A DNA stretch of 64,000 nucleotides from Heliocidaris erythrogramma (lineage: Eukaryota > Echinodermata > Echinoidea > Camarodonta > Echinometridae), in NCBI GenBank assembly GCA_025617745.1, contig CM046864.1, positions 30,545,162-30,609,161 of the forward strand, written 5' to 3'. Below, one piece after another: positions 1-64,000 of this stretch. The translations under genes and the position numbers were made by a program. Position 1 is the first letter of the stretch; each line of letters begins with the position of its first letter. A model generated the notes under the pieces. The model had not been told where the DNA came from. It saw only the letters and a list, made by a program, of their open reading frames with translations, and did not search any database.

Positions 1-455
1 GGCATTAACAGCATTTTCATAGAGTTAATCATGAACGGACGTGTGACGGTACATTTGCTTCTGTTATGACGGTGGCCAGTTGTTCCGATCCCTGAGCTAG
101 ATCGGTTCGTACAATACTTGTGTTTGTGAATTAGCATGTGTTTGTAGCTTCTTGATGTTACTGAGTATTAAAGGCCTGGCATTAACAGCTTATTGATAGC
201 AGTTAATTTTGAATGGACGTGTGACTGAACAATTGTTTATATTATGTCAGTGGTCAGTCATCCCTTGAGTTAGACCGGCTTGAATAATTCTTATGCTTGA
301 GGTCAACATGAATTAGCATGTGTTTAGGATGTTACTGAGTTTGTAAAGGCCCTGGCATTAAGTAGTATAGCAGGTAATCATGAAGGAATGTGACTGAATA
401 ATTGCTTATAATAATGGTGGTCAGTTCTTCGCTGAGCTGGATCGGCTCGCTAAGT
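1..455. repeat. 176-bp tandem repeat, about 2.6 copies
   Basis: Three consecutive units begin with GGCATTAA at 1, 178 and 354. Units one and two are 177 and 176 bp, and the third fades out near 455. Shared landmarks in each unit are a GTGTGACTG-like block, a GAGYTRGAYCGGCT block and a TTACTGAGT block near the unit end. The array continues past the left window edge. It lies just upstream of a DIRS-like retroelement, so it could be that element's 5' repeat region or an independent satellite. Units differ by point changes and small indels, so the array is old. Confidence 0.8.
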
Positions 456-792
456 GAGTGTATATTGTAATCACTTGCATAGATACACACGTGGAATGGG
501 AAGTAGACTCGGTCCCGAAGTCGCGGTTGAGTGGACAGGATACGATTGGACAACCTAGCTGCTCTGAAATGCTGGGCAATAGTGAAGGTAAAGTGCACGG
601 GTAAGATAACACATTTTATATGAGAAAATTGTACGAGTAGGCCTATGAACAAGGAATTTCGAATCCAATCATTAAAGATAGAATGAAATCGGCTTATGAC
701 GTGTTTGGGTTTCAATAGGCACAAATTCAGAAATGCTGAGTGTGATTGCGGATGGTTTATAAACTTCCACTTAAAATTGTTACTCCGCCTCC

Positions 793-1640
793 ATGTACCT
801 GAAGAATAACGGATCAGCAGTGAATCATGCACAATTCGTTTCTGAGGCGATTAATGAACTTTTGAACAACAATTTAATTATCGAGAGATCTGTTGCACCG
901 GGTATAATTAACCCGTTATCAGTATCTGTTCAAAGTACAGGCATGAAGAGACTTGCGTTATATGGGTTTTATGGAAGGAGAAAATATCTTTTGAAGATTG
1001 GCGAGTTGCTATCGAAATTTTCAAGAAAGGAGAGTTCATGTAAATATTTCCGAGCCACACAGAGTATCTAAGTGATGCTTGGGAGTTTCAAGGTATTATA
1101 AGGTATTTTTCCTTTTTAGTTTTACCTTTTGGATTATCTACAGTTCCTTATATTTTACAAAGTGCCTGAGGCCATTGGTGAAGCACTGGCGAAGCAAAGG
1201 TATCTGTATGGTTTTATACTTGGATGATGGTTGGATTAGAGGCGATACATATCAGGAATGTGATTATAGTGCAGCAGTAGTAAAGGCAGATCTAATAGCT
1301 GCTGGTTTAGTGCCAAATTATTGAGAAGTCTGTCTGGCAACCCACTCAGGTATTAGATTGGTTAGGTATGACGTGTAATGCGGTACAAGGTACTATTGCA
1401 GTAATTATAAGAAGAATAAGAGACATCTTGAGCTGCATTGAAGTAATGTTAAATACCATTCCATCAGTAACGGCTAGGAATTTAGCAACGTTGGCAGGTA
1501 AAATTATTTCCCTTCCCTGTCGCTGGATCCTTAACTAAACTGAGGTCTAGGTGCATACATGTACATCATGAGATTGTGAAACAGTGCCATTGGGATAAAG
1601 TTCAGATAATGGGTGATTGATGAGATATTCTTTTGGAAGA
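793..1640 (+). pseudogene. Reverse transcriptase domain of DIRS-like element (broken)
   Basis: The first frame contains FVSEAINELLNNNLIIE and NPLSVSVQSTGMKRL, the N-terminal RT fingers typical of DIRS elements. After frameshifts come an LPFGLST-like motif, LRPLVKHWRSKG, and the catalytic YLDDG box of the palm at about 1219-1233. A connection segment resembling LDWLGMTCN follows to about 1640. At least three frame changes and several stops prevent a single product. The family copies RNA into DNA for the element; no activity is expected here. Confidence 0.75.
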
Positions 1641-1689
1641 ATAACATTGAGTCGTTGAATAATCGACTTTTATTGACTATTCGTTATCA

Positions 1690-2420
1690 CAGATTATTAT
1701 GCATACAGATGCGAGTAGCAGTGGATGTGGTGCACTATGTGGTGATCTTAGATTTAACCAATCATGGGAACCTAATGAAAGAGGTAAAAGTTCCACATGG
1801 AGAGAGCTAGAAGGGGTTCTGTTAGCTTTAGAAGCTTTTCTTCCAGAGATCAAGCGGAAAAGAGTGAAAACTGTTCACAGATAATAGAGGCGTAGTGGCA
1901 ACAGTGAATAACGGTCAATAATGAGTTGCAAAATTCGAGTCTGGAAAATTATAGGCTGGCTAGAGAAAATTATATGATCCTTGAAGTACAATGGGTACGT
2001 ATAGAAGACAATGCACAGGCAGATCTTCTTAGCAGAGAAATTGATTTCGATGACTGGGTAGTTTCGAGAGAATTCTTTTACTTCATTAATAGATTACGGG
2101 GTCCATACGCAAAACTGGACAGGTTCAATTCAAAATTCTGGTGTAAGGGGTCAAGTCATGTCGATGCTTTTCTGTCAACTGGGTTGGAGAAAACAATTGG
2201 ATTGTTCCACCTATATGTCTTGTTCCTAGGGCTATTAAACATCTGATTGCTGGTAAGGCACAAGGTACATTGGTTGTACCAGAGTGGCCTTCAGCACCTT
2301 TTTGGCCTATGTTGTTTGGTAATAACAACCAATGGGTGGAGGCTGTGACACAAGTACTAAAATTAGATGATCCATCACATATTCGTGCATGGAAGGAACC
2401 ATAATTCTTTGGATCACAGA
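1690..2420 (+). pseudogene. RNase H domain of DIRS-like element (broken)
   Basis: MHTDASSSGCGALCG carries the first catalytic Asp, and SSTWRELEGVLLALEAF carries the catalytic Glu of an RNase H fold. A shifted frame then gives TDNRGVVATVN, the third acidic position. The downstream frame gives DNAQADLLSREIDFDDW and later GENNW.VPP and GTLVVPEWPSAPFWPML, the usual C-terminal tail of DIRS and related RT-RNase H proteins. Frameshifts lie near 1880, 1930 and 2150. It follows the RT remnant directly and precedes the recombinase. Confidence 0.75.
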
Positions 2421-2679
2421 ATATGAAAAATCGTGTCTTATGTGTTAAGATGAATGCAGCTGAAAAAGTGTGAACAAGGATGGCGTGAGGAATACTTGGA
2501 GTTGTAATTCCACTGGGTGAATTCCAAGAGGCAAGTTACGTCCCACTTGGGGCAGAGACTTAGATTCTGACTGCAGAAGTTTGATGGGAAGATAGTAACG
2601 TTAGCAGCTATCAGGAAGCTCATATTGGAAATACTGTCATATGTATTGTTTACAAATTTTGTTCTGCAGGGATGAAGAA

Positions 2680-3840
2680 TACAAAGCCACCCTGACAAGG
2701 ATCCTTCTAGAGCAGAGATTACGGTTTCAAAATACAAGAGTGTTTTCAAACTATGGATACATTGGTGTAGGAACAATGGGTTGTGTCCTCTCCCTGCTGG
2801 ACACAAACATTTAGCAAAAGATACTTTATACACATGTATAATAATTATGTGCCATATTCGTCCATAGAGTCGGCTTACTATATGCTATTAAGTGGCATTT
2901 CGATTGTTCGCCAGATGTGTGCAATCCGTGTGACATGAAATTTGTAAAATTACTCATAGAAGGTTTAAAGAGAATGCTAGCCAAGCCGGTTATACAGAAA
3001 GAACCAATAACAGCAGATATGCTCCATAGAATAGTGAATATGTTTGGATGCTGTGATAACCTTATGCATGTGTGCTATGTTACACAGGATTTCAGGTATG
3101 ACGAAATGTCAAAATTGAGGCTTTGCGATGTTCAAATTTATGTTTACATCAGATATTAAAGGGATACGCCACCAGGCGGCCGTGGGGAAAGTCAGGATTG
3201 CGTAAGCCCCATTCATTCGTACACAAAGTTTGTGCATCGAATGCGTCCGTTGGACTAAGTGGGATTACTTTTCGACTGCACGAAGCCGACCGAATCTCGC
3301 ACGAAAGCTCGAGCTCAGGCGGAGCGTGCATGTTGTGCGGCAAACACTCTATCATGTCCGAGGTTTCCGCCCCGCGGGGCAACGGCATGATCAGCTAACG
3401 ATCACGGTGCCCACTCGCGGCATAAAAACGTCCGCAATCTGCGGTTGAGTATCCCTTTAAGTTTTTTGTCAGATAGAGTAAGACTTATAAGTATAGGGAA
3501 GGGGCATGCGTTATTGTAGTATCATCTGATAAGTTAACATGCCCAGTAGTTATGGTTAAGAAATACTTATCTCTGGCAAAATTGGATCTGAGTTCAGAGG
3601 TTTATCTGTTTAAACCTGTCACTTTGAAGATATCTACTCAAGAATATGTCACCAGGAAAGGTAAACTTTCATACAGTAGGTCCCGTGAAATTCTACATTT
3701 TGCACTTCAAGAGATTGGTCTGAACCCGGAAAGGTTTGGGTTACATAGTTTGAGATCCGGTGGTTAGTCTGCGGCAGCAGCAGTTGGCGTGCCCGACAAG
3801 TTGCTTAAAAAACACGGTAGGTGGCAAACAGATATCTAAA
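2680..3840 (+). pseudogene. Tyrosine recombinase of DIRS-like element, split by a MITE
   Basis: A core-binding segment SKYKSVFKLWIHWCRNNGLCP lies near 2720-2810, followed by a helix-rich part (FVKLLIEGLKRMLAKP) and RYDEMSKLRLCDV near 3100, where the first catalytic Arg region is expected. The 3160-3456 insertion interrupts the next strand. After it the frame resumes with SKTYKYREGA, TCPVVMVKKYL and LHSLRSGG (HxxR box), then HGRW. The final catalytic Tyr was not located. There are stops after the HxxR box and elsewhere, so this is a pseudogene. Confidence 0.75.
3160..3456 (+). mobile_element. TTAA-flanked MITE inserted in the DIRS recombinase
   Basis: The element starts AGGGATAC and ends GTATCCCT, an 8-bp perfect terminal inverted repeat, flanked on both sides by TTAA (3156-3159 and 3457-3460). 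TTAA duplications are characteristic of piggyBac and Kolobok transposons. It has no transposase. The interior is GC-richer than its surroundings and closely resembles the minus-strand copy near 63070-63311. Removing it with one TTAA rejoins the recombinase reading frame. Confidence 0.85.
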
Positions 3841-3899
3841 GACAGATACTTTAAGAGGATCTTCAAAAGCAGATGACAGTGTCTGCTATTTTAGGCGTG

Positions 3900-5250
3900 T
3901 AAGTACATATTAAGTATATCGTAGACATGTTTACAGAGACATGACGGTAAAACACTGGGATCCACACCGGACCAATAAGTAAAATATTAATGGTGGTAGG
4001 CGGAAAGGTGGATTCAGTGATGGTTGAATAGAGCACATAAGAACCGAAAATTCATGAAATGAAATGTGTATGATGGAATATTGTAAGAAATAGTTAGAAT
4101 AGTGAATAATAAAGATTAAAAATGCATTAGAAGAAATAAAATAAAACGACAGTGTAAGATATATGCCAGCGTATTTTGCCCGTTCTTTAATAGCTGATAA
4201 TGGTATAGCAGAAGCTATGAGCCATTCGTCGAAGATCCGTGCTCCCGAAAAGTGTGTTCATGTATAATTTTATAGAATCAACTTTGTCTAGGCGAGCATG
4301 ACTGGCCCTGTTAACGAAGAATAAATGCAGTTTAATTTTTATTTTTTTAAACCAAATATTTGCTGTTTTAGGTGGTATTTAGCATGCAGGTAAGTAAAAC
4401 AGTTCCTTGGCTCATTGTCATTAATAAGAGCACTAGCGCTTAGGAACTGATTCACTTTCGTATTTGGGATTGCCATTAGCTGAGAACATGCCTGGGAATA
4501 TTAATCGTGTTATTAATTACAGACCCATTCTTTCCTATATATGCAAACTAGTGATTTTCAAATGTACCTGAGCAAAGGAACATGTTTCACTCGGTGGCAT
4601 GGAGTAGATGCAGTAACAGGAAGTAATATTAATGAATCCAACAATTTCTTTTGACTCTAGATGCCAGTTTCACCAGATTTAAGAGGCATCTGTGTGACAT
4701 ACCTGTAAAATAAAATAATACTTTCATGTTCTGGTAGAGTCTTGCGCAAAACATTTTCTTTTTTCTTTCATTCTTTCTTCTTTCCCCATTTTGTCATATT
4801 CTTGATGAGTATGAAATAATGAAGAACAGGATGCCTCGCACTCATGTATACATGTAAAAGTTTGAGATAATACCAAAGTAACCTTGCTACTAAATCAGCA
4901 TTAGTCTAACTCACTTTGAATAAGCGGAAGAGTTCAAACAAAATGCATTTAACTTACTCACATTGCCACCAACTCATCATGGCTCTCAAACGCGGCTCTC
5001 AAGTCAAAGTCAAAGCCTCCTGTCGGCTCGGCCTCGGCTCTTGCAACTTTCGCTTCACTCCATCCATCCAACTCCAAACCTCAAAAGTTTTGTCCTTCAA
5101 ATAAATTATTTTCCGGGACCTTTGTGCTCTTTCTTTATAATTGGCTCTTGACCTTCTCTGGGACTCCTGGTATTGTTTATAATCTGTCATAATGACAGAT
5201 TAGATTATCGAAATACGTCGACCGATCAAATACTGTAAAAGTTAACTAAA
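3900..5250. other. No gene recognised; AT-rich
   Basis: No convincing coding frame, RNA gene or bounded repeat was seen. The stretch is AT-rich with short CT-rich runs near 4750-4790. A small GC-richer patch near 4980-5060 has TCAAAGTCAAAG and GGCTCGGCCTCGGCTC runs but no clear product. Confidence 0.5.
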
Positions 5251-5257
5251 CGACTTA

Positions 5258-5433
5258 TGAGGTGTTGCTAGAAAGTTGCGATTGATTGCAAGTTGCAACT
5301 GATCGGTACTGACCAATCAAAATCATTGTTGCAAGCGCATCTTCTTGAATGGGTAGACCCTGAACCATTCAGAATGGTTGTTCTAATTTGCTTTACAATT
5401 TGCAATCGATTGCAACTTTCTTGCAACACCCCA
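5258..5433. mobile_element. Harbinger-like MITE with TTA duplication
   Basis: Ends are TGAGGTGTTGC and its near complement GCAACACCCCA. The inverted arms continue for about 34 bp, including GAAAGTTGC and a TTGCAATC-type core. Flanks are TTA at 5255-5257 and 5434-5436. A 3-bp TWA duplication is typical of PIF/Harbinger transposons. The element is 176 bp and non-coding. Confidence 0.75.
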
Positions 5434-5676
5434 TTAGTCTCTAATCGCACTACGTCGTCAGTGTGCGGCTACAGTATATACACAAGACACTAGCCGGCTA
5501 GAGCGGGCTCAACATTCGAGTACCTTCGATCCGCCCCTTCAAACTTTATGCAGCACTGAGTGCGCTTGTGCAATGACGTATTCATGAATAGCAATGAAAA
5601 ATAATGAATATTCATAAGGAAAACCGGTGTTCAATTCTCAAATTATTTAATAAATCTAGAGGACGATAATTTATCG

Positions 5677-5834
5677 CAGTGCCGTATATACAGAGAGTCT
5701 GGCCAACTCGGTTTCAGTTGGGTAGCAACATGGCGTATATTCCTTTGTTATGTAAGCTTGCAACAAAGGAATATGCGCCATGTTGTTACCCAACTGGAGC
5801 CGAGTTGGCCAGACTCTATCTATATACGGCACTG
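5677..5834. mobile_element. Foldback MITE with 8-bp duplication (hAT/P type)
   Basis: The element begins CAGTGCCGTATATA and ends TATATACGGCACTG. The two arms are nearly complementary over about 65 bp each (GAGTCTGGCCAACTCGG inside), leaving a short loop near TGTAAGCTTGCAAC. It is flanked by identical 8-bp ATTTATCG copies at 5669-5676 and 5835-5842. CAGTG ends with 8-bp duplications fit hAT or P superfamily MITEs. No coding capacity. Confidence 0.9.
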
Positions 5835-6133
5835 ATTTATCGGAGCCTCCAATAAATAATATTGTTTTATTTATTGTATAATTATTATGAAAACGGAAAA
5901 GTTATACAGAATCTTCTGCCCATAAAAAGTTGTTCATTAATGTAGTTGTTCAATGAATATAATATTTTGAAAATTGATTCAATATCCTGGAAAAATTTAC
6001 CAAAACTATTGAATGCCTTTAAGGCAATGTATGAAACTTGAATAGTTATGAAATACATGAATCATAAGAATAGGGGAATATCTGTGGGAAATCCTCACTT
6101 TTGAACATGAAATTGAAACAATAAAGAGACATA

Positions 6134-7274
6134 GACCCCGTTTACACAGAGACTGAAGTCGACTTTAGTCGAATTTGAACTCGAGTTCATTTGTGTGTAA
6201 ACAGGGTAGTCGCAATTAGAACTCTAGTTCAAAACTCGAATTCGAATGACGACCCAGAGCAACATTTATCGAATTCAAACTCGACTTTTATCGAATTTAA
6301 ATTCGCTATTTGCTGTGTGAACGGACACGTAATTGAAAGTCGACTAGCAAATATCCAGCCAGTGACCCCGTCATACGTCACTTCCGGTATTGCTAAGCAA
6401 CGCGTCGGTAAATAAGCGTCATCCAACAAGTGAACCACAACGCACGAACGATCCTACAAAACCCGCCGAAGTCACCAGGACAATTCAGACAATACATCCA
6501 AATCAATAGAAAAAGCTGGCTATTTGAGCAATTTAGCTACAAGCAAATCTTTAAAATAAAATTTTATCCATTACGGCAGGTTTGTGGGAGCGGGTCACAT
6601 ATCGATTCTGACCCATGTACAAAAGGTGAATGTGTGAAAAACTGACATGGAGGCTTAACAGAGTTGTCAAGTTTATAGGTTTATTCAGGCAAAGATATTG
6701 GAAAATTACACTATGAATGAAGCATTGCGTTGCATAGCTCAAACTATTTTAATGTTAAACAATATTTAACCAGTAAATCACTGAGGTATCTTGTAAATTC
6801 TACCTTTTGCAGTCTTTCGCCCCCCCCCCCCCCCCCCCCCCCCCCAAAAAAAAAGAAAGAAAGGAAAAAAGAAGCGGCTGGATTGAAGAAAAAAATCTTC
6901 CCGCCATCTTCTTAAACGGTCTGCTCGACGAGCAGATCTGACACGTTGCTGTCGCATATAATTATTGATCAGGATATTCCTATTCCGACGTAAAATCATA
7001 CGAAACCAGATCAAAATGACTGCGCTTACAATACTCGCTACCGCCATTTTGAACTCACTCGCGGGGTTTTCACAAATTTAACCCGGAAGTTGATAATCAC
7101 GATATTCCCACCAAGCGAGGGCGTAATCCGAGTCGAATTCACTTTCCTTCTGAATTCGAGTTGGTCCAACGCTTGGTGTAAACAGCCCACCGAAAAATAA
7201 TTTATGCTAATCCAAGGTCGCAATTGAATTCGCTGTCGAATTTGAACTCGAGTTCACTCTGTGTAAACGTGGTC
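6134..7274. mobile_element. 1.1-kb TIR element (GACCCCGTTTACACAGAG ends)
   Basis: The left end reads GACCCCGTTTACACAGAG and the right end is its near complement (CTCTGTGTAAACGTGGTC). The inverted arms continue with a GAATTTGAACTCGAGTTC block present at both ends (about 6170 and 7240). Flanks are ATA at 6131-6133 and 7275-7277. Internal GTGTAAAC/GTGTGAAC and TCGAATTC-type motifs recur, suggesting internal duplication. A poly-C tract lies near 6820-6845. No transposase was seen; superfamily uncertain. Confidence 0.75.
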
Positions 7275-7479
7275 ATATTTCAAATATAGCTGACATTTAA
7301 AACAAAACATACTTTTGAAGACTTTACTCTTCCTCAGAGACTGCATAGGCCTAACTATCACTAATTTTATAATTGATAACTTAGTACTAATGCAAAATTT
7401 AAATACCAAGGACTGCCCTGCAAAGCTTGAGAAAGGTTTACATGAAATAAGATAGCCAAATGCGATTCAGCGATTGGTC

Positions 7480-7800
7480 TCCACTTGCTGAACAATCCAG
7501 CTTGCGCACAAAGCTATGCCGACGACCAATTCTCAATTATGTCCCGGGCCAGAAGCTCAGCGCATTTACGCTTTCTGGAAGCCGCTTACATTCAATCGCA
7601 TGAACCTCTTCTGTGCAGACAAAAGGAGTTCGTCCAAGCTTTGCGATTGTTCTGAAATTACGGCGTCTAGGTTGCGTCCGGGTTTACCGAGTATAATATA
7701 GTTGATTTCAAGTAATTTGTTATATACCTGCGTGATAACCTGATGAGTGCAGGTCGAAAAGCTTCGTTATCGTGTCTCTTTTTCGTGCCATATAGTCATA
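7480..7800 (+). pseudogene. Penelope-like element 3' end (endonuclease C-terminus and UTR)
   Basis: A plus-strand frame near 7492-7665 reads NNPACAQSYADDQFS then HLRFLEAAYIQSHEPLL and KEFVQALRLF, the C-terminal tail of a PLE endonuclease. The same tail occurs on the minus strand near 31691-31860, so the two are one family. A short AT-rich 3' region follows and contains a hammerhead-like motif at 7734-7771. The 5' part of the element is missing. Confidence 0.7.
7734..7771 (+). ncRNA. Small hammerhead-ribozyme-like motif of PLE type
   Basis: Parse: stem I 5' strand GATAAC (7734-7739), core CTGATGA (7740-7746), stem II region GTGCAGGTC (7747-7755), core GAA (7756-7758), self-complementary stem III AAGCTT (7759-7764), cleavage-position C (7765), stem I 3' strand GTTATC (7766-7771). 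Stem I is six perfect pairs. Stem III is palindromic, as in the small PLE hammerheads reported to act as dimers. Stem II is weak: only its terminal G-C pairs clearly. Activity is inferred. Confidence 0.65.
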
Positions 7801-8850
7801 ATTATGTTTTCTTGCAACATATCTTTTCGAATGCATATATTTAACAAATGATTACAGATGTATAATTAATAATAGCATATAGTATTTTTTTTTCTTTTGT
7901 TTGCATGGCTCGCATCATTGGGTTACACAGGATCAGGTTTCGGCGGATTCAAGAGGAGTGAAACTGGTGCAACACTTTCCATCAATGCACTGGAAGAGTC
8001 CTTTTGCAGGTCCTAGCTGCATTATTTCATGATATACATGTAGATATACGGACAGGGCTAATATTCTTTGCATATGGTGCTCAAAGGATGGATTTGTGCT
8101 TTCACCTGATGGTTCTTTACCAGATTATAGAAGTTGGATTGCCAACTGAAGCTCATTCAGATATGTAATTGTAAATGGATGATGCCGCTGATTCAGGAAC
8201 CAGTACTTTGAAATCATTTCGATATCTTAATGAGAAAACTTTGTTACAAATTACAGTCCGATTTTTATTATTTTTTTCCTTTTATTTTCCAAAATGTTCA
8301 TTATAATACCTCACGTTATTGAAAGAAGGATATTTTTTTAAATAAGTAAATAATTTGTGTTATACATGTATTTCATAAATATGTATTTCTTTTAAGTTTC
8401 ATTTTTGTCAGCTCACTCAGCTATTTAGATGTCTATGAATGATGTTTGTATGTGTTGATTGAACCTTTTGAGATATTTTATAACTAAATCTATGGAAGTC
8501 AAATACATGTAATAGCGGGAATGTTTATTTGTCTCCAAACTTGATGAGGTGCAAATCTCTAGTCATTGTCAAACATTCACATTACAAAAAGTGAATTAGA
8601 TATAAATGCATAGAGTAAAATTGCAAGGCAGTACATGTTTAAATCATGATTGTAAAATGGAAATTTGCCATGAAAATGCATGTACCGTATGGAGGGGGGG
8701 GGGGGGGGGGGGGGGGGGACGGGGGACAACATATTATGCTTGAACATTTGCACTACATCATCTGGAGCCCATTATGTAAAGTTTAATATTCCTGTATGTG
8801 TTAATTATGGGAGCCTTGAAGTATGTATTTGTAGGAGAGAAATTAATATC
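7800..8850. other. AT-rich stretch, no secure gene; poly-G run
   Basis: No gene was recognised. A plus-strand frame at about 7933-8016 (GSGFGGFKRSETGATL) follows a pyrimidine tract and a TTACACAG acceptor-like site, so a small exon is possible but unsupported. A poly-G run lies at 8695-8719. Confidence 0.4.
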
Positions 8851-8930
8851 CTCATCTAGATCAAATAGCTTGGATTTGCAAGACATTTTATTTACCCATT
8901 TGACAAAGATTTTACTTGCCAGACATTTAT
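8845..8930. repeat. Short repeat unit shared with 10490-10575
   Basis: About 80 bp containing GATCAAATAGCTTGGAT and ACCCATTTGACA recurs in the same orientation at 10490-10575 with moderate divergence. On the minus strand both copies can encode a related peptide around KSKLFDLDEDI / ESKLFDLHENI, so it may derive from coding sequence or be chance reading of a repeat. Family not recognised. Confidence 0.55.
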
Positions 8931-9030
8931 TAATGTAGACATGTATTCTTGTTATTCTTGTTTTTGATGGTGCTACTTGTGCAATTATCATTTCTGTATA
9001 CATGTACATGTACCGGTACCCTTATTTTAA

Positions 9031-9617
9031 AGGGAAATCCAACCTTAATGGCAAGTTGCTCTGAAAGAAAGAGGAAAAATCAATGAAGCAGATTGGTAAA
9101 AGTTTGATTGAAATCGGACGAGCAATAAGAAAGTTATGAATTTTTGAAAGTTGTAATCACTATGCATAGCCTATGGGAATTTCATATTGGCCGAAGAAGT
9201 AATGTCCCTGTGATGTAGTTGCGGACAACTCCCCCATTCGCTCCAACACACAAAATTACTAACATTTCATTTTTTTCAAAATTTATTACTCAGTAGGATC
9301 TTTTTCTTTCATGGGGACCTTCAACAATATACTATCTCCAATATAATTTTGGGTACTGCCCCGATGGTAATGGCGTTTCGGAGAAAACCGCAAATTAATG
9401 ATACGTATGTGTACGACAAACTGGAGAGCAGTCCACAAGTATATCACAATCGACTCACCAAATTGCCAGTTTGAAATTCGCATAGATGTAGTGATCCCAT
9501 GTTTCAAACATCCATAACTCTCTTATTCCTTGTCCGATTTCTTTCAAACTTTCACCATCCTGTTTTTATTTTTATGCTTTCACACAAATCAGCTTATTAC
9601 CAAGGTTGGATTTCCCT
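9031..9617. mobile_element. TTAA-type MITE, 587 bp
   Basis: Left end AGGGAAATCCAACCTT after TTAA (9027-9030); right end is the complement AAGGTTGGATTTCCCT followed by TCAA (9618-9621), probably a mutated TTAA. The inner arms also match: AGTTTGATTGAAATCGGACG on the left against a CGATTTCTTTCAAACT-type block on the right. Piggybac/Kolobok-like non-autonomous element without coding capacity. Confidence 0.75.
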
Positions 9618-9717
9618 TCAATGTATGTCTTTACCGGATTGTAATACTTGTCAGGTACACATTCCAGCCAGTATCATGTAAATATAATACATACAAAAAG
9701 TCATGTAGTTTATAAAG

Positions 9718-10385
9718 TTAGTTAGTTATGTCGTCCGCCAGGACGCACCACATCAATTTTACACGTGTCCTCCATTCAACCCTATCTTCCATTAGCCTTC
9801 TCAATTCCCCAACGTTTACCATCCCAGTGTCCTCCATCAGGTTGTCAATATATGTTCTGCGTCTGCCTCGTCTTATTTTCCCTTCGGTTGGAAGCCAAAG
9901 TACCAGTTTGTTAGCCATTTCCTCATTGTGGCGAACACAGTGACCCGCGAGACGCATCCTCCTTTGCTGAACTTTGATCGAGATTTTAGGTAGATCTCCA
10001 TAGAGCTGATCATTTGTGAGATGACTCTTCCAGGACACATTAAGTGCTATCCGAAGTAGTCTTATGTAGCACCCGTCCAACTGCATATTCATCTTTTTGG
10101 TTAGAGTCCAAGTTTCAGAACCATATAAAAGTACTGACTCAACAGTAGCAGTAAAGAGTCTGATGTTGATTTTTCTTGAGAGAGAGGAGCTCCAAACTTG
10201 TGGCGGGCATTCCACGCAAATGCCTTTCTAGTGTTAATGTCACATTCAGAGCTTGCAGTCCATGCCCCAAGATATTTAAAGTTCTCCACTATTTTAAGGG
10301 CATCACCGTTTTTGACCTTAACTTTCACTGGGGAATTCTGATTAAAAATTTGCAGCTCTGTCTTTGTTTGCATTGCAGAGAAGAC
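9718..10385 (-). pseudogene. RTE-like LINE reverse transcriptase C-terminus (5'-truncated)
   Basis: Two overlapping minus-strand frames form one protein tail. The first has KIVENFKYLGAWTASSECDI, the second SVLLYGSETWTLTKKMNMQLDGCYIRLLRIA, then DQLYGDLPKISIKVQQRRMRLAGHCVRH. This post-catalytic region (YGSETWTLTKK, LDGCYxRLLR) is typical of RTE-clade retrotransposons. A frameshift lies near 10150-10200. The catalytic FADD region is absent because the copy is 5'-truncated near 10385, the usual result of incomplete reverse transcription. Confidence 0.8.
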
Positions 10386-10929
10386 CTACAGATGCAGCCT
10401 CTTGTTCTAGCCCAATTAAATTAGTTATAAAGAGTAAAGACAATATAGACTGAAATTCAGTGGGGAAATCATTAAATGAAAACCGTCCATAATATTCTCA
10501 TGCAGATCAAATAGCTTGGATTCGCAATACATTTTAGTTACCCATTTGACATAGATTTTCTTGAAAATCAATGGCGAAGTGTAAGGAAAATTATTATTGG
10601 GTAGGTTAACTCCCAATATCTTTTAGACTCGATATACATGTAATGTGCATGTATCAAATTTTATACTCCTGTAAAAGAGTATTAATTGCATATGTTATGT
10701 ATTATGTTCTATTGGCAAATACATGATACATCATGTGTTGTGGTTTTTTTCGTCAGATATATTTTATGTTGCATTTATCCTTCCTAGCATTGTTTTAGAA
10801 CTCACCAGATAGTTGCTGTGTTGTAGACATGCATAATGAAATTATAACTGGCTACAATGTATTTACCATATACACATCATCACCAGCAGTATCACACAAT
10901 TACTGCAGCACCACCACATGCTAGCTGAA

Positions 10930-11275
10930 AAAGTATGCCCACCAGCCACCACATGACATTTACCACAGGACTACTACACAGCCGTTTAATACCACTGGAT
11001 AGCCAACTTCCTGTGGTAACTGGTGTGTGGTAGTCCTGTGGTAACCAGTGTGTGGTATTGTGTGGTACTGCTGTGTGGTACGGTTGTGTGGTACTGCTGT
11101 GTAGTACTGATGTGTGGTATTGCTGTGTGGTACTGCTGTGTGGTACTGCTGTGTGGTATTGTCCTGTGGTAGTCCTGTGGTATATGTCTAAAAAAACCCA
11201 CAGGAATATTCTGTGGTATTTTCCTATGGGACTTTCTATGGTATTTCCTGTGGTACCGATGTGTGATAGGCTATT
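10930..11275. repeat. TGTGGTA-rich minisatellite
   Basis: The core from about 11010 to 11270 is a run of 13-15-bp units of the form GTGTGGTACTGCT, with variants carrying GTCCTGTGGTAGT and TTTTCCTATGG. The same repeat in complement (CCACAGGACTACT) extends to about 10930. Open frames across it have low complexity and are not genes. Confidence 0.8.
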
Positions 11276-11340
11276 ACATATTTTTGTAAGGGGTACCGTA
11301 CTGAAATAATGCCGGAAATGCAGCGGGGAATTACATGAAA

Positions 11341-12040
11341 TCAAAAGTGTTCAAATCAAAGTGATCAAATCAAAAGTGATCAAATCAAAAGTGATCAAAT
11401 CAAAAGTGATCAAATCAAAAGTGATCAAATCAAAAGTGATCAAATCAAAAGTGATCAAGTCAAGAGTAATCAAATCAAGAGTGATCAAATCAAAAGTGGT
11501 GATGAAATAAAAAGTGGCGATGAAATAAAAAATGATGAAATAAAAAATGATGAAATCAAAAGTGATCAAATCAAAAGTGATCAAGTCAAGAGTAATCAAA
11601 TCAAGAGTGATCAAATCAAAATTGGTGATGAAATAAAAAGTGATCAAATCAAAAGTGGTGATGAAATAAAAAGTGACGATGAAATTGAAAGTGGTGATGA
11701 AATAAAAAGTGATGAAATCAAAAGCGGTGATGAAATAAAAAGTGACGATGAAATTGAAATTGACAATCAAATTAAAAGTGATGATCATCAAATTGAAAGT
11801 GACCATAATCAACTAAAAATGACCACCATCAAATCTGAAGTGGTCCTCATCAATTCAAAAGTGAACATAATCAAATAAAAAACGACCACCATCAAAATCT
11901 AAAGTGGTCCTCATCAATTCAAAAGTGAATATAATCAAATAAAAAAATGACCACCATCAAATCAAAAGTAGCCATCATCATATTAAAATGGCGTTCATCG
12001 AATTAAAAGCGGCCGTCATCAAATAACAAGTGGCTGTCAT
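11341..12040. repeat. 15-bp minisatellite, GTGATCAAATCAAAA unit
   Basis: From 11345 nearly perfect 15-bp units GTGATCAAATCAAAA repeat at least eight times. They grade into variants GTGATGAAATAAAAA and GTGGTGATGAAATAAAAA (11500-11760), then longer degenerate units with ACCATCATCAAATCAAAAGT (11760-12040). Unit length times three keeps a reading frame open on the minus strand, but its repetitive FDLIT-type product is not a real protein. Copy homogeneity is highest at the left end. Confidence 0.9.
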
Positions 12041-12052
12041 CAAATTATAGTT

Positions 12053-12089
12053 GTCCTTTTGGCGCGCGCACTACGAACGCCAAAAGGAC
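12053..12089. other. Perfect 12-bp hairpin in minisatellite tail
   Basis: GTCCTTTTGGCG (12053-12064) and CGCCAAAAGGAC (12078-12089) are perfect complements around a 13-nt loop containing CGCGCACTACG. It sits where the 15-bp minisatellite decays. No following T run, so a terminator role is not implied. Confidence 0.7.
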
Positions 12090-12099
12090 GCCGTTAAGA

Positions 12100-13330
12100 A
12101 GACGGGAGAACTGAGTTGATCATGACAAGAATATATTTGAAAGGTACAATAAAAAGACATCAACTAAAAAGTGACGGTGATAAAATAAAAAAAACAGCAG
12201 CGATGAATTAAAAGCAGCCATCAACTCAAGGTTGTCCTTTCCGCGTTCCATACCCCCTCCTTCACTCGCTCCAACCGCAGATCTCGCCTTTATTTCTCAT
12301 TTTCCCCACCCCGCTCATCGCTCACACTCCCTCCCTCTCTTTCCATTTCTCCTTCACCAGTTACACACAAGCACATTCACTATGACCCACCGTTTCATTA
12401 TTATTATCATCATATATTTTTTGCTATTTTTTATTTTTTTTATTTTCATATTTCTTAGTCTTTATTATTTCGGTGCAGCTATGACCTGACATAATTTTGT
12501 TAAATTAAATCCAAACAATTTCCTTTTTTTTCCAAATCAAATAAGATTTGTCACTTTTTTTAATAGAAAGTACAATTCTTTTATCATGTCTCCACTTTGG
12601 GTGTGGAATCAACATTTTCTGATTGAGTCTTCATATATGTTTGTTCTCATAGTGTTAATTCTGAAAGTTTTTACTTTTGAACTGAAAAAATCTGTCTTTC
12701 CGAGATTGGTATAAATATTACGATTTCATGTAATAAAAGTAAGAAATAGGAAAATGTGGATGTGACATCATTACCCAACTCATTGTATATTCATGAGGAT
12801 GTGCATACAACTGTTCAAACGAAATAATGCAAAAGTTTAAAATCATTTGACCATCCTCAGTTACTAAATTCTTTATGATACACTTTTTATTTAATTTGTA
12901 TGTATAGCAGTTGACTATATCCAGTGCCTTTTTCTCCCCTTTCATACCAAGTCGCTCTTGATCGAATTTTATTCCTTCATTAAAATAATTATAACTAGCT
13001 GCTAATTAACTCTTCCTTTTAATGCTTCTAATTTTGCCCCTATTACTCCTTCAGTAAAACTAATGTCAGAGTTTTGACTTCCTTTTAGAGAAGTTCTCTT
13101 TTTTGTTAAGAAAATTGACATTTCACTGACTATGAAAAACACTGAGGCTACTCGCGTAAAGATATCAATAATTCAAAAGAGATATACCCGAAACGAGACT
13201 GACAGGAGGTTGCTTGAAATAATGAATTTTCCACCGTTTTTTTTTTCTAATAGTAATTCCACTGAAGAAAAAAATATGTTTAATCTACTTATTTAAATTT
13301 CTTGAACTATTTGCATTATTTTTTTAAGTA
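12100..13330. other. No gene recognised; simple AT/CT-rich DNA
   Basis: Contains a CT-rich patch with CCTCCTTCACTCGCTCC-like text near 12240-12370, then AT-rich sequence. No supported coding frame or bounded repeat. Confidence 0.5.
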
Positions 13331-13334
13331 ATAT

Positions 13335-13990
13335 AGGTTTTCCCGTCCAATTTCGCACTTAGTGCATGCAAAAGTAAAGATAGGCCATTCAATTTTGCCC
13401 ATAGTGCATGAGAAAAAGTAAATAGGTCATTCAATTTCGCGGATAGGGCAGCCAACACCACCAATCGCCATTCAAATTCGCTATAGTGCAGCCAAGATGG
13501 TCAATTGCCATTCGTATTCGCTTTAGGGCAACCACATTCGCAAATTGTCATACAAATTCATACATAGTGCAACCAAGTTCGCCCGTGAAACCCCCTCGAG
13601 CTAAGTTAGAGCATTCAATTTCGCCATTGGGCATCCAGTTATACAATTTGTGCATCCAATTTAGCACATGTATTTTTATTTCACTTGCTTTTTCGTTGGT
13701 AAATTTAAGCAAATTTTGTATGTTTATATGTTATTTCATATGCCTTTTTATCTTTATAAATTTTCTTTCATAATGTGTATTGTCTTGTGTTATTTTGCAT
13801 CATCTCATCAATTACATGCATTGATTAGAGACATAAATCATAGGATGTGTACGATATCAGGATTTTCTTCTTTCATATGGTTAACATATTTACTTTTTCT
13901 GTTTTTATCTCATATTAAGACTTTCATCATGTAAAAGAATCTTTTCATCAAAATGAAAAAGTTCAAAGCTCAAAATTCAGTCTGCAGCCC
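13335..13990 (+). mobile_element. Terminal arm of a TIR element with subterminal repeats
   Basis: Begins ATAGGTTTTCCCGTCC followed by CGCACTTAGTGCATGCAA, the same terminus as at 20864 and, inverted, at 28097. About eight diverged copies of a unit like TTCAATTTCGCCATAGGGCA follow between 13390 and 13665. The rest (13640-13985) matches the complement of 21480-21890. The opposite end of this copy was not found. Arrays of short repeats next to a terminus are typical of transposase-binding subterminal regions. Confidence 0.7.
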
Positions 13991-13994
13991 CACC

Positions 13995-14945
13995 CCTAGC
14001 ATTCGTCAAACATTAACATTCGAGCAAAATTCACATGATATTCGGGCAGGCACGGTTCATTTTTCTTTTCACATCTCACTTGCCAAAAAGCACGAGGACC
14101 CAAATGTAATGAAATGACTGCCCGAATATCAAAATGCCATGCAACTGCTTTCCCACATTTATGCATACAAGTTATTGCACAGATGGTGAAAACTCGGCCA
14201 ATCCCACGTATTCGCGTAAATAATAGCCCGAAACTGCTTTATAGATCACTGCCAAAATTTATAGCAATGATCGCCTGAATATTTACGAGAAGGGCAATCG
14301 TGAGAACTGATTCCTGCCAAAATTCATGGAAACTGCCCGGGTATTTACAATTCGGGCAATCACGGGAAGATACAGCTTCCGAAATATACGGACACATTTG
14401 TCCGATCCTGCGGGAACTAAGGGATATTCAAGCGCATAGAAATGATCGCCAGAATATGAGAGCCGGGCAATCACTAATCACTGTCCACATTTTAGGGACA
14501 TGATTGTCTAAAAAGAAAAAAAAGTTGGGAAATAAAATCTGCCTGAATTCATGGAAATAATTTCCCGAACCAAAAGTCGGGCAGCACAAAAAACATGTCT
14601 ATGACTCGCTGCCCAAAAATTGTAGCAGTGATTACCTGATATTATACACCTCGGACAATCACGAGAACTTATGTAGACTCTCAAATTTATAGAATCATTG
14701 CCTGAATATTGAACTTACTCGCTGCCCAGATGTATTCAAAATGCCCAAATATCGAAAGATATGTCAATAACATAATAAAAACATTATTTCCCGAACAAGC
14801 AATTGAAAACGGAAAAGTCGGGCACCAAGTCCTAATCGCCGCCAAGACTTATGTGAAAGATTGCCCGAACGAGGACAAGTTTGACAATCCCGAGAACTAA
14901 ACACCTCCTCAATTCGTGCAAATTATTGCCCGATCTACACCAGAC
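13995..14945. repeat. Degenerate array of GCCCGAAT/ATTCGGGC motifs
   Basis: At least fifteen occurrences of GCCCGAAT-like or ATTCGGGCA-like cores appear in both orientations at 30-90 bp spacing, often beside CAATCACGAGAACT or TGCCAAAATTCATGG. Part of it (14095-14220) is repeated in complement at 62265-62405, so it belongs to a dispersed element. No coding frame is supported. Looks like the subterminal region of a TIR transposon whose body is absent. Confidence 0.65.
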
Positions 14946-15324
14946 TGACTGTATTGCTCTCCTCTGAAAATGAAAAAAAAAATAGTTCGGCACAGACAAA
15001 ACCTAAGTCGAGGGGGTTTTTATGGTGTTAATCGCTAAACTTTATGGTAAATAATTGTTTATATGATCTGACAGAATTTCTGGTAACTTTTGCAGACAAA
15101 ATCCTTCACTTCCAGTCAGACTATGCGTCAAAATAAAGTTCAGACCACACCAGGAAGCGTCAGGAACCCCAGAGCTTCCAGAGCCATTAAGAGGGCCACG
15201 CCGTAAGAGGACTTCGCGCTTCGCGCACATTATCGCCGGTGCTACATGAGCTATTCGGGCAAAAGCCTTCAGCCTCTCTAAAAATTGAGCCAATACGTCC
15301 ATGAATTATGTATATATATATATA

Positions 15325-16258
15325 ATGATATTTCATAACCGCGTGTTGGAAAAGCATGAAGAGAGAAACAATTAATGAATTCCAGAGAAGACATTGGTAA
15401 TGCATTGAATTCCAACTTTTATATTTATTTTCACCAAATTTTCGATCCTCACGGATCTTCCTCAGGGTAATGAACAAAGTGAAATATGTATGTGAAGCTC
15501 TGCTCAGAAAAAGTTGACAATGTAATATACCATGGTAACGCGCTTAGTTGCTAGGTAAAGTTTTGAGCGCTTATTTTTTAATTAGCGCAAAATACATAAA
15601 TTGTGACGTAATAATACAAGTTGACGTGTAGTCTTACATAGCGACACGCACGGTTGCTAGGTGAAAGTTTGAGCGCTTATTTGTCAAGGAGCGCAAATTC
15701 ATAAATAGTGACATAATAACAAACTGACATGGCAACACGCGCGGTAGTTAGCTCGAAGTTTGCGCTAAACCTAATGAGCGTAATAGCCATAAATTCAATT
15801 ATGACGCAATAATGTATAAAAAAAGAAGAATGGTGCATAAGAAGTAAGACACAAAAGTTAAAGACATGTATATATCGTTTAGCCGCGCAAAATACATCAA
15901 TCACATAACAACACGCGTGGTTGCTCGATCAAAATTTCTGTGCTAATTTTTACGAGCTCAATAGACGCAATAATATATGCAAATGAACAGTGCATAATAA
16001 ATAAAATATAAAACATCAAACATAGGCCTATAGATTTTTTTAGGTCATAACCGGTGAGCTCTAACAAACTGAGGCGTAATGAGGCATTATGATAATTACA
16101 TTTACTACTTAAAGTAACTATATTTCTCTAGCCATGACAGGTCTCTGTTGAGCCCAATCTGAAAACTCTTGCTTCGAATAATAGCGCGCAATTCAGCTAG
16201 TTTTCTCTCATCAGCGGATTTGTACCCGCCTCCGAAGAGGCAGATCTTAAGATCATTC
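15325..16258 (-). repeat. PLE 3' segment (pseudo-LTR), downstream copy
   Basis: Near-identical to 18947-19880 over 934 bp. It contains the last roughly 50 codons of the PLE ORF, an AT-rich UTR with CGCGCGGT/CTAGGTAAAG-type repeats, and a hammerhead-like motif at 15431-15470. Confidence 0.9.
15431..15470 (-). ncRNA. Small hammerhead-like motif in PLE repeat (copy 1)
   Basis: Minus strand: stem I TTACC, core CTGAGGA, one extra A, stem II GATCC-GTGA-GGATC (five perfect pairs), core GAA, palindromic stem III AATT, cleavage-position T, stem I partner GGTGA (one G-U pair). The extra A before stem II departs from the textbook core but recurs in several other copies in this window. Stem III alone is too short to fold in cis, as in the dimer-acting PLE hammerheads. 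Confidence 0.65.
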
Positions 16259-18945
16259 AGGGAATGGTCGGCTTGGCTGAAATGTTCGGCTACTGGGAAA
16301 CCAGTACGCCGTTGCCTGATGGTACATCTGTGGTTATTGAATCGCACTCTAAATCTAGTACCTGTTTCACCAATATAGGCTATTTCAGGGCATTTGTCGC
16401 AAAGAAAACAGTACAGAATGTTACTTGAATCACAGTTGTGATCGGGAGGATAGATCGTATAACCAGATGAGAGCCGTACGGAGTTTTCCGTTATTATGTG
16501 AGGGCAAATTTGACAGCGCGATTTGCCGCATGGCTTGTTACCTCTAGGTTGAGGTTTGCCAGGTAGCTGATTTCTCACCAGTAGTCTTTTCAGATTGGGA
16601 GGTTGCCTCTGTGCATGGAGGGGGGCCCTAGGCATGATTTTAGCAAGTTTTTCATCGGCCGTGATTGTGGGCCACTCTTTCTTGACTTTAAGGGCAAGTT
16701 GACGACATTTCGGGTGGTACGTGGAGACAAATGGGACTGCTACTTCTCCTTTGCTTTTTCTTTTTTGGACGAGAAGATTCTCTCTACTTTTTTGACTGAC
16801 CCTTTTCATGCATTTCTTGATCATGTTGATCGGATAACCACGTTCAATGAAATGCCTGCCAAGCTGCAATGCATCCGATTCGTAGGTAAGAGGGTCGGAT
16901 GTTATTCTTTTGTACCTCAATAGTTGGCTGTACACTATTGACTCCTTGATGTGCGTAGGATGGAATGAGTTATAATTGAGATAGGTGAAGGAGTCAGTCG
17001 GCTTAGTGTATAGCGAGGTTTGGAGTTTCTGCCCATTGGGGGAAAGAGTGACCGTGACGTCAAGGAAGTGGACTTTCTCTCGTGAACTCTCCATGGTGAA
17101 TTTGATGTTACCGTTGTGTGAATCAAACCTTTCATGAAAGGATTTGAGGTCATCGATATCATGCGGCCAGATCATGAAAATATCATCTATGTACCGGAGG
17201 TACAAACTGGGTTGAAGATGAGATTTCGAGAGAAAGTCCTCCTCCAACTCGGCCATGAAGATGTTTGCGTAAGCGGGAGCCATTTTTGTACCCATTGCAG
17301 TACCTTTGCTTTGAAGAAAGAATTCACCATCAAACTTGAAATAATTATGTTTGAGGATGAATTCTGCAAGTGTTGCTAAGTCATCAATTTCAGCATGAGA
17401 ATATTCCGAATGACGGCGCAAGAAGGATTGCAAAGCCTGGACACCTTCCTCATGAGGTATGTTGGTATATAAGCTTTTTATATCCATAGTCACAAGAGTG
17501 CATCTATTCGTAATTACGTTAGAGTTTATCTTGTTCAAGAAGTCTGTGGTATCTTTAACATAACTACTGATTTTAGGTAGGCATGTCTGAAGTTTTTTGT
17601 CGACATACTCTGACATACACTCCGTAAGGCATTTTACACTTGAAATAATGGGTCTGCCAGGAGGAATAATGTGGTGCTCTTTTGCTTTTGATACCACTTC
17701 TTGTGCGTCATTCTCATTACAGTCAGTCACATTAGCTATCAATTTAGGAAGTTTGTGAATTTTAGGAAGCATGTAAAATTCACTTACCCTGGGTACTGCT
17801 GGCACAAGGCTATGGCTTACACTTACATTACTCAGATTATCTATACAGTCCAGTGCTTGCTTGACGTAGTCCGTTGTGGGATCCGAATCAAGCCGTGTGT
17901 AGTAGTCCTCATCGGATAGCTGTCGGGTAGCCTCGGTGATGTAGTCTTCCTTGTCCTGGATAACAACGGCACCTCCTTTATCCGCCTGTTTGATTATGAT
18001 GTTGACGTTGTTTTGCAGGCTCTTTATGGCTCGGCATTGGCTAGGGTCCGGTTGGACAGTGCGGTGGTCGTCGAAGTCATGCAGGAAGTTGTCGAGATGA
18101 TGTTCTACACTAGAAGTGTACCTGTCGATAAAGGGATTCCTGCCTCCAGGTGGCGTCCATCGGGGCTTGGATGTAGATTTGTCTGTCCGTTCTTTGGTGT
18201 GCTTCTGCTGGCGCTGGTCAGACATGTGCTGGTCATTACGATCGCCGCTGTCATCCTTTGAGAAGAATTCTCGAAGTTTGACACGACGATTGAATGACTC
18301 AACGTCAAAGCATAGTTGTACCTTGTCAAGAGGTCTCGGAGGGCAGTAGGAGAGGCCCAAGTTGAGAGTGTTGACCTCATGCTGGGATGGTTCATATTGG
18401 GAGAGGTTCACGAGATTGCAGCTCTTAGATGATTGTGTCTTCTCATCAGGAGGCCTGGGGTCGGTATTATCGATCGGGCGTTTGGGGGATGACATACCTC
18501 GAAGAAGAGGAGACTCCAGAATGAGTTTATCCAGCTTACGCTCCTTCCTAGTCATGGAGTGTCGAAGTGTCTGGTGGTAATGCTGGTCAAGACCACGGAG
18601 GATGATTGTAGACTCAGGCTGGTCAGCATTTCCATCATCTTGGATTGATGATTTAAGGTTGCTAATCGCCACGTCCAGTCGTTGCTGGAATTGATGTTGT
18701 CGCTTATAGGATTCATGAAGGCAGAGGTTTCGAAGTCTCTGAGATGTACGGTGACAGATGTCGTCGGCAATCCTAGATTTGAAAGTATCCTTCAGAGGGT
18801 TCTTAATGTGGAGACCTTTGGGTATGATGTCGAGCTTCTTAGATTTAGTCAGAAAATATATATCAGATCTAGTCTGAGCGAGCTTCGTATACAGGCGTTC
18901 ACAAGTCCGGCGGGCGCGGAAGACTACTGCATTAAGTCCTGACAT
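16105..18945 (-). CDS. Penelope-like element protein: reverse transcriptase plus GIY-YIG endonuclease
   Basis: A 946-residue uninterrupted product. Residues 1-300 are the charged N-terminal region. The RT covers about 315-680, with ADKGGAVVI at 321-329, LPKIHKLP at 393-400, PPGRPIISS at 428-436, MDIKSLYTNIP (motif A, 487-497), GTAMGTKMAPAYANIFM (motif B, 548-564) and the catalytic YIDD at 585-588. A Cys-rich CGKSRCQIC segment at 806-814 precedes the GIY-YIG-type endonuclease: LYCFLCDKC 844-852, AYIGETGTRFRVRFNNH 856-872, then FPVAEHFSQADH. This is the full PLE layout, and PLEs prime reverse transcription at a nick made by this nuclease. The ATG at 18945 abuts the tandem repeat junction at 18947, so the native start could lie further upstream. 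The product could be active. Confidence 0.9.
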   Translation of the reverse strand: MSGLNAVVFRARRTCERLYTKLAQTRSDIYFLTKSKKLDIIPKGLHIKNPLKDTFKSRIADDICHRTSQRLRNLCLHESYKRQHQFQQRLDVAISNLKSSIQDDGNADQPESTIILRGLDQHYHQTLRHSMTRKERKLDKLILESPLLRGMSSPKRPIDNTDPRPPDEKTQSSKSCNLVNLSQYEPSQHEVNTLNLGLSYCPPRPLDKVQLCFDVESFNRRVKLREFFSKDDSGDRNDQHMSDQRQQKHTKERTDKSTSKPRWTPPGGRNPFIDRYTSSVEHHLDNFLHDFDDHRTVQPDPSQCRAIKSLQNNVNIIIKQADKGGAVVIQDKEDYITEATRQLSDEDYYTRLDSDPTTDYVKQALDCIDNLSNVSVSHSLVPAVPRVSEFYMLPKIHKLPKLIANVTDCNENDAQEVVSKAKEHHIIPPGRPIISSVKCLTECMSEYVDKKLQTCLPKISSYVKDTTDFLNKINSNVITNRCTLVTMDIKSLYTNIPHEEGVQALQSFLRRHSEYSHAEIDDLATLAEFILKHNYFKFDGEFFLQSKGTAMGTKMAPAYANIFMAELEEDFLSKSHLQPSLYLRYIDDIFMIWPHDIDDLKSFHERFDSHNGNIKFTMESSREKVHFLDVTVTLSPNGQKLQTSLYTKPTDSFTYLNYNSFHPTHIKESIVYSQLLRYKRITSDPLTYESDALQLGRHFIERGYPINMIKKCMKRVSQKSRENLLVQKRKSKGEVAVPFVSTYHPKCRQLALKVKKEWPTITADEKLAKIMPRAPLHAQRQPPNLKRLLVRNQLPGKPQPRGNKPCGKSRCQICPHIITENSVRLSSGYTIYPPDHNCDSSNILYCFLCDKCPEIAYIGETGTRFRVRFNNHRCTIRQRRTGFPVAEHFSQADHSLNDLKICLFGGGYKSADERKLAELRAIIRSKSFQIGLNRDLSWLEKYSYFK

Positions 18946-18946
18946 G

Positions 18947-19880
18947 ATGATATTTCATAACCGCGTGTTGGAAAAGCATGAAGAGAGAAACAATTAATGA
19001 ATTCCAGAGAAGACATTGGTAATGCATTGAATTCCAACTTTTATATTTATTTTCACCAAATTTTCGATCCTCACGGATCTTCCTCAGGGTAATGAACAAA
19101 GTGAAATATGTATGTGAAGCTCTGCTCAGAAAAAGTTGACAATGTAATATACCATGGTAACGCGCTTAGTTGCTAGGTAAAGTTTTGAGCGCTTATTTTT
19201 TTAATTAGCGCAAAATACATAAATTGTGACGTAATAATACAAGTTGACGTGTAGTCTTACATAGCGACACGCACGGTTGCTAGGTGAAAGTTTGAGCGCT
19301 TATTTGTCAAGGAGCGCAAATTCATAAATAGTGACATAATAACAAACTGACATGGCAACACGCGCGGTAGTTAGCTCGAAGTTTGCGCTAAACCTAATGA
19401 GCGTAATAGCCATAAATTCAATTATGACGCAATAATGTATAAAAAAGAAGAATGGTGCATAAGAAGTAAGACACAAAAGTTAAAGACATGTATATATCGT
19501 TTAGCCGCGCAAAATACATCAATCACATAACAACACGCGTGGTTGCTCGATCAAAATTTCTGTGCTAATTTTTACGAGCTCAATAGACGCAATAATATAT
19601 GCAAATGAACAGTGCATAATAAATAAAATATAAAACATCAAACATAGGCCTATAGATTTTTTTAGGTCATAACCGGTGAGCTCTAACAAACTGAGGCGTA
19701 ATGAGGCATTATGATAATTACATTTACTACTTAAAGTAACTATATTTCTCTAGCCATGACAGGTCTCTGTTGAGCCCAATCTGAAAACTCTTGCTTCGAA
19801 TAATAGCGCGCAATTCAGCTAGTTTTCTCTCATCAGCGGATTTGTACCCGCCTCCGAAGAGGCAGATCTTAAGATCATTC
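18947..19880 (-). repeat. PLE 3' segment (pseudo-LTR), upstream copy
   Basis: Direct repeat of 15325-16258, placed upstream of the ORF on the minus strand. It includes a truncated ORF tail (19725-19880) and a second hammerhead-like motif at 19053-19092. The junction at 18947 places this terminal segment directly against the ORF start, where a PLE promoter would be expected. Confidence 0.9.
19053..19092 (-). ncRNA. Small hammerhead-like motif in PLE repeat (copy 2)
   Basis: Identical parse to the motif at 15431-15470: TTACC, CTGAGGA, GATCC hairpin, GAA, AATT, T, GGTGA. Two such motifs in direct orientation flank the ORF, so a read-through transcript would contain a tandem pair. Confidence 0.65.
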
Positions 19881-19887
19881 GCTCAAT

Positions 19888-20082
19888 GAACTTTACCTAG
19901 CAACTAAGCGCGTTACCATGGTATATTACATTGTCAACTTTTTCTGAGCAGAGCTTCACATACATATTTCACTTTGTTCATTACCCTGAGGAAGATCCGT
20001 GAGGATCGAAAATTTGGTGAAAATAAATATAAAAGTTGGAATTCAATGCATTACCAATGTCTTCTCTGGAATTCATTAATTG

Positions 20083-20085
<3 letters not shown>
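19888..20085 (+). repeat. Inverted PLE terminal piece with hammerhead-like motif
   Basis: Complement of 15365-15560, starting in the TTTACCTAGCAACTAAGCG region and running to the TTCATTAATTG end. It carries a third copy of the hammerhead-like motif at 19981-20020, here on the plus strand. An inverted terminal piece next to a direct one is a hallmark of PLE insertions. A (CT)n tract follows at 20081-20109. Confidence 0.85.
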
Positions 20086-20116
<31 letters not shown>

Positions 20117-20165
20117 GGAGTGTAAGGATGCTCAACTTATACATGACCGACGGTGTTCCAGATAT

Positions 20166-20335
20166 AGATATGCGTAAACAGAAGAAAAGTCTAGGAACTG
20201 TACAAGGACGTAGCTGGTATACATACACGTTTTAATCGAGCTTTCGGCTATTTAGGCCTTCTTCAGGATCTGAAGATAAGTCATAAAACAAAAACAAAAA
20301 CTTTTCTTCTGTTTACGCATATATATATATATATA
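20166..20335. mobile_element. Short IR-bounded PLE-type remnant with hammerhead-like motif
   Basis: ATATGCGTAAACAGAAGAAA near 20170 and its complement TTTCTTCTGTTTACGCATAT near 20310-20330 bound a 170-bp segment. Inside, on the minus strand (20234-20270), is GATC, CTGAAGA, one extra A, a GGC/GCC stem II, GAA, palindromic AGCT, cleavage-position C, then GATT, giving four stem I pairs (one G-U). It has no coding part. It may be a terminal-repeat relic of a second PLE family. Confidence 0.6.
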
Positions 20336-21339
20336 TTTACCTATTTGCGGATTAGGGGGAATAATAGTGCGTAAAAAATCAACCATAGGGAGAAAGTGGT
20401 CTTAGGGCCAAATTTTCCTTCTCCTTAACGTTCAAAAGTTCTCCGACGGAGTTCAAAAAGTAGAGAGAGACACAGAATAAATCTGACCCGGCACCACAAA
20501 ACCACCAAAAAGTCGCAAAAATTGACTTTTCTGATTTCATCATACTTTGAAAGAACAGAGTCTCAGCTTTAAAATGATATATAAATTGTCAAAATTGAAG
20601 GTTCCTAACCCTTTTAATTTAGCAAATAAATGGAGCTAGTAAGAGAGTTTGCTGGTATTAGTTACGGAGGAAACAAGTTAAAAAGTTTCGGCCTATTCAA
20701 GCGTGCGGAGCAAGAAAACAAGAGAAAATCAATAGAGAGTGAATCAAAAGGCCATAGTAACCACTATGAAGGTGTTGTCAGATTTATTTGAAATTTAACA
20801 GGTGTGTTAAACAGTCTATTCATTGTATTACCAAGAGTTTAATTTGGGGCTTAAGTCATTCAAATATAGGTTTTCCCGTCCAATTTCGCACTTAGTGCAT
20901 GCAAGAGTATAAATAGTTAATTCAATTTCGTTATAGGTCATTCAAAAATTCAAACTAGTCATTCAAAATCGCCATAGGGCAGCCAAAAATTCGTAATTGG
21001 CAGTCAGATTCGCCATAGAGCAAGCAAAAGTGTAAAAATATCATTCAAATTCGCCATAGTGCATTCAAATTAGCACGGAAGAACATGTGACTGAAGATAG
21101 AGCATTCAATTTCGCCATAGGGTATTCATGTTCCTAACTAATGCATCCAATTTAGCTCTGTATTCAGATGATTTGTAAACAGTAATACATATAAGAATAA
21201 TTATAATTATGTACATTGTTTGTTAAACATTTAAAGATTAAATTCTTTAGGAATGTCCTCTGACTTCTTTCAACTCATATTTTGCTTGTCGAGTTTCTGC
21301 ATTATTTATGTTTGAAAGGTCTGTTTGCGCAACATTTAA

Positions 21340-22540
21340 CACTTTATTGTTAACGTTCTATTTTCTATCTGCGAGATCTTTTTCAAACATTCTTTGCTCG
21401 TTCTCCCAGCGTTACATGGCCCGCTGTCTGGCCCGTGAAATCATCAATGGCTGAAAAAGAGACTGAGTTTTGAGCTTTGAACTTTAACATTTTGATGAAA
21501 AGATTCTTTTACATGATGAAAGTCTTAATATGAGATAAAAACAGAAAAAGTAAATATGTTAACCATATGAAAGAAGAAAATCCTGATATCGTACACATCC
21601 TATGATTTATGTCTCTAATCAATGCATGTAATTGATGAGATGATGCAAAATAACACAAGACAATACACATTATGAAAGAAAATTTATAAAGATAAAAAGG
21701 CATATGAAATAACATATAAACATACAAAATTTGCTTAAATTTACCAACTAGCCCAATAAGGAGCACGACAGTAAGCTTTTGTTGCTTTTGTCCGCTCCTT
21801 GGGCCATGTGATGAATATGAAAAGAATGAACACCCCCCCCCCCCCCCCGGTTAAAACAAGAGTAAGCTCATATAGTGAAAGAATTGTAAACATGAAAAAG
21901 CAAGTGAAAAAAAAAATAAATACATGTGCTATATTGGATGCACAAATTGTATAAATGGATGCCCATTGGCGAAATTGAATGCTCTAACTTAGCTCGAGGG
22001 GGATTCACAGGCGAACTTAGTTGCACTATGTATGAATTTGTATGACAATTGGCGAATGTGGTTGCCCTAAAGCGAATACGAATGGCAATTGACCATCTTG
22101 GCTGCACTATAGCGAATTTGAATGGCGATTTGTGGTGCTGGCTGCCCTACCCGCGAAATTGAATGACCTATTTACTTTTTCTCATGCACTATGGGCCAAA
22201 TTGAATGGCCTATCTTTACTTTTGCACGCACTAAGTGCAAAATTACATCATCATCAATTACATGCATTGGTTAGAGACATAAATCATAGGATGTGTACAA
22301 TATCAGGATTTTCTTCTTTCATATGGTTAACATATTTACTTTTTTCTGTTTTTATCTCATATTAAGACTTTCATCATGTAAAAGAATCTATTCATCAAAA
22401 TTTTAAAGTTCAAAGCTCAAAACTTTTTCAGCCATTAATGACTTCACGGGACAGACAGCGGGCCATGTAACGCTGGAAGAACGCGCAAAGAATGCTTGAA
22501 AAAGATCTCGTAGATAGAAAATAGATCAATAGTGCGGAAA
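21340..22540. repeat. Inner inverted repeat block within the 7.2-kb element
   Basis: 21360-21757 and 22255-22540 are complementary, sharing AGATCTTTTTCAAACATT-type, CAGCGGGCCATGTAACG-type and CTTTCATCATGTAAAAGAAT blocks. Between them lies another inverted copy of the 13335 arm with its subterminal repeats (21895-22247). An interruption of about 140 bp near 21750-21890 with a poly-C tract is absent from the 13335 copy. Confidence 0.7.
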
Positions 22541-22549
22541 ATGTTGATC

Positions 22550-22985
22550 ATCGTGGTACAATAAGAGTATAAGTTGAGCTGTTGTCACACGAAGGAGCAA
22601 ACGAGGGTTGTGACGTTTCGACCGCTAACTGCTAGTCTTCGTCAGGCAATGTGGACAATCTTTTTTTTAAGAGTATGAGTTGATCTGTTGTCACACGATG
22701 GGGCAAACGTAAGCTACGTTCCGAGGGAGCCGGAACCGCCGCGCTGCTATTGGTCCGTGAAACCGACCAATCAGAAGCCGAGGACTGAGCGATCGGTGAG
22801 CGAGATGCGGACGTCGGGGAAAATCCCGTCGGTGCTGCTGGCGGGCTACTAGCCTCTTGTCGAGGCCCTGGCGCTGTTGAAATCCTTGGCGATATGGAGG
22901 CAAAATTTCTGGCGAGCGAAGCGAGCCAGCAAAACCGAGGCGCTTGCGCGGGGGCCTCTTGACACCTGATCTGAATTTATTTTGT
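22550..22985 (-). repeat. PLE-type promoter/terminal repeat, inverted copy
   Basis: Complement of 23790-24140 with some rearrangement. It includes the hammerhead-like motif (22608-22650, minus) and the CCAAT-rich GC segment with GCGCTGCTATTGGTCCGTG. The TATA segment of the other copy is missing here. A short internal duplication of GTTGTCACACGA..GCAAAC occurs near 22575 and 22690. Confidence 0.7.
22608..22650 (-). ncRNA. Hammerhead-like motif (CTGACGA family), inverted copy
   Basis: Minus strand: TTGC, CTGACGA, extra A, a GAC/GTC stem II with internal GC/GC pairs, GAA, palindromic ACGT, cleavage-position C, then ACAA. Stem I has one mismatch at its first pair compared with the better-preserved copy at 24019-24060. 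Confidence 0.55.
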
Positions 22986-23103
22986 ATTTCATTGTTTTGA
23001 CGAATATTCCTACCAAATTTTGGTCGGTGAAAATCATCCAATAAGCGCGAGCTACCATGACGTAATGTTATATATTCATGAATCGACTGCACGCTAGCCC
23101 AAA

Positions 23104-23388
23104 ATGGCGTTCAACGTTTCTTCCACGACGAGTGATGACGATATTTGTAAGAGCTTAGAATATGCCGCTAGAATGTTGAAGATTGACGGATTCAAAGATT
23201 TGCAAGTTGATGCAATCAAATCTGCACTTAAAGGACAAGATGTTTTTGTGAATCTGCCTACTGGCTATGGAAAAAGTGTTATTTTTCACGCGCTACCGCT
23301 CTGTGCTGATTACCTCCGTGGGCCAGGGATTGAGAGTGAGATCGAGACTGCTAGCTGCTTTGAATTCGCGAGCTATGCTAGGGCCTAG
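23104..23388 (+). CDS. RecQ-like DNA helicase, N-terminal fragment
   Basis: Starts at an ATG in good context after a GC-richer 5' region. MAFNVSSTTSDDDIC leads into FKDLQVDAIKSALKGQDVFVNLPTGYGKSVIFHALPLCADYL. This is the Q-motif-like FxxLQxDAI segment and the Walker A box PTGYGKS of superfamily 2 RecQ helicases, which unwind DNA with ATP. Similarity stops near residue 75; the remaining residues to the stop read through unrelated sequence, so the true exon probably ends around 23325. No DEAH box or other exons were found nearby. It lies between two inverted PLE promoter repeats inside the 8.2-kb element. It may be a captured exon or a pseudogene copy. Confidence 0.6.
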   Translation: MAFNVSSTTSDDDICKSLEYAARMLKIDGFKDLQVDAIKSALKGQDVFVNLPTGYGKSVIFHALPLCADYLRGPGIESEIETASCFEFASYARA

Positions 23389-23920
23389 GCCAGGCGGATC
23401 CCCCGGGGCCTTGCCGGGCAGTGAAGTTGCTGGTAACTCCTTGGTTACATCAGAATTGATGGAGATGCATCTATTGTTGAACGGTGACTTTTATTGCCCA
23501 TTCTTCATTATTTGTAAATATATGATGATCTCTTGACATTTGTCTTATTTCAAATTACCATGGTTTGTAAGCTAGAGATCGAATTCTTCATAATGTGCTT
23601 GTCTGTGAATGTATTTTGAGCAATAGATTTACGTAATCCCCCCCCCCCCAAAAAAAAAATAATAATAGACTAGTCCAGAACTGAAGTAAGAAATCCTTGA
23701 GATTTCATTGGCCAATATCCTGGGCGATCGCCGCGGTTATCTAACTATTCACGTTTTCATGCATAATTCAGTAGGAAATCGTGCCTCATGAATATATAAT
23801 TCAGGTCGGGTGTCAAGAGGCCCTTGGGGCAAGCGCCTCGGTTTGCCGCCAAGGATTTCAACAGCGCCAGGGCCTCGACAAGAGGCTAGCGGGCTACTGG
23901 CTACTGGCGGGCGGCTTCTG

Positions 23921-23994
23921 ATTGGTCGGTTTCACGGACCAATAGCAGCGCGGCGGTTCTGGCTCCCTCGGAACGTAGCTTACGCTATAAAAGG
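23921..23994 (+). promoter_or_regulatory. Putative Pol II promoter: CCAAT pair and TATA box
   Basis: ATTGG (23921) and CCAAT (23939) sit about 45-60 bp upstream of TATAAAAGG (23986-23994). The TATA box is repeated at 25746-25754 in the related copy. Transcription would start near 24020, close to the hammerhead-like motif. Confidence 0.5.
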
Positions 23995-24018
23995 CGCTTG
24001 CAGCGGCGATTGTCCACA

Positions 24019-24060
24019 TTGCCTGACGAAGACTAGCAGTTAGCGGTCGAAACGTCGCAA
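24019..24060 (+). ncRNA. Hammerhead-like motif (CTGACGA family), best copy
   Basis: TTGC (24019-24022), core CTGACGA (24023-24029), extra A, stem II closed by GAC/GTC with an inner GC/GC pair, core GAA (24049-24051), palindromic ACGT (24052-24055), cleavage-position C (24056), GCAA (24057-24060). Stem I is four perfect pairs. A third copy near 25783 has CTAACGA and is probably dead. Confidence 0.6.
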
Positions 24061-24419
24061 CCCTCGTTTGCCCCATCGTGTGACAAGAGATCAACTCATA
24101 CTCTTATTGTACTACCACGATGATCAACATCTTTCGCACTAATCTTTTTTTTTTAGGCCTATTTCAGTCAATTATGACTATTTAAGCCTGTAACCTTAGA
24201 TTTGGATTTGGATCTGGATACATTAATAATGTTTATATAAAAAATCTATGATGTTATAATATGATCTTCAAAAAAATCCATGGAGATCATATATAAATTT
24301 TGATGATATTGACATTGCATGGGAGACGTGGCATAAATATTTATTTATGCTTATTATTGATAAACATATACTGTTATGATAAAAGACTACGAAATAATGC
24401 GTGCCCTTAGATTAATGAC

Positions 24420-24840
24420 GATATAATTGAAACAATGCTTGAAAGAGATCATGCCTATGATGTGGCGCTTAAGAAAGGTGGTGACACATCATGGGCTTGG
24501 TACATAGAACTGAAGGACAAGGTGAATTATCTTTTGAAAAAAGAGAAAAGATATTATCACAGTTCTCAGATAGATATGAGTATAGGGAATAGCAAAGAGG
24601 GGGGAAAAAATGTGGCATAATGTCAAGCACATTATTCCTAAGTCATGTCTTACCCAGCAGCCTAGGCGTGAACGGGACCAACATTACTGATGACAAGGGT
24701 ATTCTCAAACATTTAATGAATATTTTGTTACTTGTGCCCAAATTATTAGTCGTGATATCCCAAAACAAGATGAAATCATTCTAGAAGAAAATGAGCTAGC
24801 TAATACTGTAGAAAAATTTGAGTTACAGCTAGTCGCAAAC
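24420..24840 (+). pseudogene. LINE fragment: endonuclease-RT linker
   Basis: Frames give WYIELKDKVNYLLKKEKRYYHSS, then KKMWHNVKHIIPKS after a shift, then NEYFVTCAQIISRDIPKQ. This is the linker between the AP endonuclease and reverse transcriptase of non-LTR retrotransposons (jockey/CR1/RTE style). Frameshifts separate the pieces. The second half (24641-24820) is duplicated at 25182-25358. Confidence 0.65.
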
Positions 24841-25181
24841 GCATTTGTTTTAAAGGGAAACTATGTGATTTTCTCGACAAATATAAAATGAATTGAGGAA
24901 ATGCTGTAAAACCGAGTCTATACTTATCTTTTAATCAAATAATTTAAAGGGGGCGCTATTACAGGCAAACCAGTGGGAATATTCAAAACAAATAAAATAT
25001 TAGAGTTGATGACTGTTCGACTATTATTTGTAACAATGTGAAAGAACTTTGATTAAAATGTAAACTTCGAATAAGTGGCTAGGCAGCCATCTGTTTAGCG
25101 ACGGGTCTTACTGGGCAAAGTAATTTGCACTACAAATGTTTTACGGAGGTTGTTTACAATCCAGAATTCCTAAATCAAATC

Positions 25182-25358
25182 ATGTCTTACCCAGCAGCCT
25201 AAGTGTGAATGGGACCTAAACTTACTGATGACAAGGGTATTCTCAAACATTTAATGAATATTTTGTTACTTGAGCTTAAATTATTACTCGTGATATCCCC
25301 AAACAAGCTGAAATCATTCTAGAAGAAAATACTAGCTAATACTGTAGAAATATAAAAT
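25182..25358 (+). repeat. Duplicate of LINE linker segment 24641-24820
   Basis: Shares CATGTCTTACCCAGCAGCCT and the ACAAGGGTATTCTCAAACAT block with 24641-24820, with a few substitutions and a small deletion near the end. The two copies are about 540 bp apart in the same orientation, separated by AT-rich sequence without recognised content. Confidence 0.75.
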
Positions 25359-25833
25359 GAATTCTGCAAGCGCCTTTTATAGCGTAAGCTGCGTTCCCAG
25401 CGCGCCGGAACTGCCGCGCTGCTATTGGTCCGTGAAACCGACCAATCAGAAGCCGCGGACTGTGCGATCGGTGGACGGGATGCGGACTTCGGGGAAAACC
25501 CCGTCGGTGCTACTGGCGGGCGGGCTACTGGCTACTGGAGGGCGAAATGCGGACGTCGGGCGGAGGGCAACGGTAGGGGGCGCATGTCGGTGGATGGTGG
25601 GGAGCCATTCCTCCGGGATGTCAATTATTGATATTATTGGGGTGTAAAGGGATTTGGATAGCTTCTTTAACACGCCGTGTGTACCAGTGCTTATCCCGGG
25701 GGGGGGGGGGGGGGGGGGGGAGGGGGGGGGGGGGGTGCTGTGCGCTATAAAAGGCGCTTGCAGCGGCGATTGTCCACATTGCCTAACGAAGACTAACAGT
25801 TAGCGGGTCGAAACGTCGTAACCCTCGTTTGCT

Positions 25834-27564
25834 CCCGGTGGAGCCACTCCCCGCAGAGGGGGACGCGTATGACCGTTACCAAAAATGCAAATAACCCCCT
25901 TTTGCAGTCAATTTCAAGGACATTTTGTGAAATTTAACCCCTTTTTTACGTCAAAACAAGGACAAAATGGTGCTTTGAAATACCCCTATTTTTAAGATTG
26001 TAAGGACACTTTCGGAAATTTTCCCCTATTTTACCATATTTCAAGGACAAGACATTTATGCCCTTCTTTCATTAACATAATAGGTGTCCAAGACCCGATT
26101 AAAACCCGACACAATTAATATAATGAAAACGCATTAATGTGTTATTCATTTAAAAATATTTCGGCAATAGTTCATATAAACTCCTGGGGAAAAACCACTG
26201 AACTCTATGGACCATATGGCTATTTGAAATAACCGCTATGTCTGACCACTCACAAATAGGCGAGGTTAAATAACCTCATACCGACTTATACATGTACAAG
26301 CTTATCTGAAGATAACCTTGTACTCCAGACTAGCTTTTATGGTCGAATAGGCTTCAACTGCTTTTGTGTGTATCAGCGTGCCTATTTCCAGTCTAGATCA
26401 TTCATACACGAGGTGGCCTATGGGTGGGCCCTTGCCTATGTGGGACTGTATCCAACGTTCACTGTTGCAGCGGTCACAAACAGACAACAAAATTGCTCTA
26501 AGCAAGATTTGATTATCTTTAATTTGCTGGATTACCTGATTCATGGACTCTTCAACTAGCCTTACTGTGCTACAAATTTGGGATTCAGAATTGAAAATAA
26601 AATTTTAAATAATTATTTTCCTCTCATGACTCATCATGATGTATGATACTACTAGTATGAATTGTCTAGACTGGAAAAAGGCCCGCTGATAGTACACACA
26701 AAAGCTATTGAAGCCTATTCACCTATAAAAGCTAGTCTGGAGTACAAGGTTATCTTCAGATGAGCTTGTAAAAGTATGTATAACTAGTATGAGTGCCTCA
26801 TACCCATACACCCATAAACTAACATGAAAGCGTATGAATGGGACTGTAGTGTTACTGTTACTTGTTAGTGTAAGTTGAACTATTCATACCTGTGAAGTGT
26901 GATCACTGTGAAACATAAGTCTAGCTTTCACACGACTTTCACGAACATCACGATTCGTGCAGACGTAAATAATCATATCTGATTGATACACGTCTGTAAA
27001 AACCCAATTACACACACGTGCATCTTCCCACTTCATCTTTGAAGGGCATATGATGATTCTATGAGTAAAATAGTCCTTCAAACTTGGTCACATGTATACA
27101 GCGGCGACGTTCCGGGATTGTTTTGAGGGAAACAAGATGGCGCTGGCGAGCTGCCAGTGGCGTCATGTTGCCTATGCTATGGCCAATCACAGAACTCCTA
27201 GGAGTTCTGTGTGGCTAATAAGCGTGCAGCGAGCGATCGAGCCCAACAGTGTTATTAGTTACCTTCACGTCCGCCATCTTGCTGAGTGACGGCAGTACGG
27301 GGTTTTTTTCTCAACGATGAACGCGCCCTCCCCGGCAGGCCCGCAGCTAGCGACTCGGCTCGCTCCCGGATTTTTCTTCATGCCTTGGGTTTTCTTCCCT
27401 TTTCCTGACCCCTATTTTATGAATTTCGAGGACACCTGCGCACCCCTATTTTCTATATTTCGAGGAATATTCTGTCCGCGGACGTTCCTTAAAATTTACC
27501 CCTATATCCGCGATTTTGGTAACGGTCATGCGGTCCCCAAGTCACATTGAGTGGCTCCACCGGG
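25834..27564. mobile_element. 1.7-kb hAT-like TIR element (8-bp CGTTTGCT duplication)
   Basis: Ends CCCGGTGGAGCCACTC and its complement GAGTGGCTCCACCGGG, flanked by identical CGTTTGCT at 25826-25833 and 27565-27572. The related repeat at 24063 shows the uninterrupted site. Inverted similarity continues inward (ATGACCGTTACCAAAA / TTTTGGTAACGGTCAT). Both arms hold several CCCCTATTTT...ATTTCAAGGACA units. No transposase was found. An 8-bp duplication suggests hAT or P. Confidence 0.85.
26245..26815. repeat. Inner inverted repeat within the 1.7-kb element
   Basis: 26262-26388 and 26683-26812 are complementary, sharing AAGATAACCTTGTACTCCAG, CTAGCTTTTAT and TTTTGTGTGTA blocks. The 300 bp between them has no recognised gene. 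It could be a further nested MITE; clear ends and duplication were not seen. Confidence 0.65.
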
Positions 27565-28099
27565 CGTTTGCTCCTTCGTGTGACAACAGATCAACGTATA
27601 CTCTTATTAGAAAATAAATCGTTAACAATAAAGTGTTAAATGTTGCGCAAACAGACCTTTCAAACATAAATGTAGAAACTCTACAAGCAAAATATGAGTT
27701 AAAAGAAGTCCTAAAGAATTTAATCTTGAAATGTTTAACAAACAATTTACATAATTATAATTATTCTTATATGTATTACTGTTTACAAATCATGTGAATA
27801 CAGAGCTAAATTGGATGCATTAGTTAGGAACATGAACACCCTACGGCGAAATTGAATGCTCTATCTTCAGTAACGTGTTCTTCCGTGCTAATTTGAAAGC
27901 ACTATGGCGAATTTGAATGATATTTTTACACTTTTGCTTGCTCTATGGCGAAACTGACCGCCCATTACGAATTTTTGGCTGCCCTATGGCGATTTTGAAT
28001 GACTAGTTTGAATTTTTGAATGACCTATAACGAAATTGAATGAACTATTTATACTCTTGCATGCACTAAGTGCGAAATTGGACGGGAAAACCTATATTT

Positions 28100-28656
28100 T
28101 TTTCTGCTCACAGGAATAATTTTGTAATTTTTAAATACAAAACTTATATACTCTTTTTTCTCTCACAAGAATTAGGAAATGTTTTATGGAGAAATCACAT
28201 ACTCTTTTAAACTTTAAAGCTCAAAAGAATCCTACTTGCAATTTATTTGCACTGTACTCACTCTTTTCTTGCTCACATGAAAAAAACAATATTATTTGCT
28301 TTCTCGACTATTCTTTCTGTCAGTATAAAAATCATTAGGGAAGAAGTAATTCAAGACCCGCGATATTGTAATGATTTTACGAGGGTGAGCGGTACCGATG
28401 AAACAAAAAATCACACGGAAAGGGGGAAGAATTTGTAAGAAACCGAAGCTGTGCGAAAAAAAACTCTTATAGAAAAACTGTTGAAAATACATCTTCTACT
28501 GTGTTTTAAGCTTCCAGATTTTGATACAAGGTACAGAAAAACAATCGATATTTCAGAAAAACTAAAAATCCGGAAATTGATTTTTTCAACCCAAAATTCC
28601 ATTTCGGCTGTTTGTACAAAATCACTGCTTTTTGGTGGTTTTGTGGTGCCGGGTCA
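28100..28656. other. Right inner part of the 8.2-kb element; related copy at 38255
   Basis: AT-rich. The segment from about 28395 to 28500 (AATCACACGGAAAGGGGGAA, AAACTCTTATAGAAAAACTG) is repeated at 38270-38372 and loosely at 35745-35790 in the 3.3-kb element. This links the 8.2-kb and 3.3-kb elements as one family. No gene. Confidence 0.6.
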
Positions 28657-28683
28657 CAAATTACTCCGTTAGACACAAAAGGT

Positions 28684-28717
28684 TCAATATTTCGCCTTTA
28701 AGGCTTCTTAAGGAAAT
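28684..28717 (-). ncRNA. Degenerate hammerhead-like motif in PLE repeat
   Basis: Minus strand: TTTC-like stem I, CTTAAGA where CTGAAGA is expected, GCC/GGC stem II, GAA, palindromic ATAT, T, GAA. The G-to-T change in the core should inactivate it. The sister copy at 42851-42885 differs at another core position. Confidence 0.5.
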
Positions 28718-28804
28718 GATACCAAGTACCAAAAAATGCTCGAAGGATGTAGTGCATAGCGCGTAATTATTGTCAAAACAACAAGCGTAAATAAACAACA
28801 GAGT

Positions 28805-29215
28805 CAAGGCGCGAGAAAGAGAGAGAGGAAAGGAGAAAGAGGGAGAGAGAGAGGGGAAATGAGAGAGACAGAGAGAGGGAGACAAACACACACAGATGAA
28901 GAAAGATAAAGAAAGCAAAGGATAGGAAGAGAGAGAAAAAGAGAGAGAGGGAAGTAAAGAAGGAAGAGAAAAATAAGGAGAGAGACACAGGGGGAAAACA
29001 AAGGTGGGAAGAAAGAGGAAAGAGGGTTAGAAAACCGAAAAGGAAGACAAAAAGGAGAAAAGAAAAAGAAGAAGAAGAAAAGAAAGAAAAAAAATAGAAA
29101 AGGCGGGGAGAGAAGAAAGAAAACGAAAGAAGAGAGAGAGAGAGAGAAAAAAAAAAAGAAACAAGGGAAGAGAACAAAAGCAAAGTACAAAAAGGAAGGA
29201 GAAAGAAAGAAGCAT
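28805..29215. repeat. GA-rich tract of a PLE terminal repeat
   Basis: About 400 bp of purine-rich sequence made of GAAAG, GAGAGAGA and GGAAGAGA runs. It is matched, as the complementary CT-rich strand, at 42405-42770. Conservation of this tract between two insertions shows it is part of the PLE 3' region rather than a local expansion. Long open frames across it are artefacts of composition. Confidence 0.8.
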
Positions 29216-29222
29216 TACAAAA

Positions 29223-29730
29223 TTACGAAGAAGGAAATGAACGGAAACTGGCATTGATACCATGAGGTTGGAGCGTACTAAGCTGAAAGATGATCCTTTC
29301 TTCCTGGATCTTCCTTTCCTCATCTGTTACCCAGTACTGCTTAAGGACACACACTTTCAGATCGTTGATCGTGTGATTAGCAAGACTGAAGTGTTGGACA
29401 ACAGGGAGACCACTAGCGTTGAGGCGAATCGAACGAAGATGCTCCGTCACTCGATCAGCCAGTCTCCGTTTCGTCTCCCCTACGTACAACTTTTTGCAAG
29501 AAATGCAAGTTATGCAATAGATAATGTTTGTAGAAGTGCAGGAGAAAGTTTTGGTCACATTCCATTATTCCATTATTCCATTAGGTCCAGTGATGGTGGT
29601 GGCATCCGTTACATGAGAACAGGTCTTGCATCCAGGTCGACGACAGGGAACTGTACCAAGTGGTGATCGCGTATCCGTATCAACTTGTTCCCGAGCAGGC
29701 TGTAGAGTAGTTTTCACAAGAATTCTTCTT
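29223..29730 (-). pseudogene. PLE GIY-YIG-type endonuclease domain (degenerate copy)
   Basis: The product reads IIYCITCISCKKLYVGETKRRLADRVTEHL then GLPVVQHFSLANHTINDLKV and ERKIQEERIIFQLSTLQPHG. It matches the layout of the intact PLE endonuclease at 16105-18945: Cys pair, YVGET, Arg, and the HF(S)xANH box. Upstream frames carry KTTLQPAREQVDTD. A small expansion of ATGGAATA units near 29565-29580 adds an in-frame stop. Non-functional as it stands. Confidence 0.8.
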
Positions 29731-29731
29731 A

Positions 29732-30283
29732 GAGCCCTTTCACACTCACTTCGTTAGAGCGCTCTAACTAAGAACGGTTCCTCTGGAGCGGTTCCCAGGT
29801 GAGTGTGAATGCTCAAGTGGTCCAGGAAGCGTACTTCTGGAGCGCTCCAGAAGACCACCTCGCGAGGTGGTCTTGAGGAACGGTTCCTCGTTAGAGCGCT
29901 CCAACGTGTCAGTGTGAAAGCAAAGCGATCCTAAAGCGTACTTCAACCGGAAGTGAGTGTGTGTGGCGCGGGAAATCAATGGGTGATTTGATACATTGAG
30001 CGAGCGATTTGATACCTTACTTTACGCTACGCAGGCAATCACCGGTATAGCAGACGACAGACCGACCGGGCAGCGGCACAGCGCATTATACGGTTTGAAA
30101 TTCCGCGCGAAAAATTTGAGCCGCTGATCTGAGCTGCCATAGCAACAAGACCGCTTTGACTCGTTGAGCGATTCGAGACATAAAAAATGCGGTGAGTGTG
30201 AAAGCAAACGAAGCGTTCTTCAAGAACCGTTCCTCTGGAGCGCTCTAACTTGGAGCGGTCCAGAAGTGAGTGTGAAAGGCCTC
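29732..30283. mobile_element. Harbinger-like MITE, 552 bp (TTA duplication)
   Basis: Ends GAGCCCTTTCACACTCACTTC-type (left) and the complement of GAGGCCTTTCACACTCACTTC (right), flanked by TTA at 29729-29731 and 30284-30286. Interior blocks TTAGAGCGCTCTAAC and GAACGGTTCCTC recur in both orientations. The 3-bp TTA duplication fits PIF/Harbinger. It is inserted in the PLE linker. Confidence 0.85.
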
Positions 30284-30322
30284 TTAGACTGGAATCCTTC
30301 TTATCTTCTTATATGCCATTAA

Positions 30323-30846
30323 CCCTTACTGAACTGGGCTATTTTGCTCCATGAAAATACTGGGGGGGGGGGGGGGGGCCAGGCCAGGCCCCCCCCCCCC
30401 CCATTGATCTCGGAAACGCAATTTTTTGCTAATTAGCTAATTAATTATTCATAATGCATATTTTACGCATTTTGGGGATATTTTCATAATTTCAGCCTAA
30501 ACAAGTAGAAAACTACATAAAAACTGTAATAATGAAGAATAATGTTTCCCAAATGTGAAATAAATCAATTCTTATATATTTGTATGTGTACAACAGATTT
30601 TCATAAACTAATAATATGCAAATTTACTGTTTACGATTAGCAATTTTAATGACATGCGCATACTAATTAGCATATAACACCCCCTAGGTATGTCTGATAT
30701 GGACAAATGGGGTATCAAAACGTGCGAAAGACTTCAGGGGAAAAAGTCTTGAAGCGAGAATCTGAAATTGCCAGCGGTCGCGATGCAATCACCAAAAATA
30801 TGGAGGGGGGCATCCCAGCCCCCCCCCCCCCCTAGTGCAGTTAGGG
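30323..30846. mobile_element. TTAA-type MITE, 524 bp
   Basis: Ends CCCTTACTGAACTGG and complement of CCCTAACTGCACTAG, flanked by TTAA at 30319-30322 and 30847-30850. Poly-G/C tracts sit near both ends. Removing it with one TTAA joins the PLE codons DMPL to MAYKK. Same family as 52251-52854, which has similar ends and internal layout. Confidence 0.85.
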
Positions 30847-30967
30847 TTAAAGGCATATCTCTGAAGATATCCTTAGTTCGGGGATGATCGCTGAGCATCT
30901 TGAAGTTCTTCCTCATGACATGGGCGACTTGAGCACTTCAGGGGTGATATGTGAAGACCATACACTC

Positions 30968-31480
30968 TAAGAAAAAATGAGGTACATTTTACTCTAAATT
31001 GAGTAAAATGGTCACATGGTCGGAATTGACTAAAGTTTTCGGTACTTCTTGTTGAGTAATAGTTTTGTCATATTTCAGAATCTCTTTTACTCAATGAAGA
31101 GTAAAATTGTTTTTGCGCTATTATCTTTTAGCTATATTAATTTGTTTTTTACTCATCTCTTACCACGTGTCCTTTGTGATAAGGGTAATGTGTAAGTTTG
31201 ATTTTACTCTCAAATTACCATTTTGTCGTACATCAGGAAAGTGTAAATTGTTTTTTACTTTAGTGATGAAACTATGTTGGACCCTGGCCTGCCTATGCTC
31301 TATTTGCAAATTTACAATTCATTTGAAAAGTGCAGCATGATGTCCAGCAGCATATACTTCATGTAACATGTGAAATATGACTTCAAAATTCTTGTGATAT
31401 ATATTTAAAGTTGACAAGATAAGCCAGCCAGTGCATGCTACAGACAGAAAGTTTGCAACACCTAGCCAAAATAAATAACA
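30968..31480. other. Possible MITE end (ACACTCTAAGAAAAA); otherwise AT-rich
   Basis: The PLE is cut at 30968 by sequence starting ACACTCTAAGAAAAAATGAG, followed by several TTTTACTC / GAGTAAAA motifs in both orientations to about 31260. CACTCTAA-type ends occur in known MITEs. The right end was not located. No gene. Confidence 0.4.
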
Positions 31481-31488
31481 CATGAAAA

Positions 31489-31492
<4 letters not shown>

Positions 31493-31523
<31 letters not shown>
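31493..31523. repeat. (TA)n microsatellite
   Basis: Pure alternating TA over about 30 bp at the left edge of a PLE inverted dimer. Another run at 32212-32240 marks its right edge. Confidence 0.9.
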
Positions 31524-31526
<3 letters not shown>

Positions 31527-31574
31527 AGACGATTGGTACTACAAAACTTAAAGATAACATTTAACAAATTCATA

Positions 31575-31610
31575 GTGACGAAGCTTTTCGACCTGCACCC
31601 ATCGGGTCAC
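31575..31610 (-). ncRNA. Hammerhead-like motif (AAGCTT family), inverted-dimer left arm
   Basis: Minus strand: GTGAC, core CCGATGG (two changes from CTGATGA), GTGCAGGTC, GAA, palindromic AAGCTT, C, GTCAC. Stem I keeps five perfect pairs although its sequence differs from the 7734 copy (GATAAC/GTTATC), which looks like covariation. The right arm at 32155-32180 keeps GTGCAGGTC-GAA-AAGCTTC but lost part of the first core. Confidence 0.55.
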
Positions 31611-31860
31611 AACCCAGGAATGAGAGAATACAAGAAAATACAAAAGTCAAGGAAGTGTGTGTACAGCGTCCCAGATATGATCCGGACACGCTAAAATAAT
31701 CGAAGCGCTTGTACAAACTCCTTTTGTAGGCACAATAGCGGATCTCTCGACTGAATGAACAACGGTTCTAAGAAGCGAATATGTTGAAAGCTGCGTGCTC
31801 GGGCAACAATAGTGAACTGAGCCGGGTTATACGCCTTGGAACAAGCCGGACTATTCGCAA

Positions 31861-32157
31861 GTGCTGACCAATAGCAGAGTCGCTGTGACTGCGGCATTGA
31901 ACATTAGCGACGCGATATTAAGCATAGTGTCGCGCTGTTACTTTGCCGTGGCTACGCGTGTCGTGTTCTCTACTAATAGAATGCTACCCGCAGTTCGCAA
32001 GGATGTACTGCCTTCCCCCCAAATGAGCAATGTCTTTTATCAGTATCATTGTCGGTGTGAAGCCGTCTACGTTGGCCGTACATCTCAGCGTCTAGCGGAC
32101 CGCATTAAACAGCACGTACCCTCCGTGGTACGACAGACATCAGCTGGTAGCCGCTGA
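31861..32157 (+). pseudogene. PLE endonuclease fragment (YVGRTSQRL)
   Basis: The frame enters PLE similarity at about ATRVVFSTNRMLPAVRKDVL and continues through MSNVFYQYHCRCEAVYVGRTS, RLADRIKQHVPSVVR. The Cys-x-Cys, YVGRT and downstream Arg-His positions match GIY-YIG-type PLE nucleases. It ends at a stop just before the hammerhead-like tail, so most of the nuclease C-terminus is deleted. Confidence 0.7.
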
Positions 32158-32205
32158 GTGCAGGTCGAAAAGCTTCGTCACTATGAATTGTTAAATGTTA
32201 TCTAT

Positions 32206-32231
<26 letters not shown>

Positions 32232-32242
<11 letters not shown>

Positions 32243-32420
32243 GAAAAATAAAGTTCACAACATCATATAGAATACACACACAAAAGCATGTTTTTATTAA
32301 AATTCACAAGCGCTTTCGATTTAATCTCTTCAGGTGAATGAGCCATATAGTTTTGACATGCTTTTATATACACGTATAGTACAGTAATATGCAAATGGAC
32401 AATGTGTGTGGTATTGTCCA
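32232..32420 (-). repeat. Terminal-repeat relic of another PLE family
   Basis: Lies between TA runs and contains TTTTTATTAAAATTCACAAG, the hammerhead-like motif and a CATGCTTTTATATACACG segment. No coding part is seen. Confidence 0.5.
32302..32339 (-). ncRNA. Small hammerhead-like motif, complete by inspection
   Basis: Minus strand: stem I ATTCAC, core CTGAAGA, stem II GAT-TAA-ATC, core GAA, palindromic stem III AGCGCT, cleavage-position T, stem I partner GTGAAT. Stem I has six perfect pairs and there is no extra nucleotide in the core. This is the cleanest of the set. Confidence 0.7.
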
Positions 32421-33803
32421 GTAGTTCTTTTGACGGCTTAATAAGTCTTTGTTTAAATCTTAGACTAAGTGTTGTACAGTGAGAACTCTAGAATGTTAGG
32501 ATTCTCAGAGAATCCTATAATCCGTACAATCCAAACCTTTGTAAAGTCACACAAAGATCATCGTATAATGATTCACGAGGCCTACACATGATAATAGTAA
32601 GCGAGGATGGGTATTTATATATATATATATATATGTGACCCGTCACGTCAAAATGAGACAGAAGTCGCATTTTTTGAAATTGCATTTTATTATTGATTAT
32701 TATTCTCCGTTTCAAGCTTTAATTTGGTATATAGTTCAACTCTAGAGAGTGAGTATTAGTGGAGATAATAGCTTTTGAATCTTGAGTAAAGTAGGGCTGT
32801 GGCAAAGTATTTCTTCGAGAAAAACGCTTCCAAAGTTTGACTTCCGTTTTGCCGTCATGCAGCATTTTCCGTTTGTAATGTCAACTAGATTTTTATAAAG
32901 CCCTTAGCAACCGTTTATTAATTCTAATAAAAACTAGTCCTTATGTTTCTTTAGGATCTCTCCTCATGAAAACATGAATTTTAATTCATTTAAGCCATGA
33001 ATTCTAACGCTTTAAAGGGTAACGAAATCAAGTAGTTTCACGGCACTGAAAGAGATTCCCGCATCAACTTCATGCTTTTTTCGTTGAGCCTTTCCTATGC
33101 CGGTATGATTTTCTTAAAGGGTTGATTAACCTAGCTATAGTCAAAAGGTTTATAAGTCTGTCATTTTGTGCGGGGAAATGTATTAGATTATGGTTCAAAC
33201 TTTCAGAGGTTTTTATGTCATTATATCTCTTTCTAAATTGATCATGTAAACTTGATTTCTTTCAATGTTATTTGCTTTCTTTTTATAGCTTGGATTCGAT
33301 TGTCGCAAAGTCATTCAATTTTGGCAAATTTACTGATTAGACTAGTCTTTACCAAGAATAATATTGACAGAGATCGTTGATGTCTGCATATGAAGCTTAC
33401 TTTTTTTACTTTTCGTCTTGTGAAAGAGCAATAGAAATCGCCGCTTTCCTAAGCTGAAGAATTAACACACGATTATTGATTTTCTCTCTCTCCTTCTACA
33501 TCACGCGCCTGTTTCACAATCTAATCTCCAGTTTTATTTCTTTCTTTTGAAAGCTAACTCTCTTTTCGGTTCGCTCTTTACTTATTACCAGATTAAACAA
33601 CGATGGAATGAAACAGAATCATAATAAAGAAATTGTATCCTGCTCTAGTTAGTTCTGCCTTTAAAAAATGTTTATAAAAGCGTCTTTCTTTTCTTTTCGC
33701 CATGTCAAAGAGGTATAGAATTCGCCCCTTTCAAAGAACAAGGATTAAGTCACATCCTGCCTTCGCGAGACGATTGATTTTTCTTCTCTCTCATTGTCCT
33801 TCT

Positions 33804-33843
33804 CAGGGGCCGCGGAACGTCTTGGAAAGTGGAGGGGCTAAGT

Positions 33844-33874
<31 letters not shown>

Positions 33875-33979
33875 TGCGTGTATAACCACATTTTTGCACT
33901 GCCATACGTTTGCACGTGTTTACTGAAAAAAGTGGGGGGGGGGGGCTGCAGCCCCCAGCCCCCGGTTCCGCGGTCCCTG
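33804..33979. mobile_element. MITE with CAGGGGCCGCGGAAC ends
   Basis: Left CAGGGGCCGCGGAAC and right GTTCCGCGGTCCCTG are near-complementary. CTTCT is duplicated at 33799-33803 and 33980-33984. The uninterrupted paralogous unit at about 34800-34815 supports an insertion. The interior is dominated by a poly-G run (33843-33873). CAGGGG ends are hAT-like but an 8-bp duplication is not seen. Confidence 0.7.
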
Positions 33980-34433
33980 CTTCTCAATCACGAGCTTGTG
34001 TCATAATCTCCACACAGGTCCTTTTCTGTATGGTTAAAAAGCTTCATTTCTTTTATCATCAATTCCCCATGTTCAACAGCAGGATAAAGATAAACTGCTT
34101 CTTAGCGCCGCTCTATAGTTAATAGAGCTTTATTTTTTTTTAATTAACGCCCGAACAATCTCTCTCTCCTTCTAAATCTTTCACCTGTATCATAATTTCG
34201 ACTGTTCTTCTATTTTGAAAGCTAACTCTTTCTTGTCTGTTCGGCTTTTTAAACGAATAAGAGATTTGGCCGCTAATTATCATCATGTTGACTGGCGGTA
34301 TAGTTAACTCAAGCTTAAAACAAATCAGATACTTGTTTCATTATCGCAACCGAGGGCCTTTTCATTCTAGTTTTAAAACATAATTTTATTTTATTTTCGG
34401 CTGTTAAAAAGAGTTATAGAATAAGAGAATAAG

Positions 34434-34590
34434 CAGGGGGGGGGGGGGCGCAAGGGGCGTGCGCCCCCCTGTTTTGTGTGACAAAGTATGCCCCAGACCC
34501 CCCAGATGGCCGTTTGGCGTCGTCAAACGGAGGGTTCCTCAGTGTGTGCCCCCATTTCTGAAAATCCTGTATCCGCCCTGGCAGTATGAA
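34434..34590. mobile_element. Possible MITE with GGCGGATACAGGATTTTC end
   Basis: The right end, read on the complement, begins CTGCCAGGGCGGATACAGG and runs through a GGGGGTCTGGGG segment to a poly-G run near 34437-34448. This resembles common hAT-type MITE termini. The left end is obscured by the G run, so boundaries are approximate. Confidence 0.45.
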
Positions 34591-36234
34591 CATGATGAAG
34601 ATAACGCGCGTTTTAGCTTGAAAGTCATGGATTCTCTCCGCTCTATAGTTTACTCCAAAAAAAGATGTATACAATCTACTGGTGTCTAATAGCTAATTTC
34701 TTTTCTTCTTCGCCATGTTATAAAGAGGTAGAGAATTCGCCCCTTTCAAAGAACAAGGATTAAGTCACCTCCAGCAAGAGACGATTATTGATTTTCTCTC
34801 TCTCTCTTTGTCCTAAATCGCGCGCTTGTTTCATAATCTCTACACAGGTACATGTACTGTTCTTTCTGGTTAAAAGGTTTATTTTCTTTTCGGCTTTTCA
34901 AAGGGTTACAGAATTTACCCCTTATTATTATCGTGTATCAATAGTTTCGTTGTTCGTAAGTCATCTTTCCAGTTCTTCTTACTTCTGTTTTGAAAGCCAA
35001 CTCTTTTCTATTCCCTCTCTACTTTCAATAGATTAAACAGCGATGGCTTAAACCAGCTTCGTAATGAAGAGATCTTTCATTGACGATTAACAATTCTTTG
35101 CGCTAGTCGAGTCTTGCTTTACGAAATCTACCACCTTCTCAATTTCAACTTTTTCTTTTTGCCTTTAATAGAGCTAAATAATTTGTCTATTATTTTCACA
35201 CGCACCCTCACCAGATGATTAGTGAATTCTTCTCTCTCTCTCATTCTGAACATGTATCACATTCTAACACATTTTCATTCGCCGTCACAATTTCATTTGG
35301 TTCACCCCCCCCCCCCCCCATTCAAAGGGATCTTGGGACTTATTTCACTTGCAGACTCTCTTTAAAGTGATACTAGGCTGAGCAAAGTAACAAAATAATC
35401 AACTTGTAAAGAAAAAAAAAAGAGAGGGGAGGTACTGATAACTGAAGCAGAGAAAGAAGAAAAAGATTTTTGTTTAGCCTGCACTCAAAACGAAACCAGA
35501 AAGACTCCCAAAAATAAAGATTAATGAAATATTGATAATATTGATAATATTGTACTTAGTAGTACGAATGCGATGATAACAGAAGCAATATCTGATCTTA
35601 ATCTTCAGAACTTGTTGCAAATTCTTTTACAGAGATCACGTGACTGCGAACGTCCAATGAACAAAGCCACGCGTCGCTAGGGGCGGGGCCTAGCGGATGG
35701 CTTTCTTTTCGCTCTGGGACGAGCCAGCTGTCCGAAAAAAAAAGAGTTGACCGAAAAAAACACTCGTAGAAAAACTGCTTTTTCTACCCTTTCCCGTTAT
35801 ATTTAGGACTCAATTTTTTTACAGAGCATTCATGAAACATTGAAGATTCAAATCAGCTAAGAAAAAAAAATGACGAAATTTGAAGTTTTTTTAAATTTGC
35901 CCAATTTTCTCGAGTTCTAGCCCAGCGACTTCTGTCTCATTTTGTCGTGACGGGTCACATATATATTATATAAACTACCTTTATTGTGTAGGTGAAACAA
36001 ACAAAATCATGTTTTTGCACTTCAACTATTCATCTTTGTAGAAATCAAACAAACATAAATACATGAAAAGCTTGTATGTTATACCTTAAACTACAGGAAA
36101 GAAAGAAAAACATACACATGAAATTGAGTTGCTACTTACAGCTTCTTTTTCTCTGCAACATTGAAATAAACTGTGCTTACATGCAGAGCATATAACATAA
36201 AGAACTTGACATAATATAGAAATAGAAACATGTA

Positions 36235-37300
36235 TTTCGTAATAATATTTTCATTGATGACATGCCCGTTACCGAAAAACATGAAACCAAATTTTTAGGC
36301 ATATTAATCGACTCAAATGTAACGTGGAATAGTCACGTTCGTAACATTAGCATGTTGGTAGCAAGAGGCATAGGTATTTTACATAAATTCAAATATTATC
36401 TTTCTCAAAGATCGCTATTAATGCTTTACAACTCATTTATTTTGTCACATGTATCGTATTGTAACATAGTATGGGGAAATAGTAACAAAATGAATATAGA
36501 CACTATGTTGCGTCTTCAAAAGAAAGCTCTCCGTATCTGTTCTCATTCTCATTATTTAGCCCACACCGATCCTATATTTCATAAGTTTAAAACATTGAAA
36601 ATTAACGATATTCACACCTACCAAACTGCTATATTTATGTATAAATTTTCCACCAACGCTACACCAATATCCTTTCATAATATTTTTATCTACAACAGAG
36701 ATGTCCATTCCTACCCGACACGACATTCATCAGATCTTCATTTAACAAATCCAAAATTAATAATAGCTCAAAAAACGATAAGACATCACGGTCCAGATGT
36801 TTGGAACAATTTACCTCATGATATTAAACACGCCGTATCTCTTTTTCTTTTAAAGCTTCGTTAAAGAAGTATTTGCTATCCACTTATTCGTAAACTTTTC
36901 ACTACACGTGCACCCACTTGCACACACTTCACTTCAATCCTTTCCTTCCCCTTTTTATTTGTAGTAAATTTAATTTTTTTGTTTCCAGTTAGTGACATCG
37001 CTTTTATGATATAGACATTTATATTAATTATGGTTTCCATGTACCCCTTTCCACTGGCTGCTATTCATTCAAGCATTTTGCTTAAGATAGCTGGCCCCTG
37101 CATTTCTGTTATTTCTACTTGTTCATCTCGATTTATAATCTTGTCTTTATTCTGTTGTCATTGTTATTTAATTGTCACATTTTTGAATTTGAAAAATTAT
37201 GTTGTATATTTATTACTATAAATGTTTGTAAATTTGTTATTTGATTTGACAATAAATGCAGAAACTCCTGCAAAAAAAAAAAAATAAATAAATCACGCCA
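36235..37300 (+). mobile_element. 5'-truncated LINE with 3' UTR and A-rich tail
   Basis: The RT C-terminal frame is followed by about 400 bp of UTR and a tail of CTCCTGCAAAAAAAAAAAAATAAATAAAT near 37265-37295, with AATAAA just upstream (37251). It is a typical non-LTR insertion cut at the 5' side near 36235. Related fragments lie at 46000-46475 and 53330-53830. Confidence 0.8.
36262..36885 (+). pseudogene. LINE reverse transcriptase C-terminal region (jockey/CR1-like)
   Basis: TKFLGILIDSNVTWNSHV is the post-palm motif of non-LTR RTs. It is followed by LYNSFILSHVSYCNIVWGN, LQKKALRICSH, HSYPTRHSSDLHL and HHGPDVWNNLPHDIK. These match the thumb and C-terminal region of jockey/CR1/RTE-X-like elements. 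The catalytic domain is missing through 5' truncation. The frame itself is well preserved to about 36861, so the copy is fairly young. Confidence 0.85.
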
Positions 37301-37778
37301 TCGACTTATATCTTTTTCTCAGGTAACATTGAAATAAACTTAAAGCATTGTATGCATTATGACTAGCATCACTTTCTTTCCAGTCTCTGACAAGGATAAA
37401 GTTCAGTACAAAAATGGAATAATACTCTCATTCTAGATCTTCTCAATTTGAGTCGCAAAGCTTAAATTACACCATTTACAACTCATTTCTATACCTTGGT
37501 CAAATCCAAACATTTTCTTAACATAAAAATCAGAACAATGATACCAGCAAAAAATACAAGTGTTTCTTTCTTAATTAAAGGGAGTGGCAAGTCGTAATCC
37601 ATGGGCCTGACCAGTTGGCCTGACTCGGCGAAATTCGGATACAATCAGGTCCAATCGTGCGCTACCGAAGGAATGTTATTGCCGAATTCCTCGCGTGATC
37701 GTTAACTCGAATCCCTACATACGTAACCGACCGATGAGATTAAAATACTGGAATAAAGAACCTTTTATTAGCTGCGCG

Positions 37779-37905
37779 CATGGGCGCCAATCCTCACAGG
37801 AATTCTATTCAAGTGGGGGGACACCCTATTGTTGCATCCAGGTGTGTCCCCCCCCCCCCCCCCCCCCCCACTGGAATAGAATTCCTGTGAGGATTGGCGC
37901 CCATG
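37779..37905. mobile_element. Short foldback MITE with 8-bp duplication
   Basis: CATGGGCGCCAATCCTCACA and its complement form near-perfect arms of about 40 bp around a C-rich centre (37846-37870). Flanks are GCTGCGCG at 37771-37778 and 37906-37913. An 8-bp duplication suggests a hAT-type MITE. Confidence 0.85.
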
Positions 37906-38254
37906 GCTGCGCGCGATAAATTGAAGTCGCTTTGAACTTTGATCCAGAGAAAGGAGCAGCCAACTGTAAAACCGCCCATAGATTGCGGGGGTAACAAATG
38001 TTCTAAAAAATGGGGAAGTTTATAAAAGCTCCAAGCTAATACAGAAAAAAAAAACACATTGATTAATAAATACCAAATATATCATGATTGCCAGAATCTG
38101 CATGATCAGAATAGCTTCAAACGTTTGGTAATTATACATACTTCCTGCAAATTATTACATCACATAAATTATAAACCTTGCTCTCAGTCGTAATCAGCCT
38201 TTTCAAATATGGCAATATAATTAAATGAATGATGATACTGAAGTCATAATTTTT

Positions 38255-38455
38255 AAAGCAGATATGTACACGATGAAAAAAAATCACACGGAAAGGGGGA
38301 AGAATTTATAAGAAACCGAAGGTGCGAAAAAAACTCTTATAGAAAAACTGTTAAAAACACATCTTCTCCTTAGTTTGGGGATGATCGCTGAGCATCTTGA
38401 AGTTCTTCCTCATGACATGGGCGACTTGAGCACTTCAGGGGTGATATTAGTCCAG
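38255..38455. repeat. Chimeric repeat: fragment of 8.2-kb element family joined to PLE fragment
   Basis: 38270-38372 matches 28395-28500. From 38373 the sequence matches 30868-30950, the PLE linker coding for EVLKVAHVMRKN on the minus strand. The join is the same order in which the two families meet elsewhere only by insertion, so this may be a recombination or transduction product. Confidence 0.6.
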
Positions 38456-38796
38456 ATACTGGCCGATTTTAATTCTTAATCGTCCGCTTCCCCCACACAC
38501 TCACACGCCATTGATTCACATACTCCACTCACCGCGCAATTCAACTAATTTGTACTCCCCGAAAAAAAATCGTCCAGAATACCCTGCCAGAACGAGCGAG
38601 ATAATGTAGTATGACATCATCTAATTGATATTCATACGTAACCGCTCCGTAATGAATATGCATTGCGAGAAACAGCTGATCACATGCGCCCGGGATCGCG
38701 ATGTGAGCGAAAGAAAACAATACACGTGTGTGCAGTGGCCGTGAGTGAAAACTTCAAGAGCTAGAGGTGCACGGTGCTTGATATACTCGCTGCTCG

Positions 38797-38940
38797 ATGG
38801 CGATGGCGATGGCCGTCAAAGAAGAAAATGGCAGGAAAGACGAGCAGCTTTGCAATGGGAAGATGTTGCATGATATGCGATGTACAGCTTGTCACACAAA
38901 AACATTACACGAATCTTCAGTCGACAAAGGTGAACAGGGG
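38797..38940 (+). CDS. Candidate 5' exon of unknown protein
   Basis: The frame starts MAMAMAVKEENGRKDEQLCN and continues RCTACHTKTLHESSVDKG before running into a MITE at about 38936. It follows a GC-richer 300 bp and precedes THAP-type coding sequence on the same strand by 400 bp, so the two could belong to one gene. I do not recognise the family. A CxxC pair is present but no clear domain. Confidence 0.3.
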
Positions 38941-39078
38941 AGCGTTTCATCAAGCGTTTTGTCAGTGATTTTTACCGACAACTGTTATAAGCTACTGAAA
39001 TCCTGGCATCTGATTGGCTAAGAGCAAATTTGTGGAATAAAATATATGACAAGTCCTTTCATGAAACGCCTCCCTGAT
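38936..39078. mobile_element. MITE with CAGGG-AGCGTTTCAT ends
   Basis: Left CAGGGGAGCGTTTCATCAAG and right CTTTCATGAAACGCCTCCCTG-type ends are near-complementary. The interior has TTTTACCGACAA and CTGGCATCTGATTGGC. I recognise this layout as a common MITE of marine invertebrate genomes. A target duplication was not clear. Confidence 0.65.
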
Positions 39079-39354
39079 CTGAGCTTCAGAAGCAATATGC
39101 ACAGACATTTAATTTTGCACACGGCCGCAACCTCGGGCAAAAGAACTGTCGACGTCGACTGCTGGGGGCTGCTCTATTAGTCCCATCTATAGATGTACGT
39201 GTAGAGTACCGATAGAGTGCGTCGCATCAAAGCTTATCTCATCAATACTTGAAAGAAAATCAATTCTACATCACATCGCGCACCGTAGATCTAAATCAAG
39301 GTTTAATTTCACATGAGAGAGTACGCCAAAAGAGGATTTTTCTCCACAGTTTCC

Positions 39355-39835
39355 GCAAAATGGGAGGAAAACATTGCTGTTATTGTTACGGAACGTGCAA
39401 CAGCGATTCACGATATTTTGGGAAAAGGCACGAAATGATGGGGTTTTTTTTTCATCCCTTTCCCAAAACCAAAGATAAATATGGACAAATGTACAACCTA
39501 GATAAAAATATGTGGTCGAAAGGCCTTTGGAATAGACCGAATCACCAAGGATACCTAGATCTGTTCCAAGCATTTTATGGGAGGAAACAGCCCGATCATC
39601 GAACATCCCCTCCCCATTCCAGCTGCAGTCACCGAGCTTGAGCGACAAATTGCCACAAAACCTCTGCGGTCTCCGCCCGAAAGCGGTTGTTTGAAACTCC
39701 ACCTCTGCCTCCGAGTCCAAAGAGACACAGGCAGTTCAAATCGAAGAAATTCAAGACATGCAAGATGTTCCCCGAATGTTAATTCCCCTGGATGTTCCTG
39801 TCTACAATTTTGTGGATCGTATAAGTAATAAATGT
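39355..39835 (+). pseudogene. THAP-type zinc-finger gene fragment (frameshifted)
   Basis: MGGKHCCYC..GTCNSDSRY and FFFHPFPKTK match the start of a THAP C2CH DNA-binding domain. After a frameshift near 39480 another frame gives WIKICGRKAFGIDRITKD, a TAG stop, then ICSKHFMGGNSP, which supplies the second Cys-His pair, and EHPLPIPAAV. A short duplication in HCCYCYGTC also disturbs the first Cys spacing. THAP domains occur in transcription regulators and in P-element-type transposases. The breaks suggest a decayed copy. Confidence 0.6.
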
Positions 39836-39839
39836 GTAT

Positions 39840-40305
39840 AAATCTACCCCCCCCCCCCCCCGACAGAAGGAAGCATGAGTCATTGTTCTTATTGTCCCAT
39901 GCTTAATAACTTTTCAGAACTTTTTTATTTTTACTGAAAGTAGGTAGTTTGTACTTAAAATTTTGAGGCAATAGATGAGTACAAGTGTGGGTGAGGGGGG
40001 TGGGGTGTCTATCGCATATAGGCCTACAAGTAGTTATTCATCATACTTTATTTGTGTCTATCGCATGTACAAGTAGTTATTCATCATACTTTCTTATTTG
40101 TATCCTTTGTTATTACAGACTTTAGTGGGACAGTGTGGGAAACTCAACTTTCTTTCCATCAATACTGTACACGTAACTTTGTTACACATATTTTGAAGCT
40201 ATAGCATTTCTTATTGGGAGATGAAATAATAAACAGTGTGATTACATGACATCATCACAGACATCCTCAAATGATTTATAACATTTGAGTTTTTTCCTGT
40301 CATAA
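39840..40305. other. No gene recognised
   Basis: A poly-C run at 39847-39862, a G-rich patch near 39990-40010, and a local duplication of TATCGCAT..ACAAGTAGTTATTCATCATACTTT near 40010-40090. No coding signal. Confidence 0.5.
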
Positions 40306-40615
40306 TCAAATACGGTAGTTGAAAATATCGAATAATCCAAACTCAGGAATGTCTGAGAAGTCTCTCGTATATCCTGTCAGTATCGTTGGGTCCGGGCATC
40401 CGGCTCGCGAGAGTTTCTCCCGCAACGTACCGGCGGTATCTACCTGGGTGAGATCGGTGCCCACGGAAGTCACCGACAGCCGTCGCAAGTTTGACAAGTT
40501 TTTCCTTATTATACCCGCTCGTACTCACACCTCTTTGTCTCAAGAAGTCTGTCAAATCTCTGACTGTCCAATCCTTCACTGACTTCCTTGACGATGAACT
40601 GGAAGTCGATGCCAT
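40306..40615 (-). pseudogene. SAP-like domain protein, N-terminal fragment (one frameshift)
   Basis: The product starts MASTSSSSSRKSVKDWTVRD and continues LTDFLRQRGVSTSGYNKEKL, a SAP-like helix-turn-helix (WTVxDLTxFLRxRGV..SGYxKxxL). A frameshift near 40500 is needed to continue into LREKLSRAGCPDPTILTGYT and RDFSDIPEFGLFDIFNY. I associate this arrangement with multi-copy invertebrate proteins that carry SWIM or YqaJ-type domains further on, but no such domain is present here. Either a decayed copy or a real first exon with a sequence error. Confidence 0.55.
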
Positions 40616-40739
40616 TGTAAGAAATTATGACATAGTCACTATCGTCGATAACAGCTAGGGAGAGACGCGCATTGACTTTGCATGGAGATCGGGCAAAATC
40701 CAAGATGGCGATCGGTCAAAGCTTGCCCGAGTTAGTAAC

Positions 40740-41235
40740 AGTAACTAGGAAGTAGGGGGTGATGACGTCATCGCGTAAACCGCCCTATTTATAGTCTTAC
40801 GTACATGCGAGATTTTATTTGTTTCGTATTCAAAATGTCTACAATGGAGCTACAAAATTAAATTCAACATGGATTTGATTCATTCAAATATATATTCAAT
40901 ATTCACTGCGGTTTTTAAACTAATTTAAAGAAATAATGTCAAAATCTATTTTGGATTAAACTTATAATAAATTGTAAAGCCTTGAATTTAGACTATAACT
41001 TAATCGGCCACGATTTGCATTCAGCTTGATTGACATTTGCAATAAGCTAATCAGCGGAGCTTTGACAATCGTATAGGCGGAGCCCGACGGTGAGAGTTCC
41101 CCCTGAAATTCGGGGGAGATGGCAGGTTTGACTGGACTGTATTGAGGATCGACAAATTTGTGTAAGTCACTCGCCCTCAACGTCCGCTTGTTCTGCTTGC
41201 TGCGTGGATTATTCAATACAGTCCAGTAGGTGGAC
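40740..41235. other. Upstream region; small inverted repeat
   Basis: Mostly AT-rich. GACTGGACTGTATTGA near 41130 and its complement TCAATACAGTCCAGT near 41212-41226 may bound a roughly 100-bp MITE that cuts the PLE to its right. No gene. Confidence 0.4.
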
Positions 41236-42352
41236 TAGGGTGATATGTGAAGACCATATGGGCACTCGGGCAGCATTTTCCTTCTCTTTGGGCTGTAGCA
41301 ACGCTTCGTGCTGGGTCTGGGGGACAATCTTCTGCTTTGCTTCTTCGATAATTTCAGTAGGGTATCCCCGCCTGTATCAACCATTTCGTTGATACGGCAT
41401 TTGTAGTCCTCGTCAGTGCTACATAGTCTGCGAAGAAGCGTGAACTGGGATCTGGGGATAAATCGCTTACACGAAGGTGGATGAGACGAGCTGTAGTTGA
41501 GGAAACAATGGGCATCTGTTGGTTTGTAGTGAACCCCAGTTCTAATGCTGGTCCCATCAACAGTGAGTTCTACTTCCAAGAAAGCTATGGAAGTGGAAGA
41601 AGTGGCGATGCCTAGATAGTCATCTATGTAACGTAAGAGAAGGAGAGGCTTGGTTCCGTTGAAGGTAGATAAGATCTTACTCTCCATACAGTCAGACCCA
41701 ACTCCTTAATACCGAGCACAGGTATATACTCCGAAAACGGCGTATAGAACAAGACGAATATAGAGCCCTCATCGTTCAGTGCGAGGCAGTGTGTATAAAA
41801 GGCATGGGGGAATCGTGCAGTGTCGACCTGCTGTTGATAATATATTTTTCAAAAAAAATGCTGCGGATATATTTATTTCAAATATTTGTCATATGAAATT
41901 CACTTCATATGACGAATCATTCAAGGATTTTGAAGATAATTGACACGCAGCATTATTTTTAAGAATATGTATATCGTTGGCAGGTTGACTTTGCAAGATT
42001 TTTTACATGCCTTTTGTGCACACTGTCTCATACTGAACGATGAGGGCTCTATATTCATCTTGTTATATACGCCGTTTTCGGAGTATATACCTGTGCTCGG
42101 TATTACGGAGTTGGGTCTGACTGCCATATAGCCCATAAATAGACAGGCATACGAAGGGCCCATTTTAGTTCCCATAGCGACTCCCTGTCTTTGCAGATAG
42201 CATCTTCCGTCAAACTGGAAAGATGACAAGTTGAGAACCAGTTCGGTTAGGCGTAGCACGGTCCTGTCATTGGGCCTATCAGCTGAGGGGTTTGCAAGTA
42301 AGAAATGCTGGATAGCCTTCAAGCCCTTGTCGCTTGGTATGTTAGTATACAA
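41235..42352 (-). pseudogene. PLE reverse transcriptase, split by a 436-bp MITE
   Basis: Minus strand from 42352: YTNIPSDKGLKAIQHFL (motif A region), FDGRCYLQRQGVAMGTKMGP and SYACLFMGYM (motif B), interruption, then ESKILSTFNG, RYIDDYLGIA (catalytic YIDD), FLEVELTVDGTSIR and HYKPTDAHCFLNYSSSHP. A later frame ends HMVFTYHP, which continues as EVLKVAHVM in the 28658-31000 copy. Excising 41689-42124 with one CCATA copy restores GYMESK in frame. The N-terminus and endonuclease are absent. Confidence 0.85.
41689..42124. mobile_element. 436-bp long-arm MITE (5-bp CCATA duplication)
   Basis: Ends CAGTCAGACCCAACTC and its complement GAGTTGGGTCTGACTG. The arms are complementary for about 160 bp each, with CCGAGCACAGGTATATACTC near the ends. 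CCATA is duplicated at 41684-41688 and 42125-42129. The short unpaired centre is AT-rich. Superfamily unassigned: a 5-bp duplication with CAGT ends does not match hAT (8 bp). Confidence 0.85.
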
Positions 42353-42915
42353 TGCCGTTCATTTCCTTCTTCGTAATTTTGTAATGCTTCTTTCTATCTC
42401 CTTCCTTTTTGTACTTTGCTTTTGTTCTCTTCCCTTTTTTTCTTTTCTCTCTCTCTCTCTCTTTCTTCTTTCGTTTCTTTTCTTCTCTCCCCTCCTTTTT
42501 CTATTTTTTCTTGCTTTTCTTCTTCTTCTTTTTCTTTTCTCCTTTTTGTCTTCCTTTTCTGTTTTCTAACCCTCTATCCTCTTTCTTCCCACATTTTGTC
42601 CCCCTGTGTCTCTCTCCTTATTTTTCTCTTCCTCCTTTACTTTTTCTCTCTCTTCCTATCCTTTGCTTTCTTTATCTTTCGTCATCACTGTGTGTGTGTG
42701 TGTGTCTCCCTCTCTCTCTCTCTCTTTCTCCTTTCCTCTTTCTCTCTCTCTCTTTCTCACGCCTTGACTCCGTTTATTTACGCTTGTTCTTTTGACAATA
42801 ATTACGCGCTATGCACTACATCCTTGGTGCATTTTTTGTACTTGGTATCATTTCCCGAAGAAGCCTTATAGGCGAAATATTGAACCTTTTGTGTCTAACG
42901 GAGTAATTTATTCTG
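42353..42915 (+). repeat. PLE terminal repeat joined head-on to the RT copy
   Basis: The plus strand starts with the last endonuclease codons (RSFPSS then stop near 42363-42384), then a CT-rich tract (42405-42770), then TTGACAATAATTACGCGC, the hammerhead-like motif and TGTGTCTAACGGAGTAATTT. It is the complement of 29250-28658. Facing orientation to the minus-strand RT is a typical PLE inverted junction. (GT)n, (CT)n and (TA)n runs follow at 42915-42990. Confidence 0.85.
42851..42885 (+). ncRNA. Hammerhead-like motif (ATAT family)
   Basis: TTTC, core CCGAAGA (one change from CTGAAGA), extra A, stem II GCC-TTATA-GGC, core GAA, palindromic ATAT, cleavage-position T, GAA. Stem I is three pairs. 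The sister copy at 28684-28717 has the normal C-T but lost the G, so the family consensus would be intact. Confidence 0.55.
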
Positions 42916-42945
42916 TGTGTGTGTGTGTGTCTCTCTCTCTCTCTC

Positions 42946-42991
<46 letters not shown>

Positions 42992-43065
42992 AATTATGTA
43001 TAACAATGCGCCCTCCCGGCTATTACCATAATGGCTTTATGGCAACCCAAGGACTTATATATATA

Positions 43066-43880
43066 CACTAAAGGAAAAAAGAAACTTATAAAAGTTCAAG
43101 AGATCACCAAATTAAATTCTCTGCATGGAAATGTACCAAATTTGGATATAATGTTGATTCAATGCATGGCTTTAAATGACAGTCAATAACAAAAAGTTTT
43201 CTTCAATGCCACAAAAGAAATGTGCACTGAAACAAAGGACTCTCTAATCCCAAAGTCACAAAGATAAACTGCAGTCTTGTACACCATATGCATGTCAATG
43301 AATGAAACAAAAGAATTTCAAAAGGGATTTGCACCCCTCGAGCAAGAGGATATTGATGTTCTGCCATGGTTCGCCCGTTCACCAGACCTTTCCCCAATTG
43401 AACATCTCTGGGAAGAGCTTGGTCGACGTGTGTCAAGGCGTGACAATCAACCCATCAATAGGGAGACGCTCATTGCAGCACTGCAAGAGGAATGGAACAA
43501 TGTTCCCCAGGCTACCATCGCGAATCTGATCGGAAGCATGCGAAGACGGTGTACAGCTTGCCAGCAAGCTAGAGGTGGACATACTGGCTATTAATCTGTT
43601 TGGATATGAACTTGCAAATCCCTTTTGAAATTCTTTTGTTTCATTCATTGACATGCATATGGTGTACAAGACTGCAGTTTATCTTTGTGACTTTGGGATT
43701 AGAGAGTCCTTTGTTTCAGTGCACATTTCTTTTGTGGCATTGAAGAAAACTTTTTGTTATTGACTGTCATTTAAAGCCATGCATTGAATCAACATTATAT
43801 CCAAATTTGGTACATTTCCATGCAGAGAATTTAATTTGGTGATCTCTTGAACTTTTATAAGTTTCTTTTTTCCTTTAGTG
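43066..43880. mobile_element. Tc1/mariner-derived foldback element with 270-bp TIRs
   Basis: Nearly perfect inverted arms (43066-43338 and 43608-43880) start CACTAAAGGAAAAAAGAAAC and are flanked by TA. They enclose only the C-terminal part of a Tc1-type transposase. The arms include sequence such as TTGTACACCATATGCATGTC that is far longer than ordinary Tc1 TIRs. The element would form a strong hairpin. Confidence 0.9.
43338..43594 (+). pseudogene. Tc1-like transposase C-terminal fragment
   Basis: The frame reads LPWFARSPDLSPIEHLWEEL then GRRVSRRDNQPINRETLI and MRRRCTACQQARGGHTGY with a stop. The second Asp and the terminal Glu of the DDE triad (in SPDLSPIEHLWEEL) are present; the N-terminal HTH domains and first Asp are missing. 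The fragment has no stops, which suggests recent origin. It cannot transpose alone. Confidence 0.85.
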
Positions 43881-43889
43881 TATATATAT

Positions 43890-45990
43890 AAGATTTTTTT
43901 TTTTCAAAGACGAATTAGGACCACTATATACTCGTCCGATTTTCACTGACACCACTTCAACTAAGATATGCCTAAGCACTATACCCGTCATGCCTGTACT
44001 TGGTATGAACTTTGTTATGATCTACAGTGCAAAAACAGATGTTTATTCGAATACAGTCAATGTTAACATTTGCATCCATTGAACTACTCTAGTCTTCGGT
44101 GTCACATATTTAAATGATTATTGTTGTCTATAAATCAGTATTATCCTCATCATCATCATTATCATGATCATCGCCATAAATACATAAATTTATTGCGTTT
44201 CTCCATATTCTTTTCCCTCTTTTTTTTTCTCGGGGGGGGGGGGGGGTTGATTTTGTGTATATAAACATATGTGCCAGCAGTCGGTCGACGTTGGTCACGA
44301 ATGGGCGGGGTGGGGGGGGGGGGGTCGGATGAAATAGTGAATACTTAGGTGTATTTAGGGGCAAATTATAGAGGAAGTGGTCGAAAATATTAGGATGTCA
44401 GTGGGCAAATCCACCAAACCACCTGGAAAATGAAAGGAAAGGAAAGAAAGAAAAGGAAAGGAAGAAATGGAAAGGAAAGGAGGGGGAAAGGGAAAGGAAT
44501 GACAAGAAAAGAAGAGAAAGAAAAAAGGGAGGAAATGAGAAAAGAGAAAAATGAAATGTAAAAGAATTTGAAAAGCGATAGAGAAAGAAAAAAAGAGGGA
44601 ATGTGAACAGGGAAAGAAAAGGACACGGGAAAGAAGAGAGATGGAACTTCATCGAAGAACAGAAAGAATGTCGTTTACCTAGAGCCATTAAATGCTAAGG
44701 TGCTTGGCCCACCCTGTAGCGAGTATTTCTGCCGCAAATCATTAACAAGTAGCTCACACGCTACGCTCGCTCACCTAACTAAAATTTACGTTAACGTTTT
44801 AAACGTGATTATGCCCTCCGTAAACTGCAGCAATAAACCAAGGTTAAAAAAAAGAGAGGTGAGTTATTTGTCTTACTCGTAGAGAATTTAAATTTTTTTT
44901 TATCCCAACATAATATTAAACACCCGCCCCAACCTGTAGCAATTATCAGAACCTATGCAGTACTGCATGCTGAAAACAAGTTACAAAATTTGGTTTTTTT
45001 AACGCTAGCTAGCTCACTACGCTCGCTTTCCTAATAGAATAAATTAAACAAAACAAAACAGAACAAAAATATGTTGCTATAATTATTAATAGAGAGTCGC
45101 TTGCACGCTGGTTTTTTTTTTAAATTGAAATTGGCGCTAATCCCAAGTTGGGGGTGGGGGGATGGATACATTCCCCTCACTTTTATTGAGCGGGAAATGG
45201 CGTGTATAAATATTTTTTTAAGGAAAACTATCTTGCGATTATTTAATCAGTAGGTGTAATGCTCTATTGAAATATCATGAATGACGGTCATTTGCATGCA
45301 CATGTATAGTGGAACTTGTATTTAAAATGTTTTTTTTTATAACAAAAAGTGGCCTTTTTTCTCACCTGCTTGCGATATAAAAGCAATGTAATATAACATG
45401 TGTGGGATGTGCACAGGTGAGCAAGGATGTAAGCCAGGAGCGGCCCGATTTTTATCAGGATCAAGTGGTATTTGTTTCTTCTTTCCTTTCCCATTCCTAT
45501 TTTTTGAGGGGAATCTGAATTCCTGCTCTACATCGAGCATGTCGAAGGAGATATTTTACACTTAGCTACTGGCTGATCTATTATTATTACGATTCTAATC
45601 ATTACGATTTCTTATTTATTTGACAAATTGCAAATATCATTCAATGGATAGAAAATAACAGTGTAGTAGAAAATCATGAATGCAGGGGGACAAAATGATT
45701 AACTAAAACGGGGGTCTTCTTTCAGAAACCATGCGACTGGAGGTGAACATGAAATGAACCTTTACTTCTTGGCAACAGAGGGCGGTGAACTAAAATCAGC
45801 TAGCGGAAGAGAAGAGCTTTGCACTCTTTGCCTGAAGAAATTGGGAACGCGTGCCTACTTAATGCGGGAATCCCTCGCTCAGCTTTTCAAAAGAAGGATC
45901 AGGATTAGCACGGCTTTCCCCCAAGTTACGCCGAAAGCGAGAAGTGCGCACGCTTCGGGCCACTTGAATAGATCCAAGCTACCTAATACC
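43890..45990. other. Low-complexity stretch, no secure gene
   Basis: Contains poly-G runs (44234-44247 and 44310-44324), a GA-rich tract (44420-44660), and two TCACACGCTACGCTCGC / TCACTACGCTCGC segments near 44750 and 45013 that look like a diverged repeat. A plus-strand frame at 45754-45993 (MNLYFLATEGGELKSASGRE) has no recognised family. Otherwise AT-rich. Confidence 0.5.
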
Positions 45991-45999
45991 TAGCATTAT

Positions 46000-46475
46000 T
46001 TCAAATTTGTGGCAAAATTACAACTGCATAGCTAACGAAAAACATGCTGTTGGTATATTCTGTGACTTAAGTAAAGCATTCGATACGCTCTATCACGCTA
46101 TCGTACTCTCCAAACTCAGTCATTATGGAAATTTGAGATCAACCACTCTTATTGTTTAAAGATTATATAAGAAACAGAAGACAATATGTTACATTGAATG
46201 GATATGATTCTGATCCCCCTTTAGTTCAATGCGGTGTCCCTCAAGGCTCCATCTTAGGCCTACTATTATTTCTTCTTTTGACATCCTCCGTTTTTTCTTT
46301 TGTCTTATTTGCCGACGACACAGATAAATATTGTTCTCACAAAGACCTTAATTCCTTAACCAATACTTTGAATTATGAAACTAACAAAGTATCAAACAAA
46401 TTTAAGTGCAATAAACTTTCTCTTAATATAAAAAAGACTCATAATACAGACACACCAATATTTTATTGTTTTAAA
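46000..46475 (+). pseudogene. LINE reverse transcriptase core fragment
   Basis: Pieces in shifted frames read GIFCDLSKAFDTLYHAIVL (motif A), RRQYVTLNGYDSDPPLVQCG and VPQGSILGLLLFL (motif B), SFVLFADDTD (catalytic FADD) and CNKLSLNIKKTH. A deletion joins LLFLLL directly to the FADD strand. Jockey/CR1-like non-LTR RT, the same general type as 36262. Two frameshifts and the deletion make it inactive. Confidence 0.8.
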
Positions 46476-46950
46476 GATATTTTATTGTTTTCTCTCAAAT
46501 CAAATGCATAACACGCAATTTTCATTAAACAAATTGTACAAATTATATTAACAAATATTTTAACAAATTAATACAATTATACATCAAACATTGAAAGGAA
46601 CCTGAAAATAATAAAGAAAATATTACTTGAATGTATCTTATACATAAATATTGAAATAACGTAATGTCTTAAAGGATTAGAGAGAAAACCGAAAACATAA
46701 AATCAGGTGCTGTTCTGCCCCTTCCCACCCCCTCCCCGATGTAAAGCACCCTTCATTAATGGTTTTATTGTTTTCTCTCAAATCTAATACATACACAAAC
46801 ATTAAACAAATTGTACATATTATTTGAATATCTTAACATAATTATACATCATTGAAGTAAAATGCCTGGGAGTAAAATGCCTAAAAGATTTGTTTACAAA
46901 TTAAAAAATTCCTCCCCAGTCAAGCTTCTTCGTTTACTAACCATTGTCTC
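46465..46950. repeat. Dispersed repeat with internal duplication; contains empty TTAA site
   Basis: ATTTTATTGTTTTCTCTCAA occurs at about 46479 and again at 46764. AAATAACGTAATGTCTTAAAGG (46655-46675) is the uninterrupted counterpart of the sequence flanking the TTAA MITE at 52251. GGGAGTAAAATGCCTAAAAG with its following 60 bp is repeated at 52100-52170. Probably the 3' region of a retroelement. Confidence 0.65.
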
Positions 46951-47030
46951 CGGCGGACCGTTTGAATATTAATGAGTCAGAAAGAAGAGGATCTTGGGTA
47001 TTTGATTCTAGTTCATCGTGACTTGGCCGT

Positions 47031-47106
47031 GAACCAGAATAGCCTGGTGCATGGTTAAGTCGCTGCCCGGCAAGCAGTAGATGACAGGTTCGAATCCCGC
47101 TGGTTC
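47031..47106 (+). ncRNA. tRNA-like sequence, probably SINE head
   Basis: A 76-nt segment with a 7-bp acceptor pairing (GAACCAG / CTGGTTC), an A-box-like TAGCCTGGTGCATGG, a CTGC/GCAG anticodon-type stem with loop CCGGCAA, and a B box GGTTCGAATCC. A T run follows at 47109-47118, as a Pol III terminator would. D and T stems are imperfect and position 33 is C, so a working tRNA is unlikely. Most likely tRNA-derived. Confidence 0.55.
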
Positions 47107-47559
47107 CAATTTTTTTTTCTGACTTGTGTTTTTTCATTACAGATCGAGCATACGATCTTTAAAGGCGGTCAGTCGCCGGTTTCAATGGGGAAAAATCTGT
47201 GTTTGCTGATGCTGCAAAATAGTTCTTGCGCATACGAAATTAGGTCTAGTCGAAAGTATATTGAGGATCAGCGAAATGTCTTTCTCCTCGGCAAAAATCC
47301 GCATAGATCGCTGTGATATTGTAAGTTGTGCTGAATAGCGAACGAATCAGGAACGAATACATGTTTTGCGCTATGTGTATCCTGCAATCTGCTGTCTGAC
47401 GCCGTACCATATTTATATTTATACTATAGAACAAAGCAAGTTCATCTTTATTATGGATGACACTTTCAGTATTTCGGAGTTAGCGACAGATATCTCAATT
47501 CTAAACGTGGAGGGAGATTTGGAGCCGACTGCCTGTAAATGTTCAGGAAGCTAGCTGCT

Positions 47560-47690
47560 GCAGTGCTGATTAAAAACGGGCAGACGGATATGCCCTTGCA
47601 AGAGTGAAGGTCATCCCTGTACACTGCGGTGTTCCTGCGGGAAACGTCGCCCGTGCAATGCAACGGGAACCCGATGGCGATGACGATGAA
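47560..47690 (+). pseudogene. Cysteine-rich fragment (CXC-like)
   Basis: After a TGA the frame reads LKTGRRICPCKSEGHPCTLR then CSCGKRRPCNATGT. The spacing of Cys residues resembles CXC/tesmin-like cysteine-rich motifs seen in some nuclear and transposon-linked proteins. It stops soon after. It lies 0.75 kb upstream of the P2X7-like fragment on the same strand and could be part of the same former gene. Low certainty. Confidence 0.4.
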
Positions 47691-48416
47691 TCAACTTCAA
47701 ATGTGAGTACGGTAGATCATTATCTCAGCCTATTTATCCGAACCAAGGTCTATGCAACAAATTCGATCATTTTTCTTGCGATTTGTCATTGTGTAATAAC
47801 TAAATTAAGACTCAAGAGAAATATAATTTAATTATAGTGTGAATGTGAGATGTCACAGCCAGGGCCTAGCAGGCCCCTAGCCTCTGAGATAGTGTGTTTG
47901 TAAGAATCTTCATTCAAAATGAAACTGAAGAAGGAAGAATGAGAAGAAGAAGAAGGAATCTATTTATAAATGAAGGTATGCCAAGATGTAATTAGAATCA
48001 ACACCAGACATGTCAATTGGTGATTGGTGAACTGGCTTCACCTGTGTGTGTGAGCTGTGACGAGGTACTCCCCCCCCCCCCCCCCTGTAAAAATACCAAC
48101 ATAAATTTATTTGAAAGGGGGGGGGAAGTCTAGTACAGGCTTTTGCAAGTCAGAGTCACAGTAATGTTTGAATGTATACACACGTGTATGTATGTATATC
48201 TAATTGTGACTCCAAAGATTCAAATACACCTAGTGGTACCAAATATATCAATACAATGGAACCTATTAATATTTTCCCATACAAATTTAATAATTTTATG
48301 ATTTTTTTCACCAAAACAGTATTTCCATACTTGAACTTTGAACAGGGTGGAATGTTCACTTTACATTATTTACATTTTTCCTTAATTTATTCACTGTTGT
48401 TTTCTTACTCAATGTA

Positions 48417-48800
48417 GAAATTTGTGATGGATCGAGAGAGAGAGCTGATCTAGAACGCGTCACCATCCAGTTCCTCTGCATATTCACAGATGTTTACTTG
48501 GAATCCATAGCAGCTGTAGAGCCTACCCAACCTGCTGAAGAAAGGCCTGGTCCGAGCAGCCGGCCTGCATCATGTTGTAGATGTGGTGGAAGATATGTGC
48601 CCATGCCAAAGGAGGTAGAGAATGTGTGTGTTGCCATTTCCGCACCTGCGTCATGACTGCTCATTGCTCAATACTTCACTGATGCATTTCTAAATGGCAA
48701 TGTCTTGGTTGCATGCATGGCAGCAAGCAACAATGAATTTCCAAGGGACATTCCGAGGTTGAATGAATCGTACCGGCATTACAAACATACAAACGTACAA
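48417..48800 (+). pseudogene. P2X7 C-terminal (ballast-like) domain fragment
   Basis: One frame reads RPASCCRCGGRYVPMPKEVE (Cys pairs and the MP-x-E turn of the zinc-binding C-terminal domain of P2X7-type receptors), a single TGA, then QYFTDAFLNGNVLVACMAAS and NEFPRDIPRLNESYRHYKHT, matching the later part of that domain including the NExYR box. Invertebrates carry this domain in many proteins unrelated to ion channels. No transmembrane segments are nearby. The stop suggests a pseudogene exon. Confidence 0.5.
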
Positions 48801-48852
48801 ACAGTAATGTTTGAATGTATACACACACATGTATGTATGTATGTATGTATGT

Positions 48853-49078
48853 ATGTGTTGGCTCAGTCAGTAGAGCGTCCGCCTCACAATCAGGAGGTCA
48901 TGGGTTAGAACCACGGCCGCGTCATACCAAAAGACGTTAAAAAAGATGGGAGTTGCTGCTACCTTGTTTGGCGTTCAACAATTGAAAGGATAGAGCAACG
49001 TCGATCTGGTGCACTGCACCTCAACAGTACAACAATACGCCTGACGATGGACTGTACTGCAACTGAAGAAGAAAAAAA
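48853..49078 (+). mobile_element. tRNA-derived SINE
   Basis: Begins with a tRNA-like head: A box TGGCTCAGTCAG, anticodon-stem region CGCCTCACAATCAGGAGG, B box GGTTAGAACC. A body follows with CATACCAAAAGACGTTAAAA, GGGAGTTGCTGCTACC and GACTGTACTGCAACTGAAGA, ending in an A/GA-rich tail. I recognise this body as a SINE family of echinoderm-type genomes; not searched. A (TATG)n run precedes it. Confidence 0.8.
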
Positions 49079-49079
49079 A

Positions 49080-50180
49080 TTCACGTATATATATTCACCA
49101 TGGGTACTTGGGAGCAGGAAACAGGAGAGTTGTTCCATCATGTGCTACACTGCAGATAAGGTATGCCTATCTATTCCCCACAAGGGCTTACAAGGGCTTC
49201 GTCAATGGAATACAAGATTGAAATCCATCTAACATCAATACTGGTCTTGATTTTTTTTATGTCTCCTTTTATTGTTGAAATTTAGATCTGCTGGACATAG
49301 AACTGTTATCCTTCTTTAAAAAAATTTAAATTGTTTATTATAGTTCCTGTTTACATTCACCTTTTTCTTGGTGATTGTAGTATGTATGTACAAAAGAAAG
49401 CATTTTCTGTGTGTAATCATTTAACATAATATTTACGTTAACATTTATCAGAGAGGAAATATATTCATGTCATTTGAAACAAACCAAAAATCTTATCTGA
49501 TGAAGGGTTTCCGTTATGACATTGTATAAACTTCATTTAATCTATTTTTCCCTGTGTATTTCAACGCATTCCATGACCATGAATATGCATGTCTTCTGTG
49601 ATGTTTTTTTTCTATTTATGGTGAATATTTAGTCTGATTTTGTCATGCTGTTTTTAGCTGAACTAGCAGTCCATTGGGTTTGCTACATGATGTACATTGT
49701 GTGAAGTGAGATGCACATGAATTACATAAACTTCAATAAGAGTTTGCCATTTGGTGATCATAAGAAGTGGTTGATCAAAACGATTGTAATATATTGTATC
49801 GATGCATGTAATTACAACCAAACAATACCACTTGCCAGCGTATAAGTGATTGTGTGTGACGTACATTAAACAACATATCTTTTGTACCTTCATGTATCTG
49901 TGTTCCTGACTGTAATCATTTTATTTACCGGTAGGTATTTATGGTATTATAAACTGCAATATTGCAATATTCAATGAAAATATCCTTGCCAGCATATTCC
50001 TGTGTGAATGTCCATAATATAATGCAATATGAAAAGAAAACTATACATACATGTATGTCCAAAATAAATCTGCCAGTGAACGTTGCCAATTTCAATTGAA
50101 TGTTGGGTAGCCTTTGATAATGTGATCACACTAAATAGTGAAGTTGTTTTCCTTCCAAGATTTACTTTTATTGTAATCTG
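49080..50180. other. AT-rich, no gene recognised
   Basis: No coding signal or bounded repeat was seen beyond short T runs. Confidence 0.5.
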
Positions 50181-50900
50181 TATACACTGTTTGTTTTTTG
50201 AATTTGCTTATACAATATGCATAGATCCACAAACCTTTCCTGAAGTATGCCTACATATATACTGTTGAAAGTATAGTTTTACACTTCTCAGCTGATTTTT
50301 GTATTTTATTTATTACAATTTGATATACATGTATTCTAGATCCACAAACTTGCCTTGAAACATGCACATTTAGTGTTGAAATAATAGTTTTGCAATATGA
50401 AGTTGATTTCTTCTCATACTAGTTGTATAGATTTATCAGCAGTTATATAATTTTTAAGAAACGTATGTATTATGCATACAGGGACATTTCAGTTAATTTT
50501 TTATATGCCATTTGCTATTCCATATGGTATGCCTATATACTGTTATAGTAAAGTATAGTTTTATACTACCGAGCTGATTTTTGTATATACTAAAGTATAG
50601 TTTTATACTACCGAGCTGATTTTTGTATATATTTTAGTGTTGACAATATAGTTTCAATGTTCAGTTGATTTTTACTCTCACTTGGGTAGTTTTATTACAA
50701 GTTATACATGTATTATTTTAAAGAAACTTAAAAGTATTACATACAGGAACACCTTTTCTACTTTTCTTTTTCCTTGTGATTTGCCATTTGCAATGGCACT
50801 GCATGTAACATGTAAGGAAGTAAAGGAAGACAGCATGAAAAAGTACTCTTCATTGTGTGTACGTGTCACAAGTTTTGAAGTATTGTAATCTACATACCCT
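50180..50900. repeat. Degenerate tandem array with GAGCTGATTTTTGTAT units
   Basis: A unit containing TATAGTTTTAYAC..GCTGATTTTTGTAT recurs near 50265, 50385, 50550, 50593 and 50650. Two consecutive copies (50547-50590 and 50591-50636) share a 40-bp identical block. ATCCACAAACCTTTCCTGAA near 50225 recurs at 50341. Period is irregular at 45-130 bp. Confidence 0.65.
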
Positions 50901-50922
50901 TTTATTTCATTTTATTTTTGTA

Positions 50923-51095
50923 CAGTGGAGCATCATTAATGAACTTCTTGGAACCAAGGAAATTCCCTCTTTATATCAAAACCTTTTTATACCAGGGCTA
51001 AAATACAATAGAATACAAAAAAAGTGGGGACTGGCAAAAATACTGTCTTATAATGAGTTTGTTATACCATTGTACTTTATAAGGAGGTTCCACTG
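50923..51095. mobile_element. pogo/Tigger-like MITE (TA flanks)
   Basis: Ends CAGTGGAGC and GGTTCCACTG with TA on both sides. The inner part has TATAATGAGTTTGTTATACC, the usual TATAAcGAGTTcGTTATA pattern of pogo-type MITEs. It is 173 bp and non-coding. Confidence 0.8.
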
Positions 51096-51129
51096 TACAA
51101 TGTATATACATGGAGGAAGGCATATGGAG

Positions 51130-51610
51130 TGAGATAGGAGAGAAGAGAAACAGGAGGGAAATAGAGAGAGAGAGAGAACAAGGGAGAAAAATTATCAAGG
51201 TCATGAGAGAAAGAGAGAGTGAAAGATAAGATAGAGAAACGGAACGAGCTAGAATCAGGGCTGTCAAGTAAAGTTTTCCTCCTCAAGTTTATCAATACAA
51301 AATTAAGATTAATCTATAATTCTATTATCAGGCCCCCTTTTTTTTCTTCTTTTAAAAATAATTCCTGTCAACTCTTTGCACGATGGCCATTCACTTAGTG
51401 TCCAGTTTTTAAAGATTGATTCCCCTCTTTCGAAATCAGCCAGAGAAGAGAAAGGGAAGAGAAAGAGGAGGGAAAGAGGAGGGAGAGAGGGAGACAGAGA
51501 GAGAACAAGGGAGATAAATTATCAAGGTCATGAGAGAGAGAGAGAGAGAGTGAAAGATGAGATAGAGAAACGGAACGTAAGTGAGAATAAAAGAGAGAGT
51601 GGAGGGAATA
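51130..51610. repeat. Duplicated GA-rich segments
   Basis: 51150-51250 and 51485-51580 share AGAGAACAAGGGAGA, ATTATCAAGGTCATGAGAGA and GATAGAGAAACGGAACG. They lie in the same orientation about 335 bp apart. Open frames across them are compositional. Confidence 0.75.
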
Positions 51611-51619
51611 TTAGTGGGT

Positions 51620-52250
51620 GTCGGGTGGGTGTAAGGCCATCGCCAGGGTTCACCTCCGGGGCGCACCCGGCGCTGGCGACCGTAGCCCGTGGAGGTACAC
51701 TGTACGATTTGCAAATGATGTGCAGCTCAAGCAGATACAACACGAACTTTTTATTCAAACTTTCCTTGGAGGAAACAAGCAGCCGACGTCCAAATTTATT
51801 TGTGTTCAATCCACAAATTGTACGCGCTGTGGATACGTAATCTCGTCTGACTGTCTCTCCTCTCGACCTCCATTTCGTTCGAAAACCGCTATTTTTTTCG
51901 TGCCTCTAGACTAGGCATAGACCATAGCATGGAGTATCCCCGAAGCTGAAACATAGCGTATTGCTGGCAAGCTCAGCTCTCGCCCCTGCGCTGGCAGGCT
52001 GTTTACAAATTGTCCGAGCGATTCCGGAAATCTCCGAACTTGCCTTAGGTGGGACAGCATAGAAATACACGGGCACCGACGACTGACCGCCTTTAACACT
52101 GGGAGTAAAAATGCCTAAAAGATTTGTTTACAAATAAAAAAAATCCTCCCTAGTCAAGTTTCTTCGTTTACTAATCATTGAAGAAATTTAACATGATAAT
52201 AGAAGAAAAATATGACTTGTATTACAAATTTAAATAACGTAATGTGTTAA
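51620..52250. other. GC-richer stretch with no secure gene
   Basis: 51630-52090 is GC-richer than its surroundings and contains GGCGCACCCGGCGCTGGCG and CTCCCGCC-like text, but frames are short and unrecognised. 52075-52170 shares blocks with 46862-46950 and 47158-47180 (GCGGTCAGTCG in complement). Confidence 0.45.
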
Positions 52251-52854
52251 CCGTAAAAGGGCCGGGATATTTTGGCTATGCCACAGCCGGGGGGGGGGGG
52301 GGGGGGGGGTTAAATGCTCCGAAAAGTGTTCACATTAATCAATTATGCAAATTTATACATGAAATAAAAATTTTGCTCTAAATCATTAAATAAAGCTCAA
52401 AATATGCTCATTTTTGGTCTAGACACTCTTTCCAGTATTCAAATATACTTCGATATAAAAATGTATTTCTTATGTATTTTATTGTATTTAAAATTTCTTA
52501 CGTATTTCTTTTGTTTTTTATTGTTTTTTGGATGAAATTTGCCGGGGACACTTTTGCAAACATAAAGAACATAAAATAAATTAATTTAAATCAGCATATG
52601 TAAAAATATTCATAGATTTCTAAATTTTATTGAAATTATACATGAAATCACGTTTTTGAGCAATTTTGGGTCTGACGTGCAAGTACGAAATGTTGCGTAA
52701 CTTCGGAACCGCATGCCCTGACATCGCGAATTTGGTCTCAAAAGATGCGTGAGATTCGAAAGAAAAAAGTCACGAAACGCCGCGGCGACTGCTTTGCGCG
52801 TTGCGGATATCGCGAGAAACGTCTAGGGTGGATTCCACCCCGGCCCTTTTATGG
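52251..52854. mobile_element. TTAA-type MITE, 604 bp, with empty site in window
   Basis: Ends CCGTAAAAGGGCCGGG and complement CCCGGCCCTTTTATGG, flanked by TTAA at 52247-52250 and 52855-52858. The flanking sequence occurs uninterrupted at 46655-46680, showing the pre-insertion state. Poly-G near the left end, as in the related element 30323-30846. Confidence 0.9.
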
Positions 52855-52922
52855 TTAAAGGATAAGAGAGAAAAACAAATAAAAAACAAAACAAAAGCAG
52901 GTGCTGTGAGTCTACCATCCAA

Positions 52923-52923
<1 letters not shown>

Positions 52924-52970
<47 letters not shown>
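52924..52970. repeat. Poly-C tract, 47 bp
   Basis: Uninterrupted C run. The longest of many G/C homopolymers here. Its exact length is sensitive to sequencing error. Confidence 0.85.
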
Positions 52971-52975
<5 letters not shown>

Positions 52976-53329
52976 GAGCACGCTACCTAATTATGCCTCC
53001 TACAAATGGAAGAGATATAATTTCCTATTTCTTTATACCGTCTCTGTAAGGAAAAAGAGAGAAAAAAGAATATATTTGGCTCTTTCTCAACCTTTACCTT
53101 TACCTCGCTCTCCCTATTATTTATTCAATTTAGATTTTCCCATTTTGCCTCTCTCCACTGCCAGTTTTTTTCTTCCCATTCTTCTTCTTTAAAATTTCAT
53201 TTAATTTCATCTATAGTTATTTTCGAACCCCTTTCTCTTCCTTTAAAGATTGAAAATGTTACAAAGATTAAGAAATGATTAACCAACCGTTCCTTTCCCT
53301 CATCTTATATATCTACATAATTTATTAAA

Positions 53330-53835
53330 ATCGATATGCCAGTAGAAAAGAAAACTAAGCCCAAGTTTTTTTGAGTAATTATAGATGAAACCTTGACTTG
53401 GAATGACCATTTACACCATAATAATGTGCATTTATAAAAGCATTGGGATAATTTCCAAGCTAAAGTTTCTTCTGCCCAATGCAACCTTATTATGTTATAT
53501 AATACGCTAGTTCTCCCGTATAAAACATATTGTAACATTGGATGGGCTAATTGTGGTTCGACAAAAATCAATTCTATTTTTAAACTACAAAAGAACAAAA
53601 AACATGTTTAGGTTTTATAGTTCTGTGCATTCCTACCCTATTCTCATATCTGGAAATTTCCATCTTACAAATCTCAAATTCTCAATAACACAAAATCTCC
53701 AAGACTTTCTGGTCCGGACATTTGGAATAATTTTCCCGCCAGCATAAAATCTTGTTCAACCATCTACTCCTTAAAACCTACTCTTAACCGAAAGATAATA
53801 CAATCATAGGCACCCACGCTTTAAATAACTATCTA
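53330..53835 (+). pseudogene. LINE reverse transcriptase C-terminal remnant
   Basis: Shifted frames read KPKFFXVIIDETLTWNDHL-like sequence, then LIMLYNTLVLPYKTYCNIGW and GPDIWNNFPASIKSCSTIYS, matching the same region of the LINE at 36262-36885. Multiple frameshifts. The end of this LINE may be the AATAAAAGCAAACAAAC tail near 55300-55333, with unrelated DNA inserted between. Confidence 0.7.
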
Positions 53836-53839
53836 TTCC

Positions 53840-55046
53840 ACATACTAAGAATCTTGCTGTTAGATTGGTCAAAAGGTAATCATGTGATAAAACATAGTTT
53901 TCCCCATCAATCGACCCGAGAAGAAAAGTTCGTAACCTTGACGGAATAATACTTATGTGTTTCGCGGATCTCTTTAGTCCATTACAGAGTCACAATTTGT
54001 TATCAATATTTTGGCTATGCGCGAAATGAGAATGCGTGACCTTTACGAATAGTTAAAATGAAAAGTGCATGGCCTTTACGAATAGCTCCATTAGCGTAAT
54101 AAAATAACCTTAAATGAGCACGCATTGCCAATTCGCGAGCTAAAAATAATAAAACACATGTCCGTACCCAGGAAGGGGTACGGTTTATGTAAAGGTTTAA
54201 ACTTCTTTCGTAAATTCGGGCCTTTTTCGAGAAGTACACAATATTTGTCTTTCTCGTAAAAGTTACATATTTCAGATGTAGAATATAAAGCAAATAATCA
54301 CCTTTTGATTTCAGGCGATGAGAAATACTATCACTTCCTAGGCGATACAAATGAATCTTTCCTCAGCTTCGCTTCGGATAGATAGCTACATCCAGATCGC
54401 CTCGCAAGTGATATTTTGTCCCATCACCTTCAGCAACGGTAATTATTTGCTTACTATTTGCGCCAAACCCGCAACTTCACCGCACCCACTTGATCACTCA
54501 GTTTTTACCAAGAGAGTTATGTCGCCTAATTTTTTTACGAGGCCGCCATCCATCTCCGGCCTAACCGCTCACGATGGTGGTCTCCTGCGTTTTAAATTAC
54601 CTCTCTAGTTTATTGGAGAAAAAAATATTTACATAGGTCTATTATATTCATTTTTCTTGTTTGTATGCTTTGTATTATATGTTTATTGTATAACATATAC
54701 CTTACTTTAAGAATCTTTCCTAATCCTGTCATCTTATTCGTTGAAAGTGAGGTCGTGTTTTTAACCATGCCCGCAAAAATGGACTACTAGTATGCCCACG
54801 GGCATAGTTAAAGTTTGGTTTACGTGATAATAAATACTTCGTGCGAGCGCGGATACCATAATCGTAGTGCGATTTGGTTGCTAAATTGATTTTACTTGCG
54901 ATGAAGACCGGCGATCTATCTCGAATGATCTCATATTTTTTTAGTTTATTAACAGTTTGATGATGATTTTTAAATGTGAGGACCCCATGATTGGTAAGTC
55001 GCACATGTATTCTCTGACTCCTACCTGGCTTTGTGCGGTATATAAA
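53840..55046. other. No gene recognised
   Basis: Several medium open frames exist on both strands (for example minus 54729-55073 and plus 54351-54608), but none shows a family motif. Composition is close to the surroundings. Possibly an insertion into the LINE 3' UTR. Confidence 0.4.
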
Positions 55047-55216
55047 AGATATATTGACTGCTTCAATATTCAAGGCACAGTTGTTTCCATATTAAGCTCT
55101 CGGGGACCTTACATCCTGCTGATGACCCCTCGGTGAGCCTCAGGGTCATAGCAGGATGTAAGGTCCCCTTGAGCATTATATAAACAACTGTGCCTCTCAT
55201 AGCAGTCAATATATCT
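55047..55216. mobile_element. Foldback repeat beside the sulfotransferase 3' end
   Basis: AGATATATTGACTGCT (55047) and its complement (55201-55216) bound a 170-bp hairpin. Inner arms pair closely through GGCACAGTTGTTT and GGGGACCTTACATCCTGCTG, leaving a small loop. Target duplication not resolved (TA-rich flanks). Confidence 0.8.
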
Positions 55217-55334
55217 ATATTATTATTGTTCATGATTTTCTACTTATATGATAGTCATGTAAAAATTTATTGTTTATTTTATTGTATTTGTTATTAGAAT
55301 GCAGAAATAAAAGCAAACAAACAAACAAACAAAC

Positions 55335-56222
55335 TTAAAGCTCAGCTATAAAATCTGGCTTTGGATAGTCAAAGAGTTCGAAATCTTTTTCGTAAATTTT
55401 CCACAATTTTTGTAAATTGTCCCTGGGCAAGTCTCGAAAAGCTTTTTCAAATTCAGCAGTGCTGTTTGTCGGATGACTGTTGCTTTTAGACGGAAATTCA
55501 ACAAACGAGTCTAACTGCAAGTCTTTGAGCATATACTTTGCGTCTTCTGAAACAGTTTCTAAATGGCCTACGTAATCATATCTGATTTTACAAGGGGAGC
55601 AAATTTTGAAAATTTCTTCCCAATGGTCATCAAATAGAGGCCGCTGGGGCTGTGTCAGAAATTTCACAAACTCTGTCCATGTTATGTTTTCCCCTGTTTT
55701 GAGCTCTCTTGCTGTTGCATTATGTCTGAATTTCCTCATGATCATTTTTGCAAAGCCATGAAAGTATGTTTCTTTTCTATACTGATCAATATCGCCATAT
55801 TTATTATTGAAGGCAGACAACAGGCGCAGGAACGGATTGCGCGCGTAAACAAATTTCTTGTATGTCTGCAACTTCTGCTGCCGCACTTCGAGGGAGAATC
55901 CGTCGAGGCGCTTCATGCCGTTAGCAAAATGGACTTCGTCTGAAGAAATCTCGCTTATTTTTTTCGTGCTTCCGCTGAGAATCATCATCACCCTCTTCCA
56001 GTTGCTGCAGCCAACCTTTGGGATAAAACAGTAAAGCAACTTATGCTTGTCATTGACGTAGATATGGCGATAGGTGTTGTCCGTCATGCCCCCTCTATTC
56101 AGTTCGGGATGGTTGGAGCATTTTTCGATTATCGCCTCTCGCCGGAGTCGATTGATCTCACTCCAGGTCGACATGAAATCCTCTACGATGTCCTTCTTTT
56201 CTACCACCGGGACCTCAGAGTC
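55335..56222 (-). CDS. Carbohydrate sulfotransferase, catalytic terminal exon
   Basis: Codes for 295 residues and a stop. It begins after an intron acceptor (pyrimidine-poor but ending CGTTTTAG at 56223) with DSEVPVVEKK. IPKVGCSNWKRVMMI is the 5'-phosphosulfate-binding motif and VYARNPFLRLLSAFNNKYG the 3'-phosphate-binding motif of the Golgi carbohydrate sulfotransferase family (CHST8-14 / HNK-1 type, Sulfotransfer_2). HWEEIFKICSPCKIRYDYVG, HLETVSEDAKYML and WKIYEKDFELFDY are the usual later blocks. These enzymes transfer sulfate from PAPS to glycans in the Golgi lumen. Which glycan cannot be told. Minus-strand AATAAA signals lie at 55273-55268 and 55281-55276. The frame is open and well conserved, so a functional gene is likely. 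Confidence 0.9.
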   Translation of the reverse strand, partial: DSEVPVVEKKDIVEDFMSTWSEINRLRREAIIEKCSNHPELNRGGMTDNTYRHIYVNDKHKLLYCFIPKVGCSNWKRVMMILSGSTKKISEISSDEVHFANGMKRLDGFSLEVRQQKLQTYKKFVYARNPFLRLLSAFNNKYGDIDQYRKETYFHGFAKMIMRKFRHNATARELKTGENITWTEFVKFLTQPQRPLFDDHWEEIFKICSPCKIRYDYVGHLETVSEDAKYMLKDLQLDSFVEFPSKSNSHPTNSTAEFEKAFRDLPRDNLQKLWKIYEKDFELFDYPKPDFIAEL

Positions 56223-56329
56223 CTAAAACGAGGAAAAAAACGGAGAGAGAGAGAGGGAAGAGAGAGAGAGAGAGAGTATATAACTTATTTTTTAATCCAC
56301 GCGGGGGTGCAACAATACAGGGATAAACA

Positions 56330-57122
56330 CAATGGCGTAGCCATGATTTTTCAATAGGGGGCAGACGTGAAGGATCCAAAATCGTAGCCAGAATTTCATT
56401 GGGGGGGGGGGGGGGGTTGTGAGGAGGGGGAGTTTCCCCTACCGCGCGAAGCGCGAAAGCTCTGACATTTTAGCAAATTTGAGGGGAAAATAACATTACG
56501 GCTCGTAGCAAATGATTTTTAAGCGGAAAGTTATAGTTCGACGCCCTGAATGCTTTTCAATTATTTGGACCAAATATGGCACTGTATCTAACAGGGGTGG
56601 GTGCAGGGAGGGGGAAGTTATTTCCCACTTCCCTTGCAATGCGCGAAAACTTTGACATTTTAGCAAATTTGAGGGAAAGATAACATTACGGCTTGTAGCA
56701 AATGATTTTTAGGCGGAAAGTTATAGTTCGACGCCCTGACTGCTTTTCAATTATTTGGACGCAATATGGCACTGTATCTAACAGGGGTGGGTGCAGGGAC
56801 GGGAGAGTTATTTCCCCCTTCCCGTGCGAAGCGCGAAAGCTCTGATGTTTTAGCAAATTTGAAAGAAAGATAACGGCTTGTATATAGCAGATAATTTTAA
56901 GCGGGAAGTAAGTTCGACGCCCGGTATGCTTTTCAATTATTTGGACGTAAGTGGCACTGGATGTATCAGGGGTGGGTGCAGGGAGGGGGAAGTTATTTCC
57001 CACTTCCAGTGCAAAGGGCAAAAACTTTGACGTTTTAGCAAATTCTGAGAGAAATATAGGTTTTTTAAGGGGCTGAATAGGTTGGGGCATGGCCCCCTTG
57101 TGCACCCCTGTCTACGCTAGTG
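56330..57122. mobile_element. hAT-like element in the sulfotransferase intron, with tandem units
   Basis: Ends CAATGGCGTAG and complement CTACGCTAGTG. Flanks GATAAACA (56322-56329) and GATTAACA (57123-57130) are an 8-bp duplication with one mismatch. The interior is about 3.5 copies of a 185-190-bp unit, marked by GACATTTTAGCAAATTTGAG at about 56464, 56654, 56844 and 57029. A G run lies at 56401-56416. No coding. Confidence 0.85.
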
Positions 57123-57627
57123 GATTAACATTATTTAGGCAATAGTGATATGAAATATCGTTTGTGTTGTCAGACAGACACGTAAGAGCAAAATAATCAC
57201 AATAGATCGCAATAGATCATGACCGTTATAAACTTAATTTGATCCCAATAAGACAAAATCGATATGAAAAGAATGCTATTGCGCCAGATCTTTTTACCCG
57301 AAAGCTGTACAGAAATTTACAAAGTATAAACATTTTGACCAACTTTATGTTTACAGCTCGAATAAACTATGTGCTATTACAAATAGCATGAAATTATTTC
57401 GTCCTGTATTTCAAACTGATGCTTACAAATGTGCAAACACTTATATTTTTTTAACCTAAATGTTAAGCATCATTCTTAAAATGATGAAATTTCATGCCAC
57501 CATATTGATATACATATCAATATAGAGCAACACGAGTCACAGTGTCAAAGCTGCCCACAGAGGTGGAAAGCGTCAAAAAGGTAGACTACCACGACAACAA
57601 GAGCAACATTAAAAAAAAATAACGTAC

Positions 57628-57797
57628 CTCCTTTTCAGATCTTTGAACCGCCACATCTGTCTTCAGCTTCTCGGTGATATTTTGGAGGGCGTCCGAATGC
57701 TTCCGAATCGCCTGATTGGAGAATTTTTCCGCTGCATCTTTTGCCGATGGAAACGATGGCGGGTTAATTTTGTTTGGTTTCTCCATGCTTATGCTAA
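57628..57797 (-). CDS. Carbohydrate sulfotransferase, upstream (stem) exon
   Basis: A 170-bp exon bounded by acceptor TTTCTTTACAG and donor GTACGT. It codes for SISMEKPNKINPPSFPSAKD, then a hydrophilic helix HSDALQNITEKLKTDVAVQR and ends SEKE in phase 0. The next exon at 56222 begins GAC in phase 0, so the two join as SEKE-DSEV. Together they give 351 residues. Family members also have an N-terminal cytoplasmic tail and membrane anchor, which must lie upstream because this exon opens in phase with a preceding codon base. The internal ATG could also act as start. Intron between the exons: 56223-57627. Confidence 0.75.
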
Positions 57798-57799
57798 CT

Positions 57800-59260
57800 G
57801 TAAAGAAAATATTCAAAAGAGAAACGAATGATATGCAAATTTTATAACCATTTTGGAGGTTATGTTTTTTGTAGCGCAATAAATTGACACCACAGCACAA
57901 ATTTCCATTAAGAATGTGATTACAATAACGAACAGTAAAACGGGGTGAATAGAAAGCACAGATGATTTTTAAATATAATATTTGTCTAGAAGTGATGTAT
58001 AACTTTGTTAGGCTCTGCTTCATTGCAGTGGTAATAATATGTCAAGAACGCCTGCCCAATATTTTTGTTCTTATTCACGCTAAATGTTCCCATTCATCAA
58101 TTATACTTTTAAAAGTTTAATTTTTGGTGCAGTGGCATGAACGTAATGATGAGCCAAATGAAATATAGACTATAAAAACAAAAATACAATCGTTTTATGT
58201 AATGCCCGTGGCATACGAGGCGTCATTTCCTTGACACAGGATTGCGTCAATTACTGGTAGTGACTCTGACGCATCATATGGACGCGTTATTAAGAGACGG
58301 TGATATCGTCAAAAAAAGTGAATTCAATATGAAGAATGTAAACCGTGTAAACAGTGTCTTAATGGCTGACATATGCACTAATTGTCTCTACGGACTTCAT
58401 TAGCGCGGGTAATAGCTCAATTGAAATGGCGCCTCATGTGCAATGGTTGGTAAGCCCTGCTCACACGAGGGATCATTTTCTGATTGTCATGAAAGAGTTA
58501 TATGGTTTAAAAGGTGATTGCTAAAGGAACATTGTAAACAATACTTAATAATTGGCGTATGGGTTAATTTATTTCATATGCTCGATTAGTTCGGGTACTG
58601 ACGCAATCGAAATAACGTTGCGTGAGCAACGGGTGTTAATGATCATTACCGTCAAATATCTGGGACGTCGAGACGTAGACTGCCGTGCACACTAAACAAA
58701 CCGTAATGATGCTCACCATTCTCCATCGACGAAAGAGCCTTCCCCGTGTCATCTTCAGTGAAAGCTGGGGTAGAAGATGGATAAGTTATGGCAGATTGTG
58801 TTATGTCTGGGGGGGGGGGGGGGGGGGGGGGGGGGTGTCCCTTGATCTGACACATGACACAGGCACTGCATATAAGTAATTCTATCCAAAGTTGAGGAAA
58901 AGAGAGATAGAGTCAGGTGAAAAAGAAATCAAGCCAACCATGTAGGCCTTTGCTGCTTGCCTACATGTATTATCATCAAATGATCAGGAGTGGAAAAGGT
59001 GCAAATAGGCTACTGTGTGAAGGCATACGAATATCAGCGGGAATTATACAGCATTAAACCTTGCTATAATTTTGTCGAGGTCATGGAGAGAAATAAGAAT
59101 TTTTTAGCTTATACCTTTTAGTTTGTTGGTCTAAAGGGGAACAATGGTATACCATAACTATAACGTAGCGTCCCAAAGAAGGGGATCTACGGTTGAGTTC
59201 ACCTTTTGTGAATAATTATTGCTGCAAATGGGCCAGTGCTGTTCTTTTGTATCTGCAGAA
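57800..59260. other. Likely intron or 5' flank; no exon recognised
   Basis: No membrane-anchor exon for the sulfotransferase was found. A G run lies at 58810-58836. AATGCCCGTGGCATACGAGG near 58200 and the following 300 bp show no clear repeat ends. Confidence 0.45.
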
Positions 59261-59267
59261 GAAGTAG

Positions 59268-59733
59268 GTACGTTCACACGGAGAGCGATAGCATCGATGC
59301 TATCTAGGTTTCGAGACTATTTTGGTCATGACCAGATAGTTTTAAGACCAAACGCTGTCACGATATAGAAGCGAGTTGGAGCTAAGTTTCGAAATTATTC
59401 TGGCAGCGAGTTTGGCAGGAGTAAATCTCAGGATCCAGCGTTTTTTTTTTTTTGCGGTAGACCACCCACCGCGCTTGTGACTATTTGTAATATGAACGCA
59501 ATCGCTGCCTCACTTCGCGTGATATGACCCCTGTGCACAAACTTCAATACCAATTATACTCAGGTCACCATGTGTGGCGCAGTAATTATTGTTTTGGCAG
59601 CGAGTGAGCGATGAATATGTGATGGAAGCAAGTCCATCATGGCCTGTATGAACGCAATGGAAATAGTTTCGAGACTTACGAAGCATCGATGCTAACATTA
59701 TCATCGATGCTATGTACTACGTGTAAACATAAC
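59268..59733. mobile_element. TIR element with GTTCACACG-type ends
   Basis: Left GTACGTTCACACG and complement of GTTATGTTTACACG at right. Inner arms share GCATCGATGCTA in several copies. TAG flanks at 59265-59267 and 59734-59736. Superfamily uncertain. Confidence 0.6.
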
Positions 59734-60147
59734 TAGTATAAACTATTCGTACCAGAAATGATAATACCTTCGCAGAGTGATTGGTGAATCGAAAGTGATG
59801 CAGGAAACAATTTACGAGAGGGGGAGATTGAGGGGGGGGGGGGGGGGGGGGGGGGTTATGGGGAGACAGAAGAGAGAAAACAAACAGAAAGGGAAATGAT
59901 GAAGGTCTCTTTTATCCGCACATATCAGTGCCACCCACTGTATTCTTATATTTGTTTGAGATCGTTTTTATTAGACTGTTTTGTGGAATAAGTTGTCAGG
60001 CAAATTATTTTTCAGACATACTTTATACATGGTAACATAGAAGGTGCCCAATCATGAAATAATTACCTAGATTTTTATTAAGCTTTTAAAAGTTTCATGG
60101 TTGAAATAATAAGGGGAGTCATAATTTGTTGTGAAAGGTGATCAATG

Positions 60148-60152
<5 letters not shown>

Positions 60153-60194
<42 letters not shown>

Positions 60195-60197
60195 TAT
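60153..60197. repeat. (TA)n microsatellite
   Basis: About 40 bp of alternating TA with one interruption. Confidence 0.9.
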
Positions 60198-60245
60198 AAG
60201 TCTAGTGTTTTTGCACTGCACTGTTTCCCTCACTTCAAAACTTAA

Positions 60246-61108
60246 AGGAGAATTACGCTCAAAAATAAAGACGATAGTGTTCAAAGGTGTTATTTATTCC
60301 TACTTGTTAGACTATATGGCTTCTGAGCAAAATTTACCATCTGCTAGCAATATGTATCGTCTGCTAGCAGCACATGGGGACTGCCATTTTGTTTATGTGT
60401 ACAAGAAGATTTTCTTAATCCAAATGCTCAATTGCCTTTTTCAAAATTAAAAACCCATTTGAGATTAAAAATATAGAATAGATATGTCAATTTATTTTTA
60501 AACTGAAGATTTCCTTATATATTTCTGTTGAAAATCGATATTCGCTTAATAGAAATCTATTTTCTCGATACTGGACGTATGGGACGGAGCAAATTAATTC
60601 AAATTTTATGGATGCTTCTTCCCTGAGCATCTATAGCGGCAAACTATGCATTCACCTGCTTTCGGATAATGGACTTGAAAAGTCAGAATGCATGCTGCAT
60701 ATATTATGTTCTGCTCTGTTTGGCAAACCCAAGAAAATAGATTTTTGTTAAGCAAAACCAGACAATTTAAAAGTATCATTATAAAGATTTAATTTTTATA
60801 ATACATGTAAACACCCACTTTATATTTTCCGTCACATATGGGATTTTAGGTAATGAAGAAAATCAATTTAGGATTTGGATTCAAAATATCTTCCTGACTG
60901 GAACATTTCTCAATGGTTCATGTACAACTCCAAATCAGCAAGAAAATGGCAGCCCCCATGTAAATGAGTAGGAGACGATACCGGGTGTTGGAATATCTTT
61001 ATTTATACCCTTTTCTGATATCTTATTAGAAAATGATTTAGGCCAATAAGTAGGAATATATTACACCTTCCAATATAAGTAAATTTGTAATCAGGGCTTA
61101 ATTCTCCT
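60246..61108. mobile_element. TTAA-type MITE, 863 bp
   Basis: Ends AGGAGAATTA and complement TAATTCTCCT, flanked by TTAA at 60242-60245 and 61109-61112. Interior AT-rich, no supported gene. The TTAA flanks suggest piggyBac or Kolobok. Confidence 0.75.
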
Positions 61109-61410
61109 TTAATAATTTTTCGCAGTTAATCGATTCATCGTTCCTTTGCTTTTGTCAACTGAAGTTAGCTACTATTTCTTAAACTCTGCAATCGATTATA
61201 AACGTAAACGTAGATTTTCTTTAGTAACTGTTTATTTTGCGTCTTTCGGATTATTCATGATATTTTCTTCAACGAATGAAACTCATCAGCCTGATGATTG
61301 CTTCGGCATGAAACTGACAGTAGCTGATAAATAAGGGTATATCCACCTTTTCCTGATATCTCAGCTCCGTTGCACGACGTAGAGCACTCTACGAGGTTTT
61401 AAGGACTTCT

Positions 61411-61416
<6 letters not shown>

Positions 61417-61457
<41 letters not shown>
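61417..61457. repeat. (TA)n microsatellite
   Basis: Alternating TA over about 40 bp. Confidence 0.9.
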
Positions 61458-61461
<4 letters not shown>

Positions 61462-61585
61462 CCGTCGAGGCCGAGGTTGAATAAGATGACAGAGTTGCTA
61501 TATACTAAATTGCAGCATTCGAAAGAAAAATGACGCGACTCTTTAAATGCCGATGCGCATGCGCGAAATCGGGAACAGCGTACGG

Positions 61586-61870
61586 ACCACCGACCTCTAC
61601 GACCTGGACGTTTCATTGGCTCAGAAAAGTGAAGTCGTGGTCCGCCATGTTGCACTTCTGAAAAATCAACGCGCGAGAAAGTTGGAATACAGATTTGTGT
61701 ACAATCATGCGGACGCCCATGGTCAAAACGCGCAGACAAGTACAGATGTTCAGTGCGTAACGTGTAATAAACCACATCGCTCTCGGAAGAGTAACATGGC
61801 CGCGCCCACTTCAAGTGCTCGCACGAGCGGGAATGGGCGATGATCCGTCCAGGTCGTAGAGGTCGGTGGT
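61586..61870. mobile_element. 285-bp TIR element (ACGG flanks)
   Basis: ACCACCGACCTCTACGACCT and its exact complement at the right end form 25-bp arms (through GGACG). ACGG is present at 61582-61585 and 61871-61874. Interior contains two ATGTTG/AACATGG segments and is GC-richer than the surroundings. Superfamily unassigned; 4-bp duplication. Confidence 0.8.
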
Positions 61871-62264
61871 ACGGACACACTTAACGCTTGAATGGTCAAG
61901 CAGCTCGCGCGCGCGGGTACAACGGCGCTTCCGCTGTCGGTAAATTAATTTCGTTTTAGGAGAGTGTTACAAGCTCAACAATGCCGTCGTCAACGGGTTA
62001 ACTTTTCAGAATGCACAATTTTCTCTCTTCTATTACCTTATACTCCTGAAAATGGAAAGCATAACAAGTATAAGGAATTTTAAAATCATTATGTTACAGC
62101 CTAATTTACAGGTTTCTCTTTTAGACTTCTAATTTCCTATTGAAAATTGCAGGCAAAATCTTACGTACGCCACAACTGCACATGCATTTCGTTGATCTTC
62201 AACGATTTGTTTCCTTTTGCGCATGAATTTTGTAAATTTCTCAATTATTTCCATGAATACATGT

Positions 62265-62405
62265 ACGTGGGATTGGCCGATTTTCACCATCTGTGCAATA
62301 ATATTTGTCCATAAATGTGGGAAAGCAATTGCCTGATATTTTATTATTCCCGGCAGTCATTTCATTACATTTGGGTCCTCGTGATTTAGGCAAGTCAGAT
62401 GAGAG
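62265..62405 (-). repeat. Copy of the 14095-14220 repeat
   Basis: Complement matches 14095-14220, including CGAGGACCCAAATGTAATGA, CTGCCCG/CTGCCGG and GATGGTGAAAA..CGGCCAATCCCACG. Shows that the GCCCGAAT array at 14 kb belongs to a dispersed family. Confidence 0.8.
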
Positions 62406-62849
62406 AGAAAAAAAAATAAAAGATGAGCGGAGCTTGTCCGAATGTCATGTGATTTTGAACAAGAAATTCATGAATAAACCCAATAGCCTAACGTAACGGC
62501 CCATTTTAAAATTGCCACTCTGGAAGCCCGAAGCTTTGACCTTCCAGCATCTTTCTAAATTTCCAAAACATCCATATCTATTCTGTTTCTACCAGTGAAC
62601 GGCCGATAATTCTTTAGAACCTAGATTCGTCAATAATAAATTAGATGAAGTTAATTTTGGATGGTGATCGAATGAATGATTAGGGGCTAAGAATCGATGG
62701 TCTAAATTGTAAGGTCATATTTTGAATCAGTACACGCGTTTGCCGTATGGATAATCTGTAGATCAGTAAATTCTTTTAAATACAGGCTTATTCTCTGCGC
62801 CTTTTCTAAGGATAACAAGGACATTTTTTAAAAATCAATATCACTTTTG

Positions 62850-63065
62850 ACAGGAGCCGCGCTACAAGGGGGAGGGGCATGGGGCGACCGCCTCCTATGA
62901 TTTTTCAAGTAGTGAAAAAAAAAAAGGAAGAAAACAGAAGAAGAGAAAGTAAAGGGGGTAAAAAAGAAAAGAGTATTAAAAAAAAGGTCTAGGGCGTGTA
63001 ACTTTATATTACCCCTGTTATTCAATTGAGAAAAAAAAATGACGTCAACTTAAGGTCGTCTGCCC
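62850..63065. mobile_element. Possible MITE with CAGGAGCCGCGC end
   Basis: GACAGGAGCCGCGCTACAAG followed by GGGGGAGGGGCATGGGGC at left and TCTGCCCCCGGCCCCCAT at right look like the two GC-rich ends of a hAT-type MITE. A duplication was not resolved and the right side abuts the next element. Confidence 0.4.
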
Positions 63066-63311
63066 CCGGCCCCCATCAAAATCGTTACCTGATTATGCCG
63101 CTGCCCGGTCGGACAGACTCGTCGCAGCGCAATGTTGCACGCTCCGCCTGCCCTCGACCTCTCGTGCGAGATTCGGTCGGCTTCGTGCAGTCCGAAATAT
63201 AATCCCAGTAGTCCAACGGACGCGTTCGACGCACAAACTTTGTGTACGAGTGAATGGGGCTTACGCAATCCTGACTTTCCCCACAGCCGCCCGGTGGCGT
63301 ATACCTTTAAC
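63066..63311 (-). mobile_element. Truncated copy of the 3160-3456 TTAA MITE
   Basis: The minus strand starts AGGTATACGCCACCGGGCGG after TTAA (63308-63311 region) and follows the 3160 element through GGGGAAAGTCAGGATTGCG and GACCGAATCTCGCACGA. It diverges before the opposite terminus. Peptide-like readings shared by the two copies reflect common DNA, not a gene. Confidence 0.75.
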
Positions 63312-63319
63312 TGAACATT

Positions 63320-64000
63320 TTTCTTACAAAGCAAAATCTTGTAAATTATCACAATCATCCCGAGTGTTCCATATTTTTTTTTCATTTTTACTTTATTTTT
63401 TTTTTCTTATTCAGCCCATATTGCGACACAATTTTCGAATCAATTTACAATTAATTATTAATAACAAGATTTTTTTAAAGAATAAATATGATACGAGGTG
63501 AATTGTGGAAGGTTTCCAGAATTACAGAATAGGTGAACGTAAATATTAAAGCAAGTTCTGCAATGGTTCTAGAGAGAGTAAACTGAAGAGACGGTGTGAA
63601 CATATATAAGTAGTAGAGAGGAAGAGAGAGAGGGGAGCACACGTTTTCAAACTATAACGTGAAGTAACATGTTGAAACAATATAAACAAGTTCGGAATCA
63701 TAACTCCTCCAAAAGCATCTCCATTCTTTTGGAATTAAATTTGACTGAAAATTGCATCATCGGTTTTCCAATTGAAATAGTACATTGCAAAGTGAACTTT
63801 GCGACTTGATCTCATAACATACAGCTTGAATGCATTTCTAAACAGGACTTTTTTTTTAAAACAATAATAATAATAATAATAATAATCATCATCCTGTTAT
63901 TTACACACATTGTATGTATCTAAGCGCTTAAAGACTATTTAACAAAAAAACAACCCTGTACTGTTTATAACCCAATCCTACAGGAATACAATAATAAAAG
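63320..64000. other. AT-rich, no gene; (ATA)n run
   Basis: No coding signal. A short ATA/AAT microsatellite lies at 63863-63890. Confidence 0.5.

Follow-up and report, generated by a model that had tools for sequence, protein, structure and literature searches.

Minimal hammerhead motifs, probably ribozymes of several Penelope-like element families, in a 64-kb stretch of sea urchin DNA

The 64-kb stretch of Heliocidaris erythrogramma DNA analysed here (the window, numbered from its first letter) raises the question of whether it holds hammerhead ribozymes of several Penelope-like element (PLE) families, as the initial annotation had proposed, or a set of look-alikes. All 11 sites proposed for the six families (F1 to F6) were present at their positions. 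The core was exact (CTGANGA with GAA) at eight of them, namely the three sites of F1, the sites of F2 and F4, the F3 sites at 22608 and 24019 and the F6 site at 7734, and it was mutated at the other three, with CTTAAGA (28683) and CCGAAGA (42852) in F5 and CCGATGG in F6 (31575). An exact core is found in at least one copy each of F1, F2, F3, F4 and F6 and in neither copy of F5. The architecture said to be common to all six families was recovered as core and stems in F1 to F5, whereas F6 has no stem II hairpin, and the extra A between core and stem II, claimed for several families, is present in F1, F2, F3 and F5 but absent from F4 and F6. Additional to the 11 sites are a third copy of F3, a 5'-truncated copy of F6 near 32158 and a probable seventh family (F7) at 61285-61328; within the window, F2, F4 and F7 are single-copy.

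The listing of exact cores followed by a palindrome of the form A...T was blind to stem I. It returned eight sites in the window, seven of which also have a stem I, compared with 19 sites in 60 randomised (Markov-1) windows, or 0.32 per window, none of which had a stem I of at least four pairs. When the palindrome was not required, ten exact-core sites with at least four pairs in stem I were found, seven of them palindromic, against a background of 1.96 per window (50 windows). Allowing one core mismatch, again with the palindrome optional, gave 56 rows, several of them per site, against a background of 24.84 for a stem I of at least five pairs, and 12 against 5.3 for at least four pairs in stem I and three in stem II; those outside the listed families look like background. 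The combination of core, palindrome and stem I far exceeds chance, and the hammerhead motifs are real. That each of the four possible 4-nt A..T palindromes occurs once among F1, F2, F3 and F5 was set aside, because chance alone would produce this in about 9% of cases (4!/4^4).

The claim that pairing is kept despite changed sequence was borne out across F1 to F5. With one sequence per family, 93.9% of the cells were paired compared with 64.5% after shuffling, and the covariation score was 0.829 against 0.217, a value as high being reached by none of 500 shuffles and slid versions scoring at most 0.186. Both sides had changed in five of seven pairs, but 12 of 500 shuffles reach that number too. 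Covariation in stems I and II thus holds in this cross-family comparison and fails for stem II of F6. A covariance model (R2) trained in a leave-family-out design on F2, F4 and both copies of F5 ranked first, among non-training matches, the F3 copy at 24019 (E = 0.0014), followed by the three F1 copies (E = 0.0044). R2 missed F6 and F7, and a further model (R1) missed F7 and the F6 copy at 31575; a match at 50236 (E = 0.81 with R1 and 0.43 with R2) was read and rejected. The Rfam hammerhead search suggested by the initial annotation came back empty: Rfam 15 gave no match at gathering score and no hammerhead family at E ≤ 10, either in the window or in the 331 bases around F1 and F2.

As judged from its sequence, F1 is an intact PLE, and it is a recent one. 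Its ORF on the minus strand (16105-18954, 949 aa from stop to stop, ATG at 18945) contains a reverse transcriptase (RT) region matching RVT_1 of Pfam (E = 3.6e-14) and a C-terminal GIY-YIG region, which has no Pfam match of its own and is assigned only via its homology to a region of F5 that passes PF01541. The 3' pLTR (15322-16258, minus strand) is 99.68% identical over 938 columns to the 5' pLTR (18944-19880, minus strand), the two differing at three positions, and an inverted copy of the 3' end (19880-20091, plus strand; 98.6% to 15360-15569) adjoins the 5' side of the element. F1 therefore has what is expected of a canonical PLE, with RT and then GIY-YIG in one ORF, pLTRs in partial tandem and an inverted tail. 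Its three hammerheads, with AATT as stem III and the extra A, are identical in sequence and lie in the 3' pLTR (15431-15470, minus strand; recovered by the model not trained on F1), in the 5' pLTR (19053-19092, minus strand; core listing and covariance models) and in the inverted copy (19981-20020, plus strand; core listing and covariance model). The two 3' ends are about 38 bp apart, and the ATG lies about 112 nt downstream of the predicted cut. The F1 protein had no relative among 2 pattern matches in viral contigs and 14 in genome contigs, and none in phages or PDB sequences, and its single-sequence AlphaFold model was too poor for use (mean pLDDT 35.5).

F5 is a decayed PLE. Its GIY-YIG region (29268-29732, minus strand; E = 6e-22 to F1), interrupted by a single stop codon within the alignment, scores 24.7 bits against PF01541 at 29268-29558 (cut-off 22.6) and lies upstream of the hammerhead at 28683-28715 on the same strand, which has ATAT as stem III. 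Interrupted RT pieces were found at 41235-42358 (minus strand), and the second hammerhead (42852-42884, plus strand) lies in an inverted 3'-end copy. F1 and the F5 copy at 28.7 kb share one order of parts: protein end, pLTR, hammerhead, short downstream stretch and 3' end. A tblastn search with the F1 ORF gave clear relatives in no family but F1 and F5, and one with the F6 protein end in none but F6.

In F6, a hammerhead-like motif with AAGCTT as stem III and a stem I of 6-10 pairs (7734-7771, plus strand; E = 0.063) stands behind a C-terminal protein end of 65 aa plus stop (7458-7655, plus strand), which lies 79 nt before stem I and matches 31694-31861 at 64% (E = 2e-21). The second motif (31575-31610, minus strand), with stem I altered on both sides, likewise follows a copy of this protein end (31691-31861, minus strand), whose stop is 81 nt before stem I, and the 5'-truncated copy (32158-32210, plus strand) starts inside the core. 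The two protein ends differ at 14, 9 and 27 sites by codon position and may resemble PLE protein ends, and F6 is a putative PLE; they had no match in Pfam, NCBIfam or PDB sequences nor to F1, a pattern search of viral contigs was negative, and no occurrence of their peptide words was found in literature text. At the position of stem II there is a single G-C pair closing TGCAGGT. Pairing of this loop with upstream sequence reached 6 bp in F6a, as did 7 of 5000 shuffles, making it the sole standout among eight sites tested; in F6b the corresponding register gives 4 bp, as do 1239 shuffles, and the counts were 292 for F7, 814 for F1 and above 4200 for the other four sites. A pseudoknot in place of stem II is only a suggestion. 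The F6 monomer is predicted to favour a hairpin that hides the core.

The label of PLE-type, given to all six families, is supported by attached RT and GIY-YIG sequences in F1 and F5. F6 has its attached protein end, whereas F2, F3 and F4 lack support from coding sequence: tblastn with the F1 ORF and the F6 end revealed no recognised coding sequence attached to these or to F7 in the window, and we infer the PLE origin of F2, F3, F4, F6 and F7. The F2 hammerhead (20234-20270, minus strand; stem III AGCT, extra A) is flanked by inverted arms at 20162-20190 (plus strand) and 20300-20328 (minus strand), which are 97% identical over 29 nt, 23 nt of them exact; inverted arms of 20 or more occurred at none of 400 random places. 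F3, with ACGT as stem III, has an intact copy at 24019-24060 (plus strand; from the model not trained on F3), one at 22608-22649 (minus strand; E = 0.31) that has lost the innermost pair of stem I, and the third at 25779-25821 (plus strand; core CTAACGA, E = 0.024). By eye, one F3 copy contains a partial repeat of about 105 nt. F4 (32302-32339, minus strand) has AGCGCT as stem III. F7 (plus strand), matched by neither covariance model, is probably a seventh family, with a 6-bp stem I, a stem II of TGC-TTCG-GCA on a T.T mismatch and ACTG-A-CAGT as stem III.

The sequence TATAAAA stands 33 nt before stem I of F3 (23986-23992, plus strand; likewise at 25746 for the 25779 copy) and 29 nt before that of F4 (32362-32368, minus strand). 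TATAAA at -25 to -38 of stem I in two of seven families has P of about 0.004, for a setting picked once the sequence had been inspected; with wider or looser settings P was 0.011 to 0.041, and with the stricter TATAAAAG[GC] it was 1.4e-5 to 1e-4. Such a box would start transcription at the edge of the ribozyme, and both ends of a full transcript may then bear a ribozyme. Downstream of the cut, 5 of 13 sites have an (AT)n array no more than 130 nt away; random placement gives a mean of 0.26, and none of 20000 placements was as high. One of the 13 sites has such an array on the wrong side. The adjacency fails at eight sites, among them all of F2 and F3. No ribozyme core accompanies the array at 60152. 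Wherever 3' ends could be placed from copies (F1, F3, F5 and F6), they lie 18-114 nt beyond the predicted cut and never at it. Reverse transcription therefore most likely began on RNA that was uncut there, or religated or circularised. The placement of these ends argues that a cut at that ribozyme did not end the inserted templates.

We consider it highly probable (about 0.85) that the motifs are minimal hammerhead ribozymes of several PLE families, expected to cleave and to act as dimers. Two copies, borne either by both pLTRs of a single transcript or by separate transcripts, would pair via the palindromic stem III and exchange stem I strands; each core would be assembled from both copies and cut 3' of the base following the palindrome. 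Reverse transcription would start on RNA uncut at that ribozyme, or religated or circularised, and cutting would follow later or free unit-length RNA. Against this reading, the dimer fold lies 5.8-17.1 kcal/mol above the predicted cofold minimum for F1, F2, F3, F5 and F6; in its favour, the F7 dimer is within 0.4 kcal/mol of its cofold MFE, and the MFE of the F1 monomer is exactly stems I and II. An unlikely extension would place the hammerhead in a short terminal redundancy between transcription start and RT start, giving a full-length transcript one copy at either end. Palindrome and swapped stem I would serve as an end-to-end handshake, and the ribozyme would become active once the two ends of a complete transcript have met and not before. 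If true, the handshake would tie cutting, and perhaps circularisation, to the full-length transcript, and the differing palindromes and stem I sequences of co-resident families would keep handshakes separate.

Alternatively, the motif might have been retained because the PLE protein recognises it by binding close to the point where reverse transcription starts, cleavage being incidental or no longer present. In a study on an Anolis PLE (PMC11167929), ribozyme mutants insert normally in vitro, RNA-seq has no cut ends and the RNA is cut only with protein; the 3' ends beyond the cut in our window agree with this. F1, F2, F3, F4 and F6 each have one copy or more in which the letters of the catalytic core are exact, which counts against a pure binding stem, as that would not need such letters, and this explanation does not seem likely. 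It is quite unlikely that F2, F4 and F7, instead of being truncated PLEs, are retrozymes, small non-autonomous circular-RNA elements with hammerheads that rely on PLE enzymes for their movement. In favour of it, the 900 nt upstream of each contain no recognised coding sequence, inverted arms of 23-29 nt enclose F2 as a short unit, and PMC7761336 proposes PLE machinery as the mover of retrozymes; however, metazoan retrozymes are described in PMC7229834 and PMC7761336 as units of about 150-450 bp repeated in tandem, mostly with canonical loop contacts, whereas no tandem array of F2, F4 or F7 was found in the window and the motifs are minimal. That the pattern reflects chance together with shared descent, only one or two families (F1 and F5) being genuine and the rest coincidental look-alikes, is most improbable: F2, F4 and F7 are single-copy and Rfam is silent, but only 0.32 core-and-palindrome sites are expected per window, with stem I at 0 of 19, a model without F1 and F3 recovers both, and an (AT)n array is found 69 nt away from F4.

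The reading as minimal PLE hammerheads matters for the timing of the ribozyme, since the proximity of the motif to the element ends is relevant to the stage of an element's life at which it could act; the intact, recent F1 with its three identical copies, together with the other families, offers material for placing this before, during or after insertion. Small hammerheads of PLEs, and many families per genome, have already been reported. Minimal type I hammerheads of PLEs were reportedly described by Cervera and de la Pena in 2014 and by Lunse, Weinberg and Breaker in 2017. These reportedly share with ours the core, the very short self-complementary stem III, the pLTR position and the expected dimer action; here, in contrast, several families lie side by side, F6 is without a stem II hairpin and four families have the extra A. 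The initial annotation had called several unrelated versions together unusual, which finds a genome-scale precedent in the coral Acropora millepora, where PMC7229834 reports 16 families of type I hammerheads that are minimal or canonical and together number more than 6000; here, six or seven families lie within 64 kb. Metazoan retrozymes (PMC7229834, PMC7761336) are alike in their type I hammerheads, weak stem III and, in some, dimer action, whereas their tandem non-coding units and loop contacts are not seen here for F2, F4, F6 and F7. Rotifer Terminons (PMC6431247) are also PLE-like RT elements with a hammerhead adjoining the 3' end, but they end in telomeric repeats, whereas the ends that could be placed here abut (AT)n, (TC)n or other DNA; a further difference is that F5 and, by homology, F1 include GIY-YIG. 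The Poseidon element PAc of Anolis carolinensis (PMC11167929) is alike in its pLTRs, its ORF with RT and GIY-YIG, a hammerhead just upstream of the RT start and AT-rich targets. Its cut lies 26 bp inside the ORF, compared with a position before the ATG in F1, and its tail of 30-40 bp resembles the offset between the two 3' ends of F1.

Judged by its Penelope-like elements (PLEs), microsatellites and a Sulfotransfer_2 ORF, the window looks eukaryotic and is probably from an animal. Hammerhead sites were listed in the window by an exact CTGANGA core, 7–21 nt, GAA and then a 4- or 6-nt A..T palindrome with a non-G base, while stems I and II were not required. This listing returned eight sites, three of family F1 (15431, 19053 and 19981), two of F3 and one each of F2 (20234), F4 (32302) and F6. 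Seven of them carried at least four consecutive stem I pairs, and the eighth, F3 at 22608, is a copy with the innermost stem I pair lost. Sixty Markov-1 windows yielded 19 core-plus-palindrome sites, none with stem I, and stem I was present in 6 of 364 sites when one core mismatch was permitted. With the palindrome requirement dropped, the window held 10 exact-core sites with a stem I of at least four pairs (the seven palindromic sites and three others) versus a background of 1.96 per window. One of these three, at 61285–61328 (+), is probably a seventh hammerhead family, F7, with stem I ATCAGC/GCTGAT, a UUCG-capped stem II (TGC-TTCG-GCA) on a T.T mismatch and the near-palindromic stem III ACTG-A-CAGT.

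Stem I, stem II and stem III are TTACC/GGTGA, 5 bp and AATT in F1; GATC/GATT, 3 bp and AGCT in F2; TTGC/GCAA, 4 bp and ACGT in F3 (22608, 24019, 25779); ATTCAC/GTGAAT, 3 bp and AGCGCT in F4; and TTC/GAA, 3 bp and ATAT in F5 (28683, 42852), whose two cores are each mutated differently. The initial annotation had described a common architecture including a short hairpin, which applies to F1–F5 but not to F6 (7734, 31575), where stem I (GATAAC/GTTATC or GTGAC/GTCAC) and stem III (AAGCTT) occur without a stem II hairpin. Its extra A between core and stem II was indeed found, preceding stem II in F1, F2, F3 and F5; the wording "extra a" has no occurrence in the accessible part of PMC7229834. In F6 at 7727–7754, the loop TGCAGGT in stem II's place can pair with ACCTGC just 5' of stem I (7 of 5000 shuffles), and four of these pairs are kept in the same register in the 31575 copy.

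That pairing is preserved while sequence changes, as previously proposed, is borne out across F1–F5 by an alignment of one sequence per family, covering stem I and the first three stem II pairs. Paired cells amounted to 93.9% (shuffled mean 64.5%), both sides had changed in five of seven pairs (reached by 12 of 500 shuffles), and 10 further pair types were observed (matched by 4 of 500). The covariation score was 0.829 versus 0.217 for shuffled alignments, none of 500 being as high, and sliding the partners by 1–3 columns gave at most 0.186. Because F1–F4 were enumerated without using stem I, their stem I is no selection effect; F5 entered from the initial annotation, not from the blind listing. 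Covariance model R1, trained on these five sequences, had its best match outside the training families at F6 7736–7769 (approximate E 0.063) and missed F6 31575 and F7 in the window. Model R2, trained solely on F2, F4 and two F5 copies, matched F3 24019 (E 0.0014), all three F1 sites (E 0.0044), F3 25779 (E 0.024) and F3 22608 (E 0.31), the remaining matches beginning at E 0.43, all values again being approximate; F6 and F7 were absent from its 14 matches in the window.

The minus-strand F1 element is complete, with a 949-aa ORF (16105–18954, ATG at 18945; RVT_1, E 3.6e-14) whose C-terminal region is homologous to the GIY-YIG domain of F5 (tblastn E 6e-22; aligned), which itself passes the Pfam cut-off (24.7 vs. 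22.6 bits). Its terminal repeats (pLTRs; 15322–16258 and 18944–19880, minus strand) differ at only 3 of 938 aligned columns, two being homopolymer indels, which indicates a recent insertion. An inverted 3'-end copy on the element's 5' side (19880–20091) bears the third ribozyme. F2 is flanked by inverted arms (29 nt, 97%, 23 exact; arms of at least 20 at none of 400 random places), an arrangement that is a short version of this layout. In F5, GIY-YIG, pLTR and ribozyme are ordered on one strand at 28658–29732, and an inverted 3'-end copy (42355–42909) adjoins reverse transcriptase pieces at 41235–42358, which are interrupted at 41689–42123 by a palindrome-like element of 435 bp that aligns with itself inverted at 79%. 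Nearby, an inverted 280-bp pair (43054–43333 and 43613–43892) is 100% identical, probably a very recent event. Both fuller F6 copies contain a C-terminal protein end (7458–7655 (+) and 31691–31861 (−)), terminating in FVQALRLF and a stop codon 79 and 81 nt before stem I. The two copies have 45 codons in common, whose first, second and third positions carry 14, 9 and 27 differences; 31 of the 45 letters agree, the stop among them, as in coding sequence under constraint. It presumably resembles the C-terminus of PLE proteins with GIY-YIG; no match was found in Pfam, NCBIfam or PDB sequences, or to F1. Within 900 nt upstream of F2, F3, F4 and F7, no recognised PLE coding sequence was found. Beside the F3 copies lies the start of a DEAD-box-helicase-like frame (23104–23385 (+); PF00270, 26.2 bits, cut-off 26). 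The clearest host-like gene in the window is a 295-aa ORF at 55335–56222 (−) that encodes a complete Sulfotransfer_2 domain (E 5e-56), and a 190-bp unit forms a tandem array of 3.3 copies at 56442–57058.

From the predicted cut, after the base following stem III, the next downstream (AT)n array lies at 112 nt in F1, 69 in F4, 68 in F5, 57 in F6 and 93 in F7, where it is 43 nt long. Arrays within 130 nt downstream occurred at 5 of 13 sites, or five of seven families (random mean 0.26; none of 20,000 placements reached 5), and on the wrong side at one of 13; this test left out the 5'-truncated F6 copy at 32158, which continues into an array at 32211. The eight sites with no array in that range are the internal 5' pLTR and inverted copy of F1 (the latter continuing into (TC)n), F2, all three F3 and one each of F5 and F6. 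Placed where similarity between copies is lost, the 3' ends lie past the cut by ~114 and 76 nt (F1), ~85 and 18 (F3), ~28 (F5) and ~28 and 55 (F6), the 18-nt end possibly being a later break; end positions for F2, F4 and F7 are suggestive only. None of the placeable ends is at the cut, so insertion most likely used a template that was uncut at that ribozyme, or circular. F1 comprises 1.26 turns of a 3622-nt unit, which a circular template would account for and a tandem genomic donor equally so.

In the most likely mechanism, two ribozyme copies would pair via stem III, exchanging stem I strands. Within a tandem transcript, all pairs of this predicted dimer fold are nested; we computed energies for eight sequences with a model that leaves out tertiary contacts and protein. 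The F7 dimer (−23.1) nearly equals the cofold minimum (−23.5), and that of F4 (−12.5 vs. −16.1) is closer than most, those of F1, F2, F3, F5 and F6 lying 5.8 to 17.1 kcal/mol above their minima. The F1 monomer is predicted to fold exactly into stems I and II (−11.2), and the F6 monomer core to be hidden in an alternative hairpin. TATAAAA stands 33 nt before stem I in two of three F3 copies, preceded by CCAAT/ATTGG boxes in a GC-rich stretch (by eye), and 29 nt before it in F4, where, as in F3, transcription would begin at the edge of the ribozyme. The third copy, at 22608, shows a partial tandem of ~105 nt (by eye), with a ~40-nt repeat of its own downstream sequence replacing the TATA region, then A8 (22660–22715). 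TATAAA at −25 to −38 in two of seven families has P ~0.004, post hoc, with 1.4e-5 to 0.041 at other settings. If this layout were general, each end of every full transcript would bear a ribozyme, the dimer being an end-to-end handshake of the two, to which we give roughly one chance in six; no TATAAA occurs within 80 nt in F1, F2, F5, F6, F7 or the 22608 copy of F3, which argues against such generality.

The 3' ends of F1, at 15322 and at the counterpart of 15360, are ~38 bp apart, the size of the optional 30–40 bp tail of the Anolis element described in PMC11167929, explained in the accessible part of that paper by two adjacent reverse-transcription starts; the same part reports that this element's ribozyme cuts only when its protein is present. 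Minimal PLE hammerheads, their likely action as dimers and many hammerhead families per genome are already reported in the portions available of PMC6155905, PMC7761336 and PMC7229834. The initial annotation treated small dimeric PLE hammerheads as established; its several versions stand, six families with F7 as a probable addition, and several unrelated versions together have a precedent at genome scale. Given these reports, F1 and F5 belong to the known kind of PLE minimal hammerhead, and F2, F3, F4, F6 and F7 probably do as well.
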